From: Siphonobacter curvatus
GTDB lineage: Bacteria > Bacteroidota > Bacteroidia > Cytophagales > Spirosomataceae
Length of the DNA: 64,000 nt
NCBI RefSeq assembly: GCF_002943425.1
Contig: NZ_PTRA01000001.1
Coordinates: forward strand, 2,976,001 to 3,040,000
Direction of reading: 5' to 3'
Positions 1 through 64,000 of the stretch are shown here, piece by piece (position 1 is the stretch's first letter; each line of letters begins with the position of its first letter). The position numbers and the translations under genes are program-made. The notes under the pieces were generated by a model, which was given only the letters and a program-made list of their open reading frames with translations, was not told the DNA's origin and did no database searches.

Positions 1-1
1 C

Positions 2-130
2 CATTTGCTGGAAGAGTACAGCCATGATGAAATTGCCGAAATGTTACAAATCTCCGCCTCCACGTCCCGCACCCAGTTTATGCGGGCCAAGAATAAGCTG
101 AGAGAGATGTTAAGCACATTAGCCGTTTAG
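2..130 (+). CDS. ECF-type RNA polymerase sigma factor, C-terminal fragment
   Basis: Only the last 42 codons lie in the window; the gene begins upstream. The visible part matches sigma-70 region 4: a helix-turn-helix with HDEIAEMLQIS as first helix and turn, then STSRTQFMRAKNKLREML as recognition helix and tail. This part of an ECF sigma factor binds the -35 element. It ends 99 bp before the adaptor gene on the same strand, so it may belong to the same locus and might direct its transcription; that is inference. The downstream gap carries a GT-rich/AC-rich inverted repeat rather than a clear terminator. Confidence 0.85.
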   Translation, partial: HLLEEYSHDEIAEMLQISASTSRTQFMRAKNKLREMLSTLAV

Positions 131-220
131 AGTTTTGAGTTGGAAGTTTTGCATGTAGTAACTGACTCAGCAACCCGAAACACAAAACGCTAAACCCGAA
201 ACCAATAACCAATTAACCTT
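131..220. repeat. GT-rich/AC-rich imperfect inverted repeat
   Basis: The left part is rich in GTTTTGAGTTGG-like words and the right part in AACCCGAAACACAAAACGC-like words, giving a weak hairpin that starts at the sigma-factor stop codon. It resembles, less perfectly, the repeats after the ATPase gene and after P1, P2 and P10. Confidence 0.5.
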
Positions 221-229
221 TTTTTCCCC

Positions 230-1492
230 GTGGATAAGAAAATTGAAAGAAAATTCTGGAACCGTAAACGTGTCTTTTTTTTAACGGGCGGTTTGCTCCT
301 GGTGTCGCTCACGTTGTGGGCACTGGTATTCCGGGATAAGCGTACACAACTACGGGTCGAGACGGAAAAGCTGACCGTATCGAGTGTTTCGCAGGGTGCT
401 TTTAACGAATTCATTCCCGTCAACGGTACGGTTATTCCCATCCAGAGCGTACAGCTGGACGCCGTCGAAGGCGGTTCGATTGAGAAAATCTTCAAGCAAT
501 CGGGCGATATGGTAAAGGCGGGCGACGTGATTCTGCAACTCTCCAATACGGAACTGAAACTAAACGTACTGACCCGGGAAACGGCCTTATACGATCAGTT
601 GAACAACGCCCGTACCTCCCGTCTGCAATTGCAACAGAATACACTGGCTCTTCAGAATACGCTGGCTGAGATCGATTATCAGGTCAAAATCAAGGAACAG
701 CAACTGAATCGGAACGACCGGGCCTCCAAGTATCTTTCGGAGAAGGAAATGCAGGATGTTCGCGAAGAAGTATCCTACCAGAAACGCCGCCGCAACGTCA
801 CGCAACGCTCATACATGCAGGATTCTCTGATTCGGATTCAGCAAAATTCGCAGCTGTCTCAATCCGAAAAACGGATTTGGGAAAGCATCCAGAACGTAGG
901 TCAGATGCTGGACAACCTGCTGGTCAAGGCTCCCATCTCCGGTCAGCTTTCAACCGCTACGGACTTGCAGATCGGTCAGCTGATTACAAAAGGTACTAAA
1001 ATCGGTCAGGTCGATATTCTGGATAAATTCAAAGTACGGGTGCCCATCGACGAACTGTACCTACCCCGAATCGTGAAAGGACTGGAAGGTTACGCGGATC
1101 TGGATGGGAAAGAATACAAGCTTGTCGTCGACAAAGTTTTCCCCACGGTTACCAACGGTCGTTTTGAAGTCGATATGTTGTTTGCTCAGACAGCTCCTAC
1201 GGATATTCGTCGCGGTCAAACCTTACGCATTCGTCTGGAACTGGGTAAACCCGAACAGGCGGTACTGCTTCCCACGGGTGGTTTCTATCAGCAAACGGGC
1301 GGTAACTGGGTATTCGTGGTGGAAGCCGGTGGTCAGCGAGCCGTACGCCGCAACATCCAGTTGGGACGCAAGAACCCGACGTACTACGAAGTACTGGATG
1401 GCCTGAAACCCGGCGAAAAAGTCATCACCTCGAGTTACGAGTTCTTCGGCGACAATGAAGTACTCAATCTCAATGAAAAGCAACCGCAGTAA
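230..1492 (+). CDS. Periplasmic adaptor (HlyD/MacA-type membrane-fusion protein)
   Basis: Adaptor subunit expected to link an inner-membrane ABC permease to the periplasm or an outer-membrane channel. It has a cytoplasmic N-terminus with basic residues, one TM anchor (about 14-35) and no lipobox. A split lipoyl/barrel-sandwich domain (about 70-108 and 230-263, with LVKAPISGQL) flanks a long alpha-hairpin coiled coil (about 110-228, rich in Q, E and R). A beta-barrel and membrane-proximal domain follow. The length of 420 residues is normal for the family. The start chosen is GTG, the first codon of the open frame, which places the basic segment just before the TM helix. It precedes the ATPase gene, a MacA-MacB-like order. 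It is the only adaptor in the window. Confidence 0.93.
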   Translation: MDKKIERKFWNRKRVFFLTGGLLLVSLTLWALVFRDKRTQLRVETEKLTVSSVSQGAFNEFIPVNGTVIPIQSVQLDAVEGGSIEKIFKQSGDMVKAGDVILQLSNTELKLNVLTRETALYDQLNNARTSRLQLQQNTLALQNTLAEIDYQVKIKEQQLNRNDRASKYLSEKEMQDVREEVSYQKRRRNVTQRSYMQDSLIRIQQNSQLSQSEKRIWESIQNVGQMLDNLLVKAPISGQLSTATDLQIGQLITKGTKIGQVDILDKFKVRVPIDELYLPRIVKGLEGYADLDGKEYKLVVDKVFPTVTNGRFEVDMLFAQTAPTDIRRGQTLRIRLELGKPEQAVLLPTGGFYQQTGGNWVFVVEAGGQRAVRRNIQLGRKNPTYYEVLDGLKPGEKVITSSYEFFGDNEVLNLNEKQPQ

Positions 1493-1497
1493 TCTCT

Positions 1498-1574
1498 TTT
1501 GCCACGAAGGCACCAAGAATCACTACGTACTATCTGCTTTGTGAATCGTAGTGGCTTTGTGCCTTTGTGGCAAA
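1498..1574. repeat. Long imperfect intergenic hairpin between adaptor and ATPase genes
   Basis: Arms 1498-1527 and 1547-1574 are imperfect reverse complements (TTTGCCACGAAGGCACCAAG against CTTTGTGCCTTTGTGGCAAA, then CACTACG against CGTAGTG), with a loop of about 19 nt. It fills most of the 131-bp gap between two genes that should be co-transcribed, so it may set relative expression or mRNA stability. It could equally be a dispersed intergenic repeat. Confidence 0.7.
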
Positions 1575-1623
1575 TTTAAAAGACTAAACCCTATTCATCC
1601 GAGTTCAACACACACGTACAACC

Positions 1624-2313
1624 ATGATCCAAATCAAAAACCTCCGAAAAGTTTACCGTACCGAAGAAATTGAAACAACGGCTCTCGATCATGTGAATGT
1701 GGAAATTGCCGACGGCGAATTTGTCGCGATCATGGGTCCGTCGGGTTGCGGAAAATCGACCTTACTCAATGTATTGGGTATGCTGGACAACCCTTCCACG
1801 GGCGAGTACAACTTCTGGGGCGAGGAAATTTCAAAGTACTCGGAACGCCAACGGGCGAAGCTCCGTAAGGGAAACATCGGTTTCGTATTCCAGAGCTTTA
1901 ACCTGATCGACGAACTGACCGTATACGAAAACGTTGAACTTCCCCTGCTGTACCTCGGCAAATCGGCTTCCGAACGCAAGGAACTCGTTGAAACGGTACT
2001 AACCCGCATGAACATCATGCACCGGAAAGACCACTTCCCCCAGCAGCTTTCCGGTGGTCAGCAACAACGGGTAGCCATCGCCCGGGCTGTAGTCGCTAAA
2101 CCCAAGCTGATCCTCGCCGATGAGCCGACGGGTAACCTCGATTCGACCAACGGCGAAGAGGTCATGAAACTGCTTCAGCAACTCAACGAAGAAGGCACGA
2201 CCATCATCATGGTAACGCACTCCCCTTATGATGCCAACTACAGTCACCGGATCATCAACCTCTTCGACGGCCACGTGGTGACGGAAAACGTGAATACGAA
2301 GTTTCATATCTAG
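1624..2313 (+). CDS. ABC transporter ATP-binding protein (MacB/LolD-type)
   Basis: Nucleotide-binding subunit that would power the adjacent FtsX/MacB-like permeases. All ATPase motifs are intact: Walker [10 protein letters not shown] (38-46), Q-loop Gln90, signature LSGGQ (142-146), Walker B LILADEP with catalytic Glu167, D-loop NLDS, and H-loop His199. At 229 residues it is a stand-alone NBD of the LolD/FtsE/MacB-N class. It sits between the adaptor gene and P1 and is the only ATPase in 64 kb. Because the 19 permeases have no NBD of their own, this protein is the obvious partner for at least P1-P5 and possibly all of them (inference). Confidence 0.97.
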
Positions 2314-2437
2314 GTTTTGAGTTTGGGGTTTAGGGTTTTAAGTTTTAGGTGCGGAAACTTTCTTTGAAATGACTCTGCGGTCATTTTGCAGTATTCTGCA
2401 CTTCAACCTTTTAAACCCAAAACACTAAACTCAAAAC
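2314..2437. repeat. GT-rich/AC-rich inverted repeat after ATPase gene
   Basis: It begins right after the stop codon. GTTTTGAGTTT (2314-2324) is the perfect reverse complement of AAACTCAAAAC (2427-2437), and the flanking GGGTTTAGGG and AACCCAAAACAC words extend the pairing imperfectly. It lies between ATPase and P1 genes that are expected to be co-transcribed. There is no T-run of a classical terminator. Confidence 0.65.
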
Positions 2438-2491
2438 GGCAGCATCGGCTGCTCTAAGCCCACAACTCCAAACCTCCTTTCCCCTTCAGCT

Positions 2492-4864
2492 ATGTTTTCC
2501 AACTACTTCAAAATTGCCTTTCGTAATCTCTGGAGAAACGGTGTTTTTTCGGTGATCAACATTGTTGGTCTGGCTCTGGGTGTGGCCTGTAGTTTGTTGA
2601 TTGGGCTTTGGGTAGAGGATGAGCTGGCAATGGATAACTACCACGCCAAAAGTCCGGTGCTGTACCGAATCATGCAAAGCCAGACCTTCAACGGCGAAAC
2701 CAATGCCGGTCCGCACACGCCCGGTATGCTCAGTTACGAGTTGAAAAAGAAGTTTCCGGAAGTGGTACATGCGTCGGGTTTTACCTGGGAGACTGATCTG
2801 AACTTCACGGTTGGTGATAAATTCAACAAGCAGAAAGCCCGCTGGGCCGGTGAAGACTGGTTCAAGATGTTTTCGATTCCCTTGCTGGCGGGTACGCCCG
2901 CCACGGCCCTGAAGGCTCCCGAAAGCATGGCGATTTCCCGGAAAATGGCTGATAATTACTTCGGCAGTCCACAAAACGCCCTGGGCAAAACGGTCGAAGT
3001 GGCGGGACGGGACATTCCTTATAAAGTCACGGCCGTTTTTGAAGATTTACCCGCTCAGGCTTCCGAAAAATACGATTTCCTGCTTACCTGGGAAGACTTC
3101 CGCAAGCGAAACAACTGGGTCGAACAATGGGGTAACAATGGTCCCCGTGTATACTTTGAGCTTCGCCCGGATGCGAATACGGCCAACGTAGAAAAGCGGC
3201 TGAAGAAATTTTTGAATAACTACCGCAAGGAAGAGTACCCCAACACCCTGTTCATGCAACGCCTCAGCGAATCGTACCTCTACAACGATTGGCGGGGTGG
3301 TACTCAAAACGGGGGTCGGATTGAGTACGTCCGTTTATTCAGCGTGGTCGCCGTTTTTATTCTGCTCATTGCCTGTATCAACTTTATGAATCTGGCGACG
3401 GCCCGTTCCGAACGCCGTAGCCGCGAGGTGGGCGTTCGGAAAGTGATGGGAGCCGTCCGGGAATCGCTGATTGGGCAGTTTCTGGCTGAATCGTTCCTGA
3501 TTACCGCTCTGGCCGTACTGGTGGCTATTGGTTTGGTAGAGTTGGTCATGCCTAACTTCAATGAACTTACCGAAAAACAACTGGTTCTGAGTTATACGCA
3601 ACCGAGCACGTATCTGATTTTGCTGGGCGTAACTCTACTGACGGGTCTCGTCGCGGGTAGCTATCCGGCGTTTTACCTGTCAGGCTTCAATCCGGCTCGT
3701 GTACTGAAAGGTCGCCTGAAGTTCTCCCGTGGCAGTAAACTGTTCCGTCAGGGACTCGTGGTTTTTCAGTTTACGCTTTCCATTCTCCTCATTGTCGGTA
3801 CGATCATCATCTATCGACAGGTGAGTTTTATCCAGAATAAAAACCTGGGCTACGATCGCGAGAATTTGATTTACATTCCGATGGAAGGCGAGTTATCGAC
3901 GAAGTACCGGACCATCCATCAGCAACTCCTGCATATGCCGGGGATTCAGTCCATCAGTACCATCAATCAGGTACCTGGTGAATTTGGCAGCAACACCACG
4001 GGCGTAAACTGGCCCGGAAAAGATCCGGAATCCCGTCCGCTGTTTGAGGCAACGGGTATTGGGTATGACGGCCTGAAAACCCTAGGCATCAAGCTCTTGT
4101 CGGGTCGGGAATTTTCCGAAAAATACGCTACTGATTCCGCCGCGTTCCTGATCAATCGCGAAGCCGCTGCCTTGATGGGGTATAAAGATCCGGTGGGCAA
4201 ACCGATTACGTTCTGGGACCGTCCGGGTACAATTATCGGGCTGGTGGATGAGTTTCATTTTCATTCACTCCACGAACAAATCAGACCCTTGATTCTGCGG
4301 CTGGATGCAGGCTGGTCAACCTCCTACTACGGAGCCATGATGGTCCGGACCCAACCGGGGCAAACCCAGCAGGCCATTGCCAGTCTGGAAAGCATCTGCA
4401 AACAGGCCAATCCCAAATTCCCCTTCACTTACCGTTTTGCTGACGTAGAATACGGCAAGCTGTACCGTTCCGAACAGGTCATGGGAACCTTGGCTAAAGT
4501 TTTCGCCGGGCTGGGCATCTTCATTTCCTGTCTGGGCTTACTGGGACTGGCCGCCTTTACCGCCGAACAGCGAACCAAAGAAATTGGTATTCGAAAAGTA
4601 CTGGGAGCCAGCGTATTCAGTGTTATCTCTCTGCTTTCCAAAGACTTTGTTAAACTCGTGGGTATTGCTTTCCTGCTGGCCTCGCCGGTCGCCTGGTGGG
4701 CCCTGGGCGATTACCTCGACAAGTTCTATTACCACGTAAATCTCGACTGGTGGGTATTCGTTGGAGCGGGCCTACTGGCCCTGCTCGTCGCTCTACTCAC
4801 GGTGAGTTCACAGGCTTTCCGGGCGGCTACCGTCAATCCGGTGAAGAGTCTGAAAAGTGAGTAA
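2492..4864 (+). CDS. P1: two-module FtsX/MacB-like ABC permease
   Basis: Inner-membrane subunit of a type VII (MacB/LolC/FtsX) ABC transporter with no ATPase domain. Layout: amphipathic N-terminus; TM1 (21-41); periplasmic MacB_PCD domain 1 (about 45-278); TM2-4 (281-301, 327-352, 374-396); TM5 (420-441); periplasmic domain 2 (about 445-668); TM6-8 to the end. Cytoplasmic REVGVRKVMGA (311-321) and KEIGIRKVLGAS (about 696) mark equivalent positions in the two FtsX halves. One chain therefore equals a MacB permease dimer. The tail is NPVKSLKSE. P1 belongs to group II with P7, P15 and P17, sharing GGRIEYV before TM2 and NWPGKDPE in domain 2. It lies directly behind the ATPase gene, so it is the founding partner by position. 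Confidence 0.95.
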   Translation: MFSNYFKIAFRNLWRNGVFSVINIVGLALGVACSLLIGLWVEDELAMDNYHAKSPVLYRIMQSQTFNGETNAGPHTPGMLSYELKKKFPEVVHASGFTWETDLNFTVGDKFNKQKARWAGEDWFKMFSIPLLAGTPATALKAPESMAISRKMADNYFGSPQNALGKTVEVAGRDIPYKVTAVFEDLPAQASEKYDFLLTWEDFRKRNNWVEQWGNNGPRVYFELRPDANTANVEKRLKKFLNNYRKEEYPNTLFMQRLSESYLYNDWRGGTQNGGRIEYVRLFSVVAVFILLIACINFMNLATARSERRSREVGVRKVMGAVRESLIGQFLAESFLITALAVLVAIGLVELVMPNFNELTEKQLVLSYTQPSTYLILLGVTLLTGLVAGSYPAFYLSGFNPARVLKGRLKFSRGSKLFRQGLVVFQFTLSILLIVGTIIIYRQVSFIQNKNLGYDRENLIYIPMEGELSTKYRTIHQQLLHMPGIQSISTINQVPGEFGSNTTGVNWPGKDPESRPLFEATGIGYDGLKTLGIKLLSGREFSEKYATDSAAFLINREAAALMGYKDPVGKPITFWDRPGTIIGLVDEFHFHSLHEQIRPLILRLDAGWSTSYYGAMMVRTQPGQTQQAIASLESICKQANPKFPFTYRFADVEYGKLYRSEQVMGTLAKVFAGLGIFISCLGLLGLAAFTAEQRTKEIGIRKVLGASVFSVISLLSKDFVKLVGIAFLLASPVAWWALGDYLDKFYYHVNLDWWVFVGAGLLALLVALLTVSSQAFRAATVNPVKSLKSE

Positions 4865-4868
4865 AGAG

Positions 4869-4955
4869 TAGTTGTTTGTTGTGGGTTGTTAGGTCGTTTG
4901 CCGTATTAAAAGTCAACGTTGATAAACACCTTCTTTAGCCCAAAACAAACAACTA
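4869..4955. repeat. GT-rich/AC-rich inverted repeat between P1 and P2
   Basis: TAGTTGTTTGTT (4869-4880) pairs perfectly with AACAAACAACTA (4944-4955). Further GGGTTGTT and AACCAACC words add weaker pairing. It has the same design as the element after the ATPase gene, but with different core words. Confidence 0.65.
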
Positions 4956-4989
4956 TCAACCAACCACCATCCCCTAGGCCTTAGCAGCC

Positions 4990-7398
4990 ATGTTACAGAA
5001 CTATCTCAAAATCGCCTGGCGAAGTTTATGGAAGAACCGGCTGTTTTCCATGGTCAATCTCGTGGGGCTGGCTCTGGGGCTTACGGCTTCGCTGCTCATT
5101 CTGGAATACGTCAGTTTCGAGAAAAGCTTTAATACCTTTCATCCGCAACTGCCCAGCCTGTACCGAATCCTGATGAAAGATCAGGCGGGTACTACCCAGG
5201 GAAGTTCGGCTCCGGGCATTATTCTCCGGACAGATTTCCCAGAAATCAAAGGCTACTGCCGCCTGGCCGAGGGCATTTCAAACGGCATCATTACCGTTGC
5301 AAACCAGACCTTTCGGGAAGAACATTCGGCTTACGCGGATGCTTCCCTGTTTGAGCTTTTTCACTTCCCGCTGCTATCAGGTTCCGCTCAGGAGCTTAAG
5401 AAGCCTCTCACTGTAGCCCTGTCCGCCCATCAGGCCCGTACACTCTTTGGCAGTACCGACGTCGTGGGCAAAAGCCTGTCACTGGCCAATCAGTTCGGAA
5501 AGCTGGAATACGCCGTAGTGGCTGTGTACGAAAACATGCCCGAAAACTCGGATCTACAGGTGGACCTGGTTCTTTCCCTGGCGACTTTACAAAACCCGAC
5601 CATTGTGGCGTCCAATAGCTGGGTCGACCCGACGGGCGTGGGAGCACAATTTCTGACGACCTACGTGCGACTCGCTCCGCAAAGTACGGTGAGCCACGTA
5701 GAAGCCAAATTTAATGCCCTGCTCAAGACCTTACCCACCGGAGCCACGGACGAAATCCGATTACAGGCGGTTTCGTTTCAGCACCTCGGTTCCTCCCTCA
5801 ACGACTCCTACCCCACCTATGGCAATCTGGGGTTCGTGTACATCATGACCGGCATTGCCTTACTGATTTTACTGATTGCCTGGTTCAACTACGTCAACTT
5901 GAGTACGGCGTTATCCACCAAACGTTCCAAAGAAGTGGGCGTTCGGAAAGTCATTGGTGCTCACCGCAATCAGTTGATCACTCAATTTTTGGGCGAATCC
6001 ATGATTCTGAATCTGACTGCCCTTCTGCTGGCTCTGGTTTTGGTGGATCTGCTCCAGATTCCCTTTAATCTGTTAATCAAGAAAAACCTTTCGTTATCCA
6101 TCCTATTGCATTCCGCTTTCGGCCTGTATGGACTTCTGTTCTTCATCGCCGGCAGTGTGCTTTCAGGAGCCTATACGGCCTTTATTCTGAGTAGCATTAA
6201 TCCCATACTGAGTTTAAAGGGTGGATTTCTGAAATCGGGACGGGCTTGGTTACGACAATCACTCGTGGTCTTTCAGTTCAGCATTTCCATTGCCCTAATT
6301 GCCGCCACGTTCATCGTCTATCATCAGTTGCACTACATGCAGCGTAAAAATCTGGGCATGAACCTCCAGCAACTACTGGTGATGCAGGGACCGGAAGTAG
6401 GACGAGATGACAGTTTGTTTCAGGACCGGGCCGTAGGTTTTCGGAACGCCGTGAGTCAGTTGGCTTTCGTATCGTCCTTCAGTAATACGGGGAATGTTCC
6501 GGGTAATGGCTTTAACTTTTCAACGGAAAATGTCTTACGGACCGACCAGACCACCGCAGGGGCTCATACCAGTTACAAAGTCTTAATCTGCGATGACCAG
6601 TATTTTAAAACCTACGACATCGCTTTAGCCACCGGCCGTGCGTTTACGAAAGGGGAAACCGAAAAACCCTGGAGAAACGTAGCTCAGGTGGTACTTAATG
6701 AAGCCGCCGTTGCCCGCTTATCCGCTACACCGACGAGTATCCTTGGGAAAACCATCAGCTTTAACGGACAAGCCGTGGAAGTGATTGGGGTCGTTAAAAA
6801 TTACCACCATCTGGGTTTAAAGGAAGTCATTCAACCCATCGTTTTCTGGCCGCAGCAAAATACTACCTACTTCACGGCTCAGATTTCCACGGATCAGTTA
6901 CAGAAACACCTGAGTCAGATTCAAACCCTGTACGAGCGATTTTTTCCGGGCAATCCCTTCTCATTTCATTTCGCCGACGAACAGTTTAACTACCAATACC
7001 AGACGGAGCAGCAGTACAGCGAATTGTTTACGCTAGCGGCTGGACTATCCATCTTTATCGCCTGTCTGGGTCTGCTTGGACTGGCCGCTTTTAGTGCCGA
7101 ACAGCGAACCAAGGAAATTGGTATCCGGAAAGTACTCGGAGCCAGTGTCGTGCAGCTTTCGGCCATGCTTTCCAAAGATTTTGTCCGTCTGGTTCTGATT
7201 GCTCTCCTCCTCGCGGTTCCGCTGGTCTGGCTGGCGATGGAACGCTGGCTGGAACAGTTTGCCTATCACGTCTCGGTGCAGTGGTGGATCTTCGCCGGAG
7301 CTGGACTCCTGACCCTGACAATCGCTTTACTCACGGTTGGTTATCAGTCCATTCGAACGGCGTTGATCAATCCGGTGAAGAGTTTAAAGAGTGAATAA
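4990..7398 (+). CDS. P2: two-module FtsX/MacB-like ABC permease
   Basis: 802 residues with the two-module layout described for P1. It is a group III member with some unusual residues: the TM2 end reads AWFNYVNLSTAL where most paralogues have ACINFMNLSTAR, and TM1 is followed by EYVSFEKSF rather than DELSYDRF. Module 1 coupling segment KEVGVRKVIGAHRNQL (314-329); module 2 segment KEIGIRKVLGASVVQL; tail NPVKSLKSE. Domain 2 retains the family pattern VIGVVKNYHH. The 125-bp gap before it holds an inverted repeat but no strong terminator, so it is probably read through from P1. Confidence 0.94.
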   Translation: MLQNYLKIAWRSLWKNRLFSMVNLVGLALGLTASLLILEYVSFEKSFNTFHPQLPSLYRILMKDQAGTTQGSSAPGIILRTDFPEIKGYCRLAEGISNGIITVANQTFREEHSAYADASLFELFHFPLLSGSAQELKKPLTVALSAHQARTLFGSTDVVGKSLSLANQFGKLEYAVVAVYENMPENSDLQVDLVLSLATLQNPTIVASNSWVDPTGVGAQFLTTYVRLAPQSTVSHVEAKFNALLKTLPTGATDEIRLQAVSFQHLGSSLNDSYPTYGNLGFVYIMTGIALLILLIAWFNYVNLSTALSTKRSKEVGVRKVIGAHRNQLITQFLGESMILNLTALLLALVLVDLLQIPFNLLIKKNLSLSILLHSAFGLYGLLFFIAGSVLSGAYTAFILSSINPILSLKGGFLKSGRAWLRQSLVVFQFSISIALIAATFIVYHQLHYMQRKNLGMNLQQLLVMQGPEVGRDDSLFQDRAVGFRNAVSQLAFVSSFSNTGNVPGNGFNFSTENVLRTDQTTAGAHTSYKVLICDDQYFKTYDIALATGRAFTKGETEKPWRNVAQVVLNEAAVARLSATPTSILGKTISFNGQAVEVIGVVKNYHHLGLKEVIQPIVFWPQQNTTYFTAQISTDQLQKHLSQIQTLYERFFPGNPFSFHFADEQFNYQYQTEQQYSELFTLAAGLSIFIACLGLLGLAAFSAEQRTKEIGIRKVLGASVVQLSAMLSKDFVRLVLIALLLAVPLVWLAMERWLEQFAYHVSVQWWIFAGAGLLTLTIALLTVGYQSIRTALINPVKSLKSE

Positions 7399-7404
7399 TT
7401 GGTA

Positions 7405-7482
7405 GTTGTTGGTTAAGGGTTGCTTGTTGTAACAATGAAATAACAGCCCATTCAAAAGTCTCAATTCCTAACAACCAACAAC
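7405..7482. repeat. GT-rich/AC-rich inverted repeat between P2 and P3
   Basis: GTTGTTGGTT (7405-7414) is the reverse complement of AACCAACAAC (7473-7482). Additional AACTAACAACAACC words follow up to about 7500. It is the third gap in a row in this operon with this structure. Confidence 0.6.
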
Positions 7483-7523
7483 GAAAAACTAACAACAACC
7501 AGCGATCAACCATCGACCAATTT

Positions 7524-9941
7524 ATGTTATCTAATTATCTAAAAATCGCTTTTCGAAACCTCTGGCGAAATAAGACCTACTCGGCCATCAACCTGTTTGG
7601 GCTAGCCTTTGGTATCGCGACATGCTTACTCATTACTTTTTACGTCATCGATGAGCTGAGCTACGATCGCTTTCTGGGCCATGCGGATCGGGCGTACCGC
7701 ATCAATACCGACATCAATTTTGGTGGTTCCGAAACCCATACGGCGGCTTCCGCGGCTCCCATGGGACCAGCCCTGGCACAGGCCTACCCGGACATCGAAG
7801 CAGCGGCCCGCATTCGCGATCAGGCTCCGGGCATGATTCGAAAAGGGACGGAGAAAATTCAGGAGCGATCGGTCTACGCCGATTCCACGCTCTTCGATGT
7901 ACTGGGTTTGACCGTCCTTGCCGGCAACTCCAAAACCGCTCTCAATCAGCCCCATACGGTAGTGATTACCCGCCGCATGGCCCTGAAGTATTTCGATACT
8001 CCGGAAGCCGTCGGTAAAACATTAATACTGAACGAAAATGTCCCGTATAAAGTCACGGGTGTAATCGAAGACCTACCCCGTACCTCCCACCTCAATGCGG
8101 ATCTGTATTTCAGCATGCTGGATCACGCCGATAGCAAGGAAAATAGCTGGCTGAGCCATAACTACAGCACGTACCTTTTGCTCAAGCCCGGCGTATCGCC
8201 TCAGCAGGTCGAAGGTCAAATTCGGCAGCTCTTTCTAAAACACGGCGGTCCGATGATTCAACAGTGGCTGGGCAAGAACGTAGCCGAACTGGAGGCGGGT
8301 GGCAGCTACGTCCGCTATACACTCTTGCCCGTTCCGGACATTCATTTACATTCCAATCGCGTGGATGAAATGAATCCCTCGGGTAACATTCAGTACGTTT
8401 ACATTTTTTCAGCCATTGCCATCTTCATACTTTTCATTGCCTGCATCAACTTCATGAACCTCGCGACGGCCCGTTCGGCTCACCGGGCCAAGGAAGTAGG
8501 CGTACGAAAGGTACTGGGTTCAGCGAGTGCCCACCTGATCGGGCAGTTTCTGACGGAATCCATCCTGCTCAGTTTCATGGCTTGTAGTATTTCTTTATTA
8601 TTGGTGGAACTGGCCTTGCCCGCTTTTAACCAATTAGCCGACAAACAGCTTTCGCTTAATTTCATTCGTGACTGGTACCTGCTGCCCTTCCTGCTAACCT
8701 TTGCCCTGTTCGTAGGCGTACTGGCGGGCAGCTACCCGGCCTTTTACCTGTCTTCTTTCGAACCCGCCAAAGTACTGAAAGGCAAGCTTACCGCCGGGAT
8801 GCGAAGCGGCTGGCTACGGAGTTCGCTGGTCGTTTTCCAGTTTTTCGCCTCGGTATTCCTGATCATCTGTACCCTGGCAATTCATCGGCAACTGAATTTC
8901 ATTCAGCAGAAACAGGTGGGTTTTGATCGCGAGCAAGTCCTCATGCTTGATGGCGTCTATGGTCCCCAGGTACAGGCCTTGAAAAACGAAATTTTACGCA
9001 TCCCCGGCGTACAAAGCGGAACGGTTACGGGCTACCTGCCGACCCCTTCGTGGCGCGGAAACGATTCGTTTTTTCCGGAAGGTGAAATAACCCCGGAACG
9101 GGCCGTGCAGATGCAAACGTGGTACGTAGACCCGGACTACATGAAAACCATGGGCTTACAGTTGTTGGCGGGACGGAATTTTTCCAATCAGATGGCGACC
9201 GACTCATCGGCGGTTATTCTAAATGAAACTGCAGCGAAACTCTTCGGGTACACGAGTCCGACGGGTCGCAAGATTGCGGAAATTGAAGATCCGCAAACGG
9301 GCCGAACCCGGCAATTAAACGTCATCGGCGTCGTAAAAAATTTCAACTACGAGTCCCTCCGGGAGAACGTTGGAGCTTTATGCCTCTTACTCAACGCCAA
9401 GCCAGCGGGCTACGCTACCTTTCGACTAAAGACGCAGCAACTGCCCGAAACCGTAGCCAAAATTGAACAAACTTGGCAACGCGTGCTGCCGGGGCAACCC
9501 TTCCGGGCTCAGTTTATGGACGAAGCCTTCGACAGTATCTACCGTAGTGAGCAACGCGTCGGCAAAGTCTTTCTATCGTTTGCGATTACGGCCATTGTCA
9601 TTGCCTGTCTGGGTCTATTTGGATTGGCAGCGTATTCGGCCGAACAGCGGACCAAGGAAATCGGGGTACGGAAGGTGCTGGGAGCCACTGAACTGCAACT
9701 GGTTGCTCTGCTCTCCAGTGATTTCGTACGGCTCATCGGTATTGCCTTCCTCATCGCCGTTCCCATTGCCTGGTACGTCATGGACCAATGGCTCGAAGGC
9801 TTTGCCTACCGCAGCTCGCTGAGTATCTGGATTTTCGTCGGAGCAGGAGCCGCTTCGCTTTGCATTGCTCTGCTAACAATTAGTAGTCAGGCCATCCGGG
9901 CGGCGGCCATGAACCCCGTCAAGAGTTTAAAATCGGAGTAA
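7524..9941 (+). CDS. P3: two-module FtsX/MacB-like ABC permease
   Basis: 805 residues, group III. TM1 follows a basic amphipathic start (RNLWRNKTYS). Domain 1 contains the common NVPYKVTGVIEDLP strand region, and PDIHLHSN precedes TM2. Coupling segments are KEVGVRKVLGSASAHL (323-338) and KEIGVRKVLGATELQL; the second is followed by LSSDF, shared only with P4, where most paralogues have LSKDF/LSKEF. The tail is NPVKSLKSE. A strong hairpin with a T-run begins 7 bp after the stop codon, so transcription from the founding operon probably ends or is attenuated here. Confidence 0.94.
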   Translation: MLSNYLKIAFRNLWRNKTYSAINLFGLAFGIATCLLITFYVIDELSYDRFLGHADRAYRINTDINFGGSETHTAASAAPMGPALAQAYPDIEAAARIRDQAPGMIRKGTEKIQERSVYADSTLFDVLGLTVLAGNSKTALNQPHTVVITRRMALKYFDTPEAVGKTLILNENVPYKVTGVIEDLPRTSHLNADLYFSMLDHADSKENSWLSHNYSTYLLLKPGVSPQQVEGQIRQLFLKHGGPMIQQWLGKNVAELEAGGSYVRYTLLPVPDIHLHSNRVDEMNPSGNIQYVYIFSAIAIFILFIACINFMNLATARSAHRAKEVGVRKVLGSASAHLIGQFLTESILLSFMACSISLLLVELALPAFNQLADKQLSLNFIRDWYLLPFLLTFALFVGVLAGSYPAFYLSSFEPAKVLKGKLTAGMRSGWLRSSLVVFQFFASVFLIICTLAIHRQLNFIQQKQVGFDREQVLMLDGVYGPQVQALKNEILRIPGVQSGTVTGYLPTPSWRGNDSFFPEGEITPERAVQMQTWYVDPDYMKTMGLQLLAGRNFSNQMATDSSAVILNETAAKLFGYTSPTGRKIAEIEDPQTGRTRQLNVIGVVKNFNYESLRENVGALCLLLNAKPAGYATFRLKTQQLPETVAKIEQTWQRVLPGQPFRAQFMDEAFDSIYRSEQRVGKVFLSFAITAIVIACLGLFGLAAYSAEQRTKEIGVRKVLGATELQLVALLSSDFVRLIGIAFLIAVPIAWYVMDQWLEGFAYRSSLSIWIFVGAGAASLCIALLTISSQAIRAAAMNPVKSLKSE

Positions 9942-9948
9942 TTTTTTC

Positions 9949-9980
9949 ACCCTACGGCTGAGGTCAGCCGTAGGGTTTTC
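9949..9980 (+). terminator. Rho-independent terminator after P3
   Basis: Thirteen-bp perfect stem (9949-9961 with 9964-9976; core CCCTACGGCTGA) with TTTT on the 3' side and TTTTTT on the 5' side, so it could act in both directions. It separates P1-P3 from P4. Confidence 0.85.
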
Positions 9981-10012
9981 CGTATTGATTCATTCTCTTT
10001 CTTTCAACGTTT

Positions 10013-12409
10013 ATGTTTCAGAACTATCTCAAACTTGCCCTTCGCAATCTCTGGAAGAGTCGCCTCTTTACCGGCCTGAACATGCTGGGCCTTTCGCTGG
10101 GTCTGACGGTATCCTTACTGCTGTTTTTGTACATCAAGGATGAGTTAGCCTTTGATCGGTACCATCGACAGGCCGAGCAGATTTATCGGGTGAATCTGGC
10201 GGTGTCGTTTGACGACAAGGAGGAGAAATGGGCGACAGCTCCGAACATCATCGGCCCAACCATGCAGGAGAAAATTCCCGGCGTGAAGCAACAGGTTCGG
10301 TTTCTGAAACACAACTTCGGAGAATCGGCTTTCATTACAACGGGCGAAAAGAAATTCGTTGAAAAAAGCCTGTACTGGGCTGATTCCACGCTTTTTCAGG
10401 TATTTGATCTTCCGCTCGTGCAGGGCAATCCCCAAACGGCACTCGAAAAACCAAATCAGGTACTGATCAGTCAGCGTACAGCGGAACGTTATTTCGGCAA
10501 CGAAAATCCGCTGGGTAAAGACCTCAAAGTCGATAACCGAACAACGCTGGAGGTAACGGGCGTCTACGCGGATTTTCCGGACCACTCCTCGTTCGATGCC
10601 AACCTGATTGGTTCCTTTGCTACGGAAAAATGGGCGTACAAAAACCTTTCCTGGAGCAATGCCAGTTTTGAAACCTACGTCCTGTTAAATCCTCAGACCC
10701 AGCCTACTTCGGTCGAGCGGCAGTTGGACAAGCTGATTAAACAGAATGTTCCCGAAGAGAACCGTTATTACACCGCGTACCTGCAACCCTTAACGGACAT
10801 GCACCTGCATTCCGAAGACGTCGCCCACGTGTACACCCAAAAAATCGGCGATCCCCAGCAGGTACGGATTCTGGTTGTACTGGCCTTTGTAGTACTGGTC
10901 ATTGCCTGTATCAATTACATGAACCTGAGCACGGCTCGCTCTCAGCAACGTTTTCGTGAGGTGGGGATCAATAAGGCCCTGGGAGCTTCCCGCAGTTTGG
11001 TTGCCCGTCGGTTCTATATTGAAACGGCGATTCTGGTCTTGCTGTCCATTCTTTTAAGCATTGCTTTGCTGGAAGCTTTTTTACCGATATTCAATAGCCT
11101 TGCTTCGCGGAACCTTACGGCCCATGCGGTTCTGTCGCCCGAAGTCATTATCGGATTAGTACTGACGGGAACCCTCGTGACCCTGATTGCCGGTTCGTAT
11201 CCGGCTTTGTACCTGTCGTCCTACGCCCCTAAAAATCTGTTACAAACTAATTTCCGGGCCAATACCGGAGCCGGATTATTCCGGCGTAGTCTGGTCGTTA
11301 TCCAGTTTACAGCTTCCATAGTGCTCGTTATCAGTAGTATCATTTTCTACCAGCAGCTTCGGTTTGTACAGCATCAGAAACTGGGGTATCAGCCCGAACA
11401 GGTGGTGGCGGTTACTACCGTTGCGGCGGAGTCCAAAACGCAAATTGACGGACTCATGAACCGCGTTCGCTCCCTGCCCGATGTGGTGGAAGTATCCCGG
11501 GCCCAGACGTTTCCGGCCAGTGGCGGCAGTGGTCGTTCCCTACGAAAGAATTTACAGTCGTCGGAAGAATTCAAAATGACGACCAATCACGCCACGCCGG
11601 ATTTTGTACAGGTACTTGGCCTGAAACTGATTGCGGGAAAAACCCTTCCCTCGATTCCTAAAGATGCCAAAGACACGACGGTCCAGGTCGTATTGAACCG
11701 GAAAGCGGTAGCTTTTCTCGGGTACACGCCGGAAAACGCCATCGGCCGCAAAGCGTACGGGCTTTTCGGTGATAACAATACGGAGATCGTGGGCGTCGTC
11801 GAAGACTTTCATTTTGAAAATTTTCATCAACCCATCGGGGGTTATGCTTTTCATAATGCCAATACCGAATCGTATCGCTACCTGCTGGTGAAACTTCGCA
11901 CGCAGCGGCTGACGCAGGCCATGTCGCAGCTGGAAAATGCTTTCTCGGAGAGTATGCCGCAGTCGGCCTTTGAATACACCTTTCTAGATCAGTACCTAAA
12001 TAATCTTTACCAGACTGAACAGCGAACGGCCCAGGTCGTGCTGGTTTTCTCCATCCTGACCATCCTCGTTGCCTGCCTCGGTCTGTTTGGACTGGCGGCG
12101 TATGCAGCCGAACAACGGACCAAAGAAATTGGCGTTCGCAAAGTGCTGGGAGCCAATGAATTTCAACTGGTTACCCTGTTATCCAGCGACTTCCTCAAAC
12201 TCGTGGGCCTTGCCTTCCTGATTGCCTCGCCCTTGGCCTGGTGGATGATGAATGAATGGCTGACCAGCTTTGCCTATCGCATCCAGATTAGTGGCTGGGT
12301 CTTCGTGGCTGCCGGACTGCTGGCCTTGCTGATTGCTCTGCTGACGGTCAGTAGTCAGGCCCTGCGTGCGGCGTTGATGAATCCCGTTCGAAGTCTAAAA
12401 AGTGAATAA
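10013..12409 (+). CDS. P4: two-module FtsX/MacB-like ABC permease
   Basis: 798 residues, group III, closest to P3 in module 2 (KEIGVRKVLGANEFQL then LSSDF). Module 1 is atypical: the segment that is normally EVGVRKV-x-GA reads REVGINKALGASRSLV (315-330), and the following helix is ARRFYIET rather than GQFLxES. Such changes at the cytoplasmic face could alter contact with the ATPase (inference). The tail is NPVRSLKSE. The gene lies 37 bp after the terminator, so it needs either read-through or a promoter in that short gap; none was recognised. P5 starts only 23 bp downstream. Confidence 0.94.
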   Translation: MFQNYLKLALRNLWKSRLFTGLNMLGLSLGLTVSLLLFLYIKDELAFDRYHRQAEQIYRVNLAVSFDDKEEKWATAPNIIGPTMQEKIPGVKQQVRFLKHNFGESAFITTGEKKFVEKSLYWADSTLFQVFDLPLVQGNPQTALEKPNQVLISQRTAERYFGNENPLGKDLKVDNRTTLEVTGVYADFPDHSSFDANLIGSFATEKWAYKNLSWSNASFETYVLLNPQTQPTSVERQLDKLIKQNVPEENRYYTAYLQPLTDMHLHSEDVAHVYTQKIGDPQQVRILVVLAFVVLVIACINYMNLSTARSQQRFREVGINKALGASRSLVARRFYIETAILVLLSILLSIALLEAFLPIFNSLASRNLTAHAVLSPEVIIGLVLTGTLVTLIAGSYPALYLSSYAPKNLLQTNFRANTGAGLFRRSLVVIQFTASIVLVISSIIFYQQLRFVQHQKLGYQPEQVVAVTTVAAESKTQIDGLMNRVRSLPDVVEVSRAQTFPASGGSGRSLRKNLQSSEEFKMTTNHATPDFVQVLGLKLIAGKTLPSIPKDAKDTTVQVVLNRKAVAFLGYTPENAIGRKAYGLFGDNNTEIVGVVEDFHFENFHQPIGGYAFHNANTESYRYLLVKLRTQRLTQAMSQLENAFSESMPQSAFEYTFLDQYLNNLYQTEQRTAQVVLVFSILTILVACLGLFGLAAYAAEQRTKEIGVRKVLGANEFQLVTLLSSDFLKLVGLAFLIASPLAWWMMNEWLTSFAYRIQISGWVFVAAGLLALLIALLTVSSQALRAALMNPVRSLKSE

Positions 12410-12432
12410 TATTTCCCGTAAATCCTGAATCG

Positions 12433-14871
12433 ATGCTCCGCAATTACATCCAAATCGCCCTACGGAACTTATGGAAAAACAAGTCTTTTTCCCTGATTAA
12501 TATCGTCGGCCTAGCCGTGGGTATGGCCTGCTGTATGCTCATTTTACTGTACGTGCAGCAGCAACTGAGTTACGACCGTCATCACGAAAAGGCGGATGAT
12601 TTGTACCGTCTGGTAACGGAATTTGTCACCGAAAGCAAAACCGAACGGGCTCCCACGAGTGCGGCTCCGGTAGCAGCAGCTCTCAAAAACGAGTTTCCGG
12701 AAGTCGAAGAAGTCACCCGCGTATTCATTCCTTTTTCGGAAGATAAAGCCATTCTCAGACGGATGGAGGGCGGTCATTCTGTACAGACTTTTTACGAAAG
12801 CAAGGGAGCGTACGCCGATCCTACGTTTTTCAAAATCTTTACGTATTCATTCCTCGAAGGCAATGCTCAACGAGCGTTGGATCAACCCAATACGGTCGTG
12901 CTTTCCAAAGAAGTGGCCCAAAAGCTTTTTGGTAACGCTCCGGCTCTGAACCGGGTTATCCGGATTAGCAATAGTAACGGCGATCTGGACTTTAAGGTGA
13001 CGGGTGTCTTTGAATCCAAAGGCCCCTCCCACCTGGATACGCACTACCTCATGTCCCTGCAAACGGGCGAGCTGGGAGCCTTTGTCCGAAGCATCCAGAA
13101 TTTCGCGGTGAACAACATGTTCTATACCTACATCAAACTTCGGCCCGGTAGCGATGCCAAGGCTCTGGAAGCCAAGTTTCCGGCCTTCATTCAAAAGTAC
13201 ATGGGCGAAGACTTGAAGAAGGTCGCTTTTCGTAAGAACCAGTACCTGGAATCGGTTCCACGCATTCATCTGCATACGGAAGCCGAAGGCATGTTCAATA
13301 AAAAAGGAAACAGTCAGTTGGTGTACATCCTAGCTACGGTAGCCCTTTTTACCCTACTGATTGCGTGTATCAACTTCATGAACCTGAGTACAGCCCGTTC
13401 GGGTAAGCGGGCAGCGGAAGTAGGCGTACGTAAAGTCATGGGGGCTGAAAAGCAAACGCTGGTGGGTCAGTTTCTGGGTGAGTCAATGCTGATTAGTCTG
13501 CTTTCACTTACCATTGCCATTCTGCTGGTGGAACTCAGTTTGCCGGTATTTAATCAGGTTGCCGGTACAAATCTGGACGTATCCCTGACGAAAGATTACG
13601 ACAAGCTCCTATTATTTGTGGGGCTGGCTTTACTAACGGGCCTGGTGGCGGGTAGTTATCCGGCCTTTTATTTGTCCTCTTTCAATCCGGCTCAGGTCTT
13701 GAAGGGCAAAGCCAGCAACAGTCTGGCCGTTACCCAATTGCGGAAAGGGCTGGTCGTCTTTCAATTTGCCCTATCGATTATGCTGATTCTAGGTTCACTG
13801 GTGATCTGGCGGCAGATGCGTTTTCTTCAGGAAAAAGACCTGGGCTTTGTGAAAGATCAGCAACTGGTAGTCCCCCTGCGTACCTCCCAGGCCAAAGACA
13901 ATTACCGGACATTCAAACAAGCCGTTGACAAACAGGCAGAGGTAGTGGCATCCGCCGCGGCTACGAGTTATCCGGGCGTTTTTGTGGCGGGCGATCAGAA
14001 TTTCGTGCGGTTGGGCCAAAATATTGAACAGGCCGTAAACGTAAAGATGAATCACGTCAACTACGATTTTCTGGAAACCATGGGCTTTCATTTGCTCAGT
14101 GGACGGTTTTTCTCGACTAAATTTCCGGCGGATACAGCCCAGCGAATTATTCTCAACGAAACGGCTGTAGCCCGGTTAGGCTATACACCGCAGAATATCC
14201 TCGGTCAGCGGATACGCTGGAAAAGTTCGAATGAACAATTGGATTATCAGGTAGTGGGTGTCGTTCGGGATTTCAATTTCATGGGTCTGCAACAGCCCAT
14301 CAACAGCTTTGGATTTACGCTGGCTCCCTGGGGTCTTAACTACATGGTCATCCGAACCAATACGCCACAAGTGAAACGCCTGCTGGCTTCCTTGGAAAAC
14401 ACCTGGAAAAGTCTGAACGCGGACGAGCCTTTTGAGTACAGCTTCCTCGATCAGGATTTTCAGCGGAATTACGAAGCCGAGCAAACCATGGGAACCATGA
14501 TTGGCTACTTTACAGCGATAGCCATTCTGATTGCCTGTCTGGGTTTATACGGACTGGCGGCCTTTACGGCGGAGCAACGGATCAAAGAAATTGGGGTTCG
14601 GAAAGTACTGGGGGCCAGTGTGGGTCACATCGTAGGTCTGCTTTCGAAAGACTTCATGACACTCGTCCTGATTGCCTATGTGCTGGCCGTACCCATCTCC
14701 TGGTACCTGATGAACGAATGGTTACAGGCCTTTGCGTTCCGCATTAATCTGAGTTGGTGGCTTTTTGCCGGAGCGGGAGGTATTGCGTTTCTGATTGCTC
14801 TGGCCACGGTCAGTAGCCAGACGATTCGGGCGGCAATGGTGAATCCGGTAAAGAGTCTGAAGAGCGAATAA
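12433..14871 (+). CDS. P5: two-module FtsX/MacB-like ABC permease
   Basis: 812 residues, the longest complete copy. Domain 1 has a longer N-terminal part than its neighbours (about 45-295). TM1 is cysteine-rich (GMACCMLILLY) and is followed by QQQLSYDRHH instead of DELSYDRF. Coupling segments are AEVGVRKVMGAEKQTL (328-343) and KEIGVRKVLGASVGHI; the tail is NPVKSLKSE. The 23-bp gap to P4 means the two are co-transcribed. About 70 bp after the stop codon the first copy of the tandem-dyad promoter module begins, so this is the last gene of its operon. Confidence 0.94.
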   Translation: MLRNYIQIALRNLWKNKSFSLINIVGLAVGMACCMLILLYVQQQLSYDRHHEKADDLYRLVTEFVTESKTERAPTSAAPVAAALKNEFPEVEEVTRVFIPFSEDKAILRRMEGGHSVQTFYESKGAYADPTFFKIFTYSFLEGNAQRALDQPNTVVLSKEVAQKLFGNAPALNRVIRISNSNGDLDFKVTGVFESKGPSHLDTHYLMSLQTGELGAFVRSIQNFAVNNMFYTYIKLRPGSDAKALEAKFPAFIQKYMGEDLKKVAFRKNQYLESVPRIHLHTEAEGMFNKKGNSQLVYILATVALFTLLIACINFMNLSTARSGKRAAEVGVRKVMGAEKQTLVGQFLGESMLISLLSLTIAILLVELSLPVFNQVAGTNLDVSLTKDYDKLLLFVGLALLTGLVAGSYPAFYLSSFNPAQVLKGKASNSLAVTQLRKGLVVFQFALSIMLILGSLVIWRQMRFLQEKDLGFVKDQQLVVPLRTSQAKDNYRTFKQAVDKQAEVVASAAATSYPGVFVAGDQNFVRLGQNIEQAVNVKMNHVNYDFLETMGFHLLSGRFFSTKFPADTAQRIILNETAVARLGYTPQNILGQRIRWKSSNEQLDYQVVGVVRDFNFMGLQQPINSFGFTLAPWGLNYMVIRTNTPQVKRLLASLENTWKSLNADEPFEYSFLDQDFQRNYEAEQTMGTMIGYFTAIAILIACLGLYGLAAFTAEQRIKEIGVRKVLGASVGHIVGLLSKDFMTLVLIAYVLAVPISWYLMNEWLQAFAFRINLSWWLFAGAGGIAFLIALATVSSQTIRAAMVNPVKSLKSE

Positions 14872-14941
14872 CCTGCTTGTCACCGGCGAAACGCTCCTTG
14901 TAACCAACGGGTTTATCAAAAGCTCAGAAGCCTCTACTCCA

Positions 14942-14978
14942 TGTCCGAAACTGTACATCGACCGTTCAGTTTCGGACA
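14942..14978. promoter_or_regulatory. Tandem dyad operator, site A
   Basis: Two 16-bp TGT-N10-ACA-type dyads, TGTCCGAAACTGTACA (14942-14957) and CGTTCAGTTTCGGACA (14963-14978), separated by 5 bp. Together they also form a larger inverted repeat. A box TGACTACCAG (14999-15008) follows 20 bp later. It is one of six equivalent sites at permease block heads and a likely binding site for a shared regulator. Confidence 0.8.
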
Positions 14979-15034
14979 TTTATTTTTTATTACTCTGCTG
15001 ACTACCAGTCCATTACTAATATCATTCTTTAACT

Positions 15035-15050
15035 GGCATACTTTTAAAAC
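15035..15050 (+). promoter_or_regulatory. GGCAYRRCTTT promoter element, site A
   Basis: GGCATACTTTTAAAAC preceded by CT. The GG lies 56 bp after the operator and 26 bp after the middle box, as at the other sites. It is 60 bp upstream of the ATG of the 98-residue gene. It resembles a sigma-54 -24 element, but no GC is seen at -12. Confidence 0.6.
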
Positions 15051-15094
15051 ACAGTCCTTTACCTGATCGTATAACTTCTTAACCAGCCGCACGT

Positions 15095-15391
15095 ATGTCT
15101 TATATTGCAATACCTCTGCCTTCGTTGCCCGGGAAACAGGAAATTGAAATTTCGGTAAGCATCAACGGTCAAAAACAGGACTTGCATTACCGGGTCGAGT
15201 TATTTCGCTGGGACGACTGCTCAACGCCCTCGTTCAACCGCGTGGAATGCCTGCGGGAAATGCTGACCACCTACGATCAGGAATGGTCCCTGTATTACAT
15301 CGGGGCTCCGACCGATGACTTTGTACCCATCACGTTCGTCAAAAAAGATGGTTTGACGAAGATGAGAACCGTGGAAATAATAGAGAGCTAA
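15095..15391 (+). CDS. Small protein of unknown function at the head of the P6 block
   Basis: 98 residues, not recognised. No signal peptide or TM helix is evident. The sequence looks like a small soluble beta-rich domain: ISVSINGQ, then HYRVELFRW, then WSLYYIGAP and VPITFVKK. Asp, Glu and aromatic residues are frequent, and two cysteines lie about 12 residues apart. It is the first gene after promoter site A and ends 64 bp before P6, so it is probably co-transcribed with that permease. It is the only permease block that starts with a non-permease gene. Real coding is supported by its codon pattern and by a start 60 bp downstream of the promoter element. Confidence 0.75.
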   Translation: MSYIAIPLPSLPGKQEIEISVSINGQKQDLHYRVELFRWDDCSTPSFNRVECLREMLTTYDQEWSLYYIGAPTDDFVPITFVKKDGLTKMRTVEIIES

Positions 15392-15455
15392 GGCTCCTTC
15401 TGTACACTTGAAGACCCCATAAGACGCGATTTTCGTGTCACTACCGATTACACGT

Positions 15456-17846
15456 ATGCTACGAAACTACTTTAAAATCGCTTTTCGAAGTCTGCTCAAA
15501 AACCGCCTGTTCACGTTTGTGAACTTGGCGGGACTATCCGTAGGCATTGTGGCCTGTTTGCTGATCAGCCTGTACGTGCTGCACGAACTGAGTTACGATA
15601 CCTTCCACGAAAAAGGCGATCGGATTTATCGTGTGGTTACGGACATTAAAACCCCCACGGAAACGATTCATCCAGACATTACGTCCGGCCCAATGGCTCC
15701 GGCTCTGAAACAAAATTTTCCCGAAGTAGAGGCCTATACGCGGCTCTGGGCACGCACGGCGGTATTTGCTCGTGATGACCAGAAGTTTCAGGAAAACCGG
15801 ATCTACATGGCCGATTCCACGCTGTTCGAGGTATTTTCGTTTCCCTTGCTACAAGGGGATGCCCGCACGGCTTTGAAGGCTCCGTTTAGTGCCGTACTCA
15901 CACAGAAAACCGCGAAAAAATACTTTGGGGACGAAAATCCAATGGGACAGACCTTGCGGATGGAAGGCAAGTTTCCGGTGAAAGTAACGGGTGTACTGAA
16001 GGACATTCCCGAAACCAGCCATATTCCCTTTGATATGCTGCTTTCGATGTCTACCCTAACGCGGGAATTACAGCCCAACGTGGACCAGCAGTGGAGCAAC
16101 TTTGCCTTTTATTCGTATCTCTTACTGAAGAAAAATACGAATGCTCAAGGCCTGGAAGCTAAAATTCCGGCTCTCCTTGACCGACTGGTGGGTAAAGAAC
16201 TCGCCCAGTTTCAGATGCACTACACGCTTCGTTTGCAGCCCCTACAGGACATTTATCTGAAGTCCGATCGCGGTGCACCTGAGCAGGGAAGCCTCAAAAA
16301 CGTGTACATCTTTTCGGTCATTGCGGCCTTTATTCTGCTGCTGGCCTGTATCAATTTCATCAACCTGACGATTGCCCGGGCTAGTGAACGAGCCAAGGAA
16401 GTGGGCGTACGAAAAGTCGTGGGAGCCGAGCGGCAACAGCTTACCTTCCAGTTTCTGAGCGAATACGTACTGCTTAGTTCGCTGGCTTTTATCATAGCCG
16501 TATTACTGAGTGAATTACTCCTACCCTTGTTCAATGAGTTTTCCGGCAAGACCATTCTCACCTCTACCCTCACCCACCCAACCTTCTGGCTTATTCTGCT
16601 GCTGCTGGCCGTTATTGTTGGACTGCTGGCGGGTCTGTATCCAGCTTTGGTGCTGTCGGGAATGAAGGCGATTACGGTGCTGAAGGGCCGCTTTGCGACC
16701 AGCCGTCAGGGACTGATCCTTCGGAAATCACTCGTCGTCTTTCAATTTGTGATTTCAGTAAGCCTGATTGTGAGTACGTTGGTGGTGTATACGCAGCTCA
16801 ACTACATGCGTGGCCAGTCGCTGGGCTTTGCTAAGGATCAGATGCTGGTGCTCAACCTCAACGATCCGGGTTACCTGGATCGGCACAGCGAGTCATTGCT
16901 ACGACAATTAGGAAACGTTGCCGGAGTTGAATCCGTAACTCAATCCTCGTCCGTACCCGGCAGCGGAGCCCAGGGAGCCTACACCAGTCTCGAAAATAAG
17001 TCAGGCGATATGCAGGCTGCGAATATGGACCTTTATTCCATCGATTATAACTTCCTAAAGCAGTATCAAATTCCTTTACTGGCCGGGCGGTTGTTCGCCC
17101 GCGATTACGCCACGGATTCCACGGAAGCTTTGATCGTGAATGAAGCTACCGTTAAGAACTTCGGCTACGCTTCGCCCTCGCAGATCATCGGTAAGAAATT
17201 TGACCAGTGGGGACGCAAAGGACGCATCATCGGCGTGGTGAAGAATTTCCATTCGGCGTCTTTACGGGAGGCCATTACGGCGGCTACCTTCCGCATCAAT
17301 CCCCACGAATGCCAGCAGGTTTCCATCAAAGTAAAGGCCGCTCAACTGCCCAGCACCCTTTCGGCTCTGAAGACCGTCTGGGAGCGGGCAGTACCGGATC
17401 GTCCCTTCGATTATTTCTTTATCGATCAGTCGTTCAATGATAAATACAAAGGCGAAGAACAGTTTGGCCGCTTATTCATCTACTTTGCCAGCATTGCCAT
17501 TTTCATTGCCTGCCTGGGTCTAATTGGCCTTACTTCGTACGCTACCTTCCAACGAACCAAGGAAATAGGCGTACGCAAAGTACTGGGGGCCAGCTCCTTC
17601 CAGATTACGGCCCTGCTTTCGCGGGAATTCATCAAGCTGGTACTGATCGCCATTCTGATTGCCAGTCCACTCGCCTGGTACGCCATGAATCGCTGGCTCG
17701 AAGATTTCCATTACCGGGCGGCACTCCCCTGGTGGACCTTCCCAACGGCGGGCATACTGGCCCTGGGCATTGCGATTCTGACGGTCAGTTCACTGACGCT
17801 GAAAGCCGCCACGGCGAATCCGGTGAAGAGTTTGAAAACGGAGTAA
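15456..17846 (+). CDS. P6: two-module FtsX/MacB-like ABC permease
   Basis: 796 residues from the ATG that begins MLRNYFKIAF, the start shared by all paralogues; a GTG seven codons upstream is less likely. Group III. Module 1 reads INFINLTIARASERAKEVG followed by VRKVVGAERQQL. In module 2 the usual AEQ before RTKEIG is replaced by TFQ, and LSREF replaces LSKDF. Domain 2 contains IIGVVKNFHS. The tail is NPVKSLKTE (Thr instead of Ser, as in P7). It follows the 98-residue gene by 64 bp and is closed by a strong terminator, so the block is a two-gene operon. Confidence 0.94.
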   Translation: MLRNYFKIAFRSLLKNRLFTFVNLAGLSVGIVACLLISLYVLHELSYDTFHEKGDRIYRVVTDIKTPTETIHPDITSGPMAPALKQNFPEVEAYTRLWARTAVFARDDQKFQENRIYMADSTLFEVFSFPLLQGDARTALKAPFSAVLTQKTAKKYFGDENPMGQTLRMEGKFPVKVTGVLKDIPETSHIPFDMLLSMSTLTRELQPNVDQQWSNFAFYSYLLLKKNTNAQGLEAKIPALLDRLVGKELAQFQMHYTLRLQPLQDIYLKSDRGAPEQGSLKNVYIFSVIAAFILLLACINFINLTIARASERAKEVGVRKVVGAERQQLTFQFLSEYVLLSSLAFIIAVLLSELLLPLFNEFSGKTILTSTLTHPTFWLILLLLAVIVGLLAGLYPALVLSGMKAITVLKGRFATSRQGLILRKSLVVFQFVISVSLIVSTLVVYTQLNYMRGQSLGFAKDQMLVLNLNDPGYLDRHSESLLRQLGNVAGVESVTQSSSVPGSGAQGAYTSLENKSGDMQAANMDLYSIDYNFLKQYQIPLLAGRLFARDYATDSTEALIVNEATVKNFGYASPSQIIGKKFDQWGRKGRIIGVVKNFHSASLREAITAATFRINPHECQQVSIKVKAAQLPSTLSALKTVWERAVPDRPFDYFFIDQSFNDKYKGEEQFGRLFIYFASIAIFIACLGLIGLTSYATFQRTKEIGVRKVLGASSFQITALLSREFIKLVLIAILIASPLAWYAMNRWLEDFHYRAALPWWTFPTAGILALGIAILTVSSLTLKAATANPVKSLKTE

Positions 17847-17876
17847 TGGATTGGTTTGGTGAAGTCAACTATAGGG

Positions 17877-17915
17877 AACGGAGTCCGTAGCAGATGCTAC
17901 GGACTCCGTTGTTTT
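17877..17915 (+). terminator. Rho-independent terminator after P6
   Basis: Sixteen-bp perfect stem (17877-17892 with 17895-17910; core CGGAGTCCGTAGCA), minimal loop, then GTTTT. It insulates the P6 block from the Crp/Fnr gene. Confidence 0.88.
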
Positions 17916-17938
17916 AAGCGGAAAAAACGGATTTCGCT

Positions 17939-17946
17939 TACCTTCG
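17939..17946 (+). promoter_or_regulatory. Possible -7 box of the Crp/Fnr gene
   Basis: TACCTTCG, one mismatch from the Bacteroidota TAnnTTTG box, 24 bp before the ATG and right after a terminator, where a new promoter is needed. No clear -33 box was seen. Confidence 0.4.
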
Positions 17947-17970
17947 CATCATAGCTTTACCCCACTGCCT

Positions 17971-18543
17971 ATGCACCCTCACTTCATCCAGCACATTCGA
18001 AAATACGTGGAGCTTACGGAAGAAGAAGTTCAGCGACTGTTGGCGTACCTGAAACCCATTTCCGTACCGAAAAAAGCTTATCTCCTGGAAGAGGGGCAGA
18101 TCTGCCGGGCTAATTATTTTGTCGAAAAAGGCTGTCTGCGGCTCTTTTACCTTACCGAAAAAGGTACGGAACAGATTACGCAGTTTGCCCTCGAAAACTG
18201 GTGGCTGGCCGATTATATGAGTTACGCCACCCAGCAACCCTCGGAATTTTACATTCAGGCCCTGGAGCCTACTGAGGTTTTCGCCATTCCGGCCGACTTT
18301 CAGAACCAGTTGTACCACGAATTTCCTCAGCTCGAACGGTATTTCCGACTCATGTTTCAGCGGGCTTTGGCCGCCTCACAACGCCGCCTCAAGTTTTTGC
18401 ACGATTATTCCAAGGAAGAAAGTTATCGCAACTTCGTAGCCCATTTCCCCGGTTTTACGCAGCGTATTCCACAGTACATGCTGGCCTCGTACTTAGGTTT
18501 AACGCCGGAGTACCTGAGTGAACTCCGAAAAAAACTGGTTTGA
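17971..18543 (+). CDS. Crp/Fnr-family transcriptional regulator
   Basis: 190 residues. An N-terminal cyclic-nucleotide-binding beta-barrel (about 20-115, including KKAYLLEEGQICRANYFVEKG and CLRLFYL) leads through a long dimer helix to a C-terminal winged-HTH, of which SYLGLTPEYLSELRKKL is the recognition part. The protein stops soon after that helix, normal for the short Bacteroidota members. No Fnr-type cysteine cluster is visible, so the effector is unknown. The AhpD-like gene follows 79 bp downstream on the same strand, a common pairing for this subfamily and a likely target (inference). Confidence 0.9.
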   Translation: MHPHFIQHIRKYVELTEEEVQRLLAYLKPISVPKKAYLLEEGQICRANYFVEKGCLRLFYLTEKGTEQITQFALENWWLADYMSYATQQPSEFYIQALEPTEVFAIPADFQNQLYHEFPQLERYFRLMFQRALAASQRRLKFLHDYSKEESYRNFVAHFPGFTQRIPQYMLASYLGLTPEYLSELRKKLV

Positions 18544-18588
18544 TTTGCTTTCTTAAACCAGCTTAAGTTTTAGCGAAAACGGACCCGC

Positions 18589-18596
18589 TAGGTTTG
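18589..18596 (+). promoter_or_regulatory. Bacteroidota-type promoter -7 box for the AhpD-like gene
   Basis: TAGGTTTG is a perfect match to TAnnTTTG, 26 bp before the ATG. A TTTT-containing stretch lies about 17 bp upstream as a possible -33 region. Confidence 0.6.
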
Positions 18597-18622
18597 CAGT
18601 GTACTTAAAAACACCACAAACC

Positions 18623-19060
18623 ATGAAACAGCGAATCAATATCGCCCAGTCGAATGCAGAAGCCGTCAAAGGATTGCTTGCACTCGAAAAATTCACCAGC
18701 CCTCTGTCCGCTACGCACAAGGAACTCATTAAAATGCGTACGTCGCAACTCAATGGCTGTGCCTTTTGCATCGACATGCACACCAAAGATGCCCGTAAAA
18801 ACGGCGAAACTGAGCAGCGGATTTATCTGCTGAATGCCTGGAAAGAAACCAATTTATATACCGAGGAAGAACGAGCCATTCTGGCACTTACGGAAGAAGT
18901 GACCCTCATTCATCAGGGCGGCGTATCCGATGCCACCTATGCCAAAGCCCATCAACTGTTTGACGACCAATACCTTACGCAGCTGATTATAGCCATCGTA
19001 GCCATCAATGCCTGGAACCGAATTGCCATTACCACGCAGTTGCAACCGGCTTCGAATTAA
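18623..19060 (+). CDS. AhpD/carboxymuconolactone decarboxylase family protein
   Basis: 145 residues from the ATG beginning MKQRINIAQS; an upstream in-frame GTG overlaps the promoter region and is not used. The alkylhydroperoxidase-D-like fold is shown by MRTSQLNGCAFCIDMHTKDA, with CxxC at Cys46/Cys49 and His53. Such proteins act in peroxide reduction or thiol redox reactions; the true substrate is unknown. Helical C-terminal part with LTEEVTLI. It sits downstream of a Crp/Fnr regulator and is closed by a terminator, so it is a single-gene unit with its own promoter. Confidence 0.92.
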   Translation: MKQRINIAQSNAEAVKGLLALEKFTSPLSATHKELIKMRTSQLNGCAFCIDMHTKDARKNGETEQRIYLLNAWKETNLYTEEERAILALTEEVTLIHQGGVSDATYAKAHQLFDDQYLTQLIIAIVAINAWNRIAITTQLQPASN

Positions 19061-19085
19061 TGATTAGTTCCCTTTTCTGCTTTTC

Positions 19086-19113
19086 AGAGACGCGATGCCC
19101 TCGCGTCTCTTTG
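19086..19113 (+). terminator. Terminator after AhpD-like gene
   Basis: Ten-bp perfect stem AGAGACGCGA with TCGCGTCTCT, loop TGCCC, followed by TTGCTT. It lies 25 bp after the stop codon. Confidence 0.8.
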
Positions 19114-19213
19114 CTTGGTACTATAAAAAACATGGGATGAACGGCGGAGCTTCTTCAAAAAAATAGCATCTTTCGTAGGCACTTGTTTCGCTTCTACTAA
19201 CGCCCGGTTTATT

Positions 19214-20071
19214 ATGGATCAGCGAATTATTAACCTCTTCGACGAATATACCCACAAGCCTTTAACCCGGCAAGATTTCCTGAGCCGACTGGCCAAACTT
19301 ACCGGTAGTGTGACGGCGGCCATGGCCGTGTTACCCCTGCTGGAAGTCAATTACGCCCACGCCACGACCATTCCCGAAGACGACCCCGATCTACGCCTCG
19401 AAGATGTTTCGTATCCGGGTGAAGGGACGACCATGAAAGGGTATCTGGCTCAGCCCAAAGCTCCCGGAAAACGCGGCATTGTCTTGGTCATTCACGAAAA
19501 CCGGGGCCTTAATCCGCACATTCGTGATGTAACCCGTCGCGTAGCGAAAGCCGGATACGTCGCCTTGGCCCCCGATGCTCTTTCCCCATTTGGAGGTACG
19601 CCCAGCAATGAGGACGAGGCTCGCACGCTCATCGGCAAGCTCGATAAGGAGCAAAATCTCCAGAACTTTCTTAAAAGCTTTGCGTACGCCAAAGGTTTGA
19701 AGGCGGCGAATGGCAAAACGGGTTGCGTTGGTTTTTGCTGGGGCGGAGCCTTAGCGAATCAACTCGCCATCCATGACCCCACGCTGGATGCCGCCGTTGC
19801 TTTTTACGGTCGCCAACCCGAAGCCGCGGATGTCGCTAAAATCAAATCGGCCGTGCAATTACATTACGGAGGGCTGGACGAAGGCGTCAACAAAGGCATC
19901 CCCGCCTACGAAGAAGCTCTGAAAGCGAATCATATCCATTACGAACTATACGTGTACGAAGGGGCTCAGCACGCCTTTAACAACGACACGGCTCCAACGC
20001 GATACAACGAAGCCGCTGCCAAACTAGCCTGGGAGCGTACTCTCACGTTTTTTAAAGCCCGTTTGGGGTAG
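19214..20071 (+). CDS. Dienelactone hydrolase family protein
   Basis: 285-residue alpha/beta hydrolase. The Cys-Asp-His triad typical of dienelactone hydrolases is visible: nucleophile Cys175 in GFCWGG, Asp222 in YGGLDEGVN and His253 in GAQHAF. The N-terminal 50 residues (LTRQDFLSRLAKLTGSV, then a hydrophobic AAMAVLPLL stretch ending AHA) resemble the leader region of YghX-like members, possibly a membrane-targeting or export segment, although no twin arginine is seen. The protein hydrolyses an unidentified ester or lactone, possibly in aromatic degradation or detoxification. The cyclophilin gene follows after 53 bp with no terminator seen. Confidence 0.92.
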   Translation: MDQRIINLFDEYTHKPLTRQDFLSRLAKLTGSVTAAMAVLPLLEVNYAHATTIPEDDPDLRLEDVSYPGEGTTMKGYLAQPKAPGKRGIVLVIHENRGLNPHIRDVTRRVAKAGYVALAPDALSPFGGTPSNEDEARTLIGKLDKEQNLQNFLKSFAYAKGLKAANGKTGCVGFCWGGALANQLAIHDPTLDAAVAFYGRQPEAADVAKIKSAVQLHYGGLDEGVNKGIPAYEEALKANHIHYELYVYEGAQHAFNNDTAPTRYNEAAAKLAWERTLTFFKARLG

Positions 20072-20124
20072 GCAGCTGGGTCTGAATCAAGCCGCTTTCT
20101 CTGACGTCTCATCTCTCTTTTTTC

Positions 20125-20706
20125 ATGAACAAACGCTACTTTCTTCTCCCCCTGTTAGCCATCCTTTTACTCGCTTCCAAGCCCGAGAAAACGTATCCGG
20201 TAGGGCAGATTAAAACGCCCCAGGGTGAGATTCTTTTCTGGCTGTACGACGAAACGCCTAATCACAAAGCCAGCTTTATCAAACTGGCCAAACAAGGCTA
20301 CTGGGATTCGTACACCTTCAACCGGGTCATTCCGAATTTCGTGGCTCAGGGCGGCTGTCCTGATACGCCGGAAGGGTTTGCCGGTTCGCCCTATTTGCTC
20401 AAGCCGGAATTTGTCAAGAGCATCCGCCACGTTTATGGAGCTGTAGGTGCGGGGCGTGACGATAATCCGGGTATGCTTTCGGCGGGTTGTCAGTTTTATA
20501 TTGTACAAAACAAACAGGGACTGGCCCGACTGGACGACAAATACACTGTATACGGACAGGTTTTTAAAGGGATGGACATAGTAGATGCGATTGTAGCCGT
20601 CAAACGCGACAGTACCGACACGCCCCTAACGCCCATTACACTGGATGTAAATGTGATACAGTTGAGCGGTTCGGAATTGAAAAAGTTGGGGTATTTCGTA
20701 AAATAA
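20125..20706 (+). CDS. Cyclophilin-type peptidyl-prolyl cis-trans isomerase, exported
   Basis: 193 residues with a hydrophobic signal sequence (about 5-17) and a cyclophilin domain. Family landmarks: YTFNRVIPNFVAQGG (catalytic Arg in the FxRV position), LSAGCQFYIV (equivalent of NGSQFFI) and YTVYGQVFKGMDIVDAI at the end. It should assist folding of periplasmic or outer-membrane proteins. Its length is close to that of other exported bacterial cyclophilins. It ends 64 bp before the sulfatase start. Confidence 0.93.
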   Translation: MNKRYFLLPLLAILLLASKPEKTYPVGQIKTPQGEILFWLYDETPNHKASFIKLAKQGYWDSYTFNRVIPNFVAQGGCPDTPEGFAGSPYLLKPEFVKSIRHVYGAVGAGRDDNPGMLSAGCQFYIVQNKQGLARLDDKYTVYGQVFKGMDIVDAIVAVKRDSTDTPLTPITLDVNVIQLSGSELKKLGYFVK

Positions 20707-20770
20707 ATCACCTTTGTTACCCCGCAACGCTGACCGCTAGCCGATTACAGGCCTTTTGATCGATAAACCT

Positions 20771-22309
20771 ATGAAACGCTTTCTCTACCTCGGGGTGGCT
20801 CTGCTGACCCTGGGTTCCCTGCGAGCCCAACAGCCGAATCGACCTAACGTCATTTTCATTTTCTCAGACGACCACGCCTACCAGGCCATTAGTGCCTACG
20901 GTAGTAAACTCGCCCAAACGCCCAACATTGACCGGATCGCTAACGAAGGTGCCCTGTTACTCAACAATGTAGTCACCAATTCCATTTGCGGACCGAGCCG
21001 GGCTACCTTACTCACGGGCAAGTACAGTCACCTGAACGGGTACAAGCTCAACGAACGGAAGTTCAACATCAACCAGCCCGTCTTTCCCGAAGAATTGCAG
21101 AAAAACGGCTATCAGACGGCCTGGATTGGAAAAATGCACCTGGGCAGTCTGCCCCACGGGTTCGATTATCTGGATGTACTACCCGGCCAGGGGCATTATT
21201 ACAGTCCGGACTTCGTGAACGGGAAGAAAGATACCGTGCGGCATGAAGGCAAGTACGTGAGCAATGTCATTACCGAGCTTTCGCTTGACTGGCTCAATAA
21301 ACGGGATGCCTCTAAGCCCTTTTTTCTGGTTGTGGGACACAAGGCCACGCACCGCGAATGGCTGCCCGACATTCAGGATTTAGGAGCGTATGACGACGTG
21401 AACTTCCCCCTTCCCGCTTCGTTTTATGATGCCTACGAAGGTCGGGAAGCCGCCGAAAAACAGGATATGACCATCGACCAAACGATGCGTTTGAAGGAAG
21501 ACCTGAAAGTTCACCTGAACTACGACGCGAAGAACCGATTCAACGGCTACAACCGCTTTTCACCCGAGCAGAAAAAAGCTTTTTACGACTACTACGAAAA
21601 CAAAATCAGTAAGGAATTTGACGAGAAGAAACTGACGGGTAAAGCCTTAGTGGAATGGAAATACCAGCGGTATTTAAAAGATTACCTCGCTACGGCAAAA
21701 TCTTTGGACCGCAACATTGGCCGATTACTGGACTACCTGGATCAAAAGGGGCTGGCTAAAAATACCGTCGTGATTTATGCGTCCGATCAGGGTTTCTATA
21801 TGGGTGAACACGGCTGGTTTGACAAACGATTCATCTACGAAGAATCCCTGAAAACGCCCTTCGTGATTCGGTACCCGGGCGTCATCCAAGCGGGTAAAAA
21901 AGTACCGCAGCTGGTGTCGAATATCGACTGGGCTCCTACCCTGCTTGAGCTGACGGGTACGAAGGTTCCTCAAGATATTCAGGGAAAATCCTTTCTGCCC
22001 CTGCTGAAAAACGAAAAACCAGCCTGGCGGACGGCGGCGTATTACCACTACTACGAATTTCCGGAACCGCACCACGTGTACCCGCACTTTGGCGTGCGTA
22101 CGGAGCGTTATACGCTGGTGCACTTTTACGGGGACATCAATACCTGGGAACTGTATGATTTACAGAAAGATCCTCAGCAATTAAAAAACCTGTATGGTCA
22201 GAAAGGTACCGAGAAAATCACCGCTGATCTAAAAGCCCAACTGAAAGAGCTGATGGTTACGTACAAAGACGACGAAGCCCTGGGCCTGCTGCAACAAACC
22301 AATCCGTAA
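20771..22309 (+). CDS. Secreted sulfatase (type I, formylglycine-dependent)
   Basis: 512 residues from the ATG in front of a clear signal peptide (MKRFLYLGVALLTLGSLRAQ, cleavage near residue 20). Asp33/Asp34 in FSDDH bind the metal. The active-site motif is CGPSR at Cys73, to be converted to formylglycine. SDQG (338-341) and the following MGEHGW complete the metal/substrate region. The HGWFDKR-YEESLKTP pattern resembles heparan/glucosamine-sulfate sulfatases, but the substrate is inferred only to subgroup level. The next gene encodes a formylglycine-generating enzyme that would activate it. An in-frame TTG five codons upstream was not preferred. Confidence 0.95.
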   Translation: MKRFLYLGVALLTLGSLRAQQPNRPNVIFIFSDDHAYQAISAYGSKLAQTPNIDRIANEGALLLNNVVTNSICGPSRATLLTGKYSHLNGYKLNERKFNINQPVFPEELQKNGYQTAWIGKMHLGSLPHGFDYLDVLPGQGHYYSPDFVNGKKDTVRHEGKYVSNVITELSLDWLNKRDASKPFFLVVGHKATHREWLPDIQDLGAYDDVNFPLPASFYDAYEGREAAEKQDMTIDQTMRLKEDLKVHLNYDAKNRFNGYNRFSPEQKKAFYDYYENKISKEFDEKKLTGKALVEWKYQRYLKDYLATAKSLDRNIGRLLDYLDQKGLAKNTVVIYASDQGFYMGEHGWFDKRFIYEESLKTPFVIRYPGVIQAGKKVPQLVSNIDWAPTLLELTGTKVPQDIQGKSFLPLLKNEKPAWRTAAYYHYYEFPEPHHVYPHFGVRTERYTLVHFYGDINTWELYDLQKDPQQLKNLYGQKGTEKITADLKAQLKELMVTYKDDEALGLLQQTNP

Positions 22310-22317
22310 CGAACCGG

Positions 22318-22360
22318 AAGCCCCGCTGACAAGGTATCTTCGCGGGGCTTTCTGATTTTT
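22318..22360 (+). terminator. Terminator after the sulfatase gene
   Basis: Nine-bp GC-rich stem AAGCCCCGC with GCGGGGCTT, 15-nt loop, followed by TCTGATTTTT. It lies only 10 bp before the next start, so the FGE gene may rely on read-through or its own promoter. Confidence 0.75.
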
Positions 22361-22369
22361 AGCTTTCGA

Positions 22370-23413
22370 ATGAAGACATTACTCCTTTGGGCATGGACTG
22401 GGCTCTTGTTTTCCTGCCAGGAAAAAGCGAAAACGCAGTCCGACATTGCGGTTTGTAAAGTGCCGACACGGGCGGTGACTCTAGCAGGTCAAACGACGAG
22501 TGCTCCATCAGCGGCTGCGGATACGAAGGACATGGTACGGATTCCGGGGGGCGATTTCCAGATGGGCTCCAATGACTTTGAGGACACGCGACCGGTACAC
22601 CCCGTGCATGTCAATCCCTTTCTGATGGATACGCACGAGGTTACCAATGCCGAATTTGCGGCCTTCGTGAAAGCCACCCAGTACAAAACCATTGCCGAGC
22701 GTCCACTCAATCCTGCGGATTATCCGGGTGTTCCGGCGGACAAGCTCGTTCCGGGTTCGGCCGTATTTACACCACCAGCCCAGCCCGTTCCGCTTGAAAA
22801 CCCCTTAGCGTGGTGGGAGTACGTAGCCGGTGCCAACTGGCAGCATCCGAAAGGTCCGCATTCAAAAGCCGTACCCAACGAACCCGTCGTCCATATCGCC
22901 TACGAAGATGCCCTTGCCTACGCTCAGTGGGCGGGTAAACGCCTGCCCACCGAAGCGGAGTGGGAATTTGCCGCTCGCGGCGGACAAACGCAGGCATTGC
23001 CTTACTACTGGGGTTCAGAACTCAAACCCGGCGGTCGCTGGGTGGCTAATATTCACCAGGGACACTTCCCTGATCACAATACGAAAGAAGATGGCTTTGC
23101 GGACGTAGCTCCGGTACGCTCGTACCCGGCCAATGCCTACGGCCTGTACGATATGGATGGGAATGTCTGGGAATGGTGCTCGGATTATTACCGGCCGGAT
23201 TACTACGCATCGAGTCCGAAAGACAACCCGAAAGGTCCCAACGACAGCTACGACCCGCAGGAACCGGGGGCGGTCAAACGCGTGCAACGCGGCGGTTCAT
23301 TTCTGTGCAGCGATCAGTACTGCATTCGTTACAGAACGGGCAGTCGGGGTAAGGGCGAAGTGACCAGCGGCAGTAATAACCTGGGTTTTCGCTGCGTAAA
23401 GGATGTTCGCTAA
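22370..23413 (+). CDS. Formylglycine-generating enzyme (SUMF1 family), probable lipoprotein
   Basis: 347 residues. The N-terminus has a hydrophobic stretch ending LLFSC, a plausible lipobox with Cys16. The FGE-sulfatase domain spans about 54-346: MVRIPGGDFQMGS, then RPVHPVHVNPF, MDTHEVTNAEF, GKRLPTEAEWEFAARGG, DMDGNVWEWCSDYY. The catalytic pair Cys313/Cys318 is present in RGGSFLCSDQYCIRYR, matching the copper-binding CxxxxC of oxygen-dependent FGEs, so this is likely an active enzyme rather than a structural homologue. It lies directly after a CGPSR sulfatase, its obvious substrate. Its predicted location outside the cytoplasm would mean modification after export. Confidence 0.93.
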   Translation: MKTLLLWAWTGLLFSCQEKAKTQSDIAVCKVPTRAVTLAGQTTSAPSAAADTKDMVRIPGGDFQMGSNDFEDTRPVHPVHVNPFLMDTHEVTNAEFAAFVKATQYKTIAERPLNPADYPGVPADKLVPGSAVFTPPAQPVPLENPLAWWEYVAGANWQHPKGPHSKAVPNEPVVHIAYEDALAYAQWAGKRLPTEAEWEFAARGGQTQALPYYWGSELKPGGRWVANIHQGHFPDHNTKEDGFADVAPVRSYPANAYGLYDMDGNVWEWCSDYYRPDYYASSPKDNPKGPNDSYDPQEPGAVKRVQRGGSFLCSDQYCIRYRTGSRGKGEVTSGSNNLGFRCVKDVR

Positions 23414-23418
23414 GTTTG
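23411..23418 (+). promoter_or_regulatory. Possible -7 box of the glycosyltransferase gene
   Basis: TAAGTTTG fits TAnnTTTG and overlaps the stop codon of the FGE gene, 29 bp before the next ATG. No strong -33 box is evident. Confidence 0.4.
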
Positions 23419-23446
23419 CATCCCTTAAGGTAATCCCCGAAACTGC

Positions 23447-24325
23447 ATGCCTCAGGCTACTACGCAGGTTGCCGCCATGGTAACGCTGTATCACTCCGAA
23501 CCTACCGTCCTGACGAATGTTGATTCGTACCTCGATCAGGTGGGGAAGCTTTACGTCATCGACAATTCCGAACAGCCGGACGAACGTCTACGAGAGGCTT
23601 TGCAACTACGCTCGCCTCGTTTGCTATACCTTGCTCCGCGTGGCAATGAAGGACTGGGCGTTGCCTTAAACCGGGCCGCTGAACAGGCGTTGGCTGACGG
23701 CTACTCGCATCTGCTGATGATGGATGACGACTCCTCCCTTCCCGCCGGAGCCATCGAGCAGTTGTACCAAACGGCCGTTTCCAGGCCAGAAGCGGGCATT
23801 GTTTCGGCGGTGATGGTCGATCAGTCGGCACTCCAAACGGATCGCTCGACAAAACCTCCTACCATCGATCCGGTCCTGACGGCTATTACGGCGGGTAGTT
23901 TGCTGAATCTGGCCGCGTATCAGGTAGCCGGGCCTTTTCAGGAAGATTTATTCATCGATTGGGTGGATCTGGAGTACAGCTTTCGCCTGAAACGACACGG
24001 GTTCCCGATTCTGGCCGATGGCCACGTCCGATTGTTGCACCGCATTGGTATCAAGAAAAAAATACGGCTGTTGGGCTTTATTCCCTATCAGTGGCGGTCG
24101 CATAATCCCGTCCGGCTGTATTACAAATTCCGGAACAGTTTATACCTGCTCGGCCGCGATCAGGATGTCATTCCGGCCCGGTTTAAACGCCGTTTTCACA
24201 AGGAACTCCGCCGTAATCTGTATCAGATTTTACTGGCCGAGCCCAACAAGGGACGATTTTTCTCCCTCATCCGGAAAGCCGTAGCAGATGCCCGGGCCGG
24301 AAAGCTCGGCAAGCTGGAGGAGTAA
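23447..24325 (+). CDS. Glycosyltransferase family 2 (rhamnosyltransferase-like)
   Basis: 292 residues with a GT-A fold. The N-terminal strand VAAMVTLYHSEPTVL leads to YVIDNSE, and the DXD-type metal/nucleotide site is MMDDDSS (about residues 90-96). DWVDLEYSFRLKRHG is the acceptor-loop region shared with rhamnosyltransferases of the GT2 family. The C-terminal part is basic (RFKRRFHKELRR) and could associate with the membrane. It would add a sugar to a surface polysaccharide or glycolipid. It starts 34 bp after the FGE gene. No other polysaccharide genes are nearby, so the pathway is unknown. Confidence 0.9.
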   Translation: MPQATTQVAAMVTLYHSEPTVLTNVDSYLDQVGKLYVIDNSEQPDERLREALQLRSPRLLYLAPRGNEGLGVALNRAAEQALADGYSHLLMMDDDSSLPAGAIEQLYQTAVSRPEAGIVSAVMVDQSALQTDRSTKPPTIDPVLTAITAGSLLNLAAYQVAGPFQEDLFIDWVDLEYSFRLKRHGFPILADGHVRLLHRIGIKKKIRLLGFIPYQWRSHNPVRLYYKFRNSLYLLGRDQDVIPARFKRRFHKELRRNLYQILLAEPNKGRFFSLIRKAVADARAGKLGKLEE

Positions 24326-24383
24326 GGTATACGGATGGTCAAAGGCTAGAATTTTACCCGCTGCCCAGACGCTTCATCCTCCG

Positions 24384-24436
24384 AAAGTAAATGTCCGCAA
24401 ACGAACAAGCACTGTTCATTTGCGGACATTTACTTT
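24384..24436. promoter_or_regulatory. Tandem dyad operator, site B, with extended hairpin
   Basis: Dyads TGTCCGCAAACGAACA (24392-24407) and TGTTCATTTGCGGACA (24413-24428), 5 bp apart. The symmetry extends to 24-bp arms (24384-24407 with 24413-24436, one mismatch), so the transcript could fold into a strong hairpin after the glycosyltransferase gene and may also terminate it. The box TGATTATCAG is at 24448-24457. Confidence 0.8.
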
Positions 24437-24483
24437 ACATAATAATCTGATTATCAGAATTATTTAAATTATATATTCCGAAT

Positions 24484-24499
24484 GGCATAGCTTTCTACA
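24484..24499 (+). promoter_or_regulatory. GGCAYRRCTTT promoter element, site B
   Basis: GGCATAGCTTTCTACA preceded by AT; 55 bp after the operator, 26 bp after the middle box and 48 bp before the P7 ATG. Confidence 0.62.
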
Positions 24500-24531
24500 A
24501 AGCACTTTTGCTCCTTTCATCTCGTCTGCCT

Positions 24532-26919
24532 ATGCTTCGTAATTACTTGAAAATCGCCGTTCGTAACCTCTTCAAAAATCCGGGGTACAGCTTCATCAAT
24601 ATCATGGGACTGGCCGTAGGGATGGCCGCCAGCATGCTCATCATGCTCTGGATTCTGGATGAATTTAGTTACGATACGTTTCACACGAAGAAAGACCGGC
24701 TTTACCGGGTTATGCGAAACTTCAAGGAGTCCGAAACCAATACCTGGACTTCGTCTTCGCAGGGGGGCTTACTGGGTGATTACCTCCGCAAGAACATTCC
24801 GGAGATGAAAAACGTCACGATGACTGGCTGGGAATCGCCGATGGCACTGGCGTACCAGGACAAGGTGATGAAGAAAACCACGATGACGGTGGAGCCGGAT
24901 TTTTTCCGCATGTTTTCCTTCGAACCCGTTAAAGGTTCACTCCAGACGGCCTTCAAAAATCCTAATTCTATTGTCTTAACGGAATCAACGGCCAAAGCTC
25001 TTTTTGGCGACGAAGATCCAATTAATAAAGTAATTCGCTACTACGGTCAGGTGGACCTGAAAGTCACCGCCGTACTGAAAGATTACCCGAAAAACTCACG
25101 ATTTGGTTTCGAGGCCTTAATCCCCGTAAAACTCTACGATGCTCTGGGCTGGAATTCCTACGGCTGGAGTAACAACAACTTTCAGCTTTACGTCGAGCTG
25201 GATCCAAATGCGAATGAGGAGGCGGTAAATGCGAAGATTCGAAATATCTATACACAACAGGATAAAGGCTCCAGCAACGGTGATATTTTTCTGCACGCCC
25301 TGACCCGTTCCCGCCTGCATAGCCGCTTCGAAAACGGCGTATCCGTGGGCGGTCGCATCGAAAACGTTCAGTTGTTTGGGATCATCGCCGGATTTGTACT
25401 ACTCATTGCCTGTATCAATTTCATGAACCTGAGTACGGCCCGTAGTGAAAAGCGGGCCCGCGAAGTAGGCATCCGCAAGACTTCTGGAGCCATGCGAAGC
25501 GGCCTGATCGGGCAGTTTCTGGGCGAATCGTTGTTGCTGGCACTCTTGGGATTTCTTCTGGCCATTGGTCTGGTGGAAGTAAGCCTTCCCTGGTTTAACG
25601 AGCTGGTTGAGAAACAATTATCCATTGACTTTTTGCACCCCTTGTACTGGCTGGCGGCTCTGTCGATCGTAGCTCTTACGGGTATTCTGGCGGGCAGTTA
25701 TCCGGCATTTTACCTGTCGTCCTTCAATCCAGTTACGGTACTCAAAGGCACCATGCAAACGGGCCGAGCGGCTTCGCTTCCTCGTAAGATACTAGTCATA
25801 CTACAATTTTCTTTCTCCATCGCTCTCATTATCAGTACTATTCTGGTATACCAGCAGATTCAGCACGCCAAAAACCAGCCCCTCGGCTACGATCAGGAAA
25901 ACCTGATGTACTTCGCCATGGAAGGCGATGCCCCTAATCACTGGCAGGCGTTACGTAGTGAAATCATGGCTACGGGACTGGCCGAAAACGCCTATGCTTC
26001 CAGTTCAGTACCCGCAGCGGAAGGCGGTTCCAACGGCTGGGGTTTCAACTGGCGGGGCCGCAAACCCGAGCAGTTCAACCAAGTTTTTGAGTTTATGCGA
26101 GTGAGTTATGATTTCGTTAAAACAGCGGGAATCCAGGTACTGGCGGGTCGCGATTTTTCACCGGCTTATCCGGGTGATACGTCCCGGGCCGTCATTTTGA
26201 ACGAATCGGCGGTAAAAGTACTGGGATTCAAAAATCCGCTGGGCGAAACCATCACCCGGGGCGAACCGAACGAACGCTACGCTGAAAAATATACGGTCGT
26301 GGGCGTCGTCAAAAATTTCGCGTACGGTTCGCCTTATGAAACGATGTCTCCCATGATGATCAATTTGTCGGTGAATGGCGGGAACATGGGTTATCTGGTC
26401 GTCCGTCTACGCGGGGCTAGTTCCAACAGTATCGAAAAAATCCAGAGCCTTTACCAGAAATACGCCCGCAACGTTCCCTTCGACTACCACTTCATTGATT
26501 CCGATTTCGAGAAACGCTTTCAGGCCGAACGCCTGCTGGGCAGCCTGGCTTTTGTCTTTGGTAGCCTGGCCGTTTTCATCTCCTGTCTGGGCCTATTCGG
26601 GCTGGCTTCGTTCATGGCTGAGCAGCGTCGTAAGGAAATTGGCGTACGCAAAGTACTGGGAGCCAGCGTACTGAACCTCTGGGGTTTACTTTCCAAAGAT
26701 TTCATCGTACTGGTCGGTTTATCCTTTCTCATTGCTTCACCCCTGGCGTACTACTTCATGAGCGACTGGCTCAACAAGTACGCTATCCGCATCGAGATTG
26801 GCTGGCTGGTCTTTGCGATTTCGGGTTGTATCGCGTTGGGTATCACACTGCTCACGGTTAGTTACCAGGCCATTCGGGCGGCTTCGGCCAATCCGGTTAA
26901 AAGTTTAAAAACCGAGTAA
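24532..26919 (+). CDS. P7: two-module FtsX/MacB-like ABC permease
   Basis: 795 residues from the ATG that begins MLRNYLKIAV, 48 bp after promoter element B; an in-frame upstream start would overlap the promoter. Group II: GGRIENVQLF before TM2, FNWRGRKPE in domain 2, and LPRKILVILQFSFS at TM5 (LPRK shared with P15 and P17). The module 1 segment REVGIRKTSGAMRSGL has Thr-Ser where most have Val-x; module 2 reads RRKEIGVRKVLGASVLNLW, and the LW ending is shared with P15 and P17. The tail is NPVKSLKTE. P8 starts 28 bp downstream, so they are co-transcribed. Confidence 0.94.
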   Translation: MLRNYLKIAVRNLFKNPGYSFINIMGLAVGMAASMLIMLWILDEFSYDTFHTKKDRLYRVMRNFKESETNTWTSSSQGGLLGDYLRKNIPEMKNVTMTGWESPMALAYQDKVMKKTTMTVEPDFFRMFSFEPVKGSLQTAFKNPNSIVLTESTAKALFGDEDPINKVIRYYGQVDLKVTAVLKDYPKNSRFGFEALIPVKLYDALGWNSYGWSNNNFQLYVELDPNANEEAVNAKIRNIYTQQDKGSSNGDIFLHALTRSRLHSRFENGVSVGGRIENVQLFGIIAGFVLLIACINFMNLSTARSEKRAREVGIRKTSGAMRSGLIGQFLGESLLLALLGFLLAIGLVEVSLPWFNELVEKQLSIDFLHPLYWLAALSIVALTGILAGSYPAFYLSSFNPVTVLKGTMQTGRAASLPRKILVILQFSFSIALIISTILVYQQIQHAKNQPLGYDQENLMYFAMEGDAPNHWQALRSEIMATGLAENAYASSSVPAAEGGSNGWGFNWRGRKPEQFNQVFEFMRVSYDFVKTAGIQVLAGRDFSPAYPGDTSRAVILNESAVKVLGFKNPLGETITRGEPNERYAEKYTVVGVVKNFAYGSPYETMSPMMINLSVNGGNMGYLVVRLRGASSNSIEKIQSLYQKYARNVPFDYHFIDSDFEKRFQAERLLGSLAFVFGSLAVFISCLGLFGLASFMAEQRRKEIGVRKVLGASVLNLWGLLSKDFIVLVGLSFLIASPLAYYFMSDWLNKYAIRIEIGWLVFAISGCIALGITLLTVSYQAIRAASANPVKSLKTE

Positions 26920-26947
26920 TCGCGTTTTACCTCAACTTCCTACTTCT

Positions 26948-29341
26948 ATGCTCCGTAACTACATCAAAATTGCCCTGCGAAACCTGCTGCGAAACAAAGG
27001 GTTCTCCATCATTAATATTCTGGGCCTGAGCATTGGGCTGGCCTGCTGTATGCTAATTATTCTGTACACCAAAGACGAGGTGAGTTTCGATGCCTTCCAG
27101 GCCCGTAAGGATCAGCTGTATCGGGTGACGTGTACCATTCAGGATATGAACGGGGAGAAGCAGAAGCTAGGAATTGCAGCCCTAACGCAGGGACCTTCGT
27201 TTAAAGAGGACATTCCGGAGGTACTGGAATTTTCGCGGGTACAGGATCGGAGTATGTTCGTGCGTTCGGGCAGTGAGGTTTTCACTGAAAAAGCCGTTTG
27301 GGCCGACAAAAACTTCTTTACGCTGTTCTCTTTTCCACTGGTCGCGGGAAACCCTAAAACGGTACTCTCGGATATTCATTCGCTGGTTTTGACGGAAGAA
27401 ATGGCCGAAAAATACTTCGGTACTACACAGGCTCTGGGCAAAAAGCTGGAATTCGAAATCAATAATAAGTTCGAAACTTTCGTCGTATCGGGCATCGCCA
27501 AAAATGCTCCGCAGAACTCGACCATTCAGTTTAAAATACTCTTGCCGTTTGTGTATCAAGAGATTCACGAAAAGGATGATAACTGGCTCTGGCTTTCGTT
27601 CCCAACCTACCTGCTATTGCATCCTTCGGCTGATATAGCCACGGTTGAGAAAAAGATGAATCAGGTCTACCTCACCCGTTCAAAGGAGCAACGGGCGGAG
27701 GCGAGCAAGCACGGCTTCAAGGACCATTTTAACTGGGGATTACAGCCGTTCCTGCAAATGCACCTGGCTACCGACATCCAGTATACGCCACAGGCTAGTA
27801 ATCCCATGTATTCGTACATTCTGCTGGGCATTGCTCTCTTTGTATTGCTAATTGCCTGCATCAATTTCGTGAATCTGACCGTGGCTCAATCCTTACGCCG
27901 AAGCCGGGAAATCGGTATTCGAAAAGTAGTAGGCGGTCAGCGAAGTCAGTTGATGGGGCAGTTCTTGGGTGAATCGTTCATTCTGTGTTTTCTAGCCTTT
28001 ACGCTGGCCATTTTGCTGGCCGAAGCGAGTCTGCCGTTCTTCAACGAACTAGCCAATAAGGAATTAAGTCTGACTTATCTGCTGGATTATCAGCTAGTTC
28101 TGGGCGTAGTGGTTTTATTTTTGGTTACGGGTTTTGCGGCAGGCTTCTATCCGGCTTTGGTTTTATCGGGCTTTGATCCGCTGCAAACGTTGTACAATCG
28201 CTTCCGGTTTTCGGGTAAAAACTATCTATCGAAGGGGCTGGTCGTCTTGCAGTTTTCACTGGCCACGTTCCTGATTATTACAACGCTGTTCATTTATGCC
28301 CAGTTTAATTACCTGACAAACAAGGACCTGGGTTACAATGAAAAGAACCTGCTGTCCGTTACGGTCGGCTGGAATAGGACGGATAGCCCTACCTCCACCC
28401 GGCAACAAACCTTTGAACATGAGTTAAGTCATGCCCCAGGCGTACAACAGGTAGCACCCGTCATGGATGGCTCCTGGACCACTACTGCAAAAGCCAATGG
28501 CGTGGAGCTGGATGTGAAGTACGAGCACGTCGACGAACACTTTTTACCGGCCATGCAGATACCGATGGTTGAGGGTCGAAATTTTTCCGCGGCTTACCCC
28601 GCCGATTCTACGCACTCGGTGCTCGTCAATGAAGCCTTTGTTCAGAAAGTGGGCTGGAAAGGTTCAGCCATCGGTAAAACCGTCGATTTTTTGAACGGCA
28701 ATGATACTAAACTGACGATTGTAGGCGTCGTGAAAGACTATCATTTCGCTTCGCTTAAAGCCAAAATTAGTCCGCAATTGTTCAGTTCGAATCCACACCT
28801 ACCCTTTGGGCGTTTTCTGATTCGGGTACAACCCGATAAACTTCCCCGGGCAATCCAGTCGATCGAGGCTACGTACCGGAAGCTAGTTCCGTACCGTCCT
28901 TTTTCGTATGATTTTATCGATGAGCTGAATTATAAGAATTACGAAGCCGAAGCTAAGTGGAAGCAGATTATCACGTTCGGAGCTATACTGACCATTTTTA
29001 TTTCCTGCATCGGCCTATTTGGTCTGGCCAGTTTATCCATGCAACAGCGGACCAAGGAAATCGGCATTCGGAAAGTACTCGGAGCTTCGGTGTTGCAACT
29101 TTCGAATCTGCTGGCCAAAAACTTCCTGACCCTGGTACTGATTGCTTTTGTGGTAGCCATTCCGGCGGCCTGGTACGTGACCCAACGCTGGCTGGAAAAC
29201 TTCGCGTATCGCATTGACATTACGTGGCAAACCTTCGCCCTAGCCGCCCTGCTGACGAGTGGTATTGCCCTGATCACGGTGAGTTTCAATACCATTCGTA
29301 CGGCTTTGGCTAATCCAATAAAATCTTTAAAATCAGAGTAA
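26948..29341 (+). CDS. P8: two-module FtsX/MacB-like ABC permease
   Basis: 797 residues, group III. Module 1 reads CINFVNLTVAQSLRRSREIG then IRKVVGGQRSQL, with Val-Ala-Gln in place of Thr-Ala-Arg. In module 2 the segment before the coupling helix is SMQQRTKEIGIRKVLGAS, followed by LLAKNF instead of LLSKDF. Domain 1 has NNKFETFVVSGIAKNAP, longer than in most copies. Domain 2 keeps IVGVVKDYHF. The tail is NPIKSLKSE. A secreted proline-rich protein gene begins 40 bp downstream and probably shares this transcript. Confidence 0.94.
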   Translation: MLRNYIKIALRNLLRNKGFSIINILGLSIGLACCMLIILYTKDEVSFDAFQARKDQLYRVTCTIQDMNGEKQKLGIAALTQGPSFKEDIPEVLEFSRVQDRSMFVRSGSEVFTEKAVWADKNFFTLFSFPLVAGNPKTVLSDIHSLVLTEEMAEKYFGTTQALGKKLEFEINNKFETFVVSGIAKNAPQNSTIQFKILLPFVYQEIHEKDDNWLWLSFPTYLLLHPSADIATVEKKMNQVYLTRSKEQRAEASKHGFKDHFNWGLQPFLQMHLATDIQYTPQASNPMYSYILLGIALFVLLIACINFVNLTVAQSLRRSREIGIRKVVGGQRSQLMGQFLGESFILCFLAFTLAILLAEASLPFFNELANKELSLTYLLDYQLVLGVVVLFLVTGFAAGFYPALVLSGFDPLQTLYNRFRFSGKNYLSKGLVVLQFSLATFLIITTLFIYAQFNYLTNKDLGYNEKNLLSVTVGWNRTDSPTSTRQQTFEHELSHAPGVQQVAPVMDGSWTTTAKANGVELDVKYEHVDEHFLPAMQIPMVEGRNFSAAYPADSTHSVLVNEAFVQKVGWKGSAIGKTVDFLNGNDTKLTIVGVVKDYHFASLKAKISPQLFSSNPHLPFGRFLIRVQPDKLPRAIQSIEATYRKLVPYRPFSYDFIDELNYKNYEAEAKWKQIITFGAILTIFISCIGLFGLASLSMQQRTKEIGIRKVLGASVLQLSNLLAKNFLTLVLIAFVVAIPAAWYVTQRWLENFAYRIDITWQTFALAALLTSGIALITVSFNTIRTALANPIKSLKSE

Positions 29342-29381
29342 ATCATTTATAAATGCTGTTTGACCTTTTACAAACACAGCC

Positions 29382-29957
29382 ATGCAAAAAGTTCTGATTC
29401 TGGCAGCTATGCTCTTTGGTGTACCTGCCTTAGCCCAGCAATCCATTCATTCATCGATTCATGACGATGGCAAGAAGTTACACATCGACATTCACGGGAC
29501 GGTGAATGGAAAAGCGTTTGATTTCGAGAATTCGTACGATGTGAGTCAAATGAGCAAAGAGGAGCGAAAAGAGCTGATCAATCAGGCGTATCGGTCCGTC
29601 GGCCTACAGCCCCCCAAGCCACCGACTCCGCCCTCCTCTCCGAGTGCACCGTCGGCTCCGAGTGCTCCTTCCTCACTAAATACGCCTCCTACGCCACCGA
29701 CTCCACCCAGTCCGGCCTTGACACCTGCTCCGCCTACACCCCCTAGCCCACCGACTCCCGCAGAATCCCAGTACCGGATTCCCAAAGATGCTTCCCTTAC
29801 CATTGATGAGACTGACGAAATGATGTCGGTTAAACTTGAACGTACGCATAACGGCAAGCGAAACGTGCTGCAAAAGTCCTATAACATCAAAGGCAAAAGC
29901 GAAGCTGAAAAGCGTGAACTAATCGAAGCCGCGACGCAGGAGTTTGAAAAACAATAA
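29382..29957 (+). CDS. Secreted proline-rich protein of unknown function
   Basis: 191 residues. The signal peptide MQKVLILAAMLFGVPALAQQ predicts export. The mature part has a short N-terminal domain (HSSIHDDGKKLHIDIHG, MSKEERKELINQAYRSVG), a low-complexity linker of PPTPPS/APSAPS repeats (about 72-127), and a C-terminal domain that echoes the first: MSVKLERTHNGKRNVLQKSY, then KGKSEAEKRELIEAAT. The two ends look like a duplicated small domain joined by a stiff spacer. It follows P8 by 40 bp and is closed by a terminator, so it may be a periplasmic accessory of the P7-P8 transporters (inference). No family recognised. Confidence 0.85.
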   Translation: MQKVLILAAMLFGVPALAQQSIHSSIHDDGKKLHIDIHGTVNGKAFDFENSYDVSQMSKEERKELINQAYRSVGLQPPKPPTPPSSPSAPSAPSAPSSLNTPPTPPTPPSPALTPAPPTPPSPPTPAESQYRIPKDASLTIDETDEMMSVKLERTHNGKRNVLQKSYNIKGKSEAEKRELIEAATQEFEKQ

Positions 29958-29975
29958 ATTTGAGAGTATGAATGG

Positions 29976-30012
29976 CCCCGACCTGCTAACTTGGCAGGCC
30001 GGGGTTTTTGTT
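29976..30012 (+). terminator. Rho-independent terminator after the proline-rich protein gene
   Basis: Eleven-bp stem CCCCGACCTGC with GCAGGCCGGGG (one mismatch), followed by TTTTTGTTT. It ends the P7-P8 block. Confidence 0.85.
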
Positions 30013-30095
30013 TAGTGTTGCTGCGTATCGCGGGACCCGTATTTCATCGTTTCATTATGTCGCCAGAAATAGATTGAGTTCTCGTGATTAACCTA

Positions 30096-30300
30096 GACAG
30101 AGTTCGTCCTCCTTACTGGCTGGCTAGTAGCCTGTGGTCCACTCCACGACTAACGACAGCCCGTTCAGGCCCACCGCATTGCGGCTGTCGTAGGTCGTTC
30201 CGCGGCTCACAGGCGGGAGAGGTTTTCTTCTTTCAGCAATAGTTGATGGTTGTCAGAATATAGTCGGGTATCTCCATGGGAGATATAAAACTGGGGCCCG
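30096..30300. repeat. Structured intergenic repeat, copy 1
   Basis: It shares two identical 19-nt blocks with copy 2: GGCTGGCTAGTAGCCTGTG (30118-30136) and TTCCGCGGCTCACAGGCGG (30198-30216). GCCTGTG (30130-30136) pairs with CACAGGC (30208-30214) to enclose a second stem, GACAGCCCG with CGGCTGTC. A hairpin TATCTCC-ATG-GGAGATA follows. It lies in the 433-bp gap before the S41 protease gene. This could be a non-coding RNA, a leader element or a non-autonomous repeat; the strand is unknown. Confidence 0.7.
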
Positions 30301-30390
30301 CATAGAATGCATACGGACTAAATCACCAACCATGCTTGAGGGACCAGATCCGGTCTGTTTAAGGCTAAAGAATCAAACAACCCCTACTTC

Positions 30391-31509
30391 ATGCGAAAAG
30401 CATCTTTCCTACTACTCTTACTAAGCTGGGCAACCCTCACCTTTGCTCAGCAAAATCCCGCGTCTACGCCTACAGATACTACCCTCTCGATACCCGAAAA
30501 GTGTTTTGAGACGTTTTGGCAAACCTTTGAGGATCATTACGCTTTTTTTCGTTTGCGGAACATCGACTGGCAGGCTAGCTATAAACAATACCGGCCCCGC
30601 GTCACGGCGACTACTTCGGATGATTCCCTCTTCTCGGTGTTATCTCAATTGGTAGCTCCGTTTGAGGATGATCACATCAACATCATCATTCCCGGCAAAC
30701 GACAGTACAAGGCCCGAAAACCTTCGACATTTCTGGCGGATTTTCCGGATAAAGAAGCCAAAGCTTTATTCTGGAAAGCTACGGATGCCACGCTGGAACG
30801 AAACGGGTTTCAACCCGTAAAAACGATTGGACCTGTATTCCGTAATACTCCGCTTTTTTCGTATACGCGTTCGAAAAACTACGGCTACATCCGAACGGGT
30901 CGGTGCTTTGTTTCCGAAGATACGTCGGATGATGCCCCGCAGGATGCCGCATTAGCGGGAGCGATCCTGGATTCGGTTTTACGGCAGATGGTTGGCGTAC
31001 AGGCCTTACTCGTGGATGCCCGGATGAATATTGGAGGCAATGATGAATTTTCGTACGCGTTTGCGGGTAGGTTTACGTCGAAGAAAGTACTGGGCCACAG
31101 CAAACAAACCCGAAAAGGCGGTTATGAAGACTTTACACCCTTGGAAAAATGGTACATCCAACCCGAGTCGAAAAAGCCTTTTACCCGACCCGTCGTCGTA
31201 CTCACCAATGACCAGACCGCAAGTGCCGGCGATGTACTGGCGATGATTTTGAAAGCCTTACCCCAAACCACACTTGTTGGTGAAAATACCAGGGGCATTT
31301 ATTCCGATATGTACGGCTTTGAATTGCCAAACCAATGGCAGATTTCACTATCCAATCAACGCTATTACGCGGCGGATGGCGTTTGCTACGAAGCAAAAGG
31401 TACACCCGTAGATCTAGTCGTAAAGAATACCCGCAAAGAAGCCCAACAGAGGCAGGATACCGTTCTATCAGCCGCTTTGACTCGTTTGAAGCAGGGTCGG
31501 TCCAAGTAA
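30391..31509 (+). CDS. S41 family peptidase (C-terminal processing protease-like)
   Basis: 372 residues with signal peptide MRKASFLLLLLSWATLTFAQ. The S41 catalytic domain lies in the C-terminal half: LLVDARMNIGGND (about 207-218), then LTNDQTASAGD with Ser278 as likely nucleophile, and GENTRGIYSD beyond. The N-terminal helical part includes FETFWQTFEDHYAFF, usual for the short secreted S41 members of Bacteroidota. No PDZ domain was recognised. It is transcribed alone and converges with the VOC gene. The gap upstream holds the structured repeat copy 1 and about 90 bp with no promoter recognised. Confidence 0.92.
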   Translation: MRKASFLLLLLSWATLTFAQQNPASTPTDTTLSIPEKCFETFWQTFEDHYAFFRLRNIDWQASYKQYRPRVTATTSDDSLFSVLSQLVAPFEDDHINIIIPGKRQYKARKPSTFLADFPDKEAKALFWKATDATLERNGFQPVKTIGPVFRNTPLFSYTRSKNYGYIRTGRCFVSEDTSDDAPQDAALAGAILDSVLRQMVGVQALLVDARMNIGGNDEFSYAFAGRFTSKKVLGHSKQTRKGGYEDFTPLEKWYIQPESKKPFTRPVVVLTNDQTASAGDVLAMILKALPQTTLVGENTRGIYSDMYGFELPNQWQISLSNQRYYAADGVCYEAKGTPVDLVVKNTRKEAQQRQDTVLSAALTRLKQGRSK

Positions 31510-31601
31510 CTGCCCGTCTGTACTTTTCAATCAGATCTGACTTAGGTTGACACCGGGTATAAAAGATTTACGTTATTTTTTTCGATAAACGCCTAGAGCA
31601 A

Positions 31602-31949
31602 TTATACATTCTGCCCAAACGTAAGCAGGTTAGAGTCTGGATCAAGGATGGAAAATTCGATCACACCCCAGGGTTTGTAATCCAATTCGGTTGACTTCAA
31701 TCCTTGATCCTGTATAAACTGGTACCACTCTCGGATGGCATCGGTACGAATGTAGACCTGTCCATAATTTTCAGCCGGATCGAGTTCTTTGAACTCAAAA
31801 AAGTGAATTTCGATGGCATCCTTTTTCACCATCAGATAACCTTCGTAATCCACCGTTCCAAGCTCCGCGAATTGCAATTGATGCAAGTAAAAATCCCGGG
31901 TAGCGGCCTTATCCCGCATGGGTAATTTGGGGTGAATTTGCGTGAGCAT
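31602..31949 (-). CDS. VOC superfamily protein (glyoxalase/bleomycin-resistance fold)
   Basis: 115 residues. Two beta-alpha-beta-beta-beta units are visible: PKLPMRDKAATRDFYLHQL with AIEIHFFEF, then YGQVYIRTDAIREWYQFI with GVIEFSILDPDSNLLTFGQ. The DPDSN-L-FGQ ending is characteristic of bleomycin-resistance-like members. His53 and Glu105 positions could bind metal, but the substrate is unknown and no resistance role is claimed. It is on the minus strand, 39 bp downstream of the GMC gene, and may be co-transcribed with it. Confidence 0.9.
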   Translation of the reverse strand: MLTQIHPKLPMRDKAATRDFYLHQLQFAELGTVDYEGYLMVKKDAIEIHFFEFKELDPAENYGQVYIRTDAIREWYQFIQDQGLKSTELDYKPWGVIEFSILDPDSNLLTFGQNV

Positions 31950-31988
31950 AGGGCTTGAAGATTTGGATTAAGTACACCTATTTTAAAA

Positions 31989-33683
31989 TTACAAACGTCG
32001 GGCTTTTAACTCTTTAGCAGCGTATGCGGCAGCCCGGGCCGTTAGAGCCATGTACAGCAGCGAGGGACTTTGGTTGCCCGTGCTGGTCATACAGGCTCCG
32101 TCGGTCACGAATACATTGCGTACGGCGTGCATCTGATTGTGAGCATTAAGCAAGGACGTCTTCGGATCACGGCCCATGCGTACCCCTCCCATTTCGTGAA
32201 TGTCGAGACCCGGAGCCTGCCTGTTGTCGTGTGTTTCGATATTCGTGCATCCCGCCTTTTCAAGCATGGTCTTACTTTCCCGAATAAAGTCCTCAGTCAT
32301 TTTCTCATCGTTTTCGTCGTACCCTACCGAGGTAATCAGACTCGGAATACCCCAGGCATCCGTCTGATCCGTACTCAATCGCACGTGATTGCTATCCTTC
32401 GGAATGGTTTCACCCTGCATGTACATGTAAATCTGCCAAGTACCGGGTTCGGTCATGGCCTTTTTAAATTCCGCCCCAAAGCCCGGACTCTTGGCCGTCA
32501 ACGTTCCTTTCTTCCGGTAAGCTCCCAGAAATGTCGTAAATCCGCCCAGGTAATCAGTATCCTGCTTGGCCAGATTACGGTAATTGGCGATAATAGCATC
32601 CGTCGGATTACGGCCGAAATAGTAGCGGTCGGTAAATCCCGGCATTTCTGCGTGCAAACTGGCCCGGTAATTATGAAAGGCCACGTATTTACCCAGCAGT
32701 CCGGAGTCGTTGCCTAGTCCATTCGGAAAACGGTTCGAACGGGAATTGAGCAAAATCAAATTGCTGTTTAGAGCCGAGGCATTTACAAAGATGACACGGG
32801 CCGAAAAGTCAATGACCTCTTTGCTCTCCGCATCAATCACCCGAACGCCCGACGCTTTCTGCGTGGCTTCGTCGTATCGAATGGAGTGCACGACGGAATG
32901 CGGCCGAATGGTAAGTTTTCCCGTTTTCTGAGCCCAGGGCAAGGTAGAAGATACAGAGCTAAAATAGCCCCCGTACGGACAACCCCGCATACACAGATTA
33001 CGAGCCTGACACTTCCCCCGCCCCTGTTGCAGGTGAATGTCTTTGGGTTGCGTCAGATGAGCCCAGCGGGCCTGTACCAGATGACGATCCGGGTAATGTT
33101 TCCGGATGGATTCCTGGAGAGCCGTTTCTACGCAGTTGAGCTGAAAAGGCGGGAGAAATTCACCGTCGGGCATGGCTTCAATCCCATCCGCATGTCCGCA
33201 AACCCCGATAAATTTCTCCACGTGTGCGTACCAGGGAGCAATATCTGCGTACCGAATAGGCCAGTCAATGCCGTACCCAAACCGCTGGGGAGCAGTAAAT
33301 TCGAAATCGCTCCATCGTTGACAGGCCCGGCCCCAAGTCAATGATTTACCGCCTACCTGATAACCGCGAATCCAGTCGAAAGGTTGCTCCTGAATATAGG
33401 GATGATCCTGATCACGGATGAAAAAATGAGCCGTATCCGAGCCAAACCCAGCGGCTTTGCTGATTAAGGGATTTTCATCCAGAAACGCTTTACTCATCCG
33501 GCCCCGGTGTGGTACCTGCCAGGGATGCAGGGGGGCAGTCGGATAATCTTTGAGGTGCTCGATCGAGCGTCCGCGTTCCAGTACCAGGGTCTTTAAGCCC
33601 TTTTCGCAGAGTTCTTTGGCCGCCCAGCCGCCACTAATACCTGAACCGATGACAATGGCATCGTAGGAACGTTCTTCTTTCAT
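31989..33683 (-). CDS. GMC family oxidoreductase (FAD-dependent)
   Basis: 564 residues. The N-terminal Rossmann FAD site is DAIVIGSGISGGWAAKELCEKG followed by VLERGRS (about 9-40). A cysteine-containing segment CQARNLCMRGCPYGG (about 228-242) resembles that of gluconate or other sugar dehydrogenases of this group. The C-terminal GMC domain has HEMGGVRMG and NVFVTDGACMTSTGNQSPSLLYMALTARAA, including the catalytic His region and the NP-like NQSP. It oxidises an alcohol or sugar; the substrate is not known. No signal peptide is evident and no partner small subunit gene lies next to it. Confidence 0.93.
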   Translation of the reverse strand: MKEERSYDAIVIGSGISGGWAAKELCEKGLKTLVLERGRSIEHLKDYPTAPLHPWQVPHRGRMSKAFLDENPLISKAAGFGSDTAHFFIRDQDHPYIQEQPFDWIRGYQVGGKSLTWGRACQRWSDFEFTAPQRFGYGIDWPIRYADIAPWYAHVEKFIGVCGHADGIEAMPDGEFLPPFQLNCVETALQESIRKHYPDRHLVQARWAHLTQPKDIHLQQGRGKCQARNLCMRGCPYGGYFSSVSSTLPWAQKTGKLTIRPHSVVHSIRYDEATQKASGVRVIDAESKEVIDFSARVIFVNASALNSNLILLNSRSNRFPNGLGNDSGLLGKYVAFHNYRASLHAEMPGFTDRYYFGRNPTDAIIANYRNLAKQDTDYLGGFTTFLGAYRKKGTLTAKSPGFGAEFKKAMTEPGTWQIYMYMQGETIPKDSNHVRLSTDQTDAWGIPSLITSVGYDENDEKMTEDFIRESKTMLEKAGCTNIETHDNRQAPGLDIHEMGGVRMGRDPKTSLLNAHNQMHAVRNVFVTDGACMTSTGNQSPSLLYMALTARAAAYAAKELKARRL

Positions 33684-34121
33684 TTCAGCAACGTACAGTA
33701 TTCGTGTAATCTAACACTAAAATAAAAATTTATTCATTTTTCATAGTGATAAACCAGGAACACCAATGTCATTTCCTAGGGATATGAGTAATTATTGGTG
33801 ATTTCCTAGCAGGTTGATTTGGGGTGATTGGTCTGCGACGCCAGACCAGCACTGCCCCGATCATTCCATGACGATTTCAAATCGGGGCGAGCGATTAAAT
33901 TAGTAACTTATTCATATTTTATTGAAATATAATATGATCGAATCGATAGGAATTGTAGCCATGAAGAGGCTATTTTTGTAGCAGTGCAGATTCCGAATGA
34001 GTCTCCGGCACACGCATTCCGCATGTATCTGCATACGTTTTACGTGCTTTTACCTGGCTTGCCGTCAACCGGGTTACGAACCTGAGCTTTACTAAAGAAT
34101 TTTCATCATTTACCCGCATCC
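33684..34121. other. Divergent intergenic region with two hairpins
   Basis: This 438-bp gap lies between the divergent GMC and unknown-protein genes. It is AT-rich near both ends and has two stem-loops: TGGTCTG with CAGACCA (33829-33848) and GCCCCGAT with ATCGGGGC (33854-33888, 19-nt loop). A direct repeat ATTTCCTAG occurs at about 33772 and 33801. No RNA gene or small coding sequence was recognised, and promoters could not be placed confidently. Confidence 0.5.
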
Positions 34122-34670
34122 ATGAGCTTCTTCTCCAACTGGTTTGGTCCAAAAAAGAAAAAGGACCAGCCCGACTTCGCGTTTTATGAAAACGTCATTC
34201 ATACTATTGCCGTCTCTGAAACGCTAAAGGATAAATTACTACGCAAGGTCCGACAAGCCTTCGATCATCCGGAATCATTTTATGATCAGGAAGGTCAGTA
34301 TCAACTATCGGCCCGGAGCCTGAATCCCAGAAAAGATGACGCTTTGTTGCCCAAATTTGTATTGATCGATCTTTTACAGGATCATAACGAAATGGCGGAA
34401 GTGGACTGGAAAGAAACCGAGCAAGAAGTTCGCTATTGGATCATCGCTTTGCTGGCAGCAAAAAACTACCCGGACTCACTATCGAACGAAGAGAAATACG
34501 GTCGCAATGTTCATACCGGCGAGGTCCTAGACTTAATTAACCAAAACGAATTAAAGCCCTTGGGTTATGCTCTGGAAATTCTGGATATCGACTCAGATAG
34601 TTACGTATTTACCATAGTACCACTCCATCGACAGGAGGAGGTTCAGGAGATGTTTAGAGTTCTGAAATAA
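34122..34670 (+). CDS. Conserved-looking protein of unknown function
   Basis: 182 residues, cytoplasmic in appearance. The N-terminus SFFSNWFGPKKKKDQPDF has a lysine run. The rest is acidic and mixed alpha/beta: an N-terminal helical part, a central ALLPKFVLIDLLQDHNEMAEVDWKETEQ, and a C-terminal ALEILDIDSDSYVFTIVP. No signal peptide, TM helix or catalytic motif is recognised; it might be an immunity-like or DUF-family protein but this is not claimed. It stands alone between the GMC gene (divergent) and the antiporter gene (convergent), and a hairpin follows its stop codon. Confidence 0.8.
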   Translation: MSFFSNWFGPKKKKDQPDFAFYENVIHTIAVSETLKDKLLRKVRQAFDHPESFYDQEGQYQLSARSLNPRKDDALLPKFVLIDLLQDHNEMAEVDWKETEQEVRYWIIALLAAKNYPDSLSNEEKYGRNVHTGEVLDLINQNELKPLGYALEILDIDSDSYVFTIVPLHRQEEVQEMFRVLK

Positions 34671-34714
34671 GGCATTAGCAAGTCTGATTAGAAGATAACG
34701 GACTTGCTAATGCC
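34671..34714. terminator. Hairpin between convergent genes
   Basis: Fourteen-bp perfect stem GGCATTAGCAAGTC (34671-34684) with GACTTGCTAATGCC (34701-34714), 16-nt loop. The T-run is poor on the plus side and slightly better on the minus side, so termination would be moderate and possibly bidirectional. Confidence 0.65.
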
Positions 34715-34749
34715 TCGCCTCTAGTTACTTTGGACTGTGTAAAAGTTTT

Positions 34750-36321
34750 TTACAGATAGTGAATTTTCTCTTCCTCCAGATCCAACCGTAACAGGTGTTT
34801 GCGGATGACTTCTTCGTTCACCAAGGGATCTTTGTTCCACTCGCGGAGCCATTTTCGCTGCTGATCTAACATCTCCAGATATACTTCCCGCGATTGCGTA
34901 CTGAGCAACTGATCTTCCAGTACCAGCGTACTGTTCTCCCATTTCTGTACCAGCTCTTTTAGCACGGGCTGATCATTCAGGCCCATTGGATACTGGTCTC
35001 GCAATCGTTTTAGACTCTGCTCGACCAATTGCTTGTGCATGGCATGGTAATCATCTTCTTCCGGCAGAAAGTGGTCCATATCTGAAATCCGGAAGGCTCG
35101 AATCAGGTACGGCAGGGTCAGTCCCTGGACCACTAAGGTCAGCAAAATCACGATGAAGGTGATGAACAGAATGAGGTTCCGTTGTGGAAATTCTGTACCG
35201 TTGTCCAGATACACGGGAATGGATAACGCCGCCGCCAGCGACACAACGCCCCGCATCCCGGCCCAGCCCATGAGAAAAGGAGATTTATAACCCGGATGCC
35301 GGGTGTCCGCTACGGTGATGAATCGGCTGGCAAACAGCGTAACGAAGATGGCCGAGTACGTCGAGATCATGCGACTGATCATCAGCGTACCCGTAATCAG
35401 CACGCCATAACCGATGGCGGTATAGATGCTGACGCCGTCAAGGTTCGCAGTGATTTCCGGCAAGTCCAGACCAATCAGCATGAAAACCAGTCCGTTCAGG
35501 ATAAAAACCAGCGACTCCCAGACGTTGGTCGTCCGCAAGCGACTTGTACTGCTCAAAAACAAATGCCGCCGCTGCGATAGGAATAGACCGCCACTCACCA
35601 CGCTCAATACGCCCGAACAGTGAATTTCTTCCGCCGTGATGTACATGATGTACGGAGCAACCAGCGTGAAGACCAGATCCGTATTGGCATCGGTGGGTAA
35701 GAGTCGGTGCGTTTTGAAAAACAGTAAGGCAATCAATAGGCCCACGCCGATCCCGCCTAATACCATCCACACAAAATTCAAAGATGCATTTCCTGCCAAA
35801 AAATGGCCCGTACTGACGGCAATCAGGGCAAAACGAAAGATGATCAAACTGGACGCGTCGTTGAGCAGACTTTCCCCTTCCAGAATCGACGCCATCCGTT
35901 TGGGTACTTTCACGAACTTCAGAATGGCTCCGGCACTTACGGCATCGGGCGGCGATACGATCCCACCCAGCAAAAAGCCCAGAGCCAGCGTGAAGCCGGG
36001 AATAAAATGGGCGGCGACCAGAGCCACTGAAAATGCCGAGACAAAGACAATCAGAAAGGCGAAGCTGGTAATGATCCGTCGCCACCGCCAGAGTTCTTTC
36101 CAGGAGGTATTCCAGGCGGCTTCGTACAGGAGGGGCGGCAGGAAAATGATAAAAATCAGTTCCGGATCGATCTGGATGGAAGGCAATCCCGGCAGAAAAC
36201 TGAAGGCCAGTCCCGCCAACACCAGTACAATGGGATAGGCTACCCGAATTCGCTGGGCCAGCATGATAAGTAAGACAATCGCAACAATGAGAGCCAGATA
36301 ATAGGGGAAAACGTCAAGCAT
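34750..36321 (-). CDS. Na+/H+ antiporter (CPA1 family)
   Basis: 523 residues from the ATG at MLDVFPYYLALIVAIVLL; the frame is open 62 codons further upstream but that stretch is not hydrophobic or family-like. About twelve TM helices occupy residues 4-400. Family motifs: FLPPLLYEAAWN, GGIVSPPDAVSAGAI and MASILEGESLLNDASSLI, with the DA and ND acidic sites of CPA1 exchangers. A cytoplasmic C-terminal tail (about 400-523, LKRLRDQYPMG) follows. It exchanges sodium for protons in pH or salt homeostasis. It is divergent from P9; the 279-bp gap contains operator site C. Confidence 0.93.
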   Translation of the reverse strand: MLDVFPYYLALIVAIVLLIMLAQRIRVAYPIVLVLAGLAFSFLPGLPSIQIDPELIFIIFLPPLLYEAAWNTSWKELWRWRRIITSFAFLIVFVSAFSVALVAAHFIPGFTLALGFLLGGIVSPPDAVSAGAILKFVKVPKRMASILEGESLLNDASSLIIFRFALIAVSTGHFLAGNASLNFVWMVLGGIGVGLLIALLFFKTHRLLPTDANTDLVFTLVAPYIMYITAEEIHCSGVLSVVSGGLFLSQRRHLFLSSTSRLRTTNVWESLVFILNGLVFMLIGLDLPEITANLDGVSIYTAIGYGVLITGTLMISRMISTYSAIFVTLFASRFITVADTRHPGYKSPFLMGWAGMRGVVSLAAALSIPVYLDNGTEFPQRNLILFITFIVILLTLVVQGLTLPYLIRAFRISDMDHFLPEEDDYHAMHKQLVEQSLKRLRDQYPMGLNDQPVLKELVQKWENSTLVLEDQLLSTQSREVYLEMLDQQRKWLREWNKDPLVNEEVIRKHLLRLDLEEEKIHYL

Positions 36322-36463
36322 GGAAGTGTTACGCAAGGGATAGGTCCGTGCTAAAATAAAAGGAAGGTCGGTTTTTATGCACACATAATCCGGGAAAAAT
36401 AAAGGGAAGCTAAAGCGGGGAAGGCTGATTGCAAGGGGATGAGTCCAGGCAGCGTTGTGTAGC

Positions 36464-36500
36464 TGTCCGAAAGCGAACGATCTCTGTTCACTTTCGGACA
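36464..36500. promoter_or_regulatory. Tandem dyad operator, site C
   Basis: TGTCCGAAAGCGAACG (36464-36479) and TGTTCACTTTCGGACA (36485-36500), 5 bp apart. The middle box is TGATTTTCAA (36521-36530). The site lies 143 bp upstream of the divergent antiporter gene, so it could influence that gene too, but the rest of the module points to P9. Confidence 0.8.
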
Positions 36501-36556
36501 ATTTCATTTCCTACAACTATTGATTTTCAAAGACTTACCTTTTTACCTTGCGTAAC

Positions 36557-36572
36557 GGCACAACTTTAGATC
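36557..36572 (+). promoter_or_regulatory. GGCAYRRCTTT promoter element, site C
   Basis: GGCACAACTTTAGATC preceded by AC; 56 bp after the operator, 26 bp after the middle box and 44 bp before the P9 ATG. Confidence 0.63.
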
Positions 36573-36600
36573 AGTATTAGCAATCGATCGCTGATTTGCT

Positions 36601-39012
36601 ATGCTACGTAATTACTTCCTCGTCGCTTACCGGACCCTTCTGCGTTATAAAGGCTATACGCTACTCAATGTTATTGGCCTTACCCTCGGCCTTACCTGTG
36701 GCATTCTGATCTTTCAGGTTCTTAAGTTCCAGACTAGTTTCGATGCGTATCACGCCCAGAAAGACCGAATTTATCGGGTAATGACCGAGTGGCATTCCGA
36801 TGGGGTAGGCCGTTCGAGTGGCGTACCTGCACCCATGGCAAAAGCCCTTCGAAATGACCTTTCTTTTTTCGAGCATACGGCCATGATCTTCGATCAGCAC
36901 GACATCCTGGTTTCCGTGCCCGACGCCAAGGGACGTCCGCTCAAGAAATTTAAGGAAGACCATTCTATTGCCTACGTGGAACCCGAGTTTTTCAGCATTA
37001 TGGATTACCAGTGGCTCAATGGCAACCCACGACTGTCACTGACCCAACCCAACAGCGTCGTACTCACGAAAAAGCTGGCGACCAAATTCTTCGGTACGGA
37101 AGACCCGATCGGCAAACGCCTGAAAGTCGGCAATGAACTGGATCTAAAAGTAAGCGGTCTTTTAGCGGATATTCCGGAAAATACGGACGTGCGTCAGGAA
37201 ATGTTTATCTCCTGGGAAACGCTCAAAAATTATAAAAAAGCGGGCGGAGCAGGACTCGACAACTGGGGTGGAGTTAATTCCAGTACGCATTGTTTCGTAC
37301 TGATGCGTCCGGGTGTCGATCCAAAAACGTTGGAGAAGCCCATGCGGAAGTTCATTAACAAGTATCACCCCGAGGAAGGCAATGAGTGGTTTCATCCGTT
37401 TATTTCCGTTCAGGACGCTCACTTTGCCTTCGATTTTGACGCCCAGATCAGTAAAAGTCAGTTGTACGCTCTGACGATTATTGGCCTGTTTCTGGTACTG
37501 ACGGCCTGCATCAATTTCGTGAATCTGGCAACGGCTCAGGCCCTTAAACGTTCGAAAGAAGTAGGCGTCCGCAAAGTCATCGGCGGTACGAAAGGACAGC
37601 TTTTTGCTCAGTTTCTTTCCGAAACCGGACTCATTACCTTGTGCTCCGTTATTCTGGCCGTACTGTTGACCGAGCTGGTTTTACCCAGCGTCAACCACTG
37701 GGTGTACGAAACGGCAGGGCTTAATCTTTTCGGTAACCTTCAGCTTTTCTCCGACCTGCCCATGCTCTTGTTCTTGTTGGTACTGATCGTAGTGGTTACC
37801 TTCTTTTCGGGTTCGTACCCTGGACTGGTACTGGCGGGTTTCCAGCCCGTAGCAGCGTTGAAAGGCAAAATTAGTACGCAACAGGTAGGGGGCTTATCCG
37901 TACGCCGGGGTCTGGTGATGGTACAGTTTGTGTTGACGCAACTGCTCATCATCGGAACCATCGTGATTACCCAGCAAATGGATTTTTTCCGGGGAAAAGA
38001 TATTGGCTATGATCCTACGGCGATTGTCATGGTGAATTTACCCACGCCGGACAAAGTCACCGAGTCCCTTCGTCATCGGTTCATGCAGATACCAGGGGTA
38101 GAAAAAGTTTCTTTTTCGTCCTATGCTCCCACCAGTAGTTCCAACAACAATACCAACCACCGCTTCGATACCCGGCAGGAAGACGAGAAATGGTCCGTTA
38201 ATACGAAACCCATTGACTCACATTACCTGCAAACCTTTGGTCTGAAACTCGTAGCCGGTAAAAACATTCCCGAAAGTGATACCACGCGTGCGTTTATGGT
38301 GAATGAAACGTACGTAAAACGGCTGGGTGGAAATCTGAAACCCGCCGATGTGGTCGGGCGTAACATGACCGTTTGGGACCGGACTGCTCCCATCGCTGGG
38401 GTCATCAAAGACTGGAATAACCTTTCTTTCCACAATCAAATTCAACCCGTGGTCTTGTTCTCCGATCATAACCTATACTACACGGGAGCGTTAAAGGTCA
38501 GTACGGCTCACCTCCCCCAAACGCTGGCCGGAATCGAACAGCTTTGGAATGAAGTGTATCCCGATCACCTGTACGATCAGACCTTCCTGGATCAACGCAT
38601 TGCTCAGTCGTACCAAACCGAAAACCTGATTCTGAATCTGATTCGCGTCTTTTCCTTCATCGCCATCATCATTGGTTGCCTGGGTCTGTACGGACTGGTC
38701 AGCTTCATGGCGGCTCAGAAAACCAAGGAAATTGGGGTTCGTAAAGTACTGGGGGCCAGCGTAGCTCAGATTCTGGCTTTGTTTGGAAAAGAGTTCGCCA
38801 AACTGGTGGTACTGGCCTTCGTCGTAGCCGCTCCGCTGGGCTGGTGGGTGATGTCGGGCTGGCTGGAAGATTATACTTATCGGATCAGCATTGGCTGGAC
38901 GACCTTCCTGGTGGCTATTTTCACCACGGCCTTCATTGCTACCCTGACCGTCGGCTGGCAATCCTTCCGGGCAGCTACGGCCAATCCGGCGAAGAGTTTG
39001 AAGAGTGAGTAG
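36601..39012 (+). CDS. P9: two-module FtsX/MacB-like ABC permease, group I
   Basis: 803 residues. Founding example of group I (P9, P10, P13, P16), recognised by an N-terminus FLVAYRTLLRYKGYTLLN, GVPAPMAKALRNDLSF and DYQWLNGNP in domain 1, and NFVNLATAQALKRSKEVG with VRKVIGGTKGQL in module 1. Before TM5 it has LKGKISTQQVGGLSVRRG, and module 2 reads AAQKTKEIGVRKVLGAS then LFGKEF. In group I the TM5 region has TQ in QFVLTQLLIIG where other groups have FSIS. The tail is NPAKSLKSE. It is the first gene after promoter site C; the structured repeat copy 2 separates it from P10. Confidence 0.95.
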   Translation: MLRNYFLVAYRTLLRYKGYTLLNVIGLTLGLTCGILIFQVLKFQTSFDAYHAQKDRIYRVMTEWHSDGVGRSSGVPAPMAKALRNDLSFFEHTAMIFDQHDILVSVPDAKGRPLKKFKEDHSIAYVEPEFFSIMDYQWLNGNPRLSLTQPNSVVLTKKLATKFFGTEDPIGKRLKVGNELDLKVSGLLADIPENTDVRQEMFISWETLKNYKKAGGAGLDNWGGVNSSTHCFVLMRPGVDPKTLEKPMRKFINKYHPEEGNEWFHPFISVQDAHFAFDFDAQISKSQLYALTIIGLFLVLTACINFVNLATAQALKRSKEVGVRKVIGGTKGQLFAQFLSETGLITLCSVILAVLLTELVLPSVNHWVYETAGLNLFGNLQLFSDLPMLLFLLVLIVVVTFFSGSYPGLVLAGFQPVAALKGKISTQQVGGLSVRRGLVMVQFVLTQLLIIGTIVITQQMDFFRGKDIGYDPTAIVMVNLPTPDKVTESLRHRFMQIPGVEKVSFSSYAPTSSSNNNTNHRFDTRQEDEKWSVNTKPIDSHYLQTFGLKLVAGKNIPESDTTRAFMVNETYVKRLGGNLKPADVVGRNMTVWDRTAPIAGVIKDWNNLSFHNQIQPVVLFSDHNLYYTGALKVSTAHLPQTLAGIEQLWNEVYPDHLYDQTFLDQRIAQSYQTENLILNLIRVFSFIAIIIGCLGLYGLVSFMAAQKTKEIGVRKVLGASVAQILALFGKEFAKLVVLAFVVAAPLGWWVMSGWLEDYTYRISIGWTTFLVAIFTTAFIATLTVGWQSFRAATANPAKSLKSE

Positions 39013-39041
39013 AGGATGGGTTAATTATGTCGCTTTAAACG

Positions 39042-39297
39042 GACCGAGTTCGTCCTTTGGAGACGGCTGGCTAGTAGCCTGTGAGCCTTCCAGGCTGGTC
39101 CACTCCATGCCTAACCATTCCATGGGGGCCTTCCCATGGCGGCGACAGCCCGCTTTAAGTCATCGCATTGCGGCTGTAGTAGGGCATTCCGCGGCTCACA
39201 GGCGGCAGGGGTTTTCTTCTTCTAACAGAAGTTGATTATTAATGCTTGTTTGAAGTTTGCCGATTTCTGAATGGACGGCATAAAACCGGGCCCCGTC
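39042..39297. repeat. Structured intergenic repeat, copy 2
   Basis: Identical 19-nt blocks to copy 1 are at 39065-39083 and 39187-39205. GCCTGTGAGCC (39077-39087) pairs perfectly over 11 bp with GGCTCACAGGC (39193-39203), longer than the 7 bp in copy 1. An extra hairpin CCATGGG-GGCCTT-CCCATGG (39120-39139) is absent from copy 1, and ACAGCCCGC/GCGGCTGT is retained. This copy fills most of the 416-bp gap before P10. The remaining 130 bp up to P10 show no other feature except a weak GTTGGAA/TTCCAAC inverted repeat. Confidence 0.72.
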
Positions 39298-39428
39298 CTA
39301 TCGCGAACATCTCTTGCTGTATACATTAATCCATCATTACTAAGTTGTTAGCCGCTTAGCTCGTTGGAAGTTTTTGAAGAAACCAATACGAACTCTTTCC
39401 AACCATCAACTGACAAACCATCAATCCC

Positions 39429-41828
39429 ATGCTACGTAATTACTTCCTGGTCGCCTATCGCACCCTGCTTCGGTACAAAGGCTATACGCTACTCAATGTA
39501 CTTGGACTGACGTTGGGCATTGCCTGTAGCATCCTGATTTTTCAGGTGATCAAATTCCAGACCAGCTTCGATCGCTATCACGCGAACGCGGACCGGATTG
39601 TTCAGGTGACTACGGAAAATAAGAACGAAAATGGGGTGAGTCATTCGTCCGGCGTCCCCGCCCCCGTCGCTAAAGCCCTGCGAAACGATTTTGCCTTTCT
39701 GGAACGCGTGTCGGTCCTCATGGCCGTAGGCAATCGCCTCATCACCATTCCGGACAGCAAGGGTACCATTCAGAAGAAATTCAAAGAAGAAAAATCCATT
39801 GGTTTCGTCGAACCCGATTATTTCCATATTCTGGATTATCAGTGGCTGGCGGGCTCGCCGAAGGAACTGACGGCTCCCAACACCGTCGTACTCACCCAGA
39901 AAATGGCCGAAAAATACTTTGGTACACAACAGGCCGTTGGAAAGGTGATTCGCCTGGATAATACCATGGATTTGAAGGTGACGGGCATCCTCGCGGATAT
40001 TCCCGAGAATACGGACCGCCGCCTGGAAGTGTTCGTTTCGTGGGCTTCCATGCCCAAGCAATGGGACGGTATTGAGGTCGATAACTGGGGCTGGACCAAT
40101 TCCGGTACGAACTGTCTGGTACTCTTTAAAAATGAGTCTGACATCGAACGTTTGAATAAGCTGATGCCCGCATTCCGTCAAAAATACCTGGGCGAAGAGG
40201 CCAAAGAGGGCTCCTATCCACTGGTACCTTTGAAACGAATGCATTTTGATTCGAATTACGGCGGAGCGAAGGATACGATGTTTTACGTACTGGCGGCAAT
40301 CGGCCTGTTTCTGTTACTGACGGCCTGCATCAATTTCGTGAATCTGGCGACGGCTCAAGCCCTTAAACGTTCCAAAGAAGTAGGCGTACGCAAAGTCATC
40401 GGCGGTACGAAAGCCCAGCTTTTCGGTCAGTTCCTTACCGAAACCGGACTTATTACGTTCATCGCCATCGTGGTAGCTCTGGGCCTCAGCGAAGTACTGA
40501 TTCCCTTGGTGAACGCAGCCATCAAAAATCAGACGAGTATCAATTTTACGGGTACGTTTTCCTTCTTTCAGGAACCACTCCTGTGGGCTTTTTTACTGGG
40601 TTTATTACTAATGGTGACCCTTCTGGCGGGCTTTTATCCGGGTATGATCCTATCAGGTTTCCAACCCGTAGCCGCACTGAAGGGCAAAATCAATACGCAG
40701 CAGGTGGGTGGTTTATCCGTACGCCGCAGTCTGGTGATCGTCCAATTCATCATCACTCAGGTGTTAATTATTAGTACGATTGTGATTACCCAGCAAATGG
40801 GTTTTTACCGCAACCAGGACATTGGGTACGACCCTTCGGCGATCATTGTCATTCCCAACCCGACGCCCGAACAGACCAATCTGCAAACCTTCCGGCATCG
40901 TCTTACACAGGTACCCGGCGTCGAAGCTGTATCCTTTTTTGCGGCTCCGCCTACGTCTACCACTAATTTCTCCACCAACCATCGATTTGGCTCCCACACG
41001 GAGGTTGAACCCTGGAGTCTGGTAATCAAGCCAGCTGACTATACGTATGCGAATACGTTTGGTTTGAAATTGCTGGCTGGTCGGAACATTATTGAAAGTG
41101 ATACGGCTCGGGAATACCTGGTCAACGAAGCCTACGTTAAGAAATTAGGATTAAAAATTCAGGATGTACTTGGCCAGAATTTAGATGTATGGGGCGTATC
41201 GGCTCCCATCGTAGGCGTGATCAAAGACTTTAACAATTTGTCCCTGCGGGAAGAAATCAGTCCGATTGCGATATTCTCCGCCCGGGATTTCCAAAAATTC
41301 GGGGCCGTCCGCGTCAGCACGCGTGATTTGTCCGGTACCCTGGCGGGCGTGGAGAGCGTTTGGAATGATACCTATCCTAATCACCTCTACGAGCAATCGT
41401 TCATGGACGAGCGTATTGCGAAAATGTACAAGAGTGAATCGATGATGTTGCAAATCATACGGGTCTTTTCGTTCATCGCCATTTTTATCGGCTGTCTGGG
41501 CCTGTACGGACTGGTCAGTTTCCTGGCGGCTCAGAAAACCAAGGAAATCGGCGTTCGGAAAGTACTCGGGGCCAGTTTGATTCAAATCTTAGGACTGTTT
41601 GGAAAAGAATTTGCCCGACTGATTCTCGTAGCCTTTGCCATCGCGGCTCCCCTGGGTTGGTGGCTGATGTCGCAGTGGCTGGAAGAATACACGTACCGGA
41701 TTTCGATCGGCTGGGAGACGTTTGCTATTGCCATTCTGCTCACCACGGCTATTGCCGCCCTGACCGTGGGCTGGCAATCCTTCCGGGCCGCTCTGGCCAA
41801 TCCGGCCAAGAGTTTGAAAAGCGAGTAG
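39429..41828 (+). CDS. P10: two-module FtsX/MacB-like ABC permease, group I
   Basis: 799 residues, closest to P9: the same N-terminal 18 residues, GVPAPVAKALRNDFAF, DYQWLAGSP, KSKINTQQ-type region before TM5 (LKGKINTQQVGGLSVRRS) and LAAQKTKEIGVRKVLGAS with LFGKEF in module 2. Domain 1 is a few residues shorter than in P9 near the NGVSHSSG loop. The tail is NPAKSLKSE, shared only with P9, which supports a local tandem duplication. It lies 416 bp from P9 behind the structured repeat, with no tandem-dyad module, so it is either read from P9 or controlled through the repeat. Confidence 0.95.
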   Translation: MLRNYFLVAYRTLLRYKGYTLLNVLGLTLGIACSILIFQVIKFQTSFDRYHANADRIVQVTTENKNENGVSHSSGVPAPVAKALRNDFAFLERVSVLMAVGNRLITIPDSKGTIQKKFKEEKSIGFVEPDYFHILDYQWLAGSPKELTAPNTVVLTQKMAEKYFGTQQAVGKVIRLDNTMDLKVTGILADIPENTDRRLEVFVSWASMPKQWDGIEVDNWGWTNSGTNCLVLFKNESDIERLNKLMPAFRQKYLGEEAKEGSYPLVPLKRMHFDSNYGGAKDTMFYVLAAIGLFLLLTACINFVNLATAQALKRSKEVGVRKVIGGTKAQLFGQFLTETGLITFIAIVVALGLSEVLIPLVNAAIKNQTSINFTGTFSFFQEPLLWAFLLGLLLMVTLLAGFYPGMILSGFQPVAALKGKINTQQVGGLSVRRSLVIVQFIITQVLIISTIVITQQMGFYRNQDIGYDPSAIIVIPNPTPEQTNLQTFRHRLTQVPGVEAVSFFAAPPTSTTNFSTNHRFGSHTEVEPWSLVIKPADYTYANTFGLKLLAGRNIIESDTAREYLVNEAYVKKLGLKIQDVLGQNLDVWGVSAPIVGVIKDFNNLSLREEISPIAIFSARDFQKFGAVRVSTRDLSGTLAGVESVWNDTYPNHLYEQSFMDERIAKMYKSESMMLQIIRVFSFIAIFIGCLGLYGLVSFLAAQKTKEIGVRKVLGASLIQILGLFGKEFARLILVAFAIAAPLGWWLMSQWLEEYTYRISIGWETFAIAILLTTAIAALTVGWQSFRAALANPAKSLKSE

Positions 41829-41835
41829 GGTTTTC

Positions 41836-41936
41836 AAGTTGATTGTTGTTGGTTATTGGTTATTAGGCCTTCCCGAGAAAGCTCCTAATTCATTTGCCTC
41901 TACACCAACAACGATCAACCCCTAACCATTAACTAT
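41836..41936. repeat. GT-rich/AC-rich inverted repeat between P10 and P11
   Basis: GTTGTTGGT (41845-41853) pairs with ACCAACAAC (41904-41912); flanking GTTGATTG, GGTTATTGGTTATTAGG and CCTAACCATTAACT words give extended imperfect pairing. It has the same style as the elements in the founding operon, about 34 kb away. Confidence 0.6.
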
Positions 41937-41943
41937 TCATCTC

Positions 41944-44334
41944 ATGTTTCGTAATTATTTCAAAATAGCCGTACGTAACCTCTGGAAGAACAAAACCGCT
42001 ACGTTTATCAACGTATTCGGTTTAACGATCGGGCTCACCTGCTGTCTGCTGATTGGCCTGTACATTCAGTATGAGGTTAGTTTTGATCGCTTCCAGCCCA
42101 AGGGTACGCGTATTGCCCGGCTGGTAATGGACTATCGATTCGACAGTAGTCCGGAAACGAAACAAACCCCCGTGACCAGTACCAAGGTGGCTCCGGTCTT
42201 CAAACGCACCTTCCCCGAAGTAGAAGCGGCGGTTCGGATGATTGAGGAACTAACGACCGTCCGCCAGCAAGACCATCTGGTCTCGGAAAAGCATTTCTAC
42301 TTCGTCGATTCTACGTTTTTCGATATTTTTCAGGCTGAATTCATTCAGGGAAATCCTCAGAAAGCCCTGGATGGTCCGCATAAAGTTGTACTGACCGAAT
42401 CGACGGCCCGCCGGTATTTTGGGCAGGCCAACCCCATCGGTCAGGTACTGGTCACAGGAGCCGATACGGTGTTGTACGAAGTGACGGGCGTCATCAAAGA
42501 TTACCCCGCTTCTTCGCAGCTGCACGCTGATTTTCTGGCCTCTTTTTCTTCACTGGGCGTCAATCAGGAGCATACGTATTTCAATGCCAATTACACCACG
42601 TTTCTTTTGCTCAGGGATGAACAGGCCTTTGCTTCCTTACAGGCCAAAATTCATCTCTTCATGAAGAAAGAAATGGCTGGTTCGGGAGCCAGTGTAACCT
42701 ACTGGCTGGAGCCCCTGCTGAACATTCACCTGCACTCGCCCTACGACAGCTTCGTTCCGAATACGCCCATCGTATACCTGTACATACTGGCGGGCGTGGC
42801 CTTATTGATTCTGCTGATTGTCTGCTTTACGTACATCAACCTGAGTACAGCCCGTTCGATGGAGCGAGCTAAGGAAGTAGGGGTTCGGAAAGTGATCGGG
42901 GCTGGGAAAGAACAATTATTCTGGCAGTTTATTGGCGAATCCGTCCTTACCTGCTTGATCGCCATGGCGTTGAGCCTTGATTTGGTTTTAGTAGTACTCC
43001 CGTATTTTAACGAACTGGCGGGTAAATCCTTGACCGGAGCCAGCCTGCACAGTCTGCCTTTTCTACTGTTTCTGGTAACGATTACGCTGGTAGTGAGCCT
43101 GCTGGCGGGGAGTTACCCCGCCCTGGTATTGTCGAAATTTCAGCCCGTCAAAGTACTGAAAGGCTCGTTTCGGCATACACGTTCGGGACAATGGCTTCAG
43201 CAATCGCTGATTGTCTTTCAGTTTACGATTTCGATTTTCCTGCTGGTCGCCACCTGGCTCATTCAGAATCAGTTGAATTTTATTCAGGAGAAAAAACTGG
43301 GTTACGACCGCGATCATGTCGTCGAGGTCCTGCTCAACCGGAAAGCACTGGACAACCTCTCAACCATCAAACACGAACTGCTGGCGAATCCGGACGTACA
43401 GAGCATCACCCGCTGCGTGGCCTCCCCCATCAACATTTACAGCGGTTTCAACATGCGATCCGCGACGATGGCGGCAAATGAGCAAATTCCGGTGACGGGC
43501 AACTCCGTAGATGAAGATTTCCTGAAAACGACGGGCTTGCAACTCGTAGCGGGTTCGGACTTTACTGCTCAGGATATCAAAGACGTAGATTTTCCGGATT
43601 GGCAACAACGTCAGTACCACTTTATCCTCAACGAACGGGCGGCCCGCCAGCTCGGCTGGTCACCCCAGGAAGCCATTGGCAAACGGATGTTTCTGGACGA
43701 TACACGTCCCGGCGTAGTGAAGGGCGTGGTCAAAGATTTTCATTTTGAATCACTGCACGAAAGCATCAAACCCCTGGTACTGTCTCCTGAAATACGGGCC
43801 CGGCGACTGCTGATTAAACTGAGCGGCCATCGACTCCCCGAAACGCTAACGTTCCTCGAAAACCGCTGGAAACAGGTCGTTCCGTATATGCCCTTTGAGT
43901 ACCGTTTCCTCGACGACCATTACCATACGATGTATCAATCGGAAATTCAATTAGGGAAAGTCATGCGACTGTTCACGTCCTTGTCCATGATTTTAGCCTG
44001 CCTAGGACTATTTGGGCTGACGTCTTTCATGGTACAGCAACGCATCAAGGAAATCGGCATTCGGAAAGTGTTGGGAGCCTCGATTCCCAGTATCATTGCA
44101 CTGCTGTCGGGGGGCTTCCTCCGCCTTACCCTGCTAGCGATGGTACTCGCTTTTCCCCTGGCTGCCTGGGCCATGCACCGATGGCTGGAGGGCTTTGCAT
44201 ACCGCGTAGCCATCTCGGGCTGGATTTTTGCCGGGGCGGCTCTGGCTACCCTAACGGTAACCCTACTCACCGTTAGCTATCAGGCCATCCGAGCGGCGTT
44301 AATGAATCCAGTTCAATCGTTGAAATCGGAATAA
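41944..44334 (+). CDS. P11: two-module FtsX/MacB-like ABC permease
   Basis: 796 residues, group III. It is unusual at several cytoplasmic sites: TM2 ends IVCFTYINLSTARSMERAKEVG, module 1 continues VRKVIGAGKEQLFWQFIGES, and module 2 has VQQRIKEIGIRKVLGASIPS followed by LLSGGF, where nearly all others have LSKDF or LSKEF. Domain 2 has an insertion-like DVDFPDWQQRQYHF segment before LNERAA. The tail is NPVQSLKSE, the only copy with Gln. It follows P10 by 115 bp with an inverted repeat between, and it closes this block. Confidence 0.94.
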   Translation: MFRNYFKIAVRNLWKNKTATFINVFGLTIGLTCCLLIGLYIQYEVSFDRFQPKGTRIARLVMDYRFDSSPETKQTPVTSTKVAPVFKRTFPEVEAAVRMIEELTTVRQQDHLVSEKHFYFVDSTFFDIFQAEFIQGNPQKALDGPHKVVLTESTARRYFGQANPIGQVLVTGADTVLYEVTGVIKDYPASSQLHADFLASFSSLGVNQEHTYFNANYTTFLLLRDEQAFASLQAKIHLFMKKEMAGSGASVTYWLEPLLNIHLHSPYDSFVPNTPIVYLYILAGVALLILLIVCFTYINLSTARSMERAKEVGVRKVIGAGKEQLFWQFIGESVLTCLIAMALSLDLVLVVLPYFNELAGKSLTGASLHSLPFLLFLVTITLVVSLLAGSYPALVLSKFQPVKVLKGSFRHTRSGQWLQQSLIVFQFTISIFLLVATWLIQNQLNFIQEKKLGYDRDHVVEVLLNRKALDNLSTIKHELLANPDVQSITRCVASPINIYSGFNMRSATMAANEQIPVTGNSVDEDFLKTTGLQLVAGSDFTAQDIKDVDFPDWQQRQYHFILNERAARQLGWSPQEAIGKRMFLDDTRPGVVKGVVKDFHFESLHESIKPLVLSPEIRARRLLIKLSGHRLPETLTFLENRWKQVVPYMPFEYRFLDDHYHTMYQSEIQLGKVMRLFTSLSMILACLGLFGLTSFMVQQRIKEIGIRKVLGASIPSIIALLSGGFLRLTLLAMVLAFPLAAWAMHRWLEGFAYRVAISGWIFAGAALATLTVTLLTVSYQAIRAALMNPVQSLKSE

Positions 44335-44359
44335 TTCAATCAAAGGAATTAAAGAAAGC

Positions 44360-44397
44360 TGTTCGGAAGCGTACAATGTGTCGTACGCTTCCGAACA
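44360..44397. promoter_or_regulatory. Tandem dyad operator, site D
   Basis: TGTTCGGAAGCGTACA (44360-44375) and CGTACGCTTCCGAACA (44382-44397), 6 bp apart; the pair also forms a perfect 15-bp inverted repeat. The middle box is TGATTACCAG (44418-44427). Confidence 0.8.
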
Positions 44398-44453
44398 CTT
44401 GTTTTTATATTAATTACTGATTACCAGCGCTTTAACACTCCCTTTCTTTCATC

Positions 44454-44469
44454 GGCACGACTTTTCTAA
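44454..44469 (+). promoter_or_regulatory. GGCAYRRCTTT promoter element, site D
   Basis: GGCACGACTTTTCTAA preceded by TC, the closest of the six to a sigma-54 -24 sequence. It lies 56 bp after the operator and 26 bp after the middle box. The P12 ATG is 130 bp downstream, giving the longest leader of the set. Confidence 0.63.
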
Positions 44470-44583
44470 CGGATAGGTTAGCTTTCACTTACCAGTCATT
44501 CCTATACGCCATTACCGAATAAACGAAACGAACTACGCAGCTTTCGAGCATACGTCAACCCATACCAACAACCCTTACGACCG

Positions 44584-46977
44584 ATGTTAAAAAATCATTT
44601 TAAAATCGCCTTTCGTAATCTGCTGAAAAACAAGATTTTTTCGGTGATTAATCTGCTCGGTCTGGCCGTAGGGCTAGCTGCTTTCTGGATGATTGGGTTG
44701 TACGTAGCGGATGAGCTGAGTTATGATCGCTTTCACGAAAATTCGGATCGGATTTATCGCGTAACACACGAGGCCAGTTGGGAGACGGGTCAGTTTAAGA
44801 CCGCTCTTACTTCCGCTCCCTATGCTCCAACGCTGAAGAAAGATTATCCCGAAATCGAGCAGGCCGTACGCTTCGCTCCCGAAGGAGGCGGTTTGATCCA
44901 ACGGGGCAAGACTCAATTGAGAGTCAATGACATGATATTCACGGATGGAAACGTATTCCAGGTCTTTCAATTTCCTTTTCTGTACGGCGATCCGAAGACG
45001 GCCTTAAGCAAGCCCAACTCATTGGTCATCACGGAACAGCTGGCGACAAAGCTTTTCGGTAATCCAGCAAAAGCCCTGAACCAAACGGTATACCTGGAAA
45101 ATAATCTAGGCAACGTCATCACGGGCGTTCTGCAGGATCTTCCCACGAACTCCCACCTGCAATTCAGTGCCCTGCGTTCCATGCCCGCTAACTTTACCGA
45201 CGGCTGGCAAAACTTTAACTTGTACACATACGTACTGCTTCGCCCGAATACGGATGCCGTAGCTTTCGAGAAAAAAATCCAACGTTTCTTCCCGGACCAC
45301 TTACTCCAAGAGATGGGCAAAGTCAATTACCAGCTCAATCTTCAGCCGCTGGTGGACATTCATTTACATTCGCATCTGAGTTTTGAAATGAGTGCGAATG
45401 GCGACAGTACCTACGTCCTGGTCTTCAGTATCGTAGCCGTACTGGTCCTGCTCATTGCGGCCATCAATTACATGAACTTAAGTACGGCCCGTTCCTCGCT
45501 GCGGGTACGCGAGGTGGGGGTACGGAAAGCCATTGGCTCGGAGCGTAACCAACTAGTAAGCTTGTTTCTGGCCGAGTCCCTGCTACTGAGCTTGTTTGCG
45601 GCAATTCTGGGTATTCTGCTGACGGAATTGCTATTACCCTTTTTCAATACGTTTTCGGGGAAAGAGCTTTCCCTCTGGCAATTTGGCGTCCTGCCCAGCT
45701 TCGGCTTTCTGGTATTCTTTTGTCTGTTGACGGGTCTGCTCAGCGGTACGTACCCAGCCTTATTCCTTTCGGGTTTCCGGACTATTCCGGCGTTGAAAGG
45801 ACAGTTAGGGAGTTCGGCCACCAACAAACGATTCCGGCAGTCGCTGGTTACGTTCCAGTTTGTGATTACGATTAGTATGCTGGTCGGTTCGGCCGTTATC
45901 TACCAGCAAATGCACTATACCGCAACGAAAGATCTGGGGTTCAACCGCGAGCAGATCTTGTCCTTTCACATCGATAAGATGGACGTACGCAAGCACATTT
46001 CAGCCCTTAAGGAGCAATTGCTGAAGAGTCCCCTCATTACGGCTGCGGCGGCGGTTGGCAATCCCATTGGCAATAACAATATCGGCTCGCGGGGATACCA
46101 CTTTGAAACCACCGGAAAAGTTTCGGATGCCAGCATGATGATGCAGCGGCTCGACGCAGATGAAGATTTTCTGACAACGATGGAAATTCCACTCGTCGCG
46201 GGTCGAAATTTTGATAAAAACCGGGAGACCGACGTAACCCAAGCGGTACTGGTGAATGAAACACTGGTAAAGAAACTGGGTTGGAAAGATCCCATCGGTA
46301 AAATCGTGGAAGCCAATACGGAAGATTCGGAAAGTCCCCGACTCAATTTTCAAGTGATTGGCGTCGTCAAAGATTTCCACACCTACTCCCTCCAGCATAC
46401 GATTGAGCCGCTGGTGATTCAGCGGGCTTTGGGTACGCAGCAGGATAACTTATACGTACGCATTCGTCCCGAACAAACGGAAGCGGCTCTGGCCTATATT
46501 CAAACGGTGTATCGACAATTCGATCCAGCCAGTGATTTCGAATATAGTTTTCTTGATCAGAACTTTGCTCACCAGTACGAAAGCGAGCAAAAGCAGGGCC
46601 AACTTTTACTCACGTTTACGATCCTCACCATTTTCATTGCCTGTTTAGGCTTGTTTGGCCTGGTTACCTTCACCGCCGAACAGCGTACCAAGGAAATCGG
46701 CATTCGGAAAGTACTGGGAGCCAGCGTACCGAATATCGTCGGCATGCTTTCGAAAGATTTTCTGCTATTGGTCGGCGTTGCAGCTCTGGTTGCTTTTCCG
46801 CTAGCCTGGTACGCCATGCACCGCTGGCTTGAAGACTTTGCCTATCGCATCGAAATGCACTGGTGGGTCTTTGCCGGAGCCGGACTGATGGCACTACTCA
46901 TCGCCCTGCTGACCATCAGTACGCAGGCGATCCGAGCCGCTACGGCGAATCCGGTACGTTCGTTAAAGTCGGAATAG
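44584..46977 (+). CDS. P12: two-module FtsX/MacB-like ABC permease
   Basis: 797 residues, group III. TM1 includes AAFWMIGLYVADELSYDRF. TM2 ends IAAINYMNLSTARSSLRVREVG, with Ala-Ala for the usual Ala-Cys, and continues VRKAIGSERNQLVSLFLAES. Module 2 is typical: AEQRTKEIGIRKVLGASVPN then LSKDF. Domain 1 starts with ASWETGQFKTALTSAPYAP, and VIGVVKDFHT is in domain 2. The tail is NPVRSLKSE. It heads the block after promoter site D with an unusually long untranslated leader of over 100 bp, in which no short open frame or hairpin was recognised. P13 follows after 105 bp. Confidence 0.94.
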   Translation: MLKNHFKIAFRNLLKNKIFSVINLLGLAVGLAAFWMIGLYVADELSYDRFHENSDRIYRVTHEASWETGQFKTALTSAPYAPTLKKDYPEIEQAVRFAPEGGGLIQRGKTQLRVNDMIFTDGNVFQVFQFPFLYGDPKTALSKPNSLVITEQLATKLFGNPAKALNQTVYLENNLGNVITGVLQDLPTNSHLQFSALRSMPANFTDGWQNFNLYTYVLLRPNTDAVAFEKKIQRFFPDHLLQEMGKVNYQLNLQPLVDIHLHSHLSFEMSANGDSTYVLVFSIVAVLVLLIAAINYMNLSTARSSLRVREVGVRKAIGSERNQLVSLFLAESLLLSLFAAILGILLTELLLPFFNTFSGKELSLWQFGVLPSFGFLVFFCLLTGLLSGTYPALFLSGFRTIPALKGQLGSSATNKRFRQSLVTFQFVITISMLVGSAVIYQQMHYTATKDLGFNREQILSFHIDKMDVRKHISALKEQLLKSPLITAAAAVGNPIGNNNIGSRGYHFETTGKVSDASMMMQRLDADEDFLTTMEIPLVAGRNFDKNRETDVTQAVLVNETLVKKLGWKDPIGKIVEANTEDSESPRLNFQVIGVVKDFHTYSLQHTIEPLVIQRALGTQQDNLYVRIRPEQTEAALAYIQTVYRQFDPASDFEYSFLDQNFAHQYESEQKQGQLLLTFTILTIFIACLGLFGLVTFTAEQRTKEIGIRKVLGASVPNIVGMLSKDFLLLVGVAALVAFPLAWYAMHRWLEDFAYRIEMHWWVFAGAGLMALLIALLTISTQAIRAATANPVRSLKSE

Positions 46978-47082
46978 TGAAGGAATGCCTGATCTACACT
47001 TGTCCCGAACTCTTTGTCTCAGTAGTAATTGTTAGAAAAGCTTCAGCAAAGCGATCATTGCTTAATCCTTATCTATCCAAAA

Positions 47083-49485
47083 ATGTTAAAGAATTATTGC
47101 CTCGTTGCCTACCGAACTTTGCTTCGCTACAAGGGATACGCCCTGCTGAATATCCTGGGACTGGGTCTGGGCCTTACCTGTACCGTGCTGATTTTTCAGG
47201 TCCTGAAGTTTCAGTTCAGCTTTGATACCTATCATACCAAGAAAGATCGCACGTATCGGGTGGTAACGGAATTCAGCGGAGAGAGCACGGAGTACCAGTC
47301 GGGCGTACCGCTCCCCCTGGGGCAGGCCCTGCGAAATGACTATTCCTTTTTGGAAAAAGTAGCGATAACCTACCTCCAGTATAATACCCTGGTCAGTGTG
47401 CCCAACTCCCGGCCTTTTAAGAAATTCGAGGAAGAAGAAACGCTCACCTACGCCGAGCCTTCGTACTTCGACATTCTGGATTACCAATGGCTGGCAGGAA
47501 ACCCGAAGCACGCGTTGGATCAGCCCAATACCGTGGTGATGACGCGGCGAATGGCGGAAAAATACTTTGGCTTGGCAAACCCGATAGGTAAGCACCTGCG
47601 GATCAACAATGATCTGGATCTGAAAGTGAATGGTGTATTGGCCGACATTCCCGAAAATACGGATCAGCGGCAGGAACTGTTTGTTTCCTGGGCTACGCTA
47701 CGGGGTTACAAAAACAACGTGGCGTATAAACTCGATGACTGGGATGGCGTTAGTTCACGTACCCATTGTCTGGTTTTACTACGTGAAGGCACTTCGCAGG
47801 CCAGCGTTGAGCAGGCACTCCAGGGGTTTGTAAAGAAGTATCATCCAGATGATTACCAGGAAATTCGTCATCCGCTCATTCCCCTCACCGATTTTCACTT
47901 TTCAGCGGAATACAACGAGCAGCTTACCGTTACGCAACTGTACGCACTGGCTTCGGTTGGTCTCTTTTTGCTACTGACGGCCTGTATCAATTTCGTGAAT
48001 CTGGCGACGGCCCAGGCTCTCAAACGTTCCAAGGAAGTAGGCGTTCGCAAAGTGATGGGCGGCACGAATGGACAGTTATTCTGGCAATTCATCGCCGAAA
48101 CCGGACTCATTACCCTGGCCGCCATTGCCTTTGCCGTATTGATGGTGGAATTGCTGGCTCCGGTGCTGAGTCAATGGGTGCATCAGGCTTCGGACCTGAA
48201 TCTGCTCGGTACGTTCGATCTTTTTTCCGATCCCCTACTGCTGATTTTTCTGGCTGTATTACTGATCGTCGTAACGCTATTAGCGGGTTCGTATCCGGGA
48301 CTCATTTTGGCGGGTTTTCAGCCCGTCGCGGCCTTAAAGGGAAAAATCAGTACGCAACAAGTGGGCGGCATGTCCATTCGCCGAGGCTTGGTAGTAGTTC
48401 AGTTTACGCTGACCCAACTGCTACTCATTGGAACGCTGGTGGTTACGCAGCAAATGGATTTTTTCCGGGGAAAAGATATTGGCTACGATCCCACTTCGAT
48501 TGTACTGGTCAATCTTCCCACGACCGATCAGATCAACCTGCAAACGCTGCGTAATCGGCTTTTGCAAGTGAACGGCGTAGAGCAACTCAGTTTTAGTACA
48601 ACCCCTCCAACGAGTGGAAACAACAATCGCTCTAACCACCATTTTGACAACCGACAGAAGGAAGAAATCTGGGATGTCAATACCAAAGGCGGCGATGCTC
48701 AGTACCTGCAAACGTACGGACTTAAACTGGTAGCAGGTACAAATTTACCCGAAAGCGATTCCATTCGGGGCTTTCTCGTCAATGAAGCTTACGCCGAGAA
48801 GCTCGGTCGGCAGCCGCAAGAGATCGTCGGGCGATCGCTGGAACTCTGGGGATTCAAAGCTCCGATTGTGGGCGTAGTGAAAAACTGGAATAACCTTTCC
48901 TTACAAAACCGGATTGAACCCGTTACCATTTTTCCGTTCCCGAAGGCGTATCAGTACGTCGGTCTGAAGGTCCGCAGCTCTCATTTGCCCCAAACCCTGG
49001 GTGGCATTGAAAGCGTTTGGAATGAGACCTTTCCGGACTACATCTACAAGCAGTCGTTTCTGGACCAACGCATTGCCAAAGCCTACGAAACCGAACAGCT
49101 GATGCTGCATCTGGTTCGCGTCTTTTCCTTCATTGCCATCTTCATCGGCTGTCTGGGTTTGTACGGACTGGTCAGCTTTATGTCCGCTCAGAAAACCAAG
49201 GAAATCGGGGTACGCAAGGTACTCGGGGCCAGCGTCGGCCAAATTCTGACGCTCTTCGGTACCGAATTCGGACGACTCATCCTGCTGGCGTTTGTCGTAG
49301 CGGCCCCACTGGGTGGCTGGATTATGACGAACTGGCTGGAAGGCTATACCTACAAAATTCACTTGGGTTGGCAAACGTACGCTGGGGCCATGCTACTCAC
49401 GCTATTGGTTACTCTGTGCACGGTAAGCTGGCAATCGTACCGGGCCGCGACCACGAATCCGGTAAAATCGTTGAAATCAGAGTAA
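47083..49485 (+). CDS. P13: two-module FtsX/MacB-like ABC permease, group I
   Basis: 800 residues from the ATG at MLKNYCLVAYRTLLRYKG; a TTG 18 codons upstream gives a non-family extension. Group I signatures are all present: GVPLPLGQALRNDYSF, DYQWLAGNP, NFVNLATAQALKRSKEVG with VRKVMGGTNGQL, LKGKISTQQVGGMSIRRG and SAQKTKEIGVRKVLGAS followed by LFGTEF. In domain 2 the segment APIVGVVKNWNNLS matches P9. The tail is NPVKSLKSE. It lies 105 bp after P12, without a dyad module or a strong terminator, so co-transcription is likely. It is the last gene before site E. Confidence 0.94.
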   Translation: MLKNYCLVAYRTLLRYKGYALLNILGLGLGLTCTVLIFQVLKFQFSFDTYHTKKDRTYRVVTEFSGESTEYQSGVPLPLGQALRNDYSFLEKVAITYLQYNTLVSVPNSRPFKKFEEEETLTYAEPSYFDILDYQWLAGNPKHALDQPNTVVMTRRMAEKYFGLANPIGKHLRINNDLDLKVNGVLADIPENTDQRQELFVSWATLRGYKNNVAYKLDDWDGVSSRTHCLVLLREGTSQASVEQALQGFVKKYHPDDYQEIRHPLIPLTDFHFSAEYNEQLTVTQLYALASVGLFLLLTACINFVNLATAQALKRSKEVGVRKVMGGTNGQLFWQFIAETGLITLAAIAFAVLMVELLAPVLSQWVHQASDLNLLGTFDLFSDPLLLIFLAVLLIVVTLLAGSYPGLILAGFQPVAALKGKISTQQVGGMSIRRGLVVVQFTLTQLLLIGTLVVTQQMDFFRGKDIGYDPTSIVLVNLPTTDQINLQTLRNRLLQVNGVEQLSFSTTPPTSGNNNRSNHHFDNRQKEEIWDVNTKGGDAQYLQTYGLKLVAGTNLPESDSIRGFLVNEAYAEKLGRQPQEIVGRSLELWGFKAPIVGVVKNWNNLSLQNRIEPVTIFPFPKAYQYVGLKVRSSHLPQTLGGIESVWNETFPDYIYKQSFLDQRIAKAYETEQLMLHLVRVFSFIAIFIGCLGLYGLVSFMSAQKTKEIGVRKVLGASVGQILTLFGTEFGRLILLAFVVAAPLGGWIMTNWLEGYTYKIHLGWQTYAGAMLLTLLVTLCTVSWQSYRAATTNPVKSLKSE

Positions 49486-49567
49486 GCTAGCTCCTTTTTG
49501 GGACGGGTTGGGGATTCGTGTTCTACCCGTTCCGAAGCCATCCTTTCCTTTTGAATCTTTACTGCAT

Positions 49568-49605
49568 TGTTCGTTTCCGAACTATGCTCTGTTCAAAAGC
49601 GAACA
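49568..49605. promoter_or_regulatory. Tandem dyad operator, site E
   Basis: TGTTCGTTTCCGAACT (49568-49583) and TGTTCAAAAGCGAACA (49590-49605), 6 bp apart. The large inverted repeat is poor here (12 of 15 pairs), but each 16-bp dyad is well kept, which shows that the unit under selection is the dyad and not the hairpin. The middle box is TCTATACCAG (49626-49635). Confidence 0.78.
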
Positions 49606-49661
49606 CCCCTACTATTGTATACCATTCTATACCAGACAGTTACCTAAAGACAGTATCCAAC

Positions 49662-49677
49662 GGCACAACTATTGAAA
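49662..49677 (+). promoter_or_regulatory. GGCAYRRCTTT promoter element, site E
   Basis: GGCACAACTATTGAAA preceded by AC; 56 bp after the operator, 26 bp after the middle box and 47 bp before the P14 ATG. The only one of the six with A at the tenth position. Confidence 0.62.
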
Positions 49678-49708
49678 GTAACCGGATGTACTGAAAGCGA
49701 CCTGTCTT

Positions 49709-52138
49709 ATGCTTAGAAACTACTTTTTGGTTGCCTGGCGGAACCTGCTGCGGAACCGGACCTTCACCCTCATCAATGTTACCGGATTGGCTTTAGGTCT
49801 GGCTACCTGTATATTAATCATGTTATACGTGGTAGATGAATGGAGCTATGACCGCTTTCACGAGCGTGCCGACCAGATCGTACGGGTAGTTTTCAAAGGG
49901 AAAACGGAAGGCGGCAGTATCAACGAGGCTCATGTTATGCCTCCAGTAGCCCGTACGCTTCAGGCCAGCTTTCCGGAAGTAGCCGAAGCTACGCGTCTTC
50001 GCCTGGCGGGTTCGCCGCTAATCTCCTACGGAAGCAAGTCCTTACGTGAGAGTGTGATGGCCTTCGCCGATTCCAATATTTTCCGGGTCTTTACGCTACC
50101 GCTGCTCAAAGGCGATTCAAAAACGGCCCTGATTAAACCTTCCTCTCTAGTCATTTCTGAAACGGTAGCCCGTAACTACTTCGGCGAAGCCGATCCCATA
50201 GGTAAGATACTGGAAATTAAAGCCTGGAAATCTTCGTATCAGGTAACGGGCGTTATGCAGGATATGCCCAAGAATTCGCATTTCCACGTCGATATACTGG
50301 CCTCCATGTCGGGGCTTGCGGAAGCCCAGTCTACGACCTGGCTAACTTCCGAATTTTTCACCTACCTCCGCCTAACGCCCGGCACAGATGTAACCCAACT
50401 GGAGCGGAAATTACCGCCGATCGTTTCCCGGTACATGGGCCCGCAACTGGAACAGGCTTTCGGCATGCCCTACGAGACATTTCGCAACAAAGGAAATGCC
50501 CTTGGGCTCTTTCTACAGCCGTTAACGGACATACACCTGCGTTCCGATTTTGCGTACGATCTCTCCGCCCCCGGTAATCTTCAGACGGTGTACATTTCCA
50601 GTATCATTGCCGGACTCATGTTACTGGTGGCCTGCATCAATTTCATGAACCTCTCGTCGGCGGGAGCTTCCCGTCGGGGTCGCGAGGTGGGCATTCGGAA
50701 AGTACTGGGTTCGGGGCAGTCCGAACTCATGAAACAGTTTCTGTTCGAATCCATTCTGCTCACGGGACTGGCCCTGTTTCTTTCACTTTTGCTGGTTGAT
50801 CTGACTCTACCCGCTTTCAACGAACTAGCCGGCAAACACCTGAGTTTCCCCTTCTTCACGCATCCGCTGCTGTTCATAGGTTTACTGGTGCTGGGTTTGC
50901 TGGTGGGTGTAGCGGCAGGCAGTTATCCCGCTTTTTTTCTGTCTTCTTTCCAGCCGATGGCGGTACTGAAAGGTGGCGGGTTCCAGATCAAAACTTCGAA
51001 GGGAAGTATTCATTTCCGGAGTAGTCTGGTCGTGTTTCAGTTTTTCGTTTCCATTGCCTTAATCATCGCTACTACCGTAGTCTATCGCCAGCTTTCCTAC
51101 ATTCAGCATAAGGAGCTGGGGTATAACAAAGATGAGGTGATTGTACTGCCCGAAACCTGGGCTTTAGGTTCGAACGAATCCGCGTTTCGACAACGGTTAC
51201 TCCAGGATTCTAGGGTACAGTCGGTAAGTGCTTCGGTATATTTACCCGCTGGGCCAAGTAGTAACAATAATTTTTTCCTTTCGCCGGAAACGAATCCCGG
51301 CCTACTCGTTAAAACCCTTCGTTACGACATAGACGAAGCCTATATTCCCACTTTAAACATCCGGATCGCAGCCGGACGCAATTTTTCTCCTCGATTTGCT
51401 ACCGATTCTACGGGTATTCTTCTCAACGAAACGGCCGTTCGCTCGATGGGCTGGACCGGGAATGTACTGGGCAGAACCTTAGCCACCCATAGCAACAACG
51501 GCCACCGCAGCACCTACCACGTCATTGGCGTAGTCAAAGATTTTCACTTCCGGTCCCTGCACGAACTCATCACACCCCTGGTAATGGTTCAGGCCCAATC
51601 GGGTGGTACCCTGATCGTCAAAGCCAAAGCGGGCGATGTGGCCGGGTTACTGCGAACCATGCAGCAGGTTTGGAGCCAGTACCACGCCGAGGTACCTTTC
51701 AGCTATTCGTTTTTAAATGATCGTTTCTCGAACACTTATCAAATCGAACAAAAAACGGGTACGCTCCTGAGCGTCTTTGCGGGGCTGACCATTTTTGTGG
51801 CCTGTCTCGGTCTGTTTGGTCTGGTTACGTTTACCACCCAACAACGTACCAAAGAGATTGGCGTACGGAAAGTACTTGGAGCTTCGGTAGGCAGTATCCT
51901 TGCCCTGCTTTCCAAAGAGTTCCTCCAACTGGTAGGCCTGGCCTTTCTACTGGCGATTCCGCTGGCTGGATACGTTACGCACGAATGGTTACAACAGTTT
52001 GCCTACCGTATTTCGCTGGAATGGTGGGTCTTTGTTCTGGCGGGTGCATTAGCCTTGAGCATTGCCCTGCTTACGGTGAGTGTCCAGAGTATAAAAGCTG
52101 CTTTAGTCAATCCGGTGAAGAGTTTGAAATCCGAATAG
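49709..52138 (+). CDS. P14: two-module FtsX/MacB-like ABC permease
   Basis: 809 residues, group III. TM2 ends VACINFMNLSSAGASRRGREVG, with Ser-Ala-Gly-Ala in place of Thr-Ala-Arg-Ser, and module 1 continues IRKVLGSGQSELMKQFLFES. Before TM5 there is an extended basic/glycine segment, LKGGGFQIKTSKGSIHFRSS, longer than in other copies. Module 2 is TQQRTKEIGVRKVLGASVGS then LSKEF. The tail is NPVKSLKSE. It heads a four-permease block behind promoter site E; P15 follows after 93 bp. Confidence 0.94.
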   Translation: MLRNYFLVAWRNLLRNRTFTLINVTGLALGLATCILIMLYVVDEWSYDRFHERADQIVRVVFKGKTEGGSINEAHVMPPVARTLQASFPEVAEATRLRLAGSPLISYGSKSLRESVMAFADSNIFRVFTLPLLKGDSKTALIKPSSLVISETVARNYFGEADPIGKILEIKAWKSSYQVTGVMQDMPKNSHFHVDILASMSGLAEAQSTTWLTSEFFTYLRLTPGTDVTQLERKLPPIVSRYMGPQLEQAFGMPYETFRNKGNALGLFLQPLTDIHLRSDFAYDLSAPGNLQTVYISSIIAGLMLLVACINFMNLSSAGASRRGREVGIRKVLGSGQSELMKQFLFESILLTGLALFLSLLLVDLTLPAFNELAGKHLSFPFFTHPLLFIGLLVLGLLVGVAAGSYPAFFLSSFQPMAVLKGGGFQIKTSKGSIHFRSSLVVFQFFVSIALIIATTVVYRQLSYIQHKELGYNKDEVIVLPETWALGSNESAFRQRLLQDSRVQSVSASVYLPAGPSSNNNFFLSPETNPGLLVKTLRYDIDEAYIPTLNIRIAAGRNFSPRFATDSTGILLNETAVRSMGWTGNVLGRTLATHSNNGHRSTYHVIGVVKDFHFRSLHELITPLVMVQAQSGGTLIVKAKAGDVAGLLRTMQQVWSQYHAEVPFSYSFLNDRFSNTYQIEQKTGTLLSVFAGLTIFVACLGLFGLVTFTTQQRTKEIGVRKVLGASVGSILALLSKEFLQLVGLAFLLAIPLAGYVTHEWLQQFAYRISLEWWVFVLAGALALSIALLTVSVQSIKAALVNPVKSLKSE

Positions 52139-52231
52139 CAGGGCTGTTTTGTTCCATTCTACGGTTCCTAAAGAAGAGGTTCGTTCACGTTTGACAGACG
52201 GGTGGGTTCGCTCCACCGCAATCAACAAGTT

Positions 52232-54607
52232 ATGCTACGCAACTACATCAAAGTCGCTTTACGAAATCTGTTCAAGCACAAATTATACTCCGTGGTCAAT
52301 ATCATGGGACTGGCCATTGGTATGGCGGTAACACTGTTGATTGGACTTTGGGTCTGGGACGAACTTTCGTTTAATCGCTCCTTCGAGCAGTACGACCGCA
52401 TTGCTCAGGTTATGCAGCACCAGACCCTTCAACAACAAAAAGAGACCTGGCCTGCCGTATCGATTCCCGTGGCGGCGGAGCTGCGTAACACCTACGGATC
52501 GGACTTCAAACACGTGGTTCTTTCTTCCTGGAATGATGATCACGTCCTTTCATCGGGGACGAAAAAACTGAAGTCCGACGGTAGTTTTATGGAACCCAAT
52601 GCCCCGGACTTGCTGAGTCTACGAATGCTGGCGGGCAGCCGGAAGGGATTGGCAAATCCTTCTTCCATCCTGCTTTCCGCATCCCTGGCCAAAGCCCTTT
52701 TCGGTACCAGGGATCCGATGGAACAGGTGATTAAGATTGATAACCAACTATCGGTAAAGGTGAGCGGGGTCTACGAAGATCTGCCTTCCAATACTTCCTT
52801 CCATAACCTGACCTTCCTTTTACCTTGGGATTTATACGTTTCCAGCGAAGATTGGGTGAAACGAAATCTAACTGACTGGCAGGAATACTCCTTCCAGGTG
52901 TTTGTACAACTCAGCCCCCAGGCTCAACTGGATCAGGTTTCGGCTAAACTCAAACCCCTGTTGGCCGTAAAAACCCGGCAAACTTCTCGCCCGGAAGTTT
53001 TTCTGCATCCGATGGCAAAATGGCATCTGTACGAAGAATTCAAGAACGGCGTCAACACGGGTGGCAGCATTCAGTACGTCTGGCTGTTTGGGTTGATTGG
53101 CTTCTTCATTCTACTACTGGCTTGTATCAATTTTATGAATCTGAGTACGGCCCGCAGTGAAAAACGAGCCAAGGAAGTAGGCATTCGAAAAGCCATCGGC
53201 TCGGTACGCACGCAGTTGATCAGCCAGTTTCTCAGCGAATCATTCCTGGTGGTTTTCATTGCTTTAGTACTAAGTCTGGGACTGGTTGAACTGGCTCTAC
53301 CCTGGTTTAATGCACTGGCCCATAAGCAGGTAGCCATTCTCTGGGACAATCCGGTTTTCTGGTGCATCACGCTCGGCTTTTGCCTGATTACGGCTCTGCT
53401 GGCGGGTAGTTATCCGGCCTTCTATTTATCTTCCTTCCAACCGGTCAAAGTGCTGAAAGGTACCTTTCAGGCCGGACGTTTTTCAGCCTTGCCCCGCAAG
53501 GCCCTGGTGATGGTACAGTTTACCATTTCCATCACCCTGATCATTGGCACCATCATCGTGTACCGGCAAATTGCGTTTGCCAAAGAGCGGCCCGTCGGGT
53601 ATACGCGGGAAGGACTGATCGCTGTACCCATGAATACGCCCGATCTGTACGGACACTACGACGCCATTCGGAATGACCTATTTCAGACCGGAGCTGTACT
53701 GGAGATGTCCGAGTCTTCCAGTGCACCCACGCGGGTACAATCCGTCAATTTTGATTTTACCTGGAAAGGCAAAGATCCCAACACGAAACCGCTGTTTGCC
53801 TACATCGCCGTTACCCATGATTTTGGTTCTACCATCGGCTGGCAGTTTGTACAGGGCCGTAATTTCTCCCGAAGCCATTCGACGGATACACTCGGACTAG
53901 TGATCAACGAGGCGGCTGTTCAACAAATCGGCTTTCAGCATCCCGTCGGAGAAATGCTTCAGAAAGGTGGAAAAACCTATCAAATCATCGGCGTCATTAA
54001 GGATATGGTGATGGATTCGCCCTTTAGTGCCGCCCGCCCCACCCTGTATACGCTGGATTACGGCTGGGTCAATTACATCAACATCCGGATTAATCCGAAG
54101 CTACCCATGCGTACGTCGCTGGCCGCCATCGAGCAGGTATTTCGAAAATACAATCCAGAAAGTCCGTTCGATTATCGATTTGTCAGCGAAGAGTACGCCC
54201 GGAAATTTGCCACGGAAGACCGCATTAGTCAGCTTACTTCCTTCTTTGCCGGACTCACCATTTTCATTTCCTGCCTGGGTTTATTTGGACTGGCCTCCTA
54301 CGTAGCCGAACAGCGAACCAAGGAAATTGGCATTCGGAAAGTCCTGGGAGCTTCCGTACTCAATCTATGGCAGCTATTGTCGAAAGAATTCGTAACCTTG
54401 GTTTTGCTTTCTTGCCTTCTGTCCGTGCCCCTTGCGTATTATTTCATGAACAACTGGCTGGACCACTACGAGTATCGGACGAACATCTCCGGTTGGATTT
54501 TCTTCGCCGCGGGTCTGGGGGCTCTGGTGATTACCGTACTGACCGTGAGTTATCAGGCCTTATCGGCGGCTTTGATTAATCCGGTGAAGAGTCTGAAATC
54601 CGAATAA
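52232..54607 (+). CDS. P15: two-module FtsX/MacB-like ABC permease, group II
   Basis: 791 residues from the ATG at MLRNYIKVALRNL; a GTG-type start ten codons earlier is not favoured. Group II, very close to P17: TM1 GMAVTLLIGLWVWDELSF, then YDRIAQVMQHQT, GGSIQYVWLFGLIG before TM2, EVGIRKAIGSVRTQL in module 1, LPRKALVMVQFTIS at TM5, FTWKGKDPN in domain 2 and KEIGIRKVLGASVLNLWQL in module 2. The tail is NPVKSLKSE. P16, of group I, stands between the two close relatives. The gap to P16 holds a 9-bp hairpin. Confidence 0.94.
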   Translation: MLRNYIKVALRNLFKHKLYSVVNIMGLAIGMAVTLLIGLWVWDELSFNRSFEQYDRIAQVMQHQTLQQQKETWPAVSIPVAAELRNTYGSDFKHVVLSSWNDDHVLSSGTKKLKSDGSFMEPNAPDLLSLRMLAGSRKGLANPSSILLSASLAKALFGTRDPMEQVIKIDNQLSVKVSGVYEDLPSNTSFHNLTFLLPWDLYVSSEDWVKRNLTDWQEYSFQVFVQLSPQAQLDQVSAKLKPLLAVKTRQTSRPEVFLHPMAKWHLYEEFKNGVNTGGSIQYVWLFGLIGFFILLLACINFMNLSTARSEKRAKEVGIRKAIGSVRTQLISQFLSESFLVVFIALVLSLGLVELALPWFNALAHKQVAILWDNPVFWCITLGFCLITALLAGSYPAFYLSSFQPVKVLKGTFQAGRFSALPRKALVMVQFTISITLIIGTIIVYRQIAFAKERPVGYTREGLIAVPMNTPDLYGHYDAIRNDLFQTGAVLEMSESSSAPTRVQSVNFDFTWKGKDPNTKPLFAYIAVTHDFGSTIGWQFVQGRNFSRSHSTDTLGLVINEAAVQQIGFQHPVGEMLQKGGKTYQIIGVIKDMVMDSPFSAARPTLYTLDYGWVNYINIRINPKLPMRTSLAAIEQVFRKYNPESPFDYRFVSEEYARKFATEDRISQLTSFFAGLTIFISCLGLFGLASYVAEQRTKEIGIRKVLGASVLNLWQLLSKEFVTLVLLSCLLSVPLAYYFMNNWLDHYEYRTNISGWIFFAAGLGALVITVLTVSYQALSAALINPVKSLKSE

Positions 54608-54615
54608 CGTACACC

Positions 54616-54650
54616 CACGCTGACGGGATGGTTTATACTCTGTCAGCGTG
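54616..54650 (+). terminator. Weak hairpin after P15
   Basis: CACGCTGAC with GTCAGCGTG, 17-nt loop, followed by CCCCCC rather than Ts, so it is more likely an attenuator or stability element than a true terminator. Confidence 0.45.
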
Positions 54651-54666
54651 CCCCCCCTTAACGATC

Positions 54667-57069
54667 ATGCTAAAAAATTACTTCCTCGTCGCGTACCGTA
54701 CCTTACTACGGCATAAGGGCTATACGCTGCTGAATATCTGGGGGCTTACCCTGGGGCTGTCTTGTGGCGTACTCGTCTTTCTGCTGATCAAGTTTCACCT
54801 TAGCTTCGACCAGTATCATAGCAAGATTGATCGTACCTATCAAATCACTACGCAAACCAGGGTAGACGGAATCAACGATGATCCGGGCGTTCCCTTTCCC
54901 CTCGCCCAGGCCCTACGGCAGGATTTTTCGTTCTTCGATGACGTGGCCCTTGTCTCGGGCGTTTACAATGCCTTGATTGCCGTACCCGGGGCGGAAGGAA
55001 AAAAGAAATTCAATGAGGCCCAGTCGCTGTGCTTTACCGAACCTTCGTATTTCAACATTCTGGATTACCAATGGCTAGCGGGACAACCTAAAACAGCCTT
55101 GCAGGAACCGAACGCGGTCGTGCTCACGCGTAAAGTAGCCGAGAAGTATTTCGGCTCTGTATCCGAAGCTCTCGGCAAGGTCATTCGGATGAACAATGAC
55201 CTGGACCTGAGCGTAACGGGCATCCTGGAAAACATTCCCGACAACACGGATCGGCGGCAGGAGCTTTTTGTTTCCCTGGCTACCCTCAAGAATAATCCGG
55301 GGTATGCCCGCAGTGGCCTCGATAACTGGTCGGGTTTTAGTTCGAGTACCACTTGCCTGCTCACCCTCAAAGCAGGGGTTAGCCCCCAACGACTGGAAAG
55401 GGCCCTACCCGCGTTCATCAAAAAGTATCACACTACTGAGGCTGCCCACTGGAACCATCCCGTTGTACCTTTTGCTACGATCCATTTCTCCGAAAAATAC
55501 GGGCGGGGGCTAACCTCTACGCACCTTTGGGCTTTGGGCTTGGTCGGTTTATTTCTGGTCGGAACGGCCTGTATTAACTTCGTGAATCTAGCGACGGCTC
55601 AGGCCCTCAAACGTTCCAAAGAAGTAGGCGTCCGGAAAGTTATTGGGGGTACGAAACTCCAGTTATTCGGACAATTTATGGCCGAAACCGTTGTTATCAC
55701 GTCTTGTTCGTTATTCCTGTCCGCCCTGGTTGCCGAACTCAGCTTACCCGTCCTGAATCAATGGGCTACGAATGCGGGGATGCCCTTTCCGTTGTTTACC
55801 CACACGAATCCACTGGCTGACGGACAATTGTGGCTATTTCTGTTCGGGATTGGCTTGGTGGTGGTACTGCTCTCCGGCTCGTATCCCGGGATTGTACTGG
55901 CGGGTTTCAAACCCGTTCAGGCGTTGAAAGGACAGGTATCTTCCCAACAGGTAGGCGGTATGTCCATCCGGCGGAGTCTGGTGGTGGTACAATTTATCAT
56001 CACCCAAATCCTGCTCATCAGTACCCTGGTCGTGATGCAGCAGATGCGTTTTTTCCAACGTACCTCGCTGGGTTTTACCACTTCGACCCTGAGCATAATC
56101 AATATTCCGGAGCAAACGCACGTACCCACCTTTCGCAACCAATTAGCCCAACTGCCGGGCATTGAAGCCATCAGCTTTTGTAGTAGCCCGCCAGCTTCTA
56201 CGACCAACAGTAATAACAACCATCGGTTTGATCAGCGGCAGGAGGAAGAGAGCTGGTCAGCCAACACGAAGCCCGCCGACAGCCATTACCTGGAAACCTT
56301 TGGGTTGACATTGGTCGCTGGCCATAACTTTCCCGAATCCGATACCGCCAGAGGGTATCTGGTCAATGAAACGTACGTCCGTCGTCTGGGTTTGAAACCG
56401 GAAGACGTGGTGGGTAAAAGTCTGGAAGTCTGGGGCCGCACCGCTCCCATTTACGGGGTGGTCAAGGACTGGTATAACCGGGCGGCGAGATCGGAAATCC
56501 AGCCCGTCATTCTCTTTCCCCGTACCAATAGTTATGCGGCCTGTGGACTGAGAATCAATCCACGGACGGTAACTGAAACCCTGCATTCCGTAGAGCAACT
56601 CTGGGAAGAAACCTTTCCTGATTATTTGTACCAGCCTTATGAGCTGGATGAACAGCTGACCCGATTCTACATCGCCGAAGAAATGATCCTGGCCTGCATC
56701 CAGTTTTTTGCCGGCATCGCCATTTTCATTGGATGCCTGGGCTTGTATGGACTGGTCAGTTTCATGGTAGCTCATAAAACCAAAGAAATTGGTGTACGTA
56801 AAGTACTCGGAGCCAGTATTCCGCAAATTCTAACGCTATTTGGTATTGAATTCAGTCGCTTGATTATTGTAGCTTTTCTGGTAGCCGCTCCCGTTGGTTG
56901 GTGGGCGATGTCTCAGTGGCTGAACGGCTATACCTACAAGATCCAGCTGGGTTGGGGAATTTACGCTCTCTCACTCATAGTAACCACAGGGATTGTCCTC
57001 GTGAGCGTCGGTTACCAATCGTTCCGGGCGGCTACGGCCAATCCAATCAAAAGTTTAAAATCAGAGTAG
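54667..57069 (+). CDS. P16: two-module FtsX/MacB-like ABC permease, group I
   Basis: 800 residues from the ATG at MLKNYFLVAYRTLLRHKG; an upstream GTG would add 13 non-family residues across a hairpin. Group I: GVPFPLAQALRQDFSF, DYQWLAGQP, NFVNLATAQALKRSKEVG, VRKVIGGTKLQL, LKGQVSSQQVGGMSIRRS and VAHKTKEIGVRKVLGASIPQ with LFGIEF in module 2. Domain 2 has APIYGVVKDWYNRA, less typical than the GVVKDFH form. The tail is NPIKSLKSE. It lies in the middle of the P14-P17 block with 59 bp before it and 117 bp after it. Confidence 0.94.
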   Translation: MLKNYFLVAYRTLLRHKGYTLLNIWGLTLGLSCGVLVFLLIKFHLSFDQYHSKIDRTYQITTQTRVDGINDDPGVPFPLAQALRQDFSFFDDVALVSGVYNALIAVPGAEGKKKFNEAQSLCFTEPSYFNILDYQWLAGQPKTALQEPNAVVLTRKVAEKYFGSVSEALGKVIRMNNDLDLSVTGILENIPDNTDRRQELFVSLATLKNNPGYARSGLDNWSGFSSSTTCLLTLKAGVSPQRLERALPAFIKKYHTTEAAHWNHPVVPFATIHFSEKYGRGLTSTHLWALGLVGLFLVGTACINFVNLATAQALKRSKEVGVRKVIGGTKLQLFGQFMAETVVITSCSLFLSALVAELSLPVLNQWATNAGMPFPLFTHTNPLADGQLWLFLFGIGLVVVLLSGSYPGIVLAGFKPVQALKGQVSSQQVGGMSIRRSLVVVQFIITQILLISTLVVMQQMRFFQRTSLGFTTSTLSIINIPEQTHVPTFRNQLAQLPGIEAISFCSSPPASTTNSNNNHRFDQRQEEESWSANTKPADSHYLETFGLTLVAGHNFPESDTARGYLVNETYVRRLGLKPEDVVGKSLEVWGRTAPIYGVVKDWYNRAARSEIQPVILFPRTNSYAACGLRINPRTVTETLHSVEQLWEETFPDYLYQPYELDEQLTRFYIAEEMILACIQFFAGIAIFIGCLGLYGLVSFMVAHKTKEIGVRKVLGASIPQILTLFGIEFSRLIIVAFLVAAPVGWWAMSQWLNGYTYKIQLGWGIYALSLIVTTGIVLVSVGYQSFRAATANPIKSLKSE

Positions 57070-57186
57070 TGGGTTTATTCTTCGAGAAAGGATACAGTAT
57101 TTGAAAGGGTATGCAACGCCAAAGGCGACTTTATCATCTTTGGAAGGAATGACCGGATTTTCTTCTTCACTCCTGCTCCCTACCCT

Positions 57187-59562
57187 ATGCTTCGTAACTA
57201 CTTTAAAGTCGCTATTCGTGCCTTACTGAAGAATAAGGCCTACTCGCTCATCAACATCGTCGGACTGGCTACGGGCATGGCGGTTACGCTGTTGATTGGG
57301 CTTTGGATCTGGGATGAACTGACGTTCGACCGCTACCACAAAAATTACGATCGCATTGCTCAGGTGATGCAGCACCAGACCTGGGATGGTCGCAAGGGAA
57401 CGCAGACCGCCGTGCCAGTCCCGCTGCACCTGGAACTGAGAGCCAAGTATCCCGACTTCAAATATGTAGTGCCCAGCTCCTGGACCTTCGATCACATTCT
57501 GGCTTACAAAGACAACAAGTTTACTAAAAAAGGAAATTACATCGGAGCCGATGCCCCGACGATGTTTTCCTTGCACATGGTGAAAGGGTCCTTACAGGGA
57601 CTGCGGGATCCCCATTCGATTCTCCTCAACGAATCCGTAGCGAAAGCGTTGTTTGGAGAAGAAGATCCGATCAATAAAATCGTCAAGTGCGATAATCAGA
57701 CGGAAGTAAAAGTAACCGGCGTTTACGAAGACCTGCCCGCCAATACGGAACTGGCAGATGTTTCCTATTTACTGCCCTGGGAACTGTACTTAACCGTAGA
57801 ACCCTGGGTGAAACGGAGCGAACAGGAATGGAATAACAATTCCTTCCAGACCTACGCCATGTTACAGCCCAACGCCGATTTCGATCAGGTTTCGGCTAAA
57901 ATTAAGTACATGAAGCTGCGTCACGATCCCAAGGATGCGGCTAAACCGGAAATTTTCCTGCACCCCATGTCGAAGTGGCACCTATACTCCGAATTCAAGG
58001 AAGGCGTCATTACGGGGGGGCGTATTGAGTTTGTCTGGCTGTTTGGGATCATCGGGGCTTTTGTACTCCTGCTGGCCTGCATCAATTTCATGAACCTGAG
58101 TACGGCCCGCAGCGAGAAACGTGCCAAAGAAGTGGGTATCCGTAAAGCCATCGGCTCGCTACGCCCGCAACTGATCGGTCAGTTTCTGAGCGAATCCTTG
58201 CTGGTTGCCCTATTGGCCTTTATTCTGTCTATCTTTCTGGTGGAGAGTTCGCTACCCCTTTTTAACGATCTGGCCAGTAAGCATTTATCGATCCCCTGGA
58301 GCAATCCGATCTTTTGGCTCATTGGGCTAAGTTTTACCTTCTTCACGGGTTTCATTGCGGGAAGCTATCCGGCCTTTTATTTATCCTCCTTTGAGCCCGT
58401 CAAGGTACTCAAGGGTACCTTTCGCGTGGGACGGTATGCCTCGCTACCCCGAAAAGTGCTGGTCGTCATTCAGTTTACCGTTTCGGTAACCCTCATCATC
58501 GGAACGATCATCGTGTTCCGGCAGATTCAGTTTGCCAAAAATCGACCCATTGGCTTCTCAAGGGACGGGCTTATCACCTTGACCATGAATACCGAAGATA
58601 TTCGCAAAAACTACGAAACCTTCCGTACCGAACTGCTGGGCAGTGGAGTCGTGGCCAGCGTTACCAAATCCTCCAGTCCCATTACGGATCTGTATTCCAA
58701 CCAGATTGGATTCGACTGGAAGGGAAAGGACCCCAATAAACAGGCCTTATTCGGTATTGTAGCCGTCAGCTCGGGCTATGGAAAAACGATGGGTCTACAG
58801 TTTACCGCAGGTCGTGATTTCTCGGACGCCTTTGCTACAGACTCCTCCGCCTTTCTTCTCAACGAAGCAGCGGCGGCTTACATTGGCAAGAAAAATCTGG
58901 TTGGTGAAACCATCAAATGGAACGGCAAAGACTATACCGTGGTCGGAATCATCAAAAACGTCATGATGACTTCGCCGTATAAGGCCGCGATGCCGACCAT
59001 TTTCACTTTTAACCCCAGTTGGTCGGGTATCATCACCATCAGGATCAGCCCAACGGTCAGCACCACGCAAGCCCTGAGCCAGATCGAAGAAATCTACAAA
59101 AAGCACGATCGGAATGCTCCCTTCGATTACAAGTTTTCGAGCGAAGAGTACGCCCGGAAATTTGCTTCCGAAGAGCGAGTCGGGAAACTGGCCACCTTCT
59201 TTGCCTGTCTGGCCATTTTCATTTCCTGCCTAGGCTTATTCGGACTGGCCTCTTTCGTCGCAGAGCAGCGGATTAAGGAGATTGGCGTTCGGAAAGTACT
59301 CGGTGCCTCGGTATTCAATCTCTGGGGAATGCTCTCGAAAGACTTTGTCTGGTTAGTACTGATTTCATTCGGCCTTTCCGTACCCATCGCGTATTTCTTC
59401 ATGAATAACTGGCTGGCTCGCTACGAATATCATTCCGAGTTAAGCTGGTGGGTGTTCGCCGCCGCTGGTCTCGGAGCCCTGCTGATAACGCTGGCCACGG
59501 TCAGTTACCAGGCGATTAATGCCGCTTTGATGAATCCGGTACGGAGTTTGAAAAGCGAGTAA
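57187..59562 (+). CDS. P17: two-module FtsX/MacB-like ABC permease, group II
   Basis: 791 residues, the same length as P15 and clearly its nearest relative (YDRIAQVMQHQTW, GGRIEFVWLFGIIG, EVGIRKAIGSLRPQL, LPRKVLVVIQFTVS, FDWKGKDPN, KEIGVRKVLGASVFNLWGM then LSKDF). Compared with P15 it has RIKEIG instead of RTKEIG and the tail NPVRSLKSE. The 117-bp upstream gap contains a short CGCC-AAA-GGCG hairpin but no dyad module. It closes the P14-P17 block; operator site F starts 31 bp after the stop codon. Confidence 0.94.
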   Translation: MLRNYFKVAIRALLKNKAYSLINIVGLATGMAVTLLIGLWIWDELTFDRYHKNYDRIAQVMQHQTWDGRKGTQTAVPVPLHLELRAKYPDFKYVVPSSWTFDHILAYKDNKFTKKGNYIGADAPTMFSLHMVKGSLQGLRDPHSILLNESVAKALFGEEDPINKIVKCDNQTEVKVTGVYEDLPANTELADVSYLLPWELYLTVEPWVKRSEQEWNNNSFQTYAMLQPNADFDQVSAKIKYMKLRHDPKDAAKPEIFLHPMSKWHLYSEFKEGVITGGRIEFVWLFGIIGAFVLLLACINFMNLSTARSEKRAKEVGIRKAIGSLRPQLIGQFLSESLLVALLAFILSIFLVESSLPLFNDLASKHLSIPWSNPIFWLIGLSFTFFTGFIAGSYPAFYLSSFEPVKVLKGTFRVGRYASLPRKVLVVIQFTVSVTLIIGTIIVFRQIQFAKNRPIGFSRDGLITLTMNTEDIRKNYETFRTELLGSGVVASVTKSSSPITDLYSNQIGFDWKGKDPNKQALFGIVAVSSGYGKTMGLQFTAGRDFSDAFATDSSAFLLNEAAAAYIGKKNLVGETIKWNGKDYTVVGIIKNVMMTSPYKAAMPTIFTFNPSWSGIITIRISPTVSTTQALSQIEEIYKKHDRNAPFDYKFSSEEYARKFASEERVGKLATFFACLAIFISCLGLFGLASFVAEQRIKEIGVRKVLGASVFNLWGMLSKDFVWLVLISFGLSVPIAYFFMNNWLARYEYHSELSWWVFAAAGLGALLITLATVSYQAINAALMNPVRSLKSE

Positions 59563-59592
59563 TTGGCTATCCATTCCTAGAATAGGTATTCC

Positions 59593-59630
59593 TGTCCATT
59601 TACGAACAGTTGACTGTTCGTAAATGGACA
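59593..59630. promoter_or_regulatory. Tandem dyad operator, site F
   Basis: TGTCCATTTACGAACA (59593-59608) and TGTTCGTAAATGGACA (59615-59630), 6 bp apart, also a perfect 17-bp inverted repeat. The middle box is TAAAAATCAG (59651-59660), the weakest of the six. Confidence 0.78.
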
Positions 59631-59686
59631 TCTTTATTTATATAAATAACTAAAAATCAGACACTTATTCATTCACTAATCCCTAG

Positions 59687-59702
59687 GGCATGACTTTCTA
59701 GG
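59687..59702 (+). promoter_or_regulatory. GGCAYRRCTTT promoter element, site F
   Basis: GGCATGACTTTCTAGG preceded by AG; 56 bp after the operator, 26 bp after the middle box and 47 bp before the P18 ATG. Confidence 0.62.
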
Positions 59703-59733
59703 TACTGTTTCAATACCCTTAATCCCAGAACCT

Positions 59734-62133
59734 ATGCTTAAGAACTATTTGCAAATAGCTCTGCGTAACCTCCGACGAAATCCCTTGTACAGTCTGCTTA
59801 ATATCGGCGGACTCGCCGCTGGGCTGGCTGTCAGTATTCTGATTCTGCTGTACGTCGTTCATGAATACAGTTACGACACGTTTCATCAGAACGGTGATCG
59901 GATTTTCCAGACAATGGACCGGATGCCTCACGGCGAGACACACATTCAGACTCAGTCGTTGTCGGTGCAACTGGGACCGCGTACGCAGGCGGCCCGACCG
60001 GATCTGGTGGAAGCAACGGTTCGTACGCGGTCTTCCATGCGAACAGTGCTGAAAACGGCCACTAACTTTCATTCTTTCGAGGATCAGCTTCTCTTTGCCG
60101 ACCCTTCTTTTCTGACCGTCTTTACATATCCTCTGCAAAAAGGAAACGCGGCCACCGCCTTGACCCGGCCCAATACGATTGTGCTTTCCCCGGAATTAGC
60201 CCAGAAATACTTTGGAGCGGCTAATCCACTGGGTAAAACGCTGGTTTACGACAACAAACTACCGCTGGAAGTAACCGGCGTATTAGAAAGCCTGCCTTCG
60301 CACAGTACGCTTTCCTTCTCCGCACTCATTTCCTTTGCTACCCAGAAAAATCTGGTTGCTTACGACGAGGGCTTAGGCAAGCAACTGGAATACAGTCACG
60401 TCGGCGGCGGAGCTTTTCAGACGTATTTCCTGCTGACGAAAGCCGAACACCGAACCAAAGTAGAACGACTGATTCGTCAATTGCACCTGAAGGATCATCC
60501 CGTTAAAAAAGGTGAAAAAACGGAGGAGTTCATTTTAGAACCCTTCACCGATCTTCATCTGCACGGCATCATGGTGGATCATTCGCAGCAGTACCACGGT
60601 TTGTTCACGGGCATTGCCCTGGGTATTTTACTGCTGGCCCTGATCAACTACATGAACCTGACCACGGCCCGGGCTACCCAGCGGGCCAAAGAAGTCGGTG
60701 TGCGGAAAGTACTCGGTGGCTTACGCAGCAATCTGGCCGCCCAGTTTTATACTGAATCCGTACTGATCACCCTGATTTCGTTTGCCCTGAGTTTGTTACT
60801 GGTCGAAGCCTTACGTCCTTTCTTCTTTCAGTGGCTGGATCTTCACATCAGCGATACGTTTTTGAAAGATCCCCTTTTCATCGGTTTACTAGCGGGTCTA
60901 CTCCTGCTATGTACGTTGGTAGCGGGCAGCTATCCGGCCCTGCTACTCTCCCAGTTTACGCCAGCCGAAGTACTAAAAGGGCGTTTTTCAAAAGCAAATG
61001 GGATCAATATTCGCCGCGTCCTGACCATTTTTCAGTTTTCTGTTTCCATCGGTTTGATTGTATGTAGTTTCATTGTCAAGAACCAACTTGACTTTCTCCG
61101 TACCCAGAACATTGGTTTGGATCGCGAGGGAATTGTCGTGATCACCGTTCCCCAAACGATGATTCCTCATTACGCCGCATTCAAGCAGGAACTTCGTCAA
61201 CAAGCGGGCATTCAGAACGTAGCGGCGGCGAGCTGGCCCCTCTTCAAAGGCGGCGTGAATATGTTCTTTACGCAGTCGCCCATTACTAAAAAAGACATTT
61301 CTTTACAAATTACGGCCGTGGACAATTCCTTTTTCCAGACCATGAATGTCCCCTGGAAAATCAAGCCCACCCGCCCCTACTCTTCCAATCCTCCCTCATT
61401 GATTTTGAATGAATCGGCTTTAAAGGATTTTGGATTTACGGAAAGACCCATTGGCGAAAAAATTCAGTTGGGCACCCAGGCTGCCGAAGTGGTGGGCGTC
61501 GTGAAAGATTTCAATCTTTTTTCCAGCAAGCACCCACAGAGCGGACTGGGCATCTCCGTAGTAGCCGATACGACGCGAGAACTGATGACCTACGGCGGCT
61601 GCCTGTACCTGAAGCTGGCCGCTGGCGGCAACGTAACCGCCCGACTGGCCGCCGTGGAATCGGTGTTCAAAAAATACGAGACGGAGTACCCCTTCGAGTA
61701 CTACTTCCTCGACGAAGCCTACGACGCTCTGTACAAAGCCGAAAGCAAGCTGGGCACGATGCTAACGGCCTTCACCAGTCTGGCCATTCTGATTGCCTGC
61801 CTCGGACTCTTCGGACTGGCTACGTTTGCCGTGGAAACCCGCCGTAAGGAAATTGGCATCCGTAAAGTCCTGGGGGCTAGTTTATCCAGTATTACACTAC
61901 TCTTGTCGAAAGAATTCTTGAAGCTGGTACTGATTGCCAATGCCATCGCTTTTCCGATAGCCTGGTATTTCATGCAGGACTGGCTGAAAGCCTACGCCAT
62001 CCGGATTCAGATGGGCTGGGTAGCCTTTGCTCTGGCGGGTTTTATCGCTTTGGTGATTGCGTTTGTCACCGTAAGCACCCAGGCCATCCGGGCGGCGAAT
62101 GCCGATCCGGTGAAGAGTTTGAAAAGTGAGTAA
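59734..62133 (+). CDS. P18: two-module FtsX/MacB-like ABC permease
   Basis: 799 residues, the most divergent complete copy. TM2 ends LALINYMNLTTARATQRAKEVG and continues VRKVLGGLRSNLAAQFYTES; the usual Ala-Cys-Ile-Asn is Leu-Ile-Asn. Module 2 has VETRRKEIGIRKVLGASLSS then LSKEF, with Val-Glu-Thr where others have Ala-Glu-Gln. Domain 2 is less like the family at the LLAGRNF position (it reads VPWKIKPTRPYSS), so the second periplasmic domain may have changed role. The tail is DPVKSLKSE, with Asp for Asn, closer to the D-P form common in MacB proteins. It heads the last block; P19 follows after 48 bp. Confidence 0.93.
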   Translation: MLKNYLQIALRNLRRNPLYSLLNIGGLAAGLAVSILILLYVVHEYSYDTFHQNGDRIFQTMDRMPHGETHIQTQSLSVQLGPRTQAARPDLVEATVRTRSSMRTVLKTATNFHSFEDQLLFADPSFLTVFTYPLQKGNAATALTRPNTIVLSPELAQKYFGAANPLGKTLVYDNKLPLEVTGVLESLPSHSTLSFSALISFATQKNLVAYDEGLGKQLEYSHVGGGAFQTYFLLTKAEHRTKVERLIRQLHLKDHPVKKGEKTEEFILEPFTDLHLHGIMVDHSQQYHGLFTGIALGILLLALINYMNLTTARATQRAKEVGVRKVLGGLRSNLAAQFYTESVLITLISFALSLLLVEALRPFFFQWLDLHISDTFLKDPLFIGLLAGLLLLCTLVAGSYPALLLSQFTPAEVLKGRFSKANGINIRRVLTIFQFSVSIGLIVCSFIVKNQLDFLRTQNIGLDREGIVVITVPQTMIPHYAAFKQELRQQAGIQNVAAASWPLFKGGVNMFFTQSPITKKDISLQITAVDNSFFQTMNVPWKIKPTRPYSSNPPSLILNESALKDFGFTERPIGEKIQLGTQAAEVVGVVKDFNLFSSKHPQSGLGISVVADTTRELMTYGGCLYLKLAAGGNVTARLAAVESVFKKYETEYPFEYYFLDEAYDALYKAESKLGTMLTAFTSLAILIACLGLFGLATFAVETRRKEIGIRKVLGASLSSITLLLSKEFLKLVLIANAIAFPIAWYFMQDWLKAYAIRIQMGWVAFALAGFIALVIAFVTVSTQAIRAANADPVKSLKSE

Positions 62134-62181
62134 CGGGTTCTCGTCTTTTACCAGGAAGGTTCCTTCCCAACCTTGAATAGC

Positions 62182-64000
62182 ATGTTCAAAAATTACCTTA
62201 AAATCGCTCTCCGTACGCTTTGGCGAAACCGCCTGACCACCAGCATTAATATCCTGGGCTTGGCAGTAGGAATCTCGGCCTGTATTGTCATTTTCCTATT
62301 GGTTAATTTTGAATTTAGCTTTGATCGGCACCCACCCGACGCCGACCGGATTTACCGGCTCGTGACGGAATTTAAATTTGGCGACGATCCGGGGCATAAT
62401 GCCGGTATTTCAGCTCCCATCCCCGAAAGCATTCGTCGGGAGGTAACGGGTCTGGAAACCGTAGCACACGTTCACCTGGAAAGTTTTGAACAGATCGAAG
62501 TACCACGTTCGGGCCAAGCTCCGGTACTCTATCCAGCAGCGAAGGAATCGTCGTCCGAAGTCATCTTTACGGATGCCCAATTCTTTAAGATTTTACCGGC
62601 TGACTGGATTGCAGGCTCGCCTCAGACTTCGCTTACCAAACCCAACCAGATTGTCTTAACGCAACGTCTGGCTGAACGTTATTTCGGAGCGGCTTCGGCG
62701 GCCGTACTGGGCCGTACCCTACGGGCCGTTTCCTACCGGGATACCCTGGAACTGACGGTATCAGGCCTTGTCAAAAATGCCGTTGAGCGAAGTGACTTCT
62801 CGTATCCGGCCTACTTATCGCTGAGTACCCTTACGACCAGTAAAAAACGTCGCGAAAACTACGGTTTTGATGCCTGGTCGAATACTAATGGATCCTCCCA
62901 ATGCCTGGTAAAAATCAAGCCCGGTGCCAACCCTGATCAACTGGCCCAGAAGGTTACAAAATTGGTCAATAGTCATTCTGGGAATTCTTCCATCGATTGG
63001 AAACGTTGGTTCAACCTACAGCCTTTATCCGACGTTCATTTTAATCAAACCTACGCCAATGGCATTCGGGTAGCCCATAAGCCTACCCTGTATGGCCTGG
63101 CCGCCGTGGGTGTATTTTTGCTGCTGCTAGCCTCCATCAATTTTGTCAATCTGTCTACGGCCCAGGCCAGTCAACGCGGCAAAGAAATCGGCATTCGTAA
63201 AACCCTGGGCAGTCGCCGCAGTCACCTGATCTCGCAATTACTCGGCGAAACCCTGCTGGTAACCTTCGTAGCCGTTATGTTCTCAGTGGCCCTAGCTGAG
63301 CTGGCTCTGATCTATCTGGGTGAATTAATACCGTCGGGTGTGGAGCTTGACTTAAGCCAGCCTACCTTCTGGCTATTCCTGCTGGCCATGGCTCTGATTA
63401 CGGCTTTGCTGTCCGGTGTCTACCCCGGTTTGCTGATTTCGCGTTTTACGCCCGTTCTTACCCTTCGCGGTACCAACCTTTTTGTTCAGCCGGGAAAAAT
63501 CGGTCTTCGTCGGGTACTCATCATTTCGCAGTTTGTGATTGCTCAACTGTTCATTATTGGAGCTTTATTCGTCAGTCGGCAGTTACAGTACATGATTCAA
63601 AAAGACCTGGGTTTTAACCGGGAAGCCATCGTTACTTTTCAGGTACCGGGTAAGTATTTCTGGATCGGTGATCAGAACCAACGCTTTACGCTGGCCGACC
63701 GTATCCGAAAACTTTCGGGCGTCAAACAGGTGAGTTTAGCAAGTCAGTTGCCGATTTCTTCAGGGTACAGTTCATCCATGATGAAGGTCGTACGCAACAA
63801 GCAGAAAGTATCGATTAATGTGTACCGCAAGGACGGCGATACGCAGTACCTGAGTCTCTTCGGGTTTCATTTGCTGGCGGGAAGAAATTTCGCCGAAAGC
63901 GATACCACGAGCGAACTGGTTATCAACGAAACCCTGGCCCGACAGATGGGTTTCCGACAACCCTTGGAGGCCATTGGCCAATTCCTGGAATACGGGAACG
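62182..64000 (+). CDS. P19: two-module FtsX/MacB-like ABC permease, cut by the window end
   Basis: The frame is open from ATG (MFKNYLKIALRTLWRN) to the last base, giving 606 codons. It covers TM1, domain 1, TM2-5 and most of domain 2. Module 1 reads SINFVNLSTAQASQRGKEIG and IRKTLGSRRSHLISQLLGET. TM5 is LRRVLIISQFVIAQLFIIG, similar to group I in its A/TQ pattern, but domain 1 (FGDDPGHNAGISAP) is not group I, so it is an intermediate form. Domain 2 ends with LLAGRNFAESD and VINETLARQMG at the edge. No fault is seen; the second half lies outside the window. It is 48 bp after P18 and so co-transcribed. Confidence 0.92.
   Translation, partial: MFKNYLKIALRTLWRNRLTTSINILGLAVGISACIVIFLLVNFEFSFDRHPPDADRIYRLVTEFKFGDDPGHNAGISAPIPESIRREVTGLETVAHVHLESFEQIEVPRSGQAPVLYPAAKESSSEVIFTDAQFFKILPADWIAGSPQTSLTKPNQIVLTQRLAERYFGAASAAVLGRTLRAVSYRDTLELTVSGLVKNAVERSDFSYPAYLSLSTLTTSKKRRENYGFDAWSNTNGSSQCLVKIKPGANPDQLAQKVTKLVNSHSGNSSIDWKRWFNLQPLSDVHFNQTYANGIRVAHKPTLYGLAAVGVFLLLLASINFVNLSTAQASQRGKEIGIRKTLGSRRSHLISQLLGETLLVTFVAVMFSVALAELALIYLGELIPSGVELDLSQPTFWLFLLAMALITALLSGVYPGLLISRFTPVLTLRGTNLFVQPGKIGLRRVLIISQFVIAQLFIIGALFVSRQLQYMIQKDLGFNREAIVTFQVPGKYFWIGDQNQRFTLADRIRKLSGVKQVSLASQLPISSGYSSSMMKVVRNKQKVSINVYRKDGDTQYLSLFGFHLLAGRNFAESDTTSELVINETLARQMGFRQPLEAIGQFLEYGN

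Follow-up and report, generated by a model that had tools for sequence, protein, structure and literature searches.

The control regions heading six blocks of pump genes in the 64-kb window (the whole stretch of Siphonobacter DNA analysed) are most likely switched on jointly by the adjoining sensor–activator pair. Each module would be an enhancer-dependent sigma-54 promoter with the activator P0001 bound at the dyads, an IHF/HU-type bend and RpoN at −24, a reading to which we give a probability of roughly 0.87. It draws on what the DNA itself contains: the elements and the distances between them, the regulator genes next door, the association seen throughout the genome, and the conservation across genera and phyla.

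Results

A consensus scan for paired dyads followed by TGGCAY, with the spacing fixed, matched modules A–F exactly and nothing else in the window, while 100 dinucleotide shuffles gave one match altogether. The six three-part modules of the sequence-only reading were thus recovered with their coordinates, dyads and spacing. The dyad motif TGTYCG-N4-CGAACA, allowing up to two mismatches, has 40 matches in the window (mean 10.3 and maximum 20 in 100 shuffles). The claimed distances were reproduced as well: from the last dyad base to the GG there are 56 bp in modules A, C, D, E, and F and 55 bp in B, and from the box end to the GG 26 bp in all six. The third element, earlier given as GGCAYRRCTTT, is present in general, but modules A and E (GGCATACTTTT and GGCACAACTAT, respectively) do not fit it exactly. 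The weakest dyads among the window modules are those of module A.

Profile R1 revealed no further full-length module in the window; its other matches there were one of 9 bits and partial reverse-strand hits on the palindromes already found. This agrees with the earlier observation that the modules stand at block heads, with none seen inside blocks. P9 and P10 are 417 bp apart, and R1 found no module between them, so P10–P11 could have a separate promoter.

Predicted promoter modules and the units below them (window positions, except where L015 is given; functional labels are putative)
Feature	Position	Strand	Basis or remark
Module H promoter	L015:15398-15501		ECF sigma gene also there, just left of window
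Unit under module H: HlyD adaptor, ABC ATPase, permeases P1–P5	230..14871	+	P2–P5 assigned from ORF size and PF12704 hits
Module A tandem dyads (UAS)	14942..14978	+	motif scan
Module A IHF-type site TACCAG-N4-TTA, 8/9	15003..15015	+	consensus from PMC3897727 (available part)
Module A sigma-54 −24/−12 region GGCATACTTTTAAA	15035..15048	+	−12 degenerate
Unit under module A: 98-aa gene, ADOP-type permease P6	15095..17846	+	
Module B tandem dyads (UAS)	24392..24428	+	motif scan
Module B IHF-type site TATCAG-N4-ATT, 7/9	24452..24464	+	palindrome form 11/11
Module B sigma-54 −24/−12 region	24484..24497	+	
Unit under module B: permeases P7, P8, 191-aa gene without Pfam match	24508..29957	+	first ATG 48 nt after GG; P8 assigned from ORF size and PF12704 hits
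Module C tandem dyads (UAS)	36464..36500	+	motif scan
Module C IHF-type site TTTCAA-N4-TTA, 8/9	36525..36537	+	
Module C sigma-54 −24/−12 region	36557..36570	+	
Unit under module C: permeases P9, P10, P11	36601..44334	+	417-bp gap after P9
Module D tandem dyads (UAS)	44360..44397	+	motif scan
Module D IHF-type site TACCAG-N4-TTA, 8/9	44422..44434	+	
Module D sigma-54 −24/−12 region	44454..44467	+	
Unit under module D: permeases P12, P13	44584..49485	+	
Module E tandem dyads (UAS)	49568..49605	+	motif scan
Module E IHF-type site TACCAG-N4-TTA, 8/9	49630..49642	+	
Module E sigma-54 −24/−12 region	49662..49675	+	
Unit under module E: permeases P14–P17	49709..59562	+	
Module F tandem dyads (UAS)	59593..59630	+	motif scan
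Module F IHF-type site AATCAG-N4-TTA, 9/9	59655..59667	+	
Module F sigma-54 −24/−12 region	59687..59700	+	
Unit under module F: permeases P18, P19	59734..64000	+	P19 past window end

The full set comprises 11 modules rather than six, since two flank the window and three lie elsewhere in the genome. These are the full-length R1 matches in the 6.39-Mb genome (150 of 921 first-look candidates scored); eight are training sites. Ten of them stand in front of ADOP or exporter units, while the 11th precedes a secreted protein gene with a sub-threshold DUF3244 match. Two of the three modules outside the training set immediately precede ADOP-size genes, and no other gene of that size lacked a training module. 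With the units delimited by hand, all nine ADOP-type units have a module, and a hand tally of the genome scan found no nearby hit for any of the seven single-length MacB permeases. The regulon also takes in ATPases, HlyD, TolC, and an ECF sigma gene; Toastrack proteins belong to it in other genera. The proposal of a likely regulon therefore stands: in the scan of this genome, modules are not distributed at random with respect to permease genes, and the layout recurs in other species. What the sequence-only reading had not named are the parts: we interpret the dyads as paired enhancers, the box as an IHF-type site and GGCAY as the −24 of a sigma-54 promoter.

Two simpler patterns were tried genome-wide and rejected. 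GGCAYRRCTTT by itself is depleted (32 matches vs 83 in the control), so only the whole module is informative. The canonical TGGCAY-N5-TTGCW is not enriched (6 vs 17 in the control) and hence cannot define the sigma-54 promoters of this genome.

Two sets of sites from other genomes were analysed, and they overlap, since Siphonobacter genomes G001–G004 are apparently the same records as some activator-locus entries. In the first, R1 scans (150 first-look candidates scored per genome) gave matches in 15 of 19 genomes, this one counted; the other four all belong to other families of the order. From these, 79 regions were taken, namely 77 near full-length hits hand-picked from 18 relatives and two of this genome, leaving out some shorter or edge hits in G009–G011 and G016. 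The filter (score 32, −24 match 5/6) removed 11 of the 79 before the box count (L220, L238, L247, L250, L251, L253, L254, L255, L257, L258, and L260), and the remaining 68 together with modules A–H make up the 76 analysed sites. Among the removed regions, L253, L254, and L258 resemble false positives. The second set consists of 80 loci around homologous activators; dyads with TGGCAY were found at 51 of them, in several phyla, compared with 3 when the control was reversed sequence.

The box between the dyads and the GG was compared with the IHF consensus WATCAR-N4-TTR, which the available part of PMC3897727 gives for E. coli. With the offset kept the same for all, modules A–H agree with it in 63 of 72 positions, single sites ranging from 6/9 (module H, whose box is poor) to 9/9; none of 20,000 spacer shuffles reached 63 at the same offset, and the next best offset gave 45. 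Tested spacer by spacer, the 13-mer is rarely significant in such AT-rich DNA, so the evidence consists in its constant position across many sites. R1 was trained on boxed sites and its hits consequently favour the box; counting over the 51 loci, picked without the box, repeats the test free of this bias, and 19 of them have a box of at least 9/11, six of the 19 at distances other than 14, 15 or 25.

The box may instead be a palindromic site, TGATWATCA, of a separate transcription factor, which we consider unlikely. The comparison was made on those 59 of the 64 boxed sites whose box lies at 13–15 or 25–26 bp (L209, L218, L236, L243, and L252, with other distances, were left out). Beyond the IHF consensus, a TGAT half is frequent 5′ of WATCA (T 59, G 46, A 55, and T 47 of 59), but these counts are inflated because the sites were selected for the palindrome match. 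The asymmetric TTR, unused in site choice, nevertheless has the exact N4 spacing in 43 of the 59 sites, compared with 12 at most at any other tested offset. Module E is weak as a palindrome (7/11) and good as an IHF-type site (8/9). In a comparison of two close Siphonobacter genomes, identity is at spacer level in YTGAT (85%) but reaches 92% in WATCAR and 100% in TTR. Sigma-54 promoters with an IHF site between the activator-binding region and −24 are also known (available parts of PMC3897727 and PMC7057263), and altering such sites lowered promoter activity 10–12 fold (PMC3897727). As for the protein that would bend an IHF-type site, PF00216 has a sole hit in the genome, best as IHF-beta at 63.8 bits (curated cut-off 120), and PF18291 hits the same place. 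The putative bending protein is not clearly IHF, and we call it IHF/HU-type.

The modules are best read as sigma-54 promoters, with the dyads TGTYCG-N4-CGRACA as the presumed UAS and GGCAY as −24. All 76 analysed sites have the GG, which the scan required; the base after it is C in 46 of the 47 from Siphonobacter and in 24 of the 29 from other Cytophagales. For sigma-54 promoters, transcription is expected to start about 25 nt after the GG, which is compatible with the range of 10–30 bp suggested earlier. The −12 TTGC was found in none of the six window modules, in 1 of 47 Siphonobacter sites and in 0 of 29 other Cytophagales sites. Counted by locus, where −12 was unused in site choice, it occurs in 0 of 33 Bacteroidota vs 12 of 18 elsewhere, the latter being defined by record naming and including three records named just “bacterium” (L032, L040, and L042). 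Sigma-54 would be used here despite a weak −12. The weak −12 also suggests that promoters of this kind would escape searches with the usual sigma-54 matrices.

The first unit is headed by an ECF sigma gene and most Siphonobacter sites lack a canonical −12, so one could take GGCAYRRCTTT for the −35 element of the ECF sigma encoded under module H, with a classical activator at the dyads. This is very improbable, because no conserved −10 is visible downstream (by eye, in a MAFFT alignment of eight sites) and the ECF gene is lineage-specific: a homologue lies between promoter and HlyD at only 4 of 80 loci, all Siphonobacter (L019–L022), while the module is found at 51. Many distant modules, moreover, carry the canonical TTGC, as counted above.

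The gene of the activator P0001 (L015:13722-15116) starts some 0.9 kb to the left of the window, divergently from module H, and a histidine kinase gene, likewise divergent, lies two genes beyond it, also just outside the window. The presumed regulator gene is therefore not part of the window. P0001 has receiver, Sigma54_activat and Fis-type HTH (HTH_8) domains. Within the 2.7–3.5-kb neighbourhoods of seven strong bEBP genes, an R1 match was found near P0001 only. The linkage of dyads and activator genes over the 80 loci suggests that the neighbouring activator would bind the dyads. The genome has two rpoN copies, which are mutually 53% identical. P0001 carries GAFTDA in place of GAFTGA, and 77 of the 80 homologous loci have GAFTDA or GSFTDA, the other three giving no regex match; the available part of PMC4641369 places GAFTDA among the variants expected to retain activity. 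A covariation of GAFTDA with loss of −12 was considered and rejected, since distant GAFTDA loci retain TTGC.

Tandem palindromes alone do not tell an activator from a repressor. That the dyads are repressor operators, with transcription by the housekeeping sigma, is slightly less credible than the ECF reading, because they lie mostly 51–56 or 66–68 bp upstream of a conserved −24 (49 of 51 loci) and because the gene divergent from them encodes a sigma-54 activator, an arrangement conserved between phyla. The spacing differences between genera amount to about one helical turn.

In eight orthologous pairs from the two Siphonobacter genomes, the dyad half-sites are 97% and −24 is 100% identical, while the spacers are 83–85% identical. 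That the elements (92–100%, with WATCAR and TTR) exceed the spacers lends modest support to the claim that the modules are under selection rather than recently copied, although identity is high in the inner N4 of the dyads (98%) and in the downstream region (93%) as well. Recent copying of one promoter, or a repeat element, deserves the least credence of all: the modules are mutually alike and 9 of 11 fall within 84 kb (H to G), but their spacers differ from module to module and orthologous elements are better kept than spacers.

Discussion

Under the proposed sigma-54 mechanism, the phosphorylated NtrC-type response regulator P0001 would bind the two 16-bp dyads, and the sole detected IHF/HU-type protein would bind the box and bend the DNA, permitting the AAA+ ring of the activator to reach RNA polymerase with RpoN at GGCAY. 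The histidine kinase would sense an envelope or export-related signal. Activation would result in co-expression of a shared adaptor, ATPases, TolC, and about 21 dispersed ADOP-type permeases, and in Siphonobacter of the ECF sigma factor too; scattered membrane pumps could then be made simultaneously. The binding by these proteins, the signal and the sharing of ATPases are what we infer from the arrangement of genes and sites.

The promoter architecture is already known. The orp operons of Desulfovibrio vulgaris, as described in the available part of PMC3897727, have the same order of activator palindromes, IHF site and −24/−12 in divergent operons; in contrast to them, we deal with a many-unit exporter regulon, tandem dyads at mostly 51–56 or 66–68 bp from −24, and a −12 degenerate in Bacteroidota. 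A PSSM survey (PMC12316311) likewise predicted COG0577-type FtsX-like ABC permeases under sigma-54, class Bacteroidia included, using a sigma-54 promoter consensus that is weak at −12 in our modules; unlike the present analysis, it assigns no activator, enhancer sequence or IHF site in its available part. P0001 shares receiver, AAA+ Sigma54_activat and Fis-type HTH with the NtrC/AtoC/ZraR-type activators (NCBIfam best TIGR02915, AtoC, and ZraR), but it is below every curated cut-off among the matches listed (25 families), has GAFTDA and is linked to HlyD–ATPase–permease genes. The permeases resemble MacAB-TolC and ADOP permeases (TIGR03434) in having MacB_PCD and FtsX domains twice per protein, with HlyD, ATPase, and TolC in the regulon; the six scanned score 243–340 bits against a curated TIGR03434 cut-off of 622, and hence are called ADOP-type only. 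A literature search covering few subscription papers found no description of this activator–enhancer–exporter regulon.

We may speculate, with considerable doubt, that the Cytophagales sigma-54 holoenzyme gave up the −12 GC at these promoters, and that specificity comes from −24 together with a rigid phased enhancer–IHF scaffold read by GAFTDA activators, perhaps with one of the two RpoN paralogues. The enhancer code, found across phyla, would then have been multiplied to bind expanded orphan permeases to a few shared ATPases.

The regulon supplies a permease family of mostly unknown function with a candidate regulator, a list of targets and the sequence of a presumed enhancer. Since the activator–exporter layout occurs in several phyla, one signal experiment could inform many genomes. 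The natural one-turn spacing series represents a ready test of how strict DNA phasing is in sigma-54 activation. Counting against the main reading, two modules of relatives (L222 and L248) are followed by a first long ORF, 515–680 bp downstream, that is not an exporter gene.

Modules within and beyond the window

In the sequence-only reading, each of six modules (A-F) had tandem dyads, a GGCAY element 55-56 bp past them and a box whose end lies 26 bp ahead of GG. This description stands: a fixed-spacing consensus scan recovered exactly these six in the window, and a single match in a total of 100 shuffles of the window. Two further modules, H and G, flank it. The sigma-54 nature of the set was recognised because module H carries the near-canonical sequence TTTGGCACACCTTTGGCAT; the dyads, box and GGCAY would then represent a UAS, an IHF-type site and the -24 element. 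A whole-genome scan with R1, the profile built from modules A-H, revealed three additional modules (Table).

Positions of modules and rpoN genes (L, extracted loci; C, contigs of the source genome)
Feature	Position	Context	Basis
Module H	L015:15398	precedes ECF sigma gene, then HlyD-ATPase-P1..P5 unit at window start	
Module G	L017:2853	precedes ABC ATPase and TolC-type protein	
Extra module	C5:270 kb	upstream of ADOP gene	profile of A-H
Extra module	C1:3055 kb	upstream of ADOP gene	profile of A-H
Extra module	C4:105 kb	before secreted protein with sub-cut-off DUF3244 match	profile of A-H
rpoN paralogues	L017:7704-9179 and L018:8088-9560	53% identical	

The scanned genes of about 800 residues each encode two MacB_PCD/FtsX repeats (ADOP type), and six permeases score 243-340 bits with the ADOP model, below its cut-off of 622. 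Genome-wide, the 21 ADOP-size genes form nine units, and a module stands at the start of all nine, the boundaries having been set by hand from strand, gaps and modules. No module was found near any of the seven single-length MacB permeases in the genome scan, tallied by hand.

At L260 (C4:105865-105970, minus strand) and L108 (C1:3055249) the dyads combine TGTGCG-type and TGTYCG-type half-sites, which might make cross-talk between the two activators possible. L117 (C2:282677-282740; 19.7 bits, E 0.004 in the genome profile scan) has GGCATGACTTTC with the box-like TTGATTTTGAG upstream and lacks dyads; maybe it is another sigma-54 promoter served by a different activator. At L261:2070-10988 (C4:145-154 kb) lies another HlyD-OEP-ATPase-MacB-MacB operon, which has a GAFTDA activator and a kinase of its own; upstream, a TGTGCG/CGCACA-type dyad followed by a GGCACGCTTGTGGCAT element was seen by eye. 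We regard this operon as a putative paralogous system whose enhancer code has shifted.

The activator and its homologues

Divergent from module H lies the gene for a response regulator of 464 residues, which combines Sigma54_activat and HTH_8 domains; an APH-like gene and a histidine kinase gene come after it. For this activator the closest named locus, from Siphonobacter sp. BAB-5405, is 99% identical, and the genome containing the window (C1:2976001-3040000) is accordingly Siphonobacter-like. Scans of 2.7-3.5 kb around each of the seven strong Sigma54_activat genes of the genome gave an R1 match for this activator gene only. The genome also has two rpoN genes and one IHF/HU-type gene. One rpoN copy neighbours a class II tRNA synthetase gene, the other another activator and kinases.

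Dyads plus TGGCAY occur in 51 of 80 loci of homologous activators versus 3/80 in reversed sequence, and the record titles among these loci include Bacteroidota, Ignavibacteria, Aminicenantes, Zixibacteria, Latescibacteria and one Acidobacteria MAG. Several loci are cut by contig ends; of the 80, 48 have an HlyD homologue divergent from the activator and a further 13 an ADOP or ATPase homologue in that place, and in 68 a kinase homologue follows the activator. With loci chosen without using the -12 or the box, and Bacteroidota membership taken from record titles, TTGC at -12 is present in 12/18 loci outside Bacteroidota, whereas none of the 33 Bacteroidota loci has it.

In L065, L070, L073, L078, L080, L086 (Pontibacter), L036, L038 and L061, TGGCAY flanks one dyad pair on both sides at similar spacing, probably forming a two-way enhancer which would drive the activator gene too. 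The ECF sigma gene (L015:15588-16130) lies between promoter and HlyD, a placement restricted to Siphonobacter (L019-L022 of the 80 loci); a sigma cascade behind module H is possible.

Sigma-54 control has been predicted for FtsX-type permeases (PMC12316311), mutagenesis of a promoter in Flavobacterium psychrophilum has borne out a sigma-54 -24/-12 motif (PMC9723704), and the UAS-IHF-promoter architecture is textbook knowledge (PMC7057263). Our literature search, with subscription journals mostly outside its reach, found no publication naming the activator, its enhancer or regulon. The proposed regulon and its control are based on sequence evidence throughout, and the weak points are the weak -12, the GAFTDA motif (a variant of the GAFTGA loop) and the IHF match below cut-off.

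The box and its spacing

The box fits the E. coli IHF consensus WATCAR-N4-TTR, as quoted in PMC3897727. Modules A-H agree with it at 63 of 72 positions at one fixed offset, a value reached by none of 20,000 spacer shuffles. TTR lies at exactly N4 in 43/59 sites, and at every other offset tested in 12 at most. A box of at least 9/11 is present in 64 of 76 sites (shuffled mean 7.3, maximum 16); when loci were chosen without the box, it was found in 19/51, 13 of these at 14, 15 or 25 bp from GG.

The box-GG distance is 13-15 or 25-26 bp in 59 of the 64 boxed sites, the other five having other distances. Within these 59, dyad-box distances of 18-19 accompany box-GG 25-26 in 32 sites (Siphonobacter), 27-30 accompany 13-15 in 19 (other genera), 29-31 accompany 25-26 in seven, and 41 accompanies 15 in one. 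In 38 of the 51 loci chosen without the box, dyad-GG is 51-56; 11 have 66-68, and the remaining two have 44 or 61. The recurrent differences amount to roughly one helical turn, as would be expected if three proteins have to face one another.

Genes under the modules

First genes of 79 R1 regions were classed by BLAST against the proteins of the source genome, with regions dropped later still counted: the 40 Siphonobacter regions gave 27 ADOP, five ECF, four ATPase and four unclassed genes, and the 39 from other genera gave 22 ADOP, five HlyD, two ATPase and ten unclassed. Six of these 14 unclassed genes were scanned, three matching DUF4097/DUF2807 (Toastrack) over cut-off and three DUF3244 below it; the others include an activator gene (L247) and, in L222 and L248, non-exporter genes that start 515-680 bp from the module. 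Toastrack has been linked to membrane stress (PMC11237479), and we infer that the regulon may serve an envelope-stress or peptide-export response.

The 98-residue gene at window positions 15095-15391, which had no match in Pfam or NCBIfam, has tblastn homologues beside ATPase/ADOP genes in the distant loci L036, L043, L045, L059 and L085, and its product is possibly an unnamed accessory protein. Between permease units, a sulfatase gene adjoins that of its FGE-type activating enzyme (window 20756-23413).
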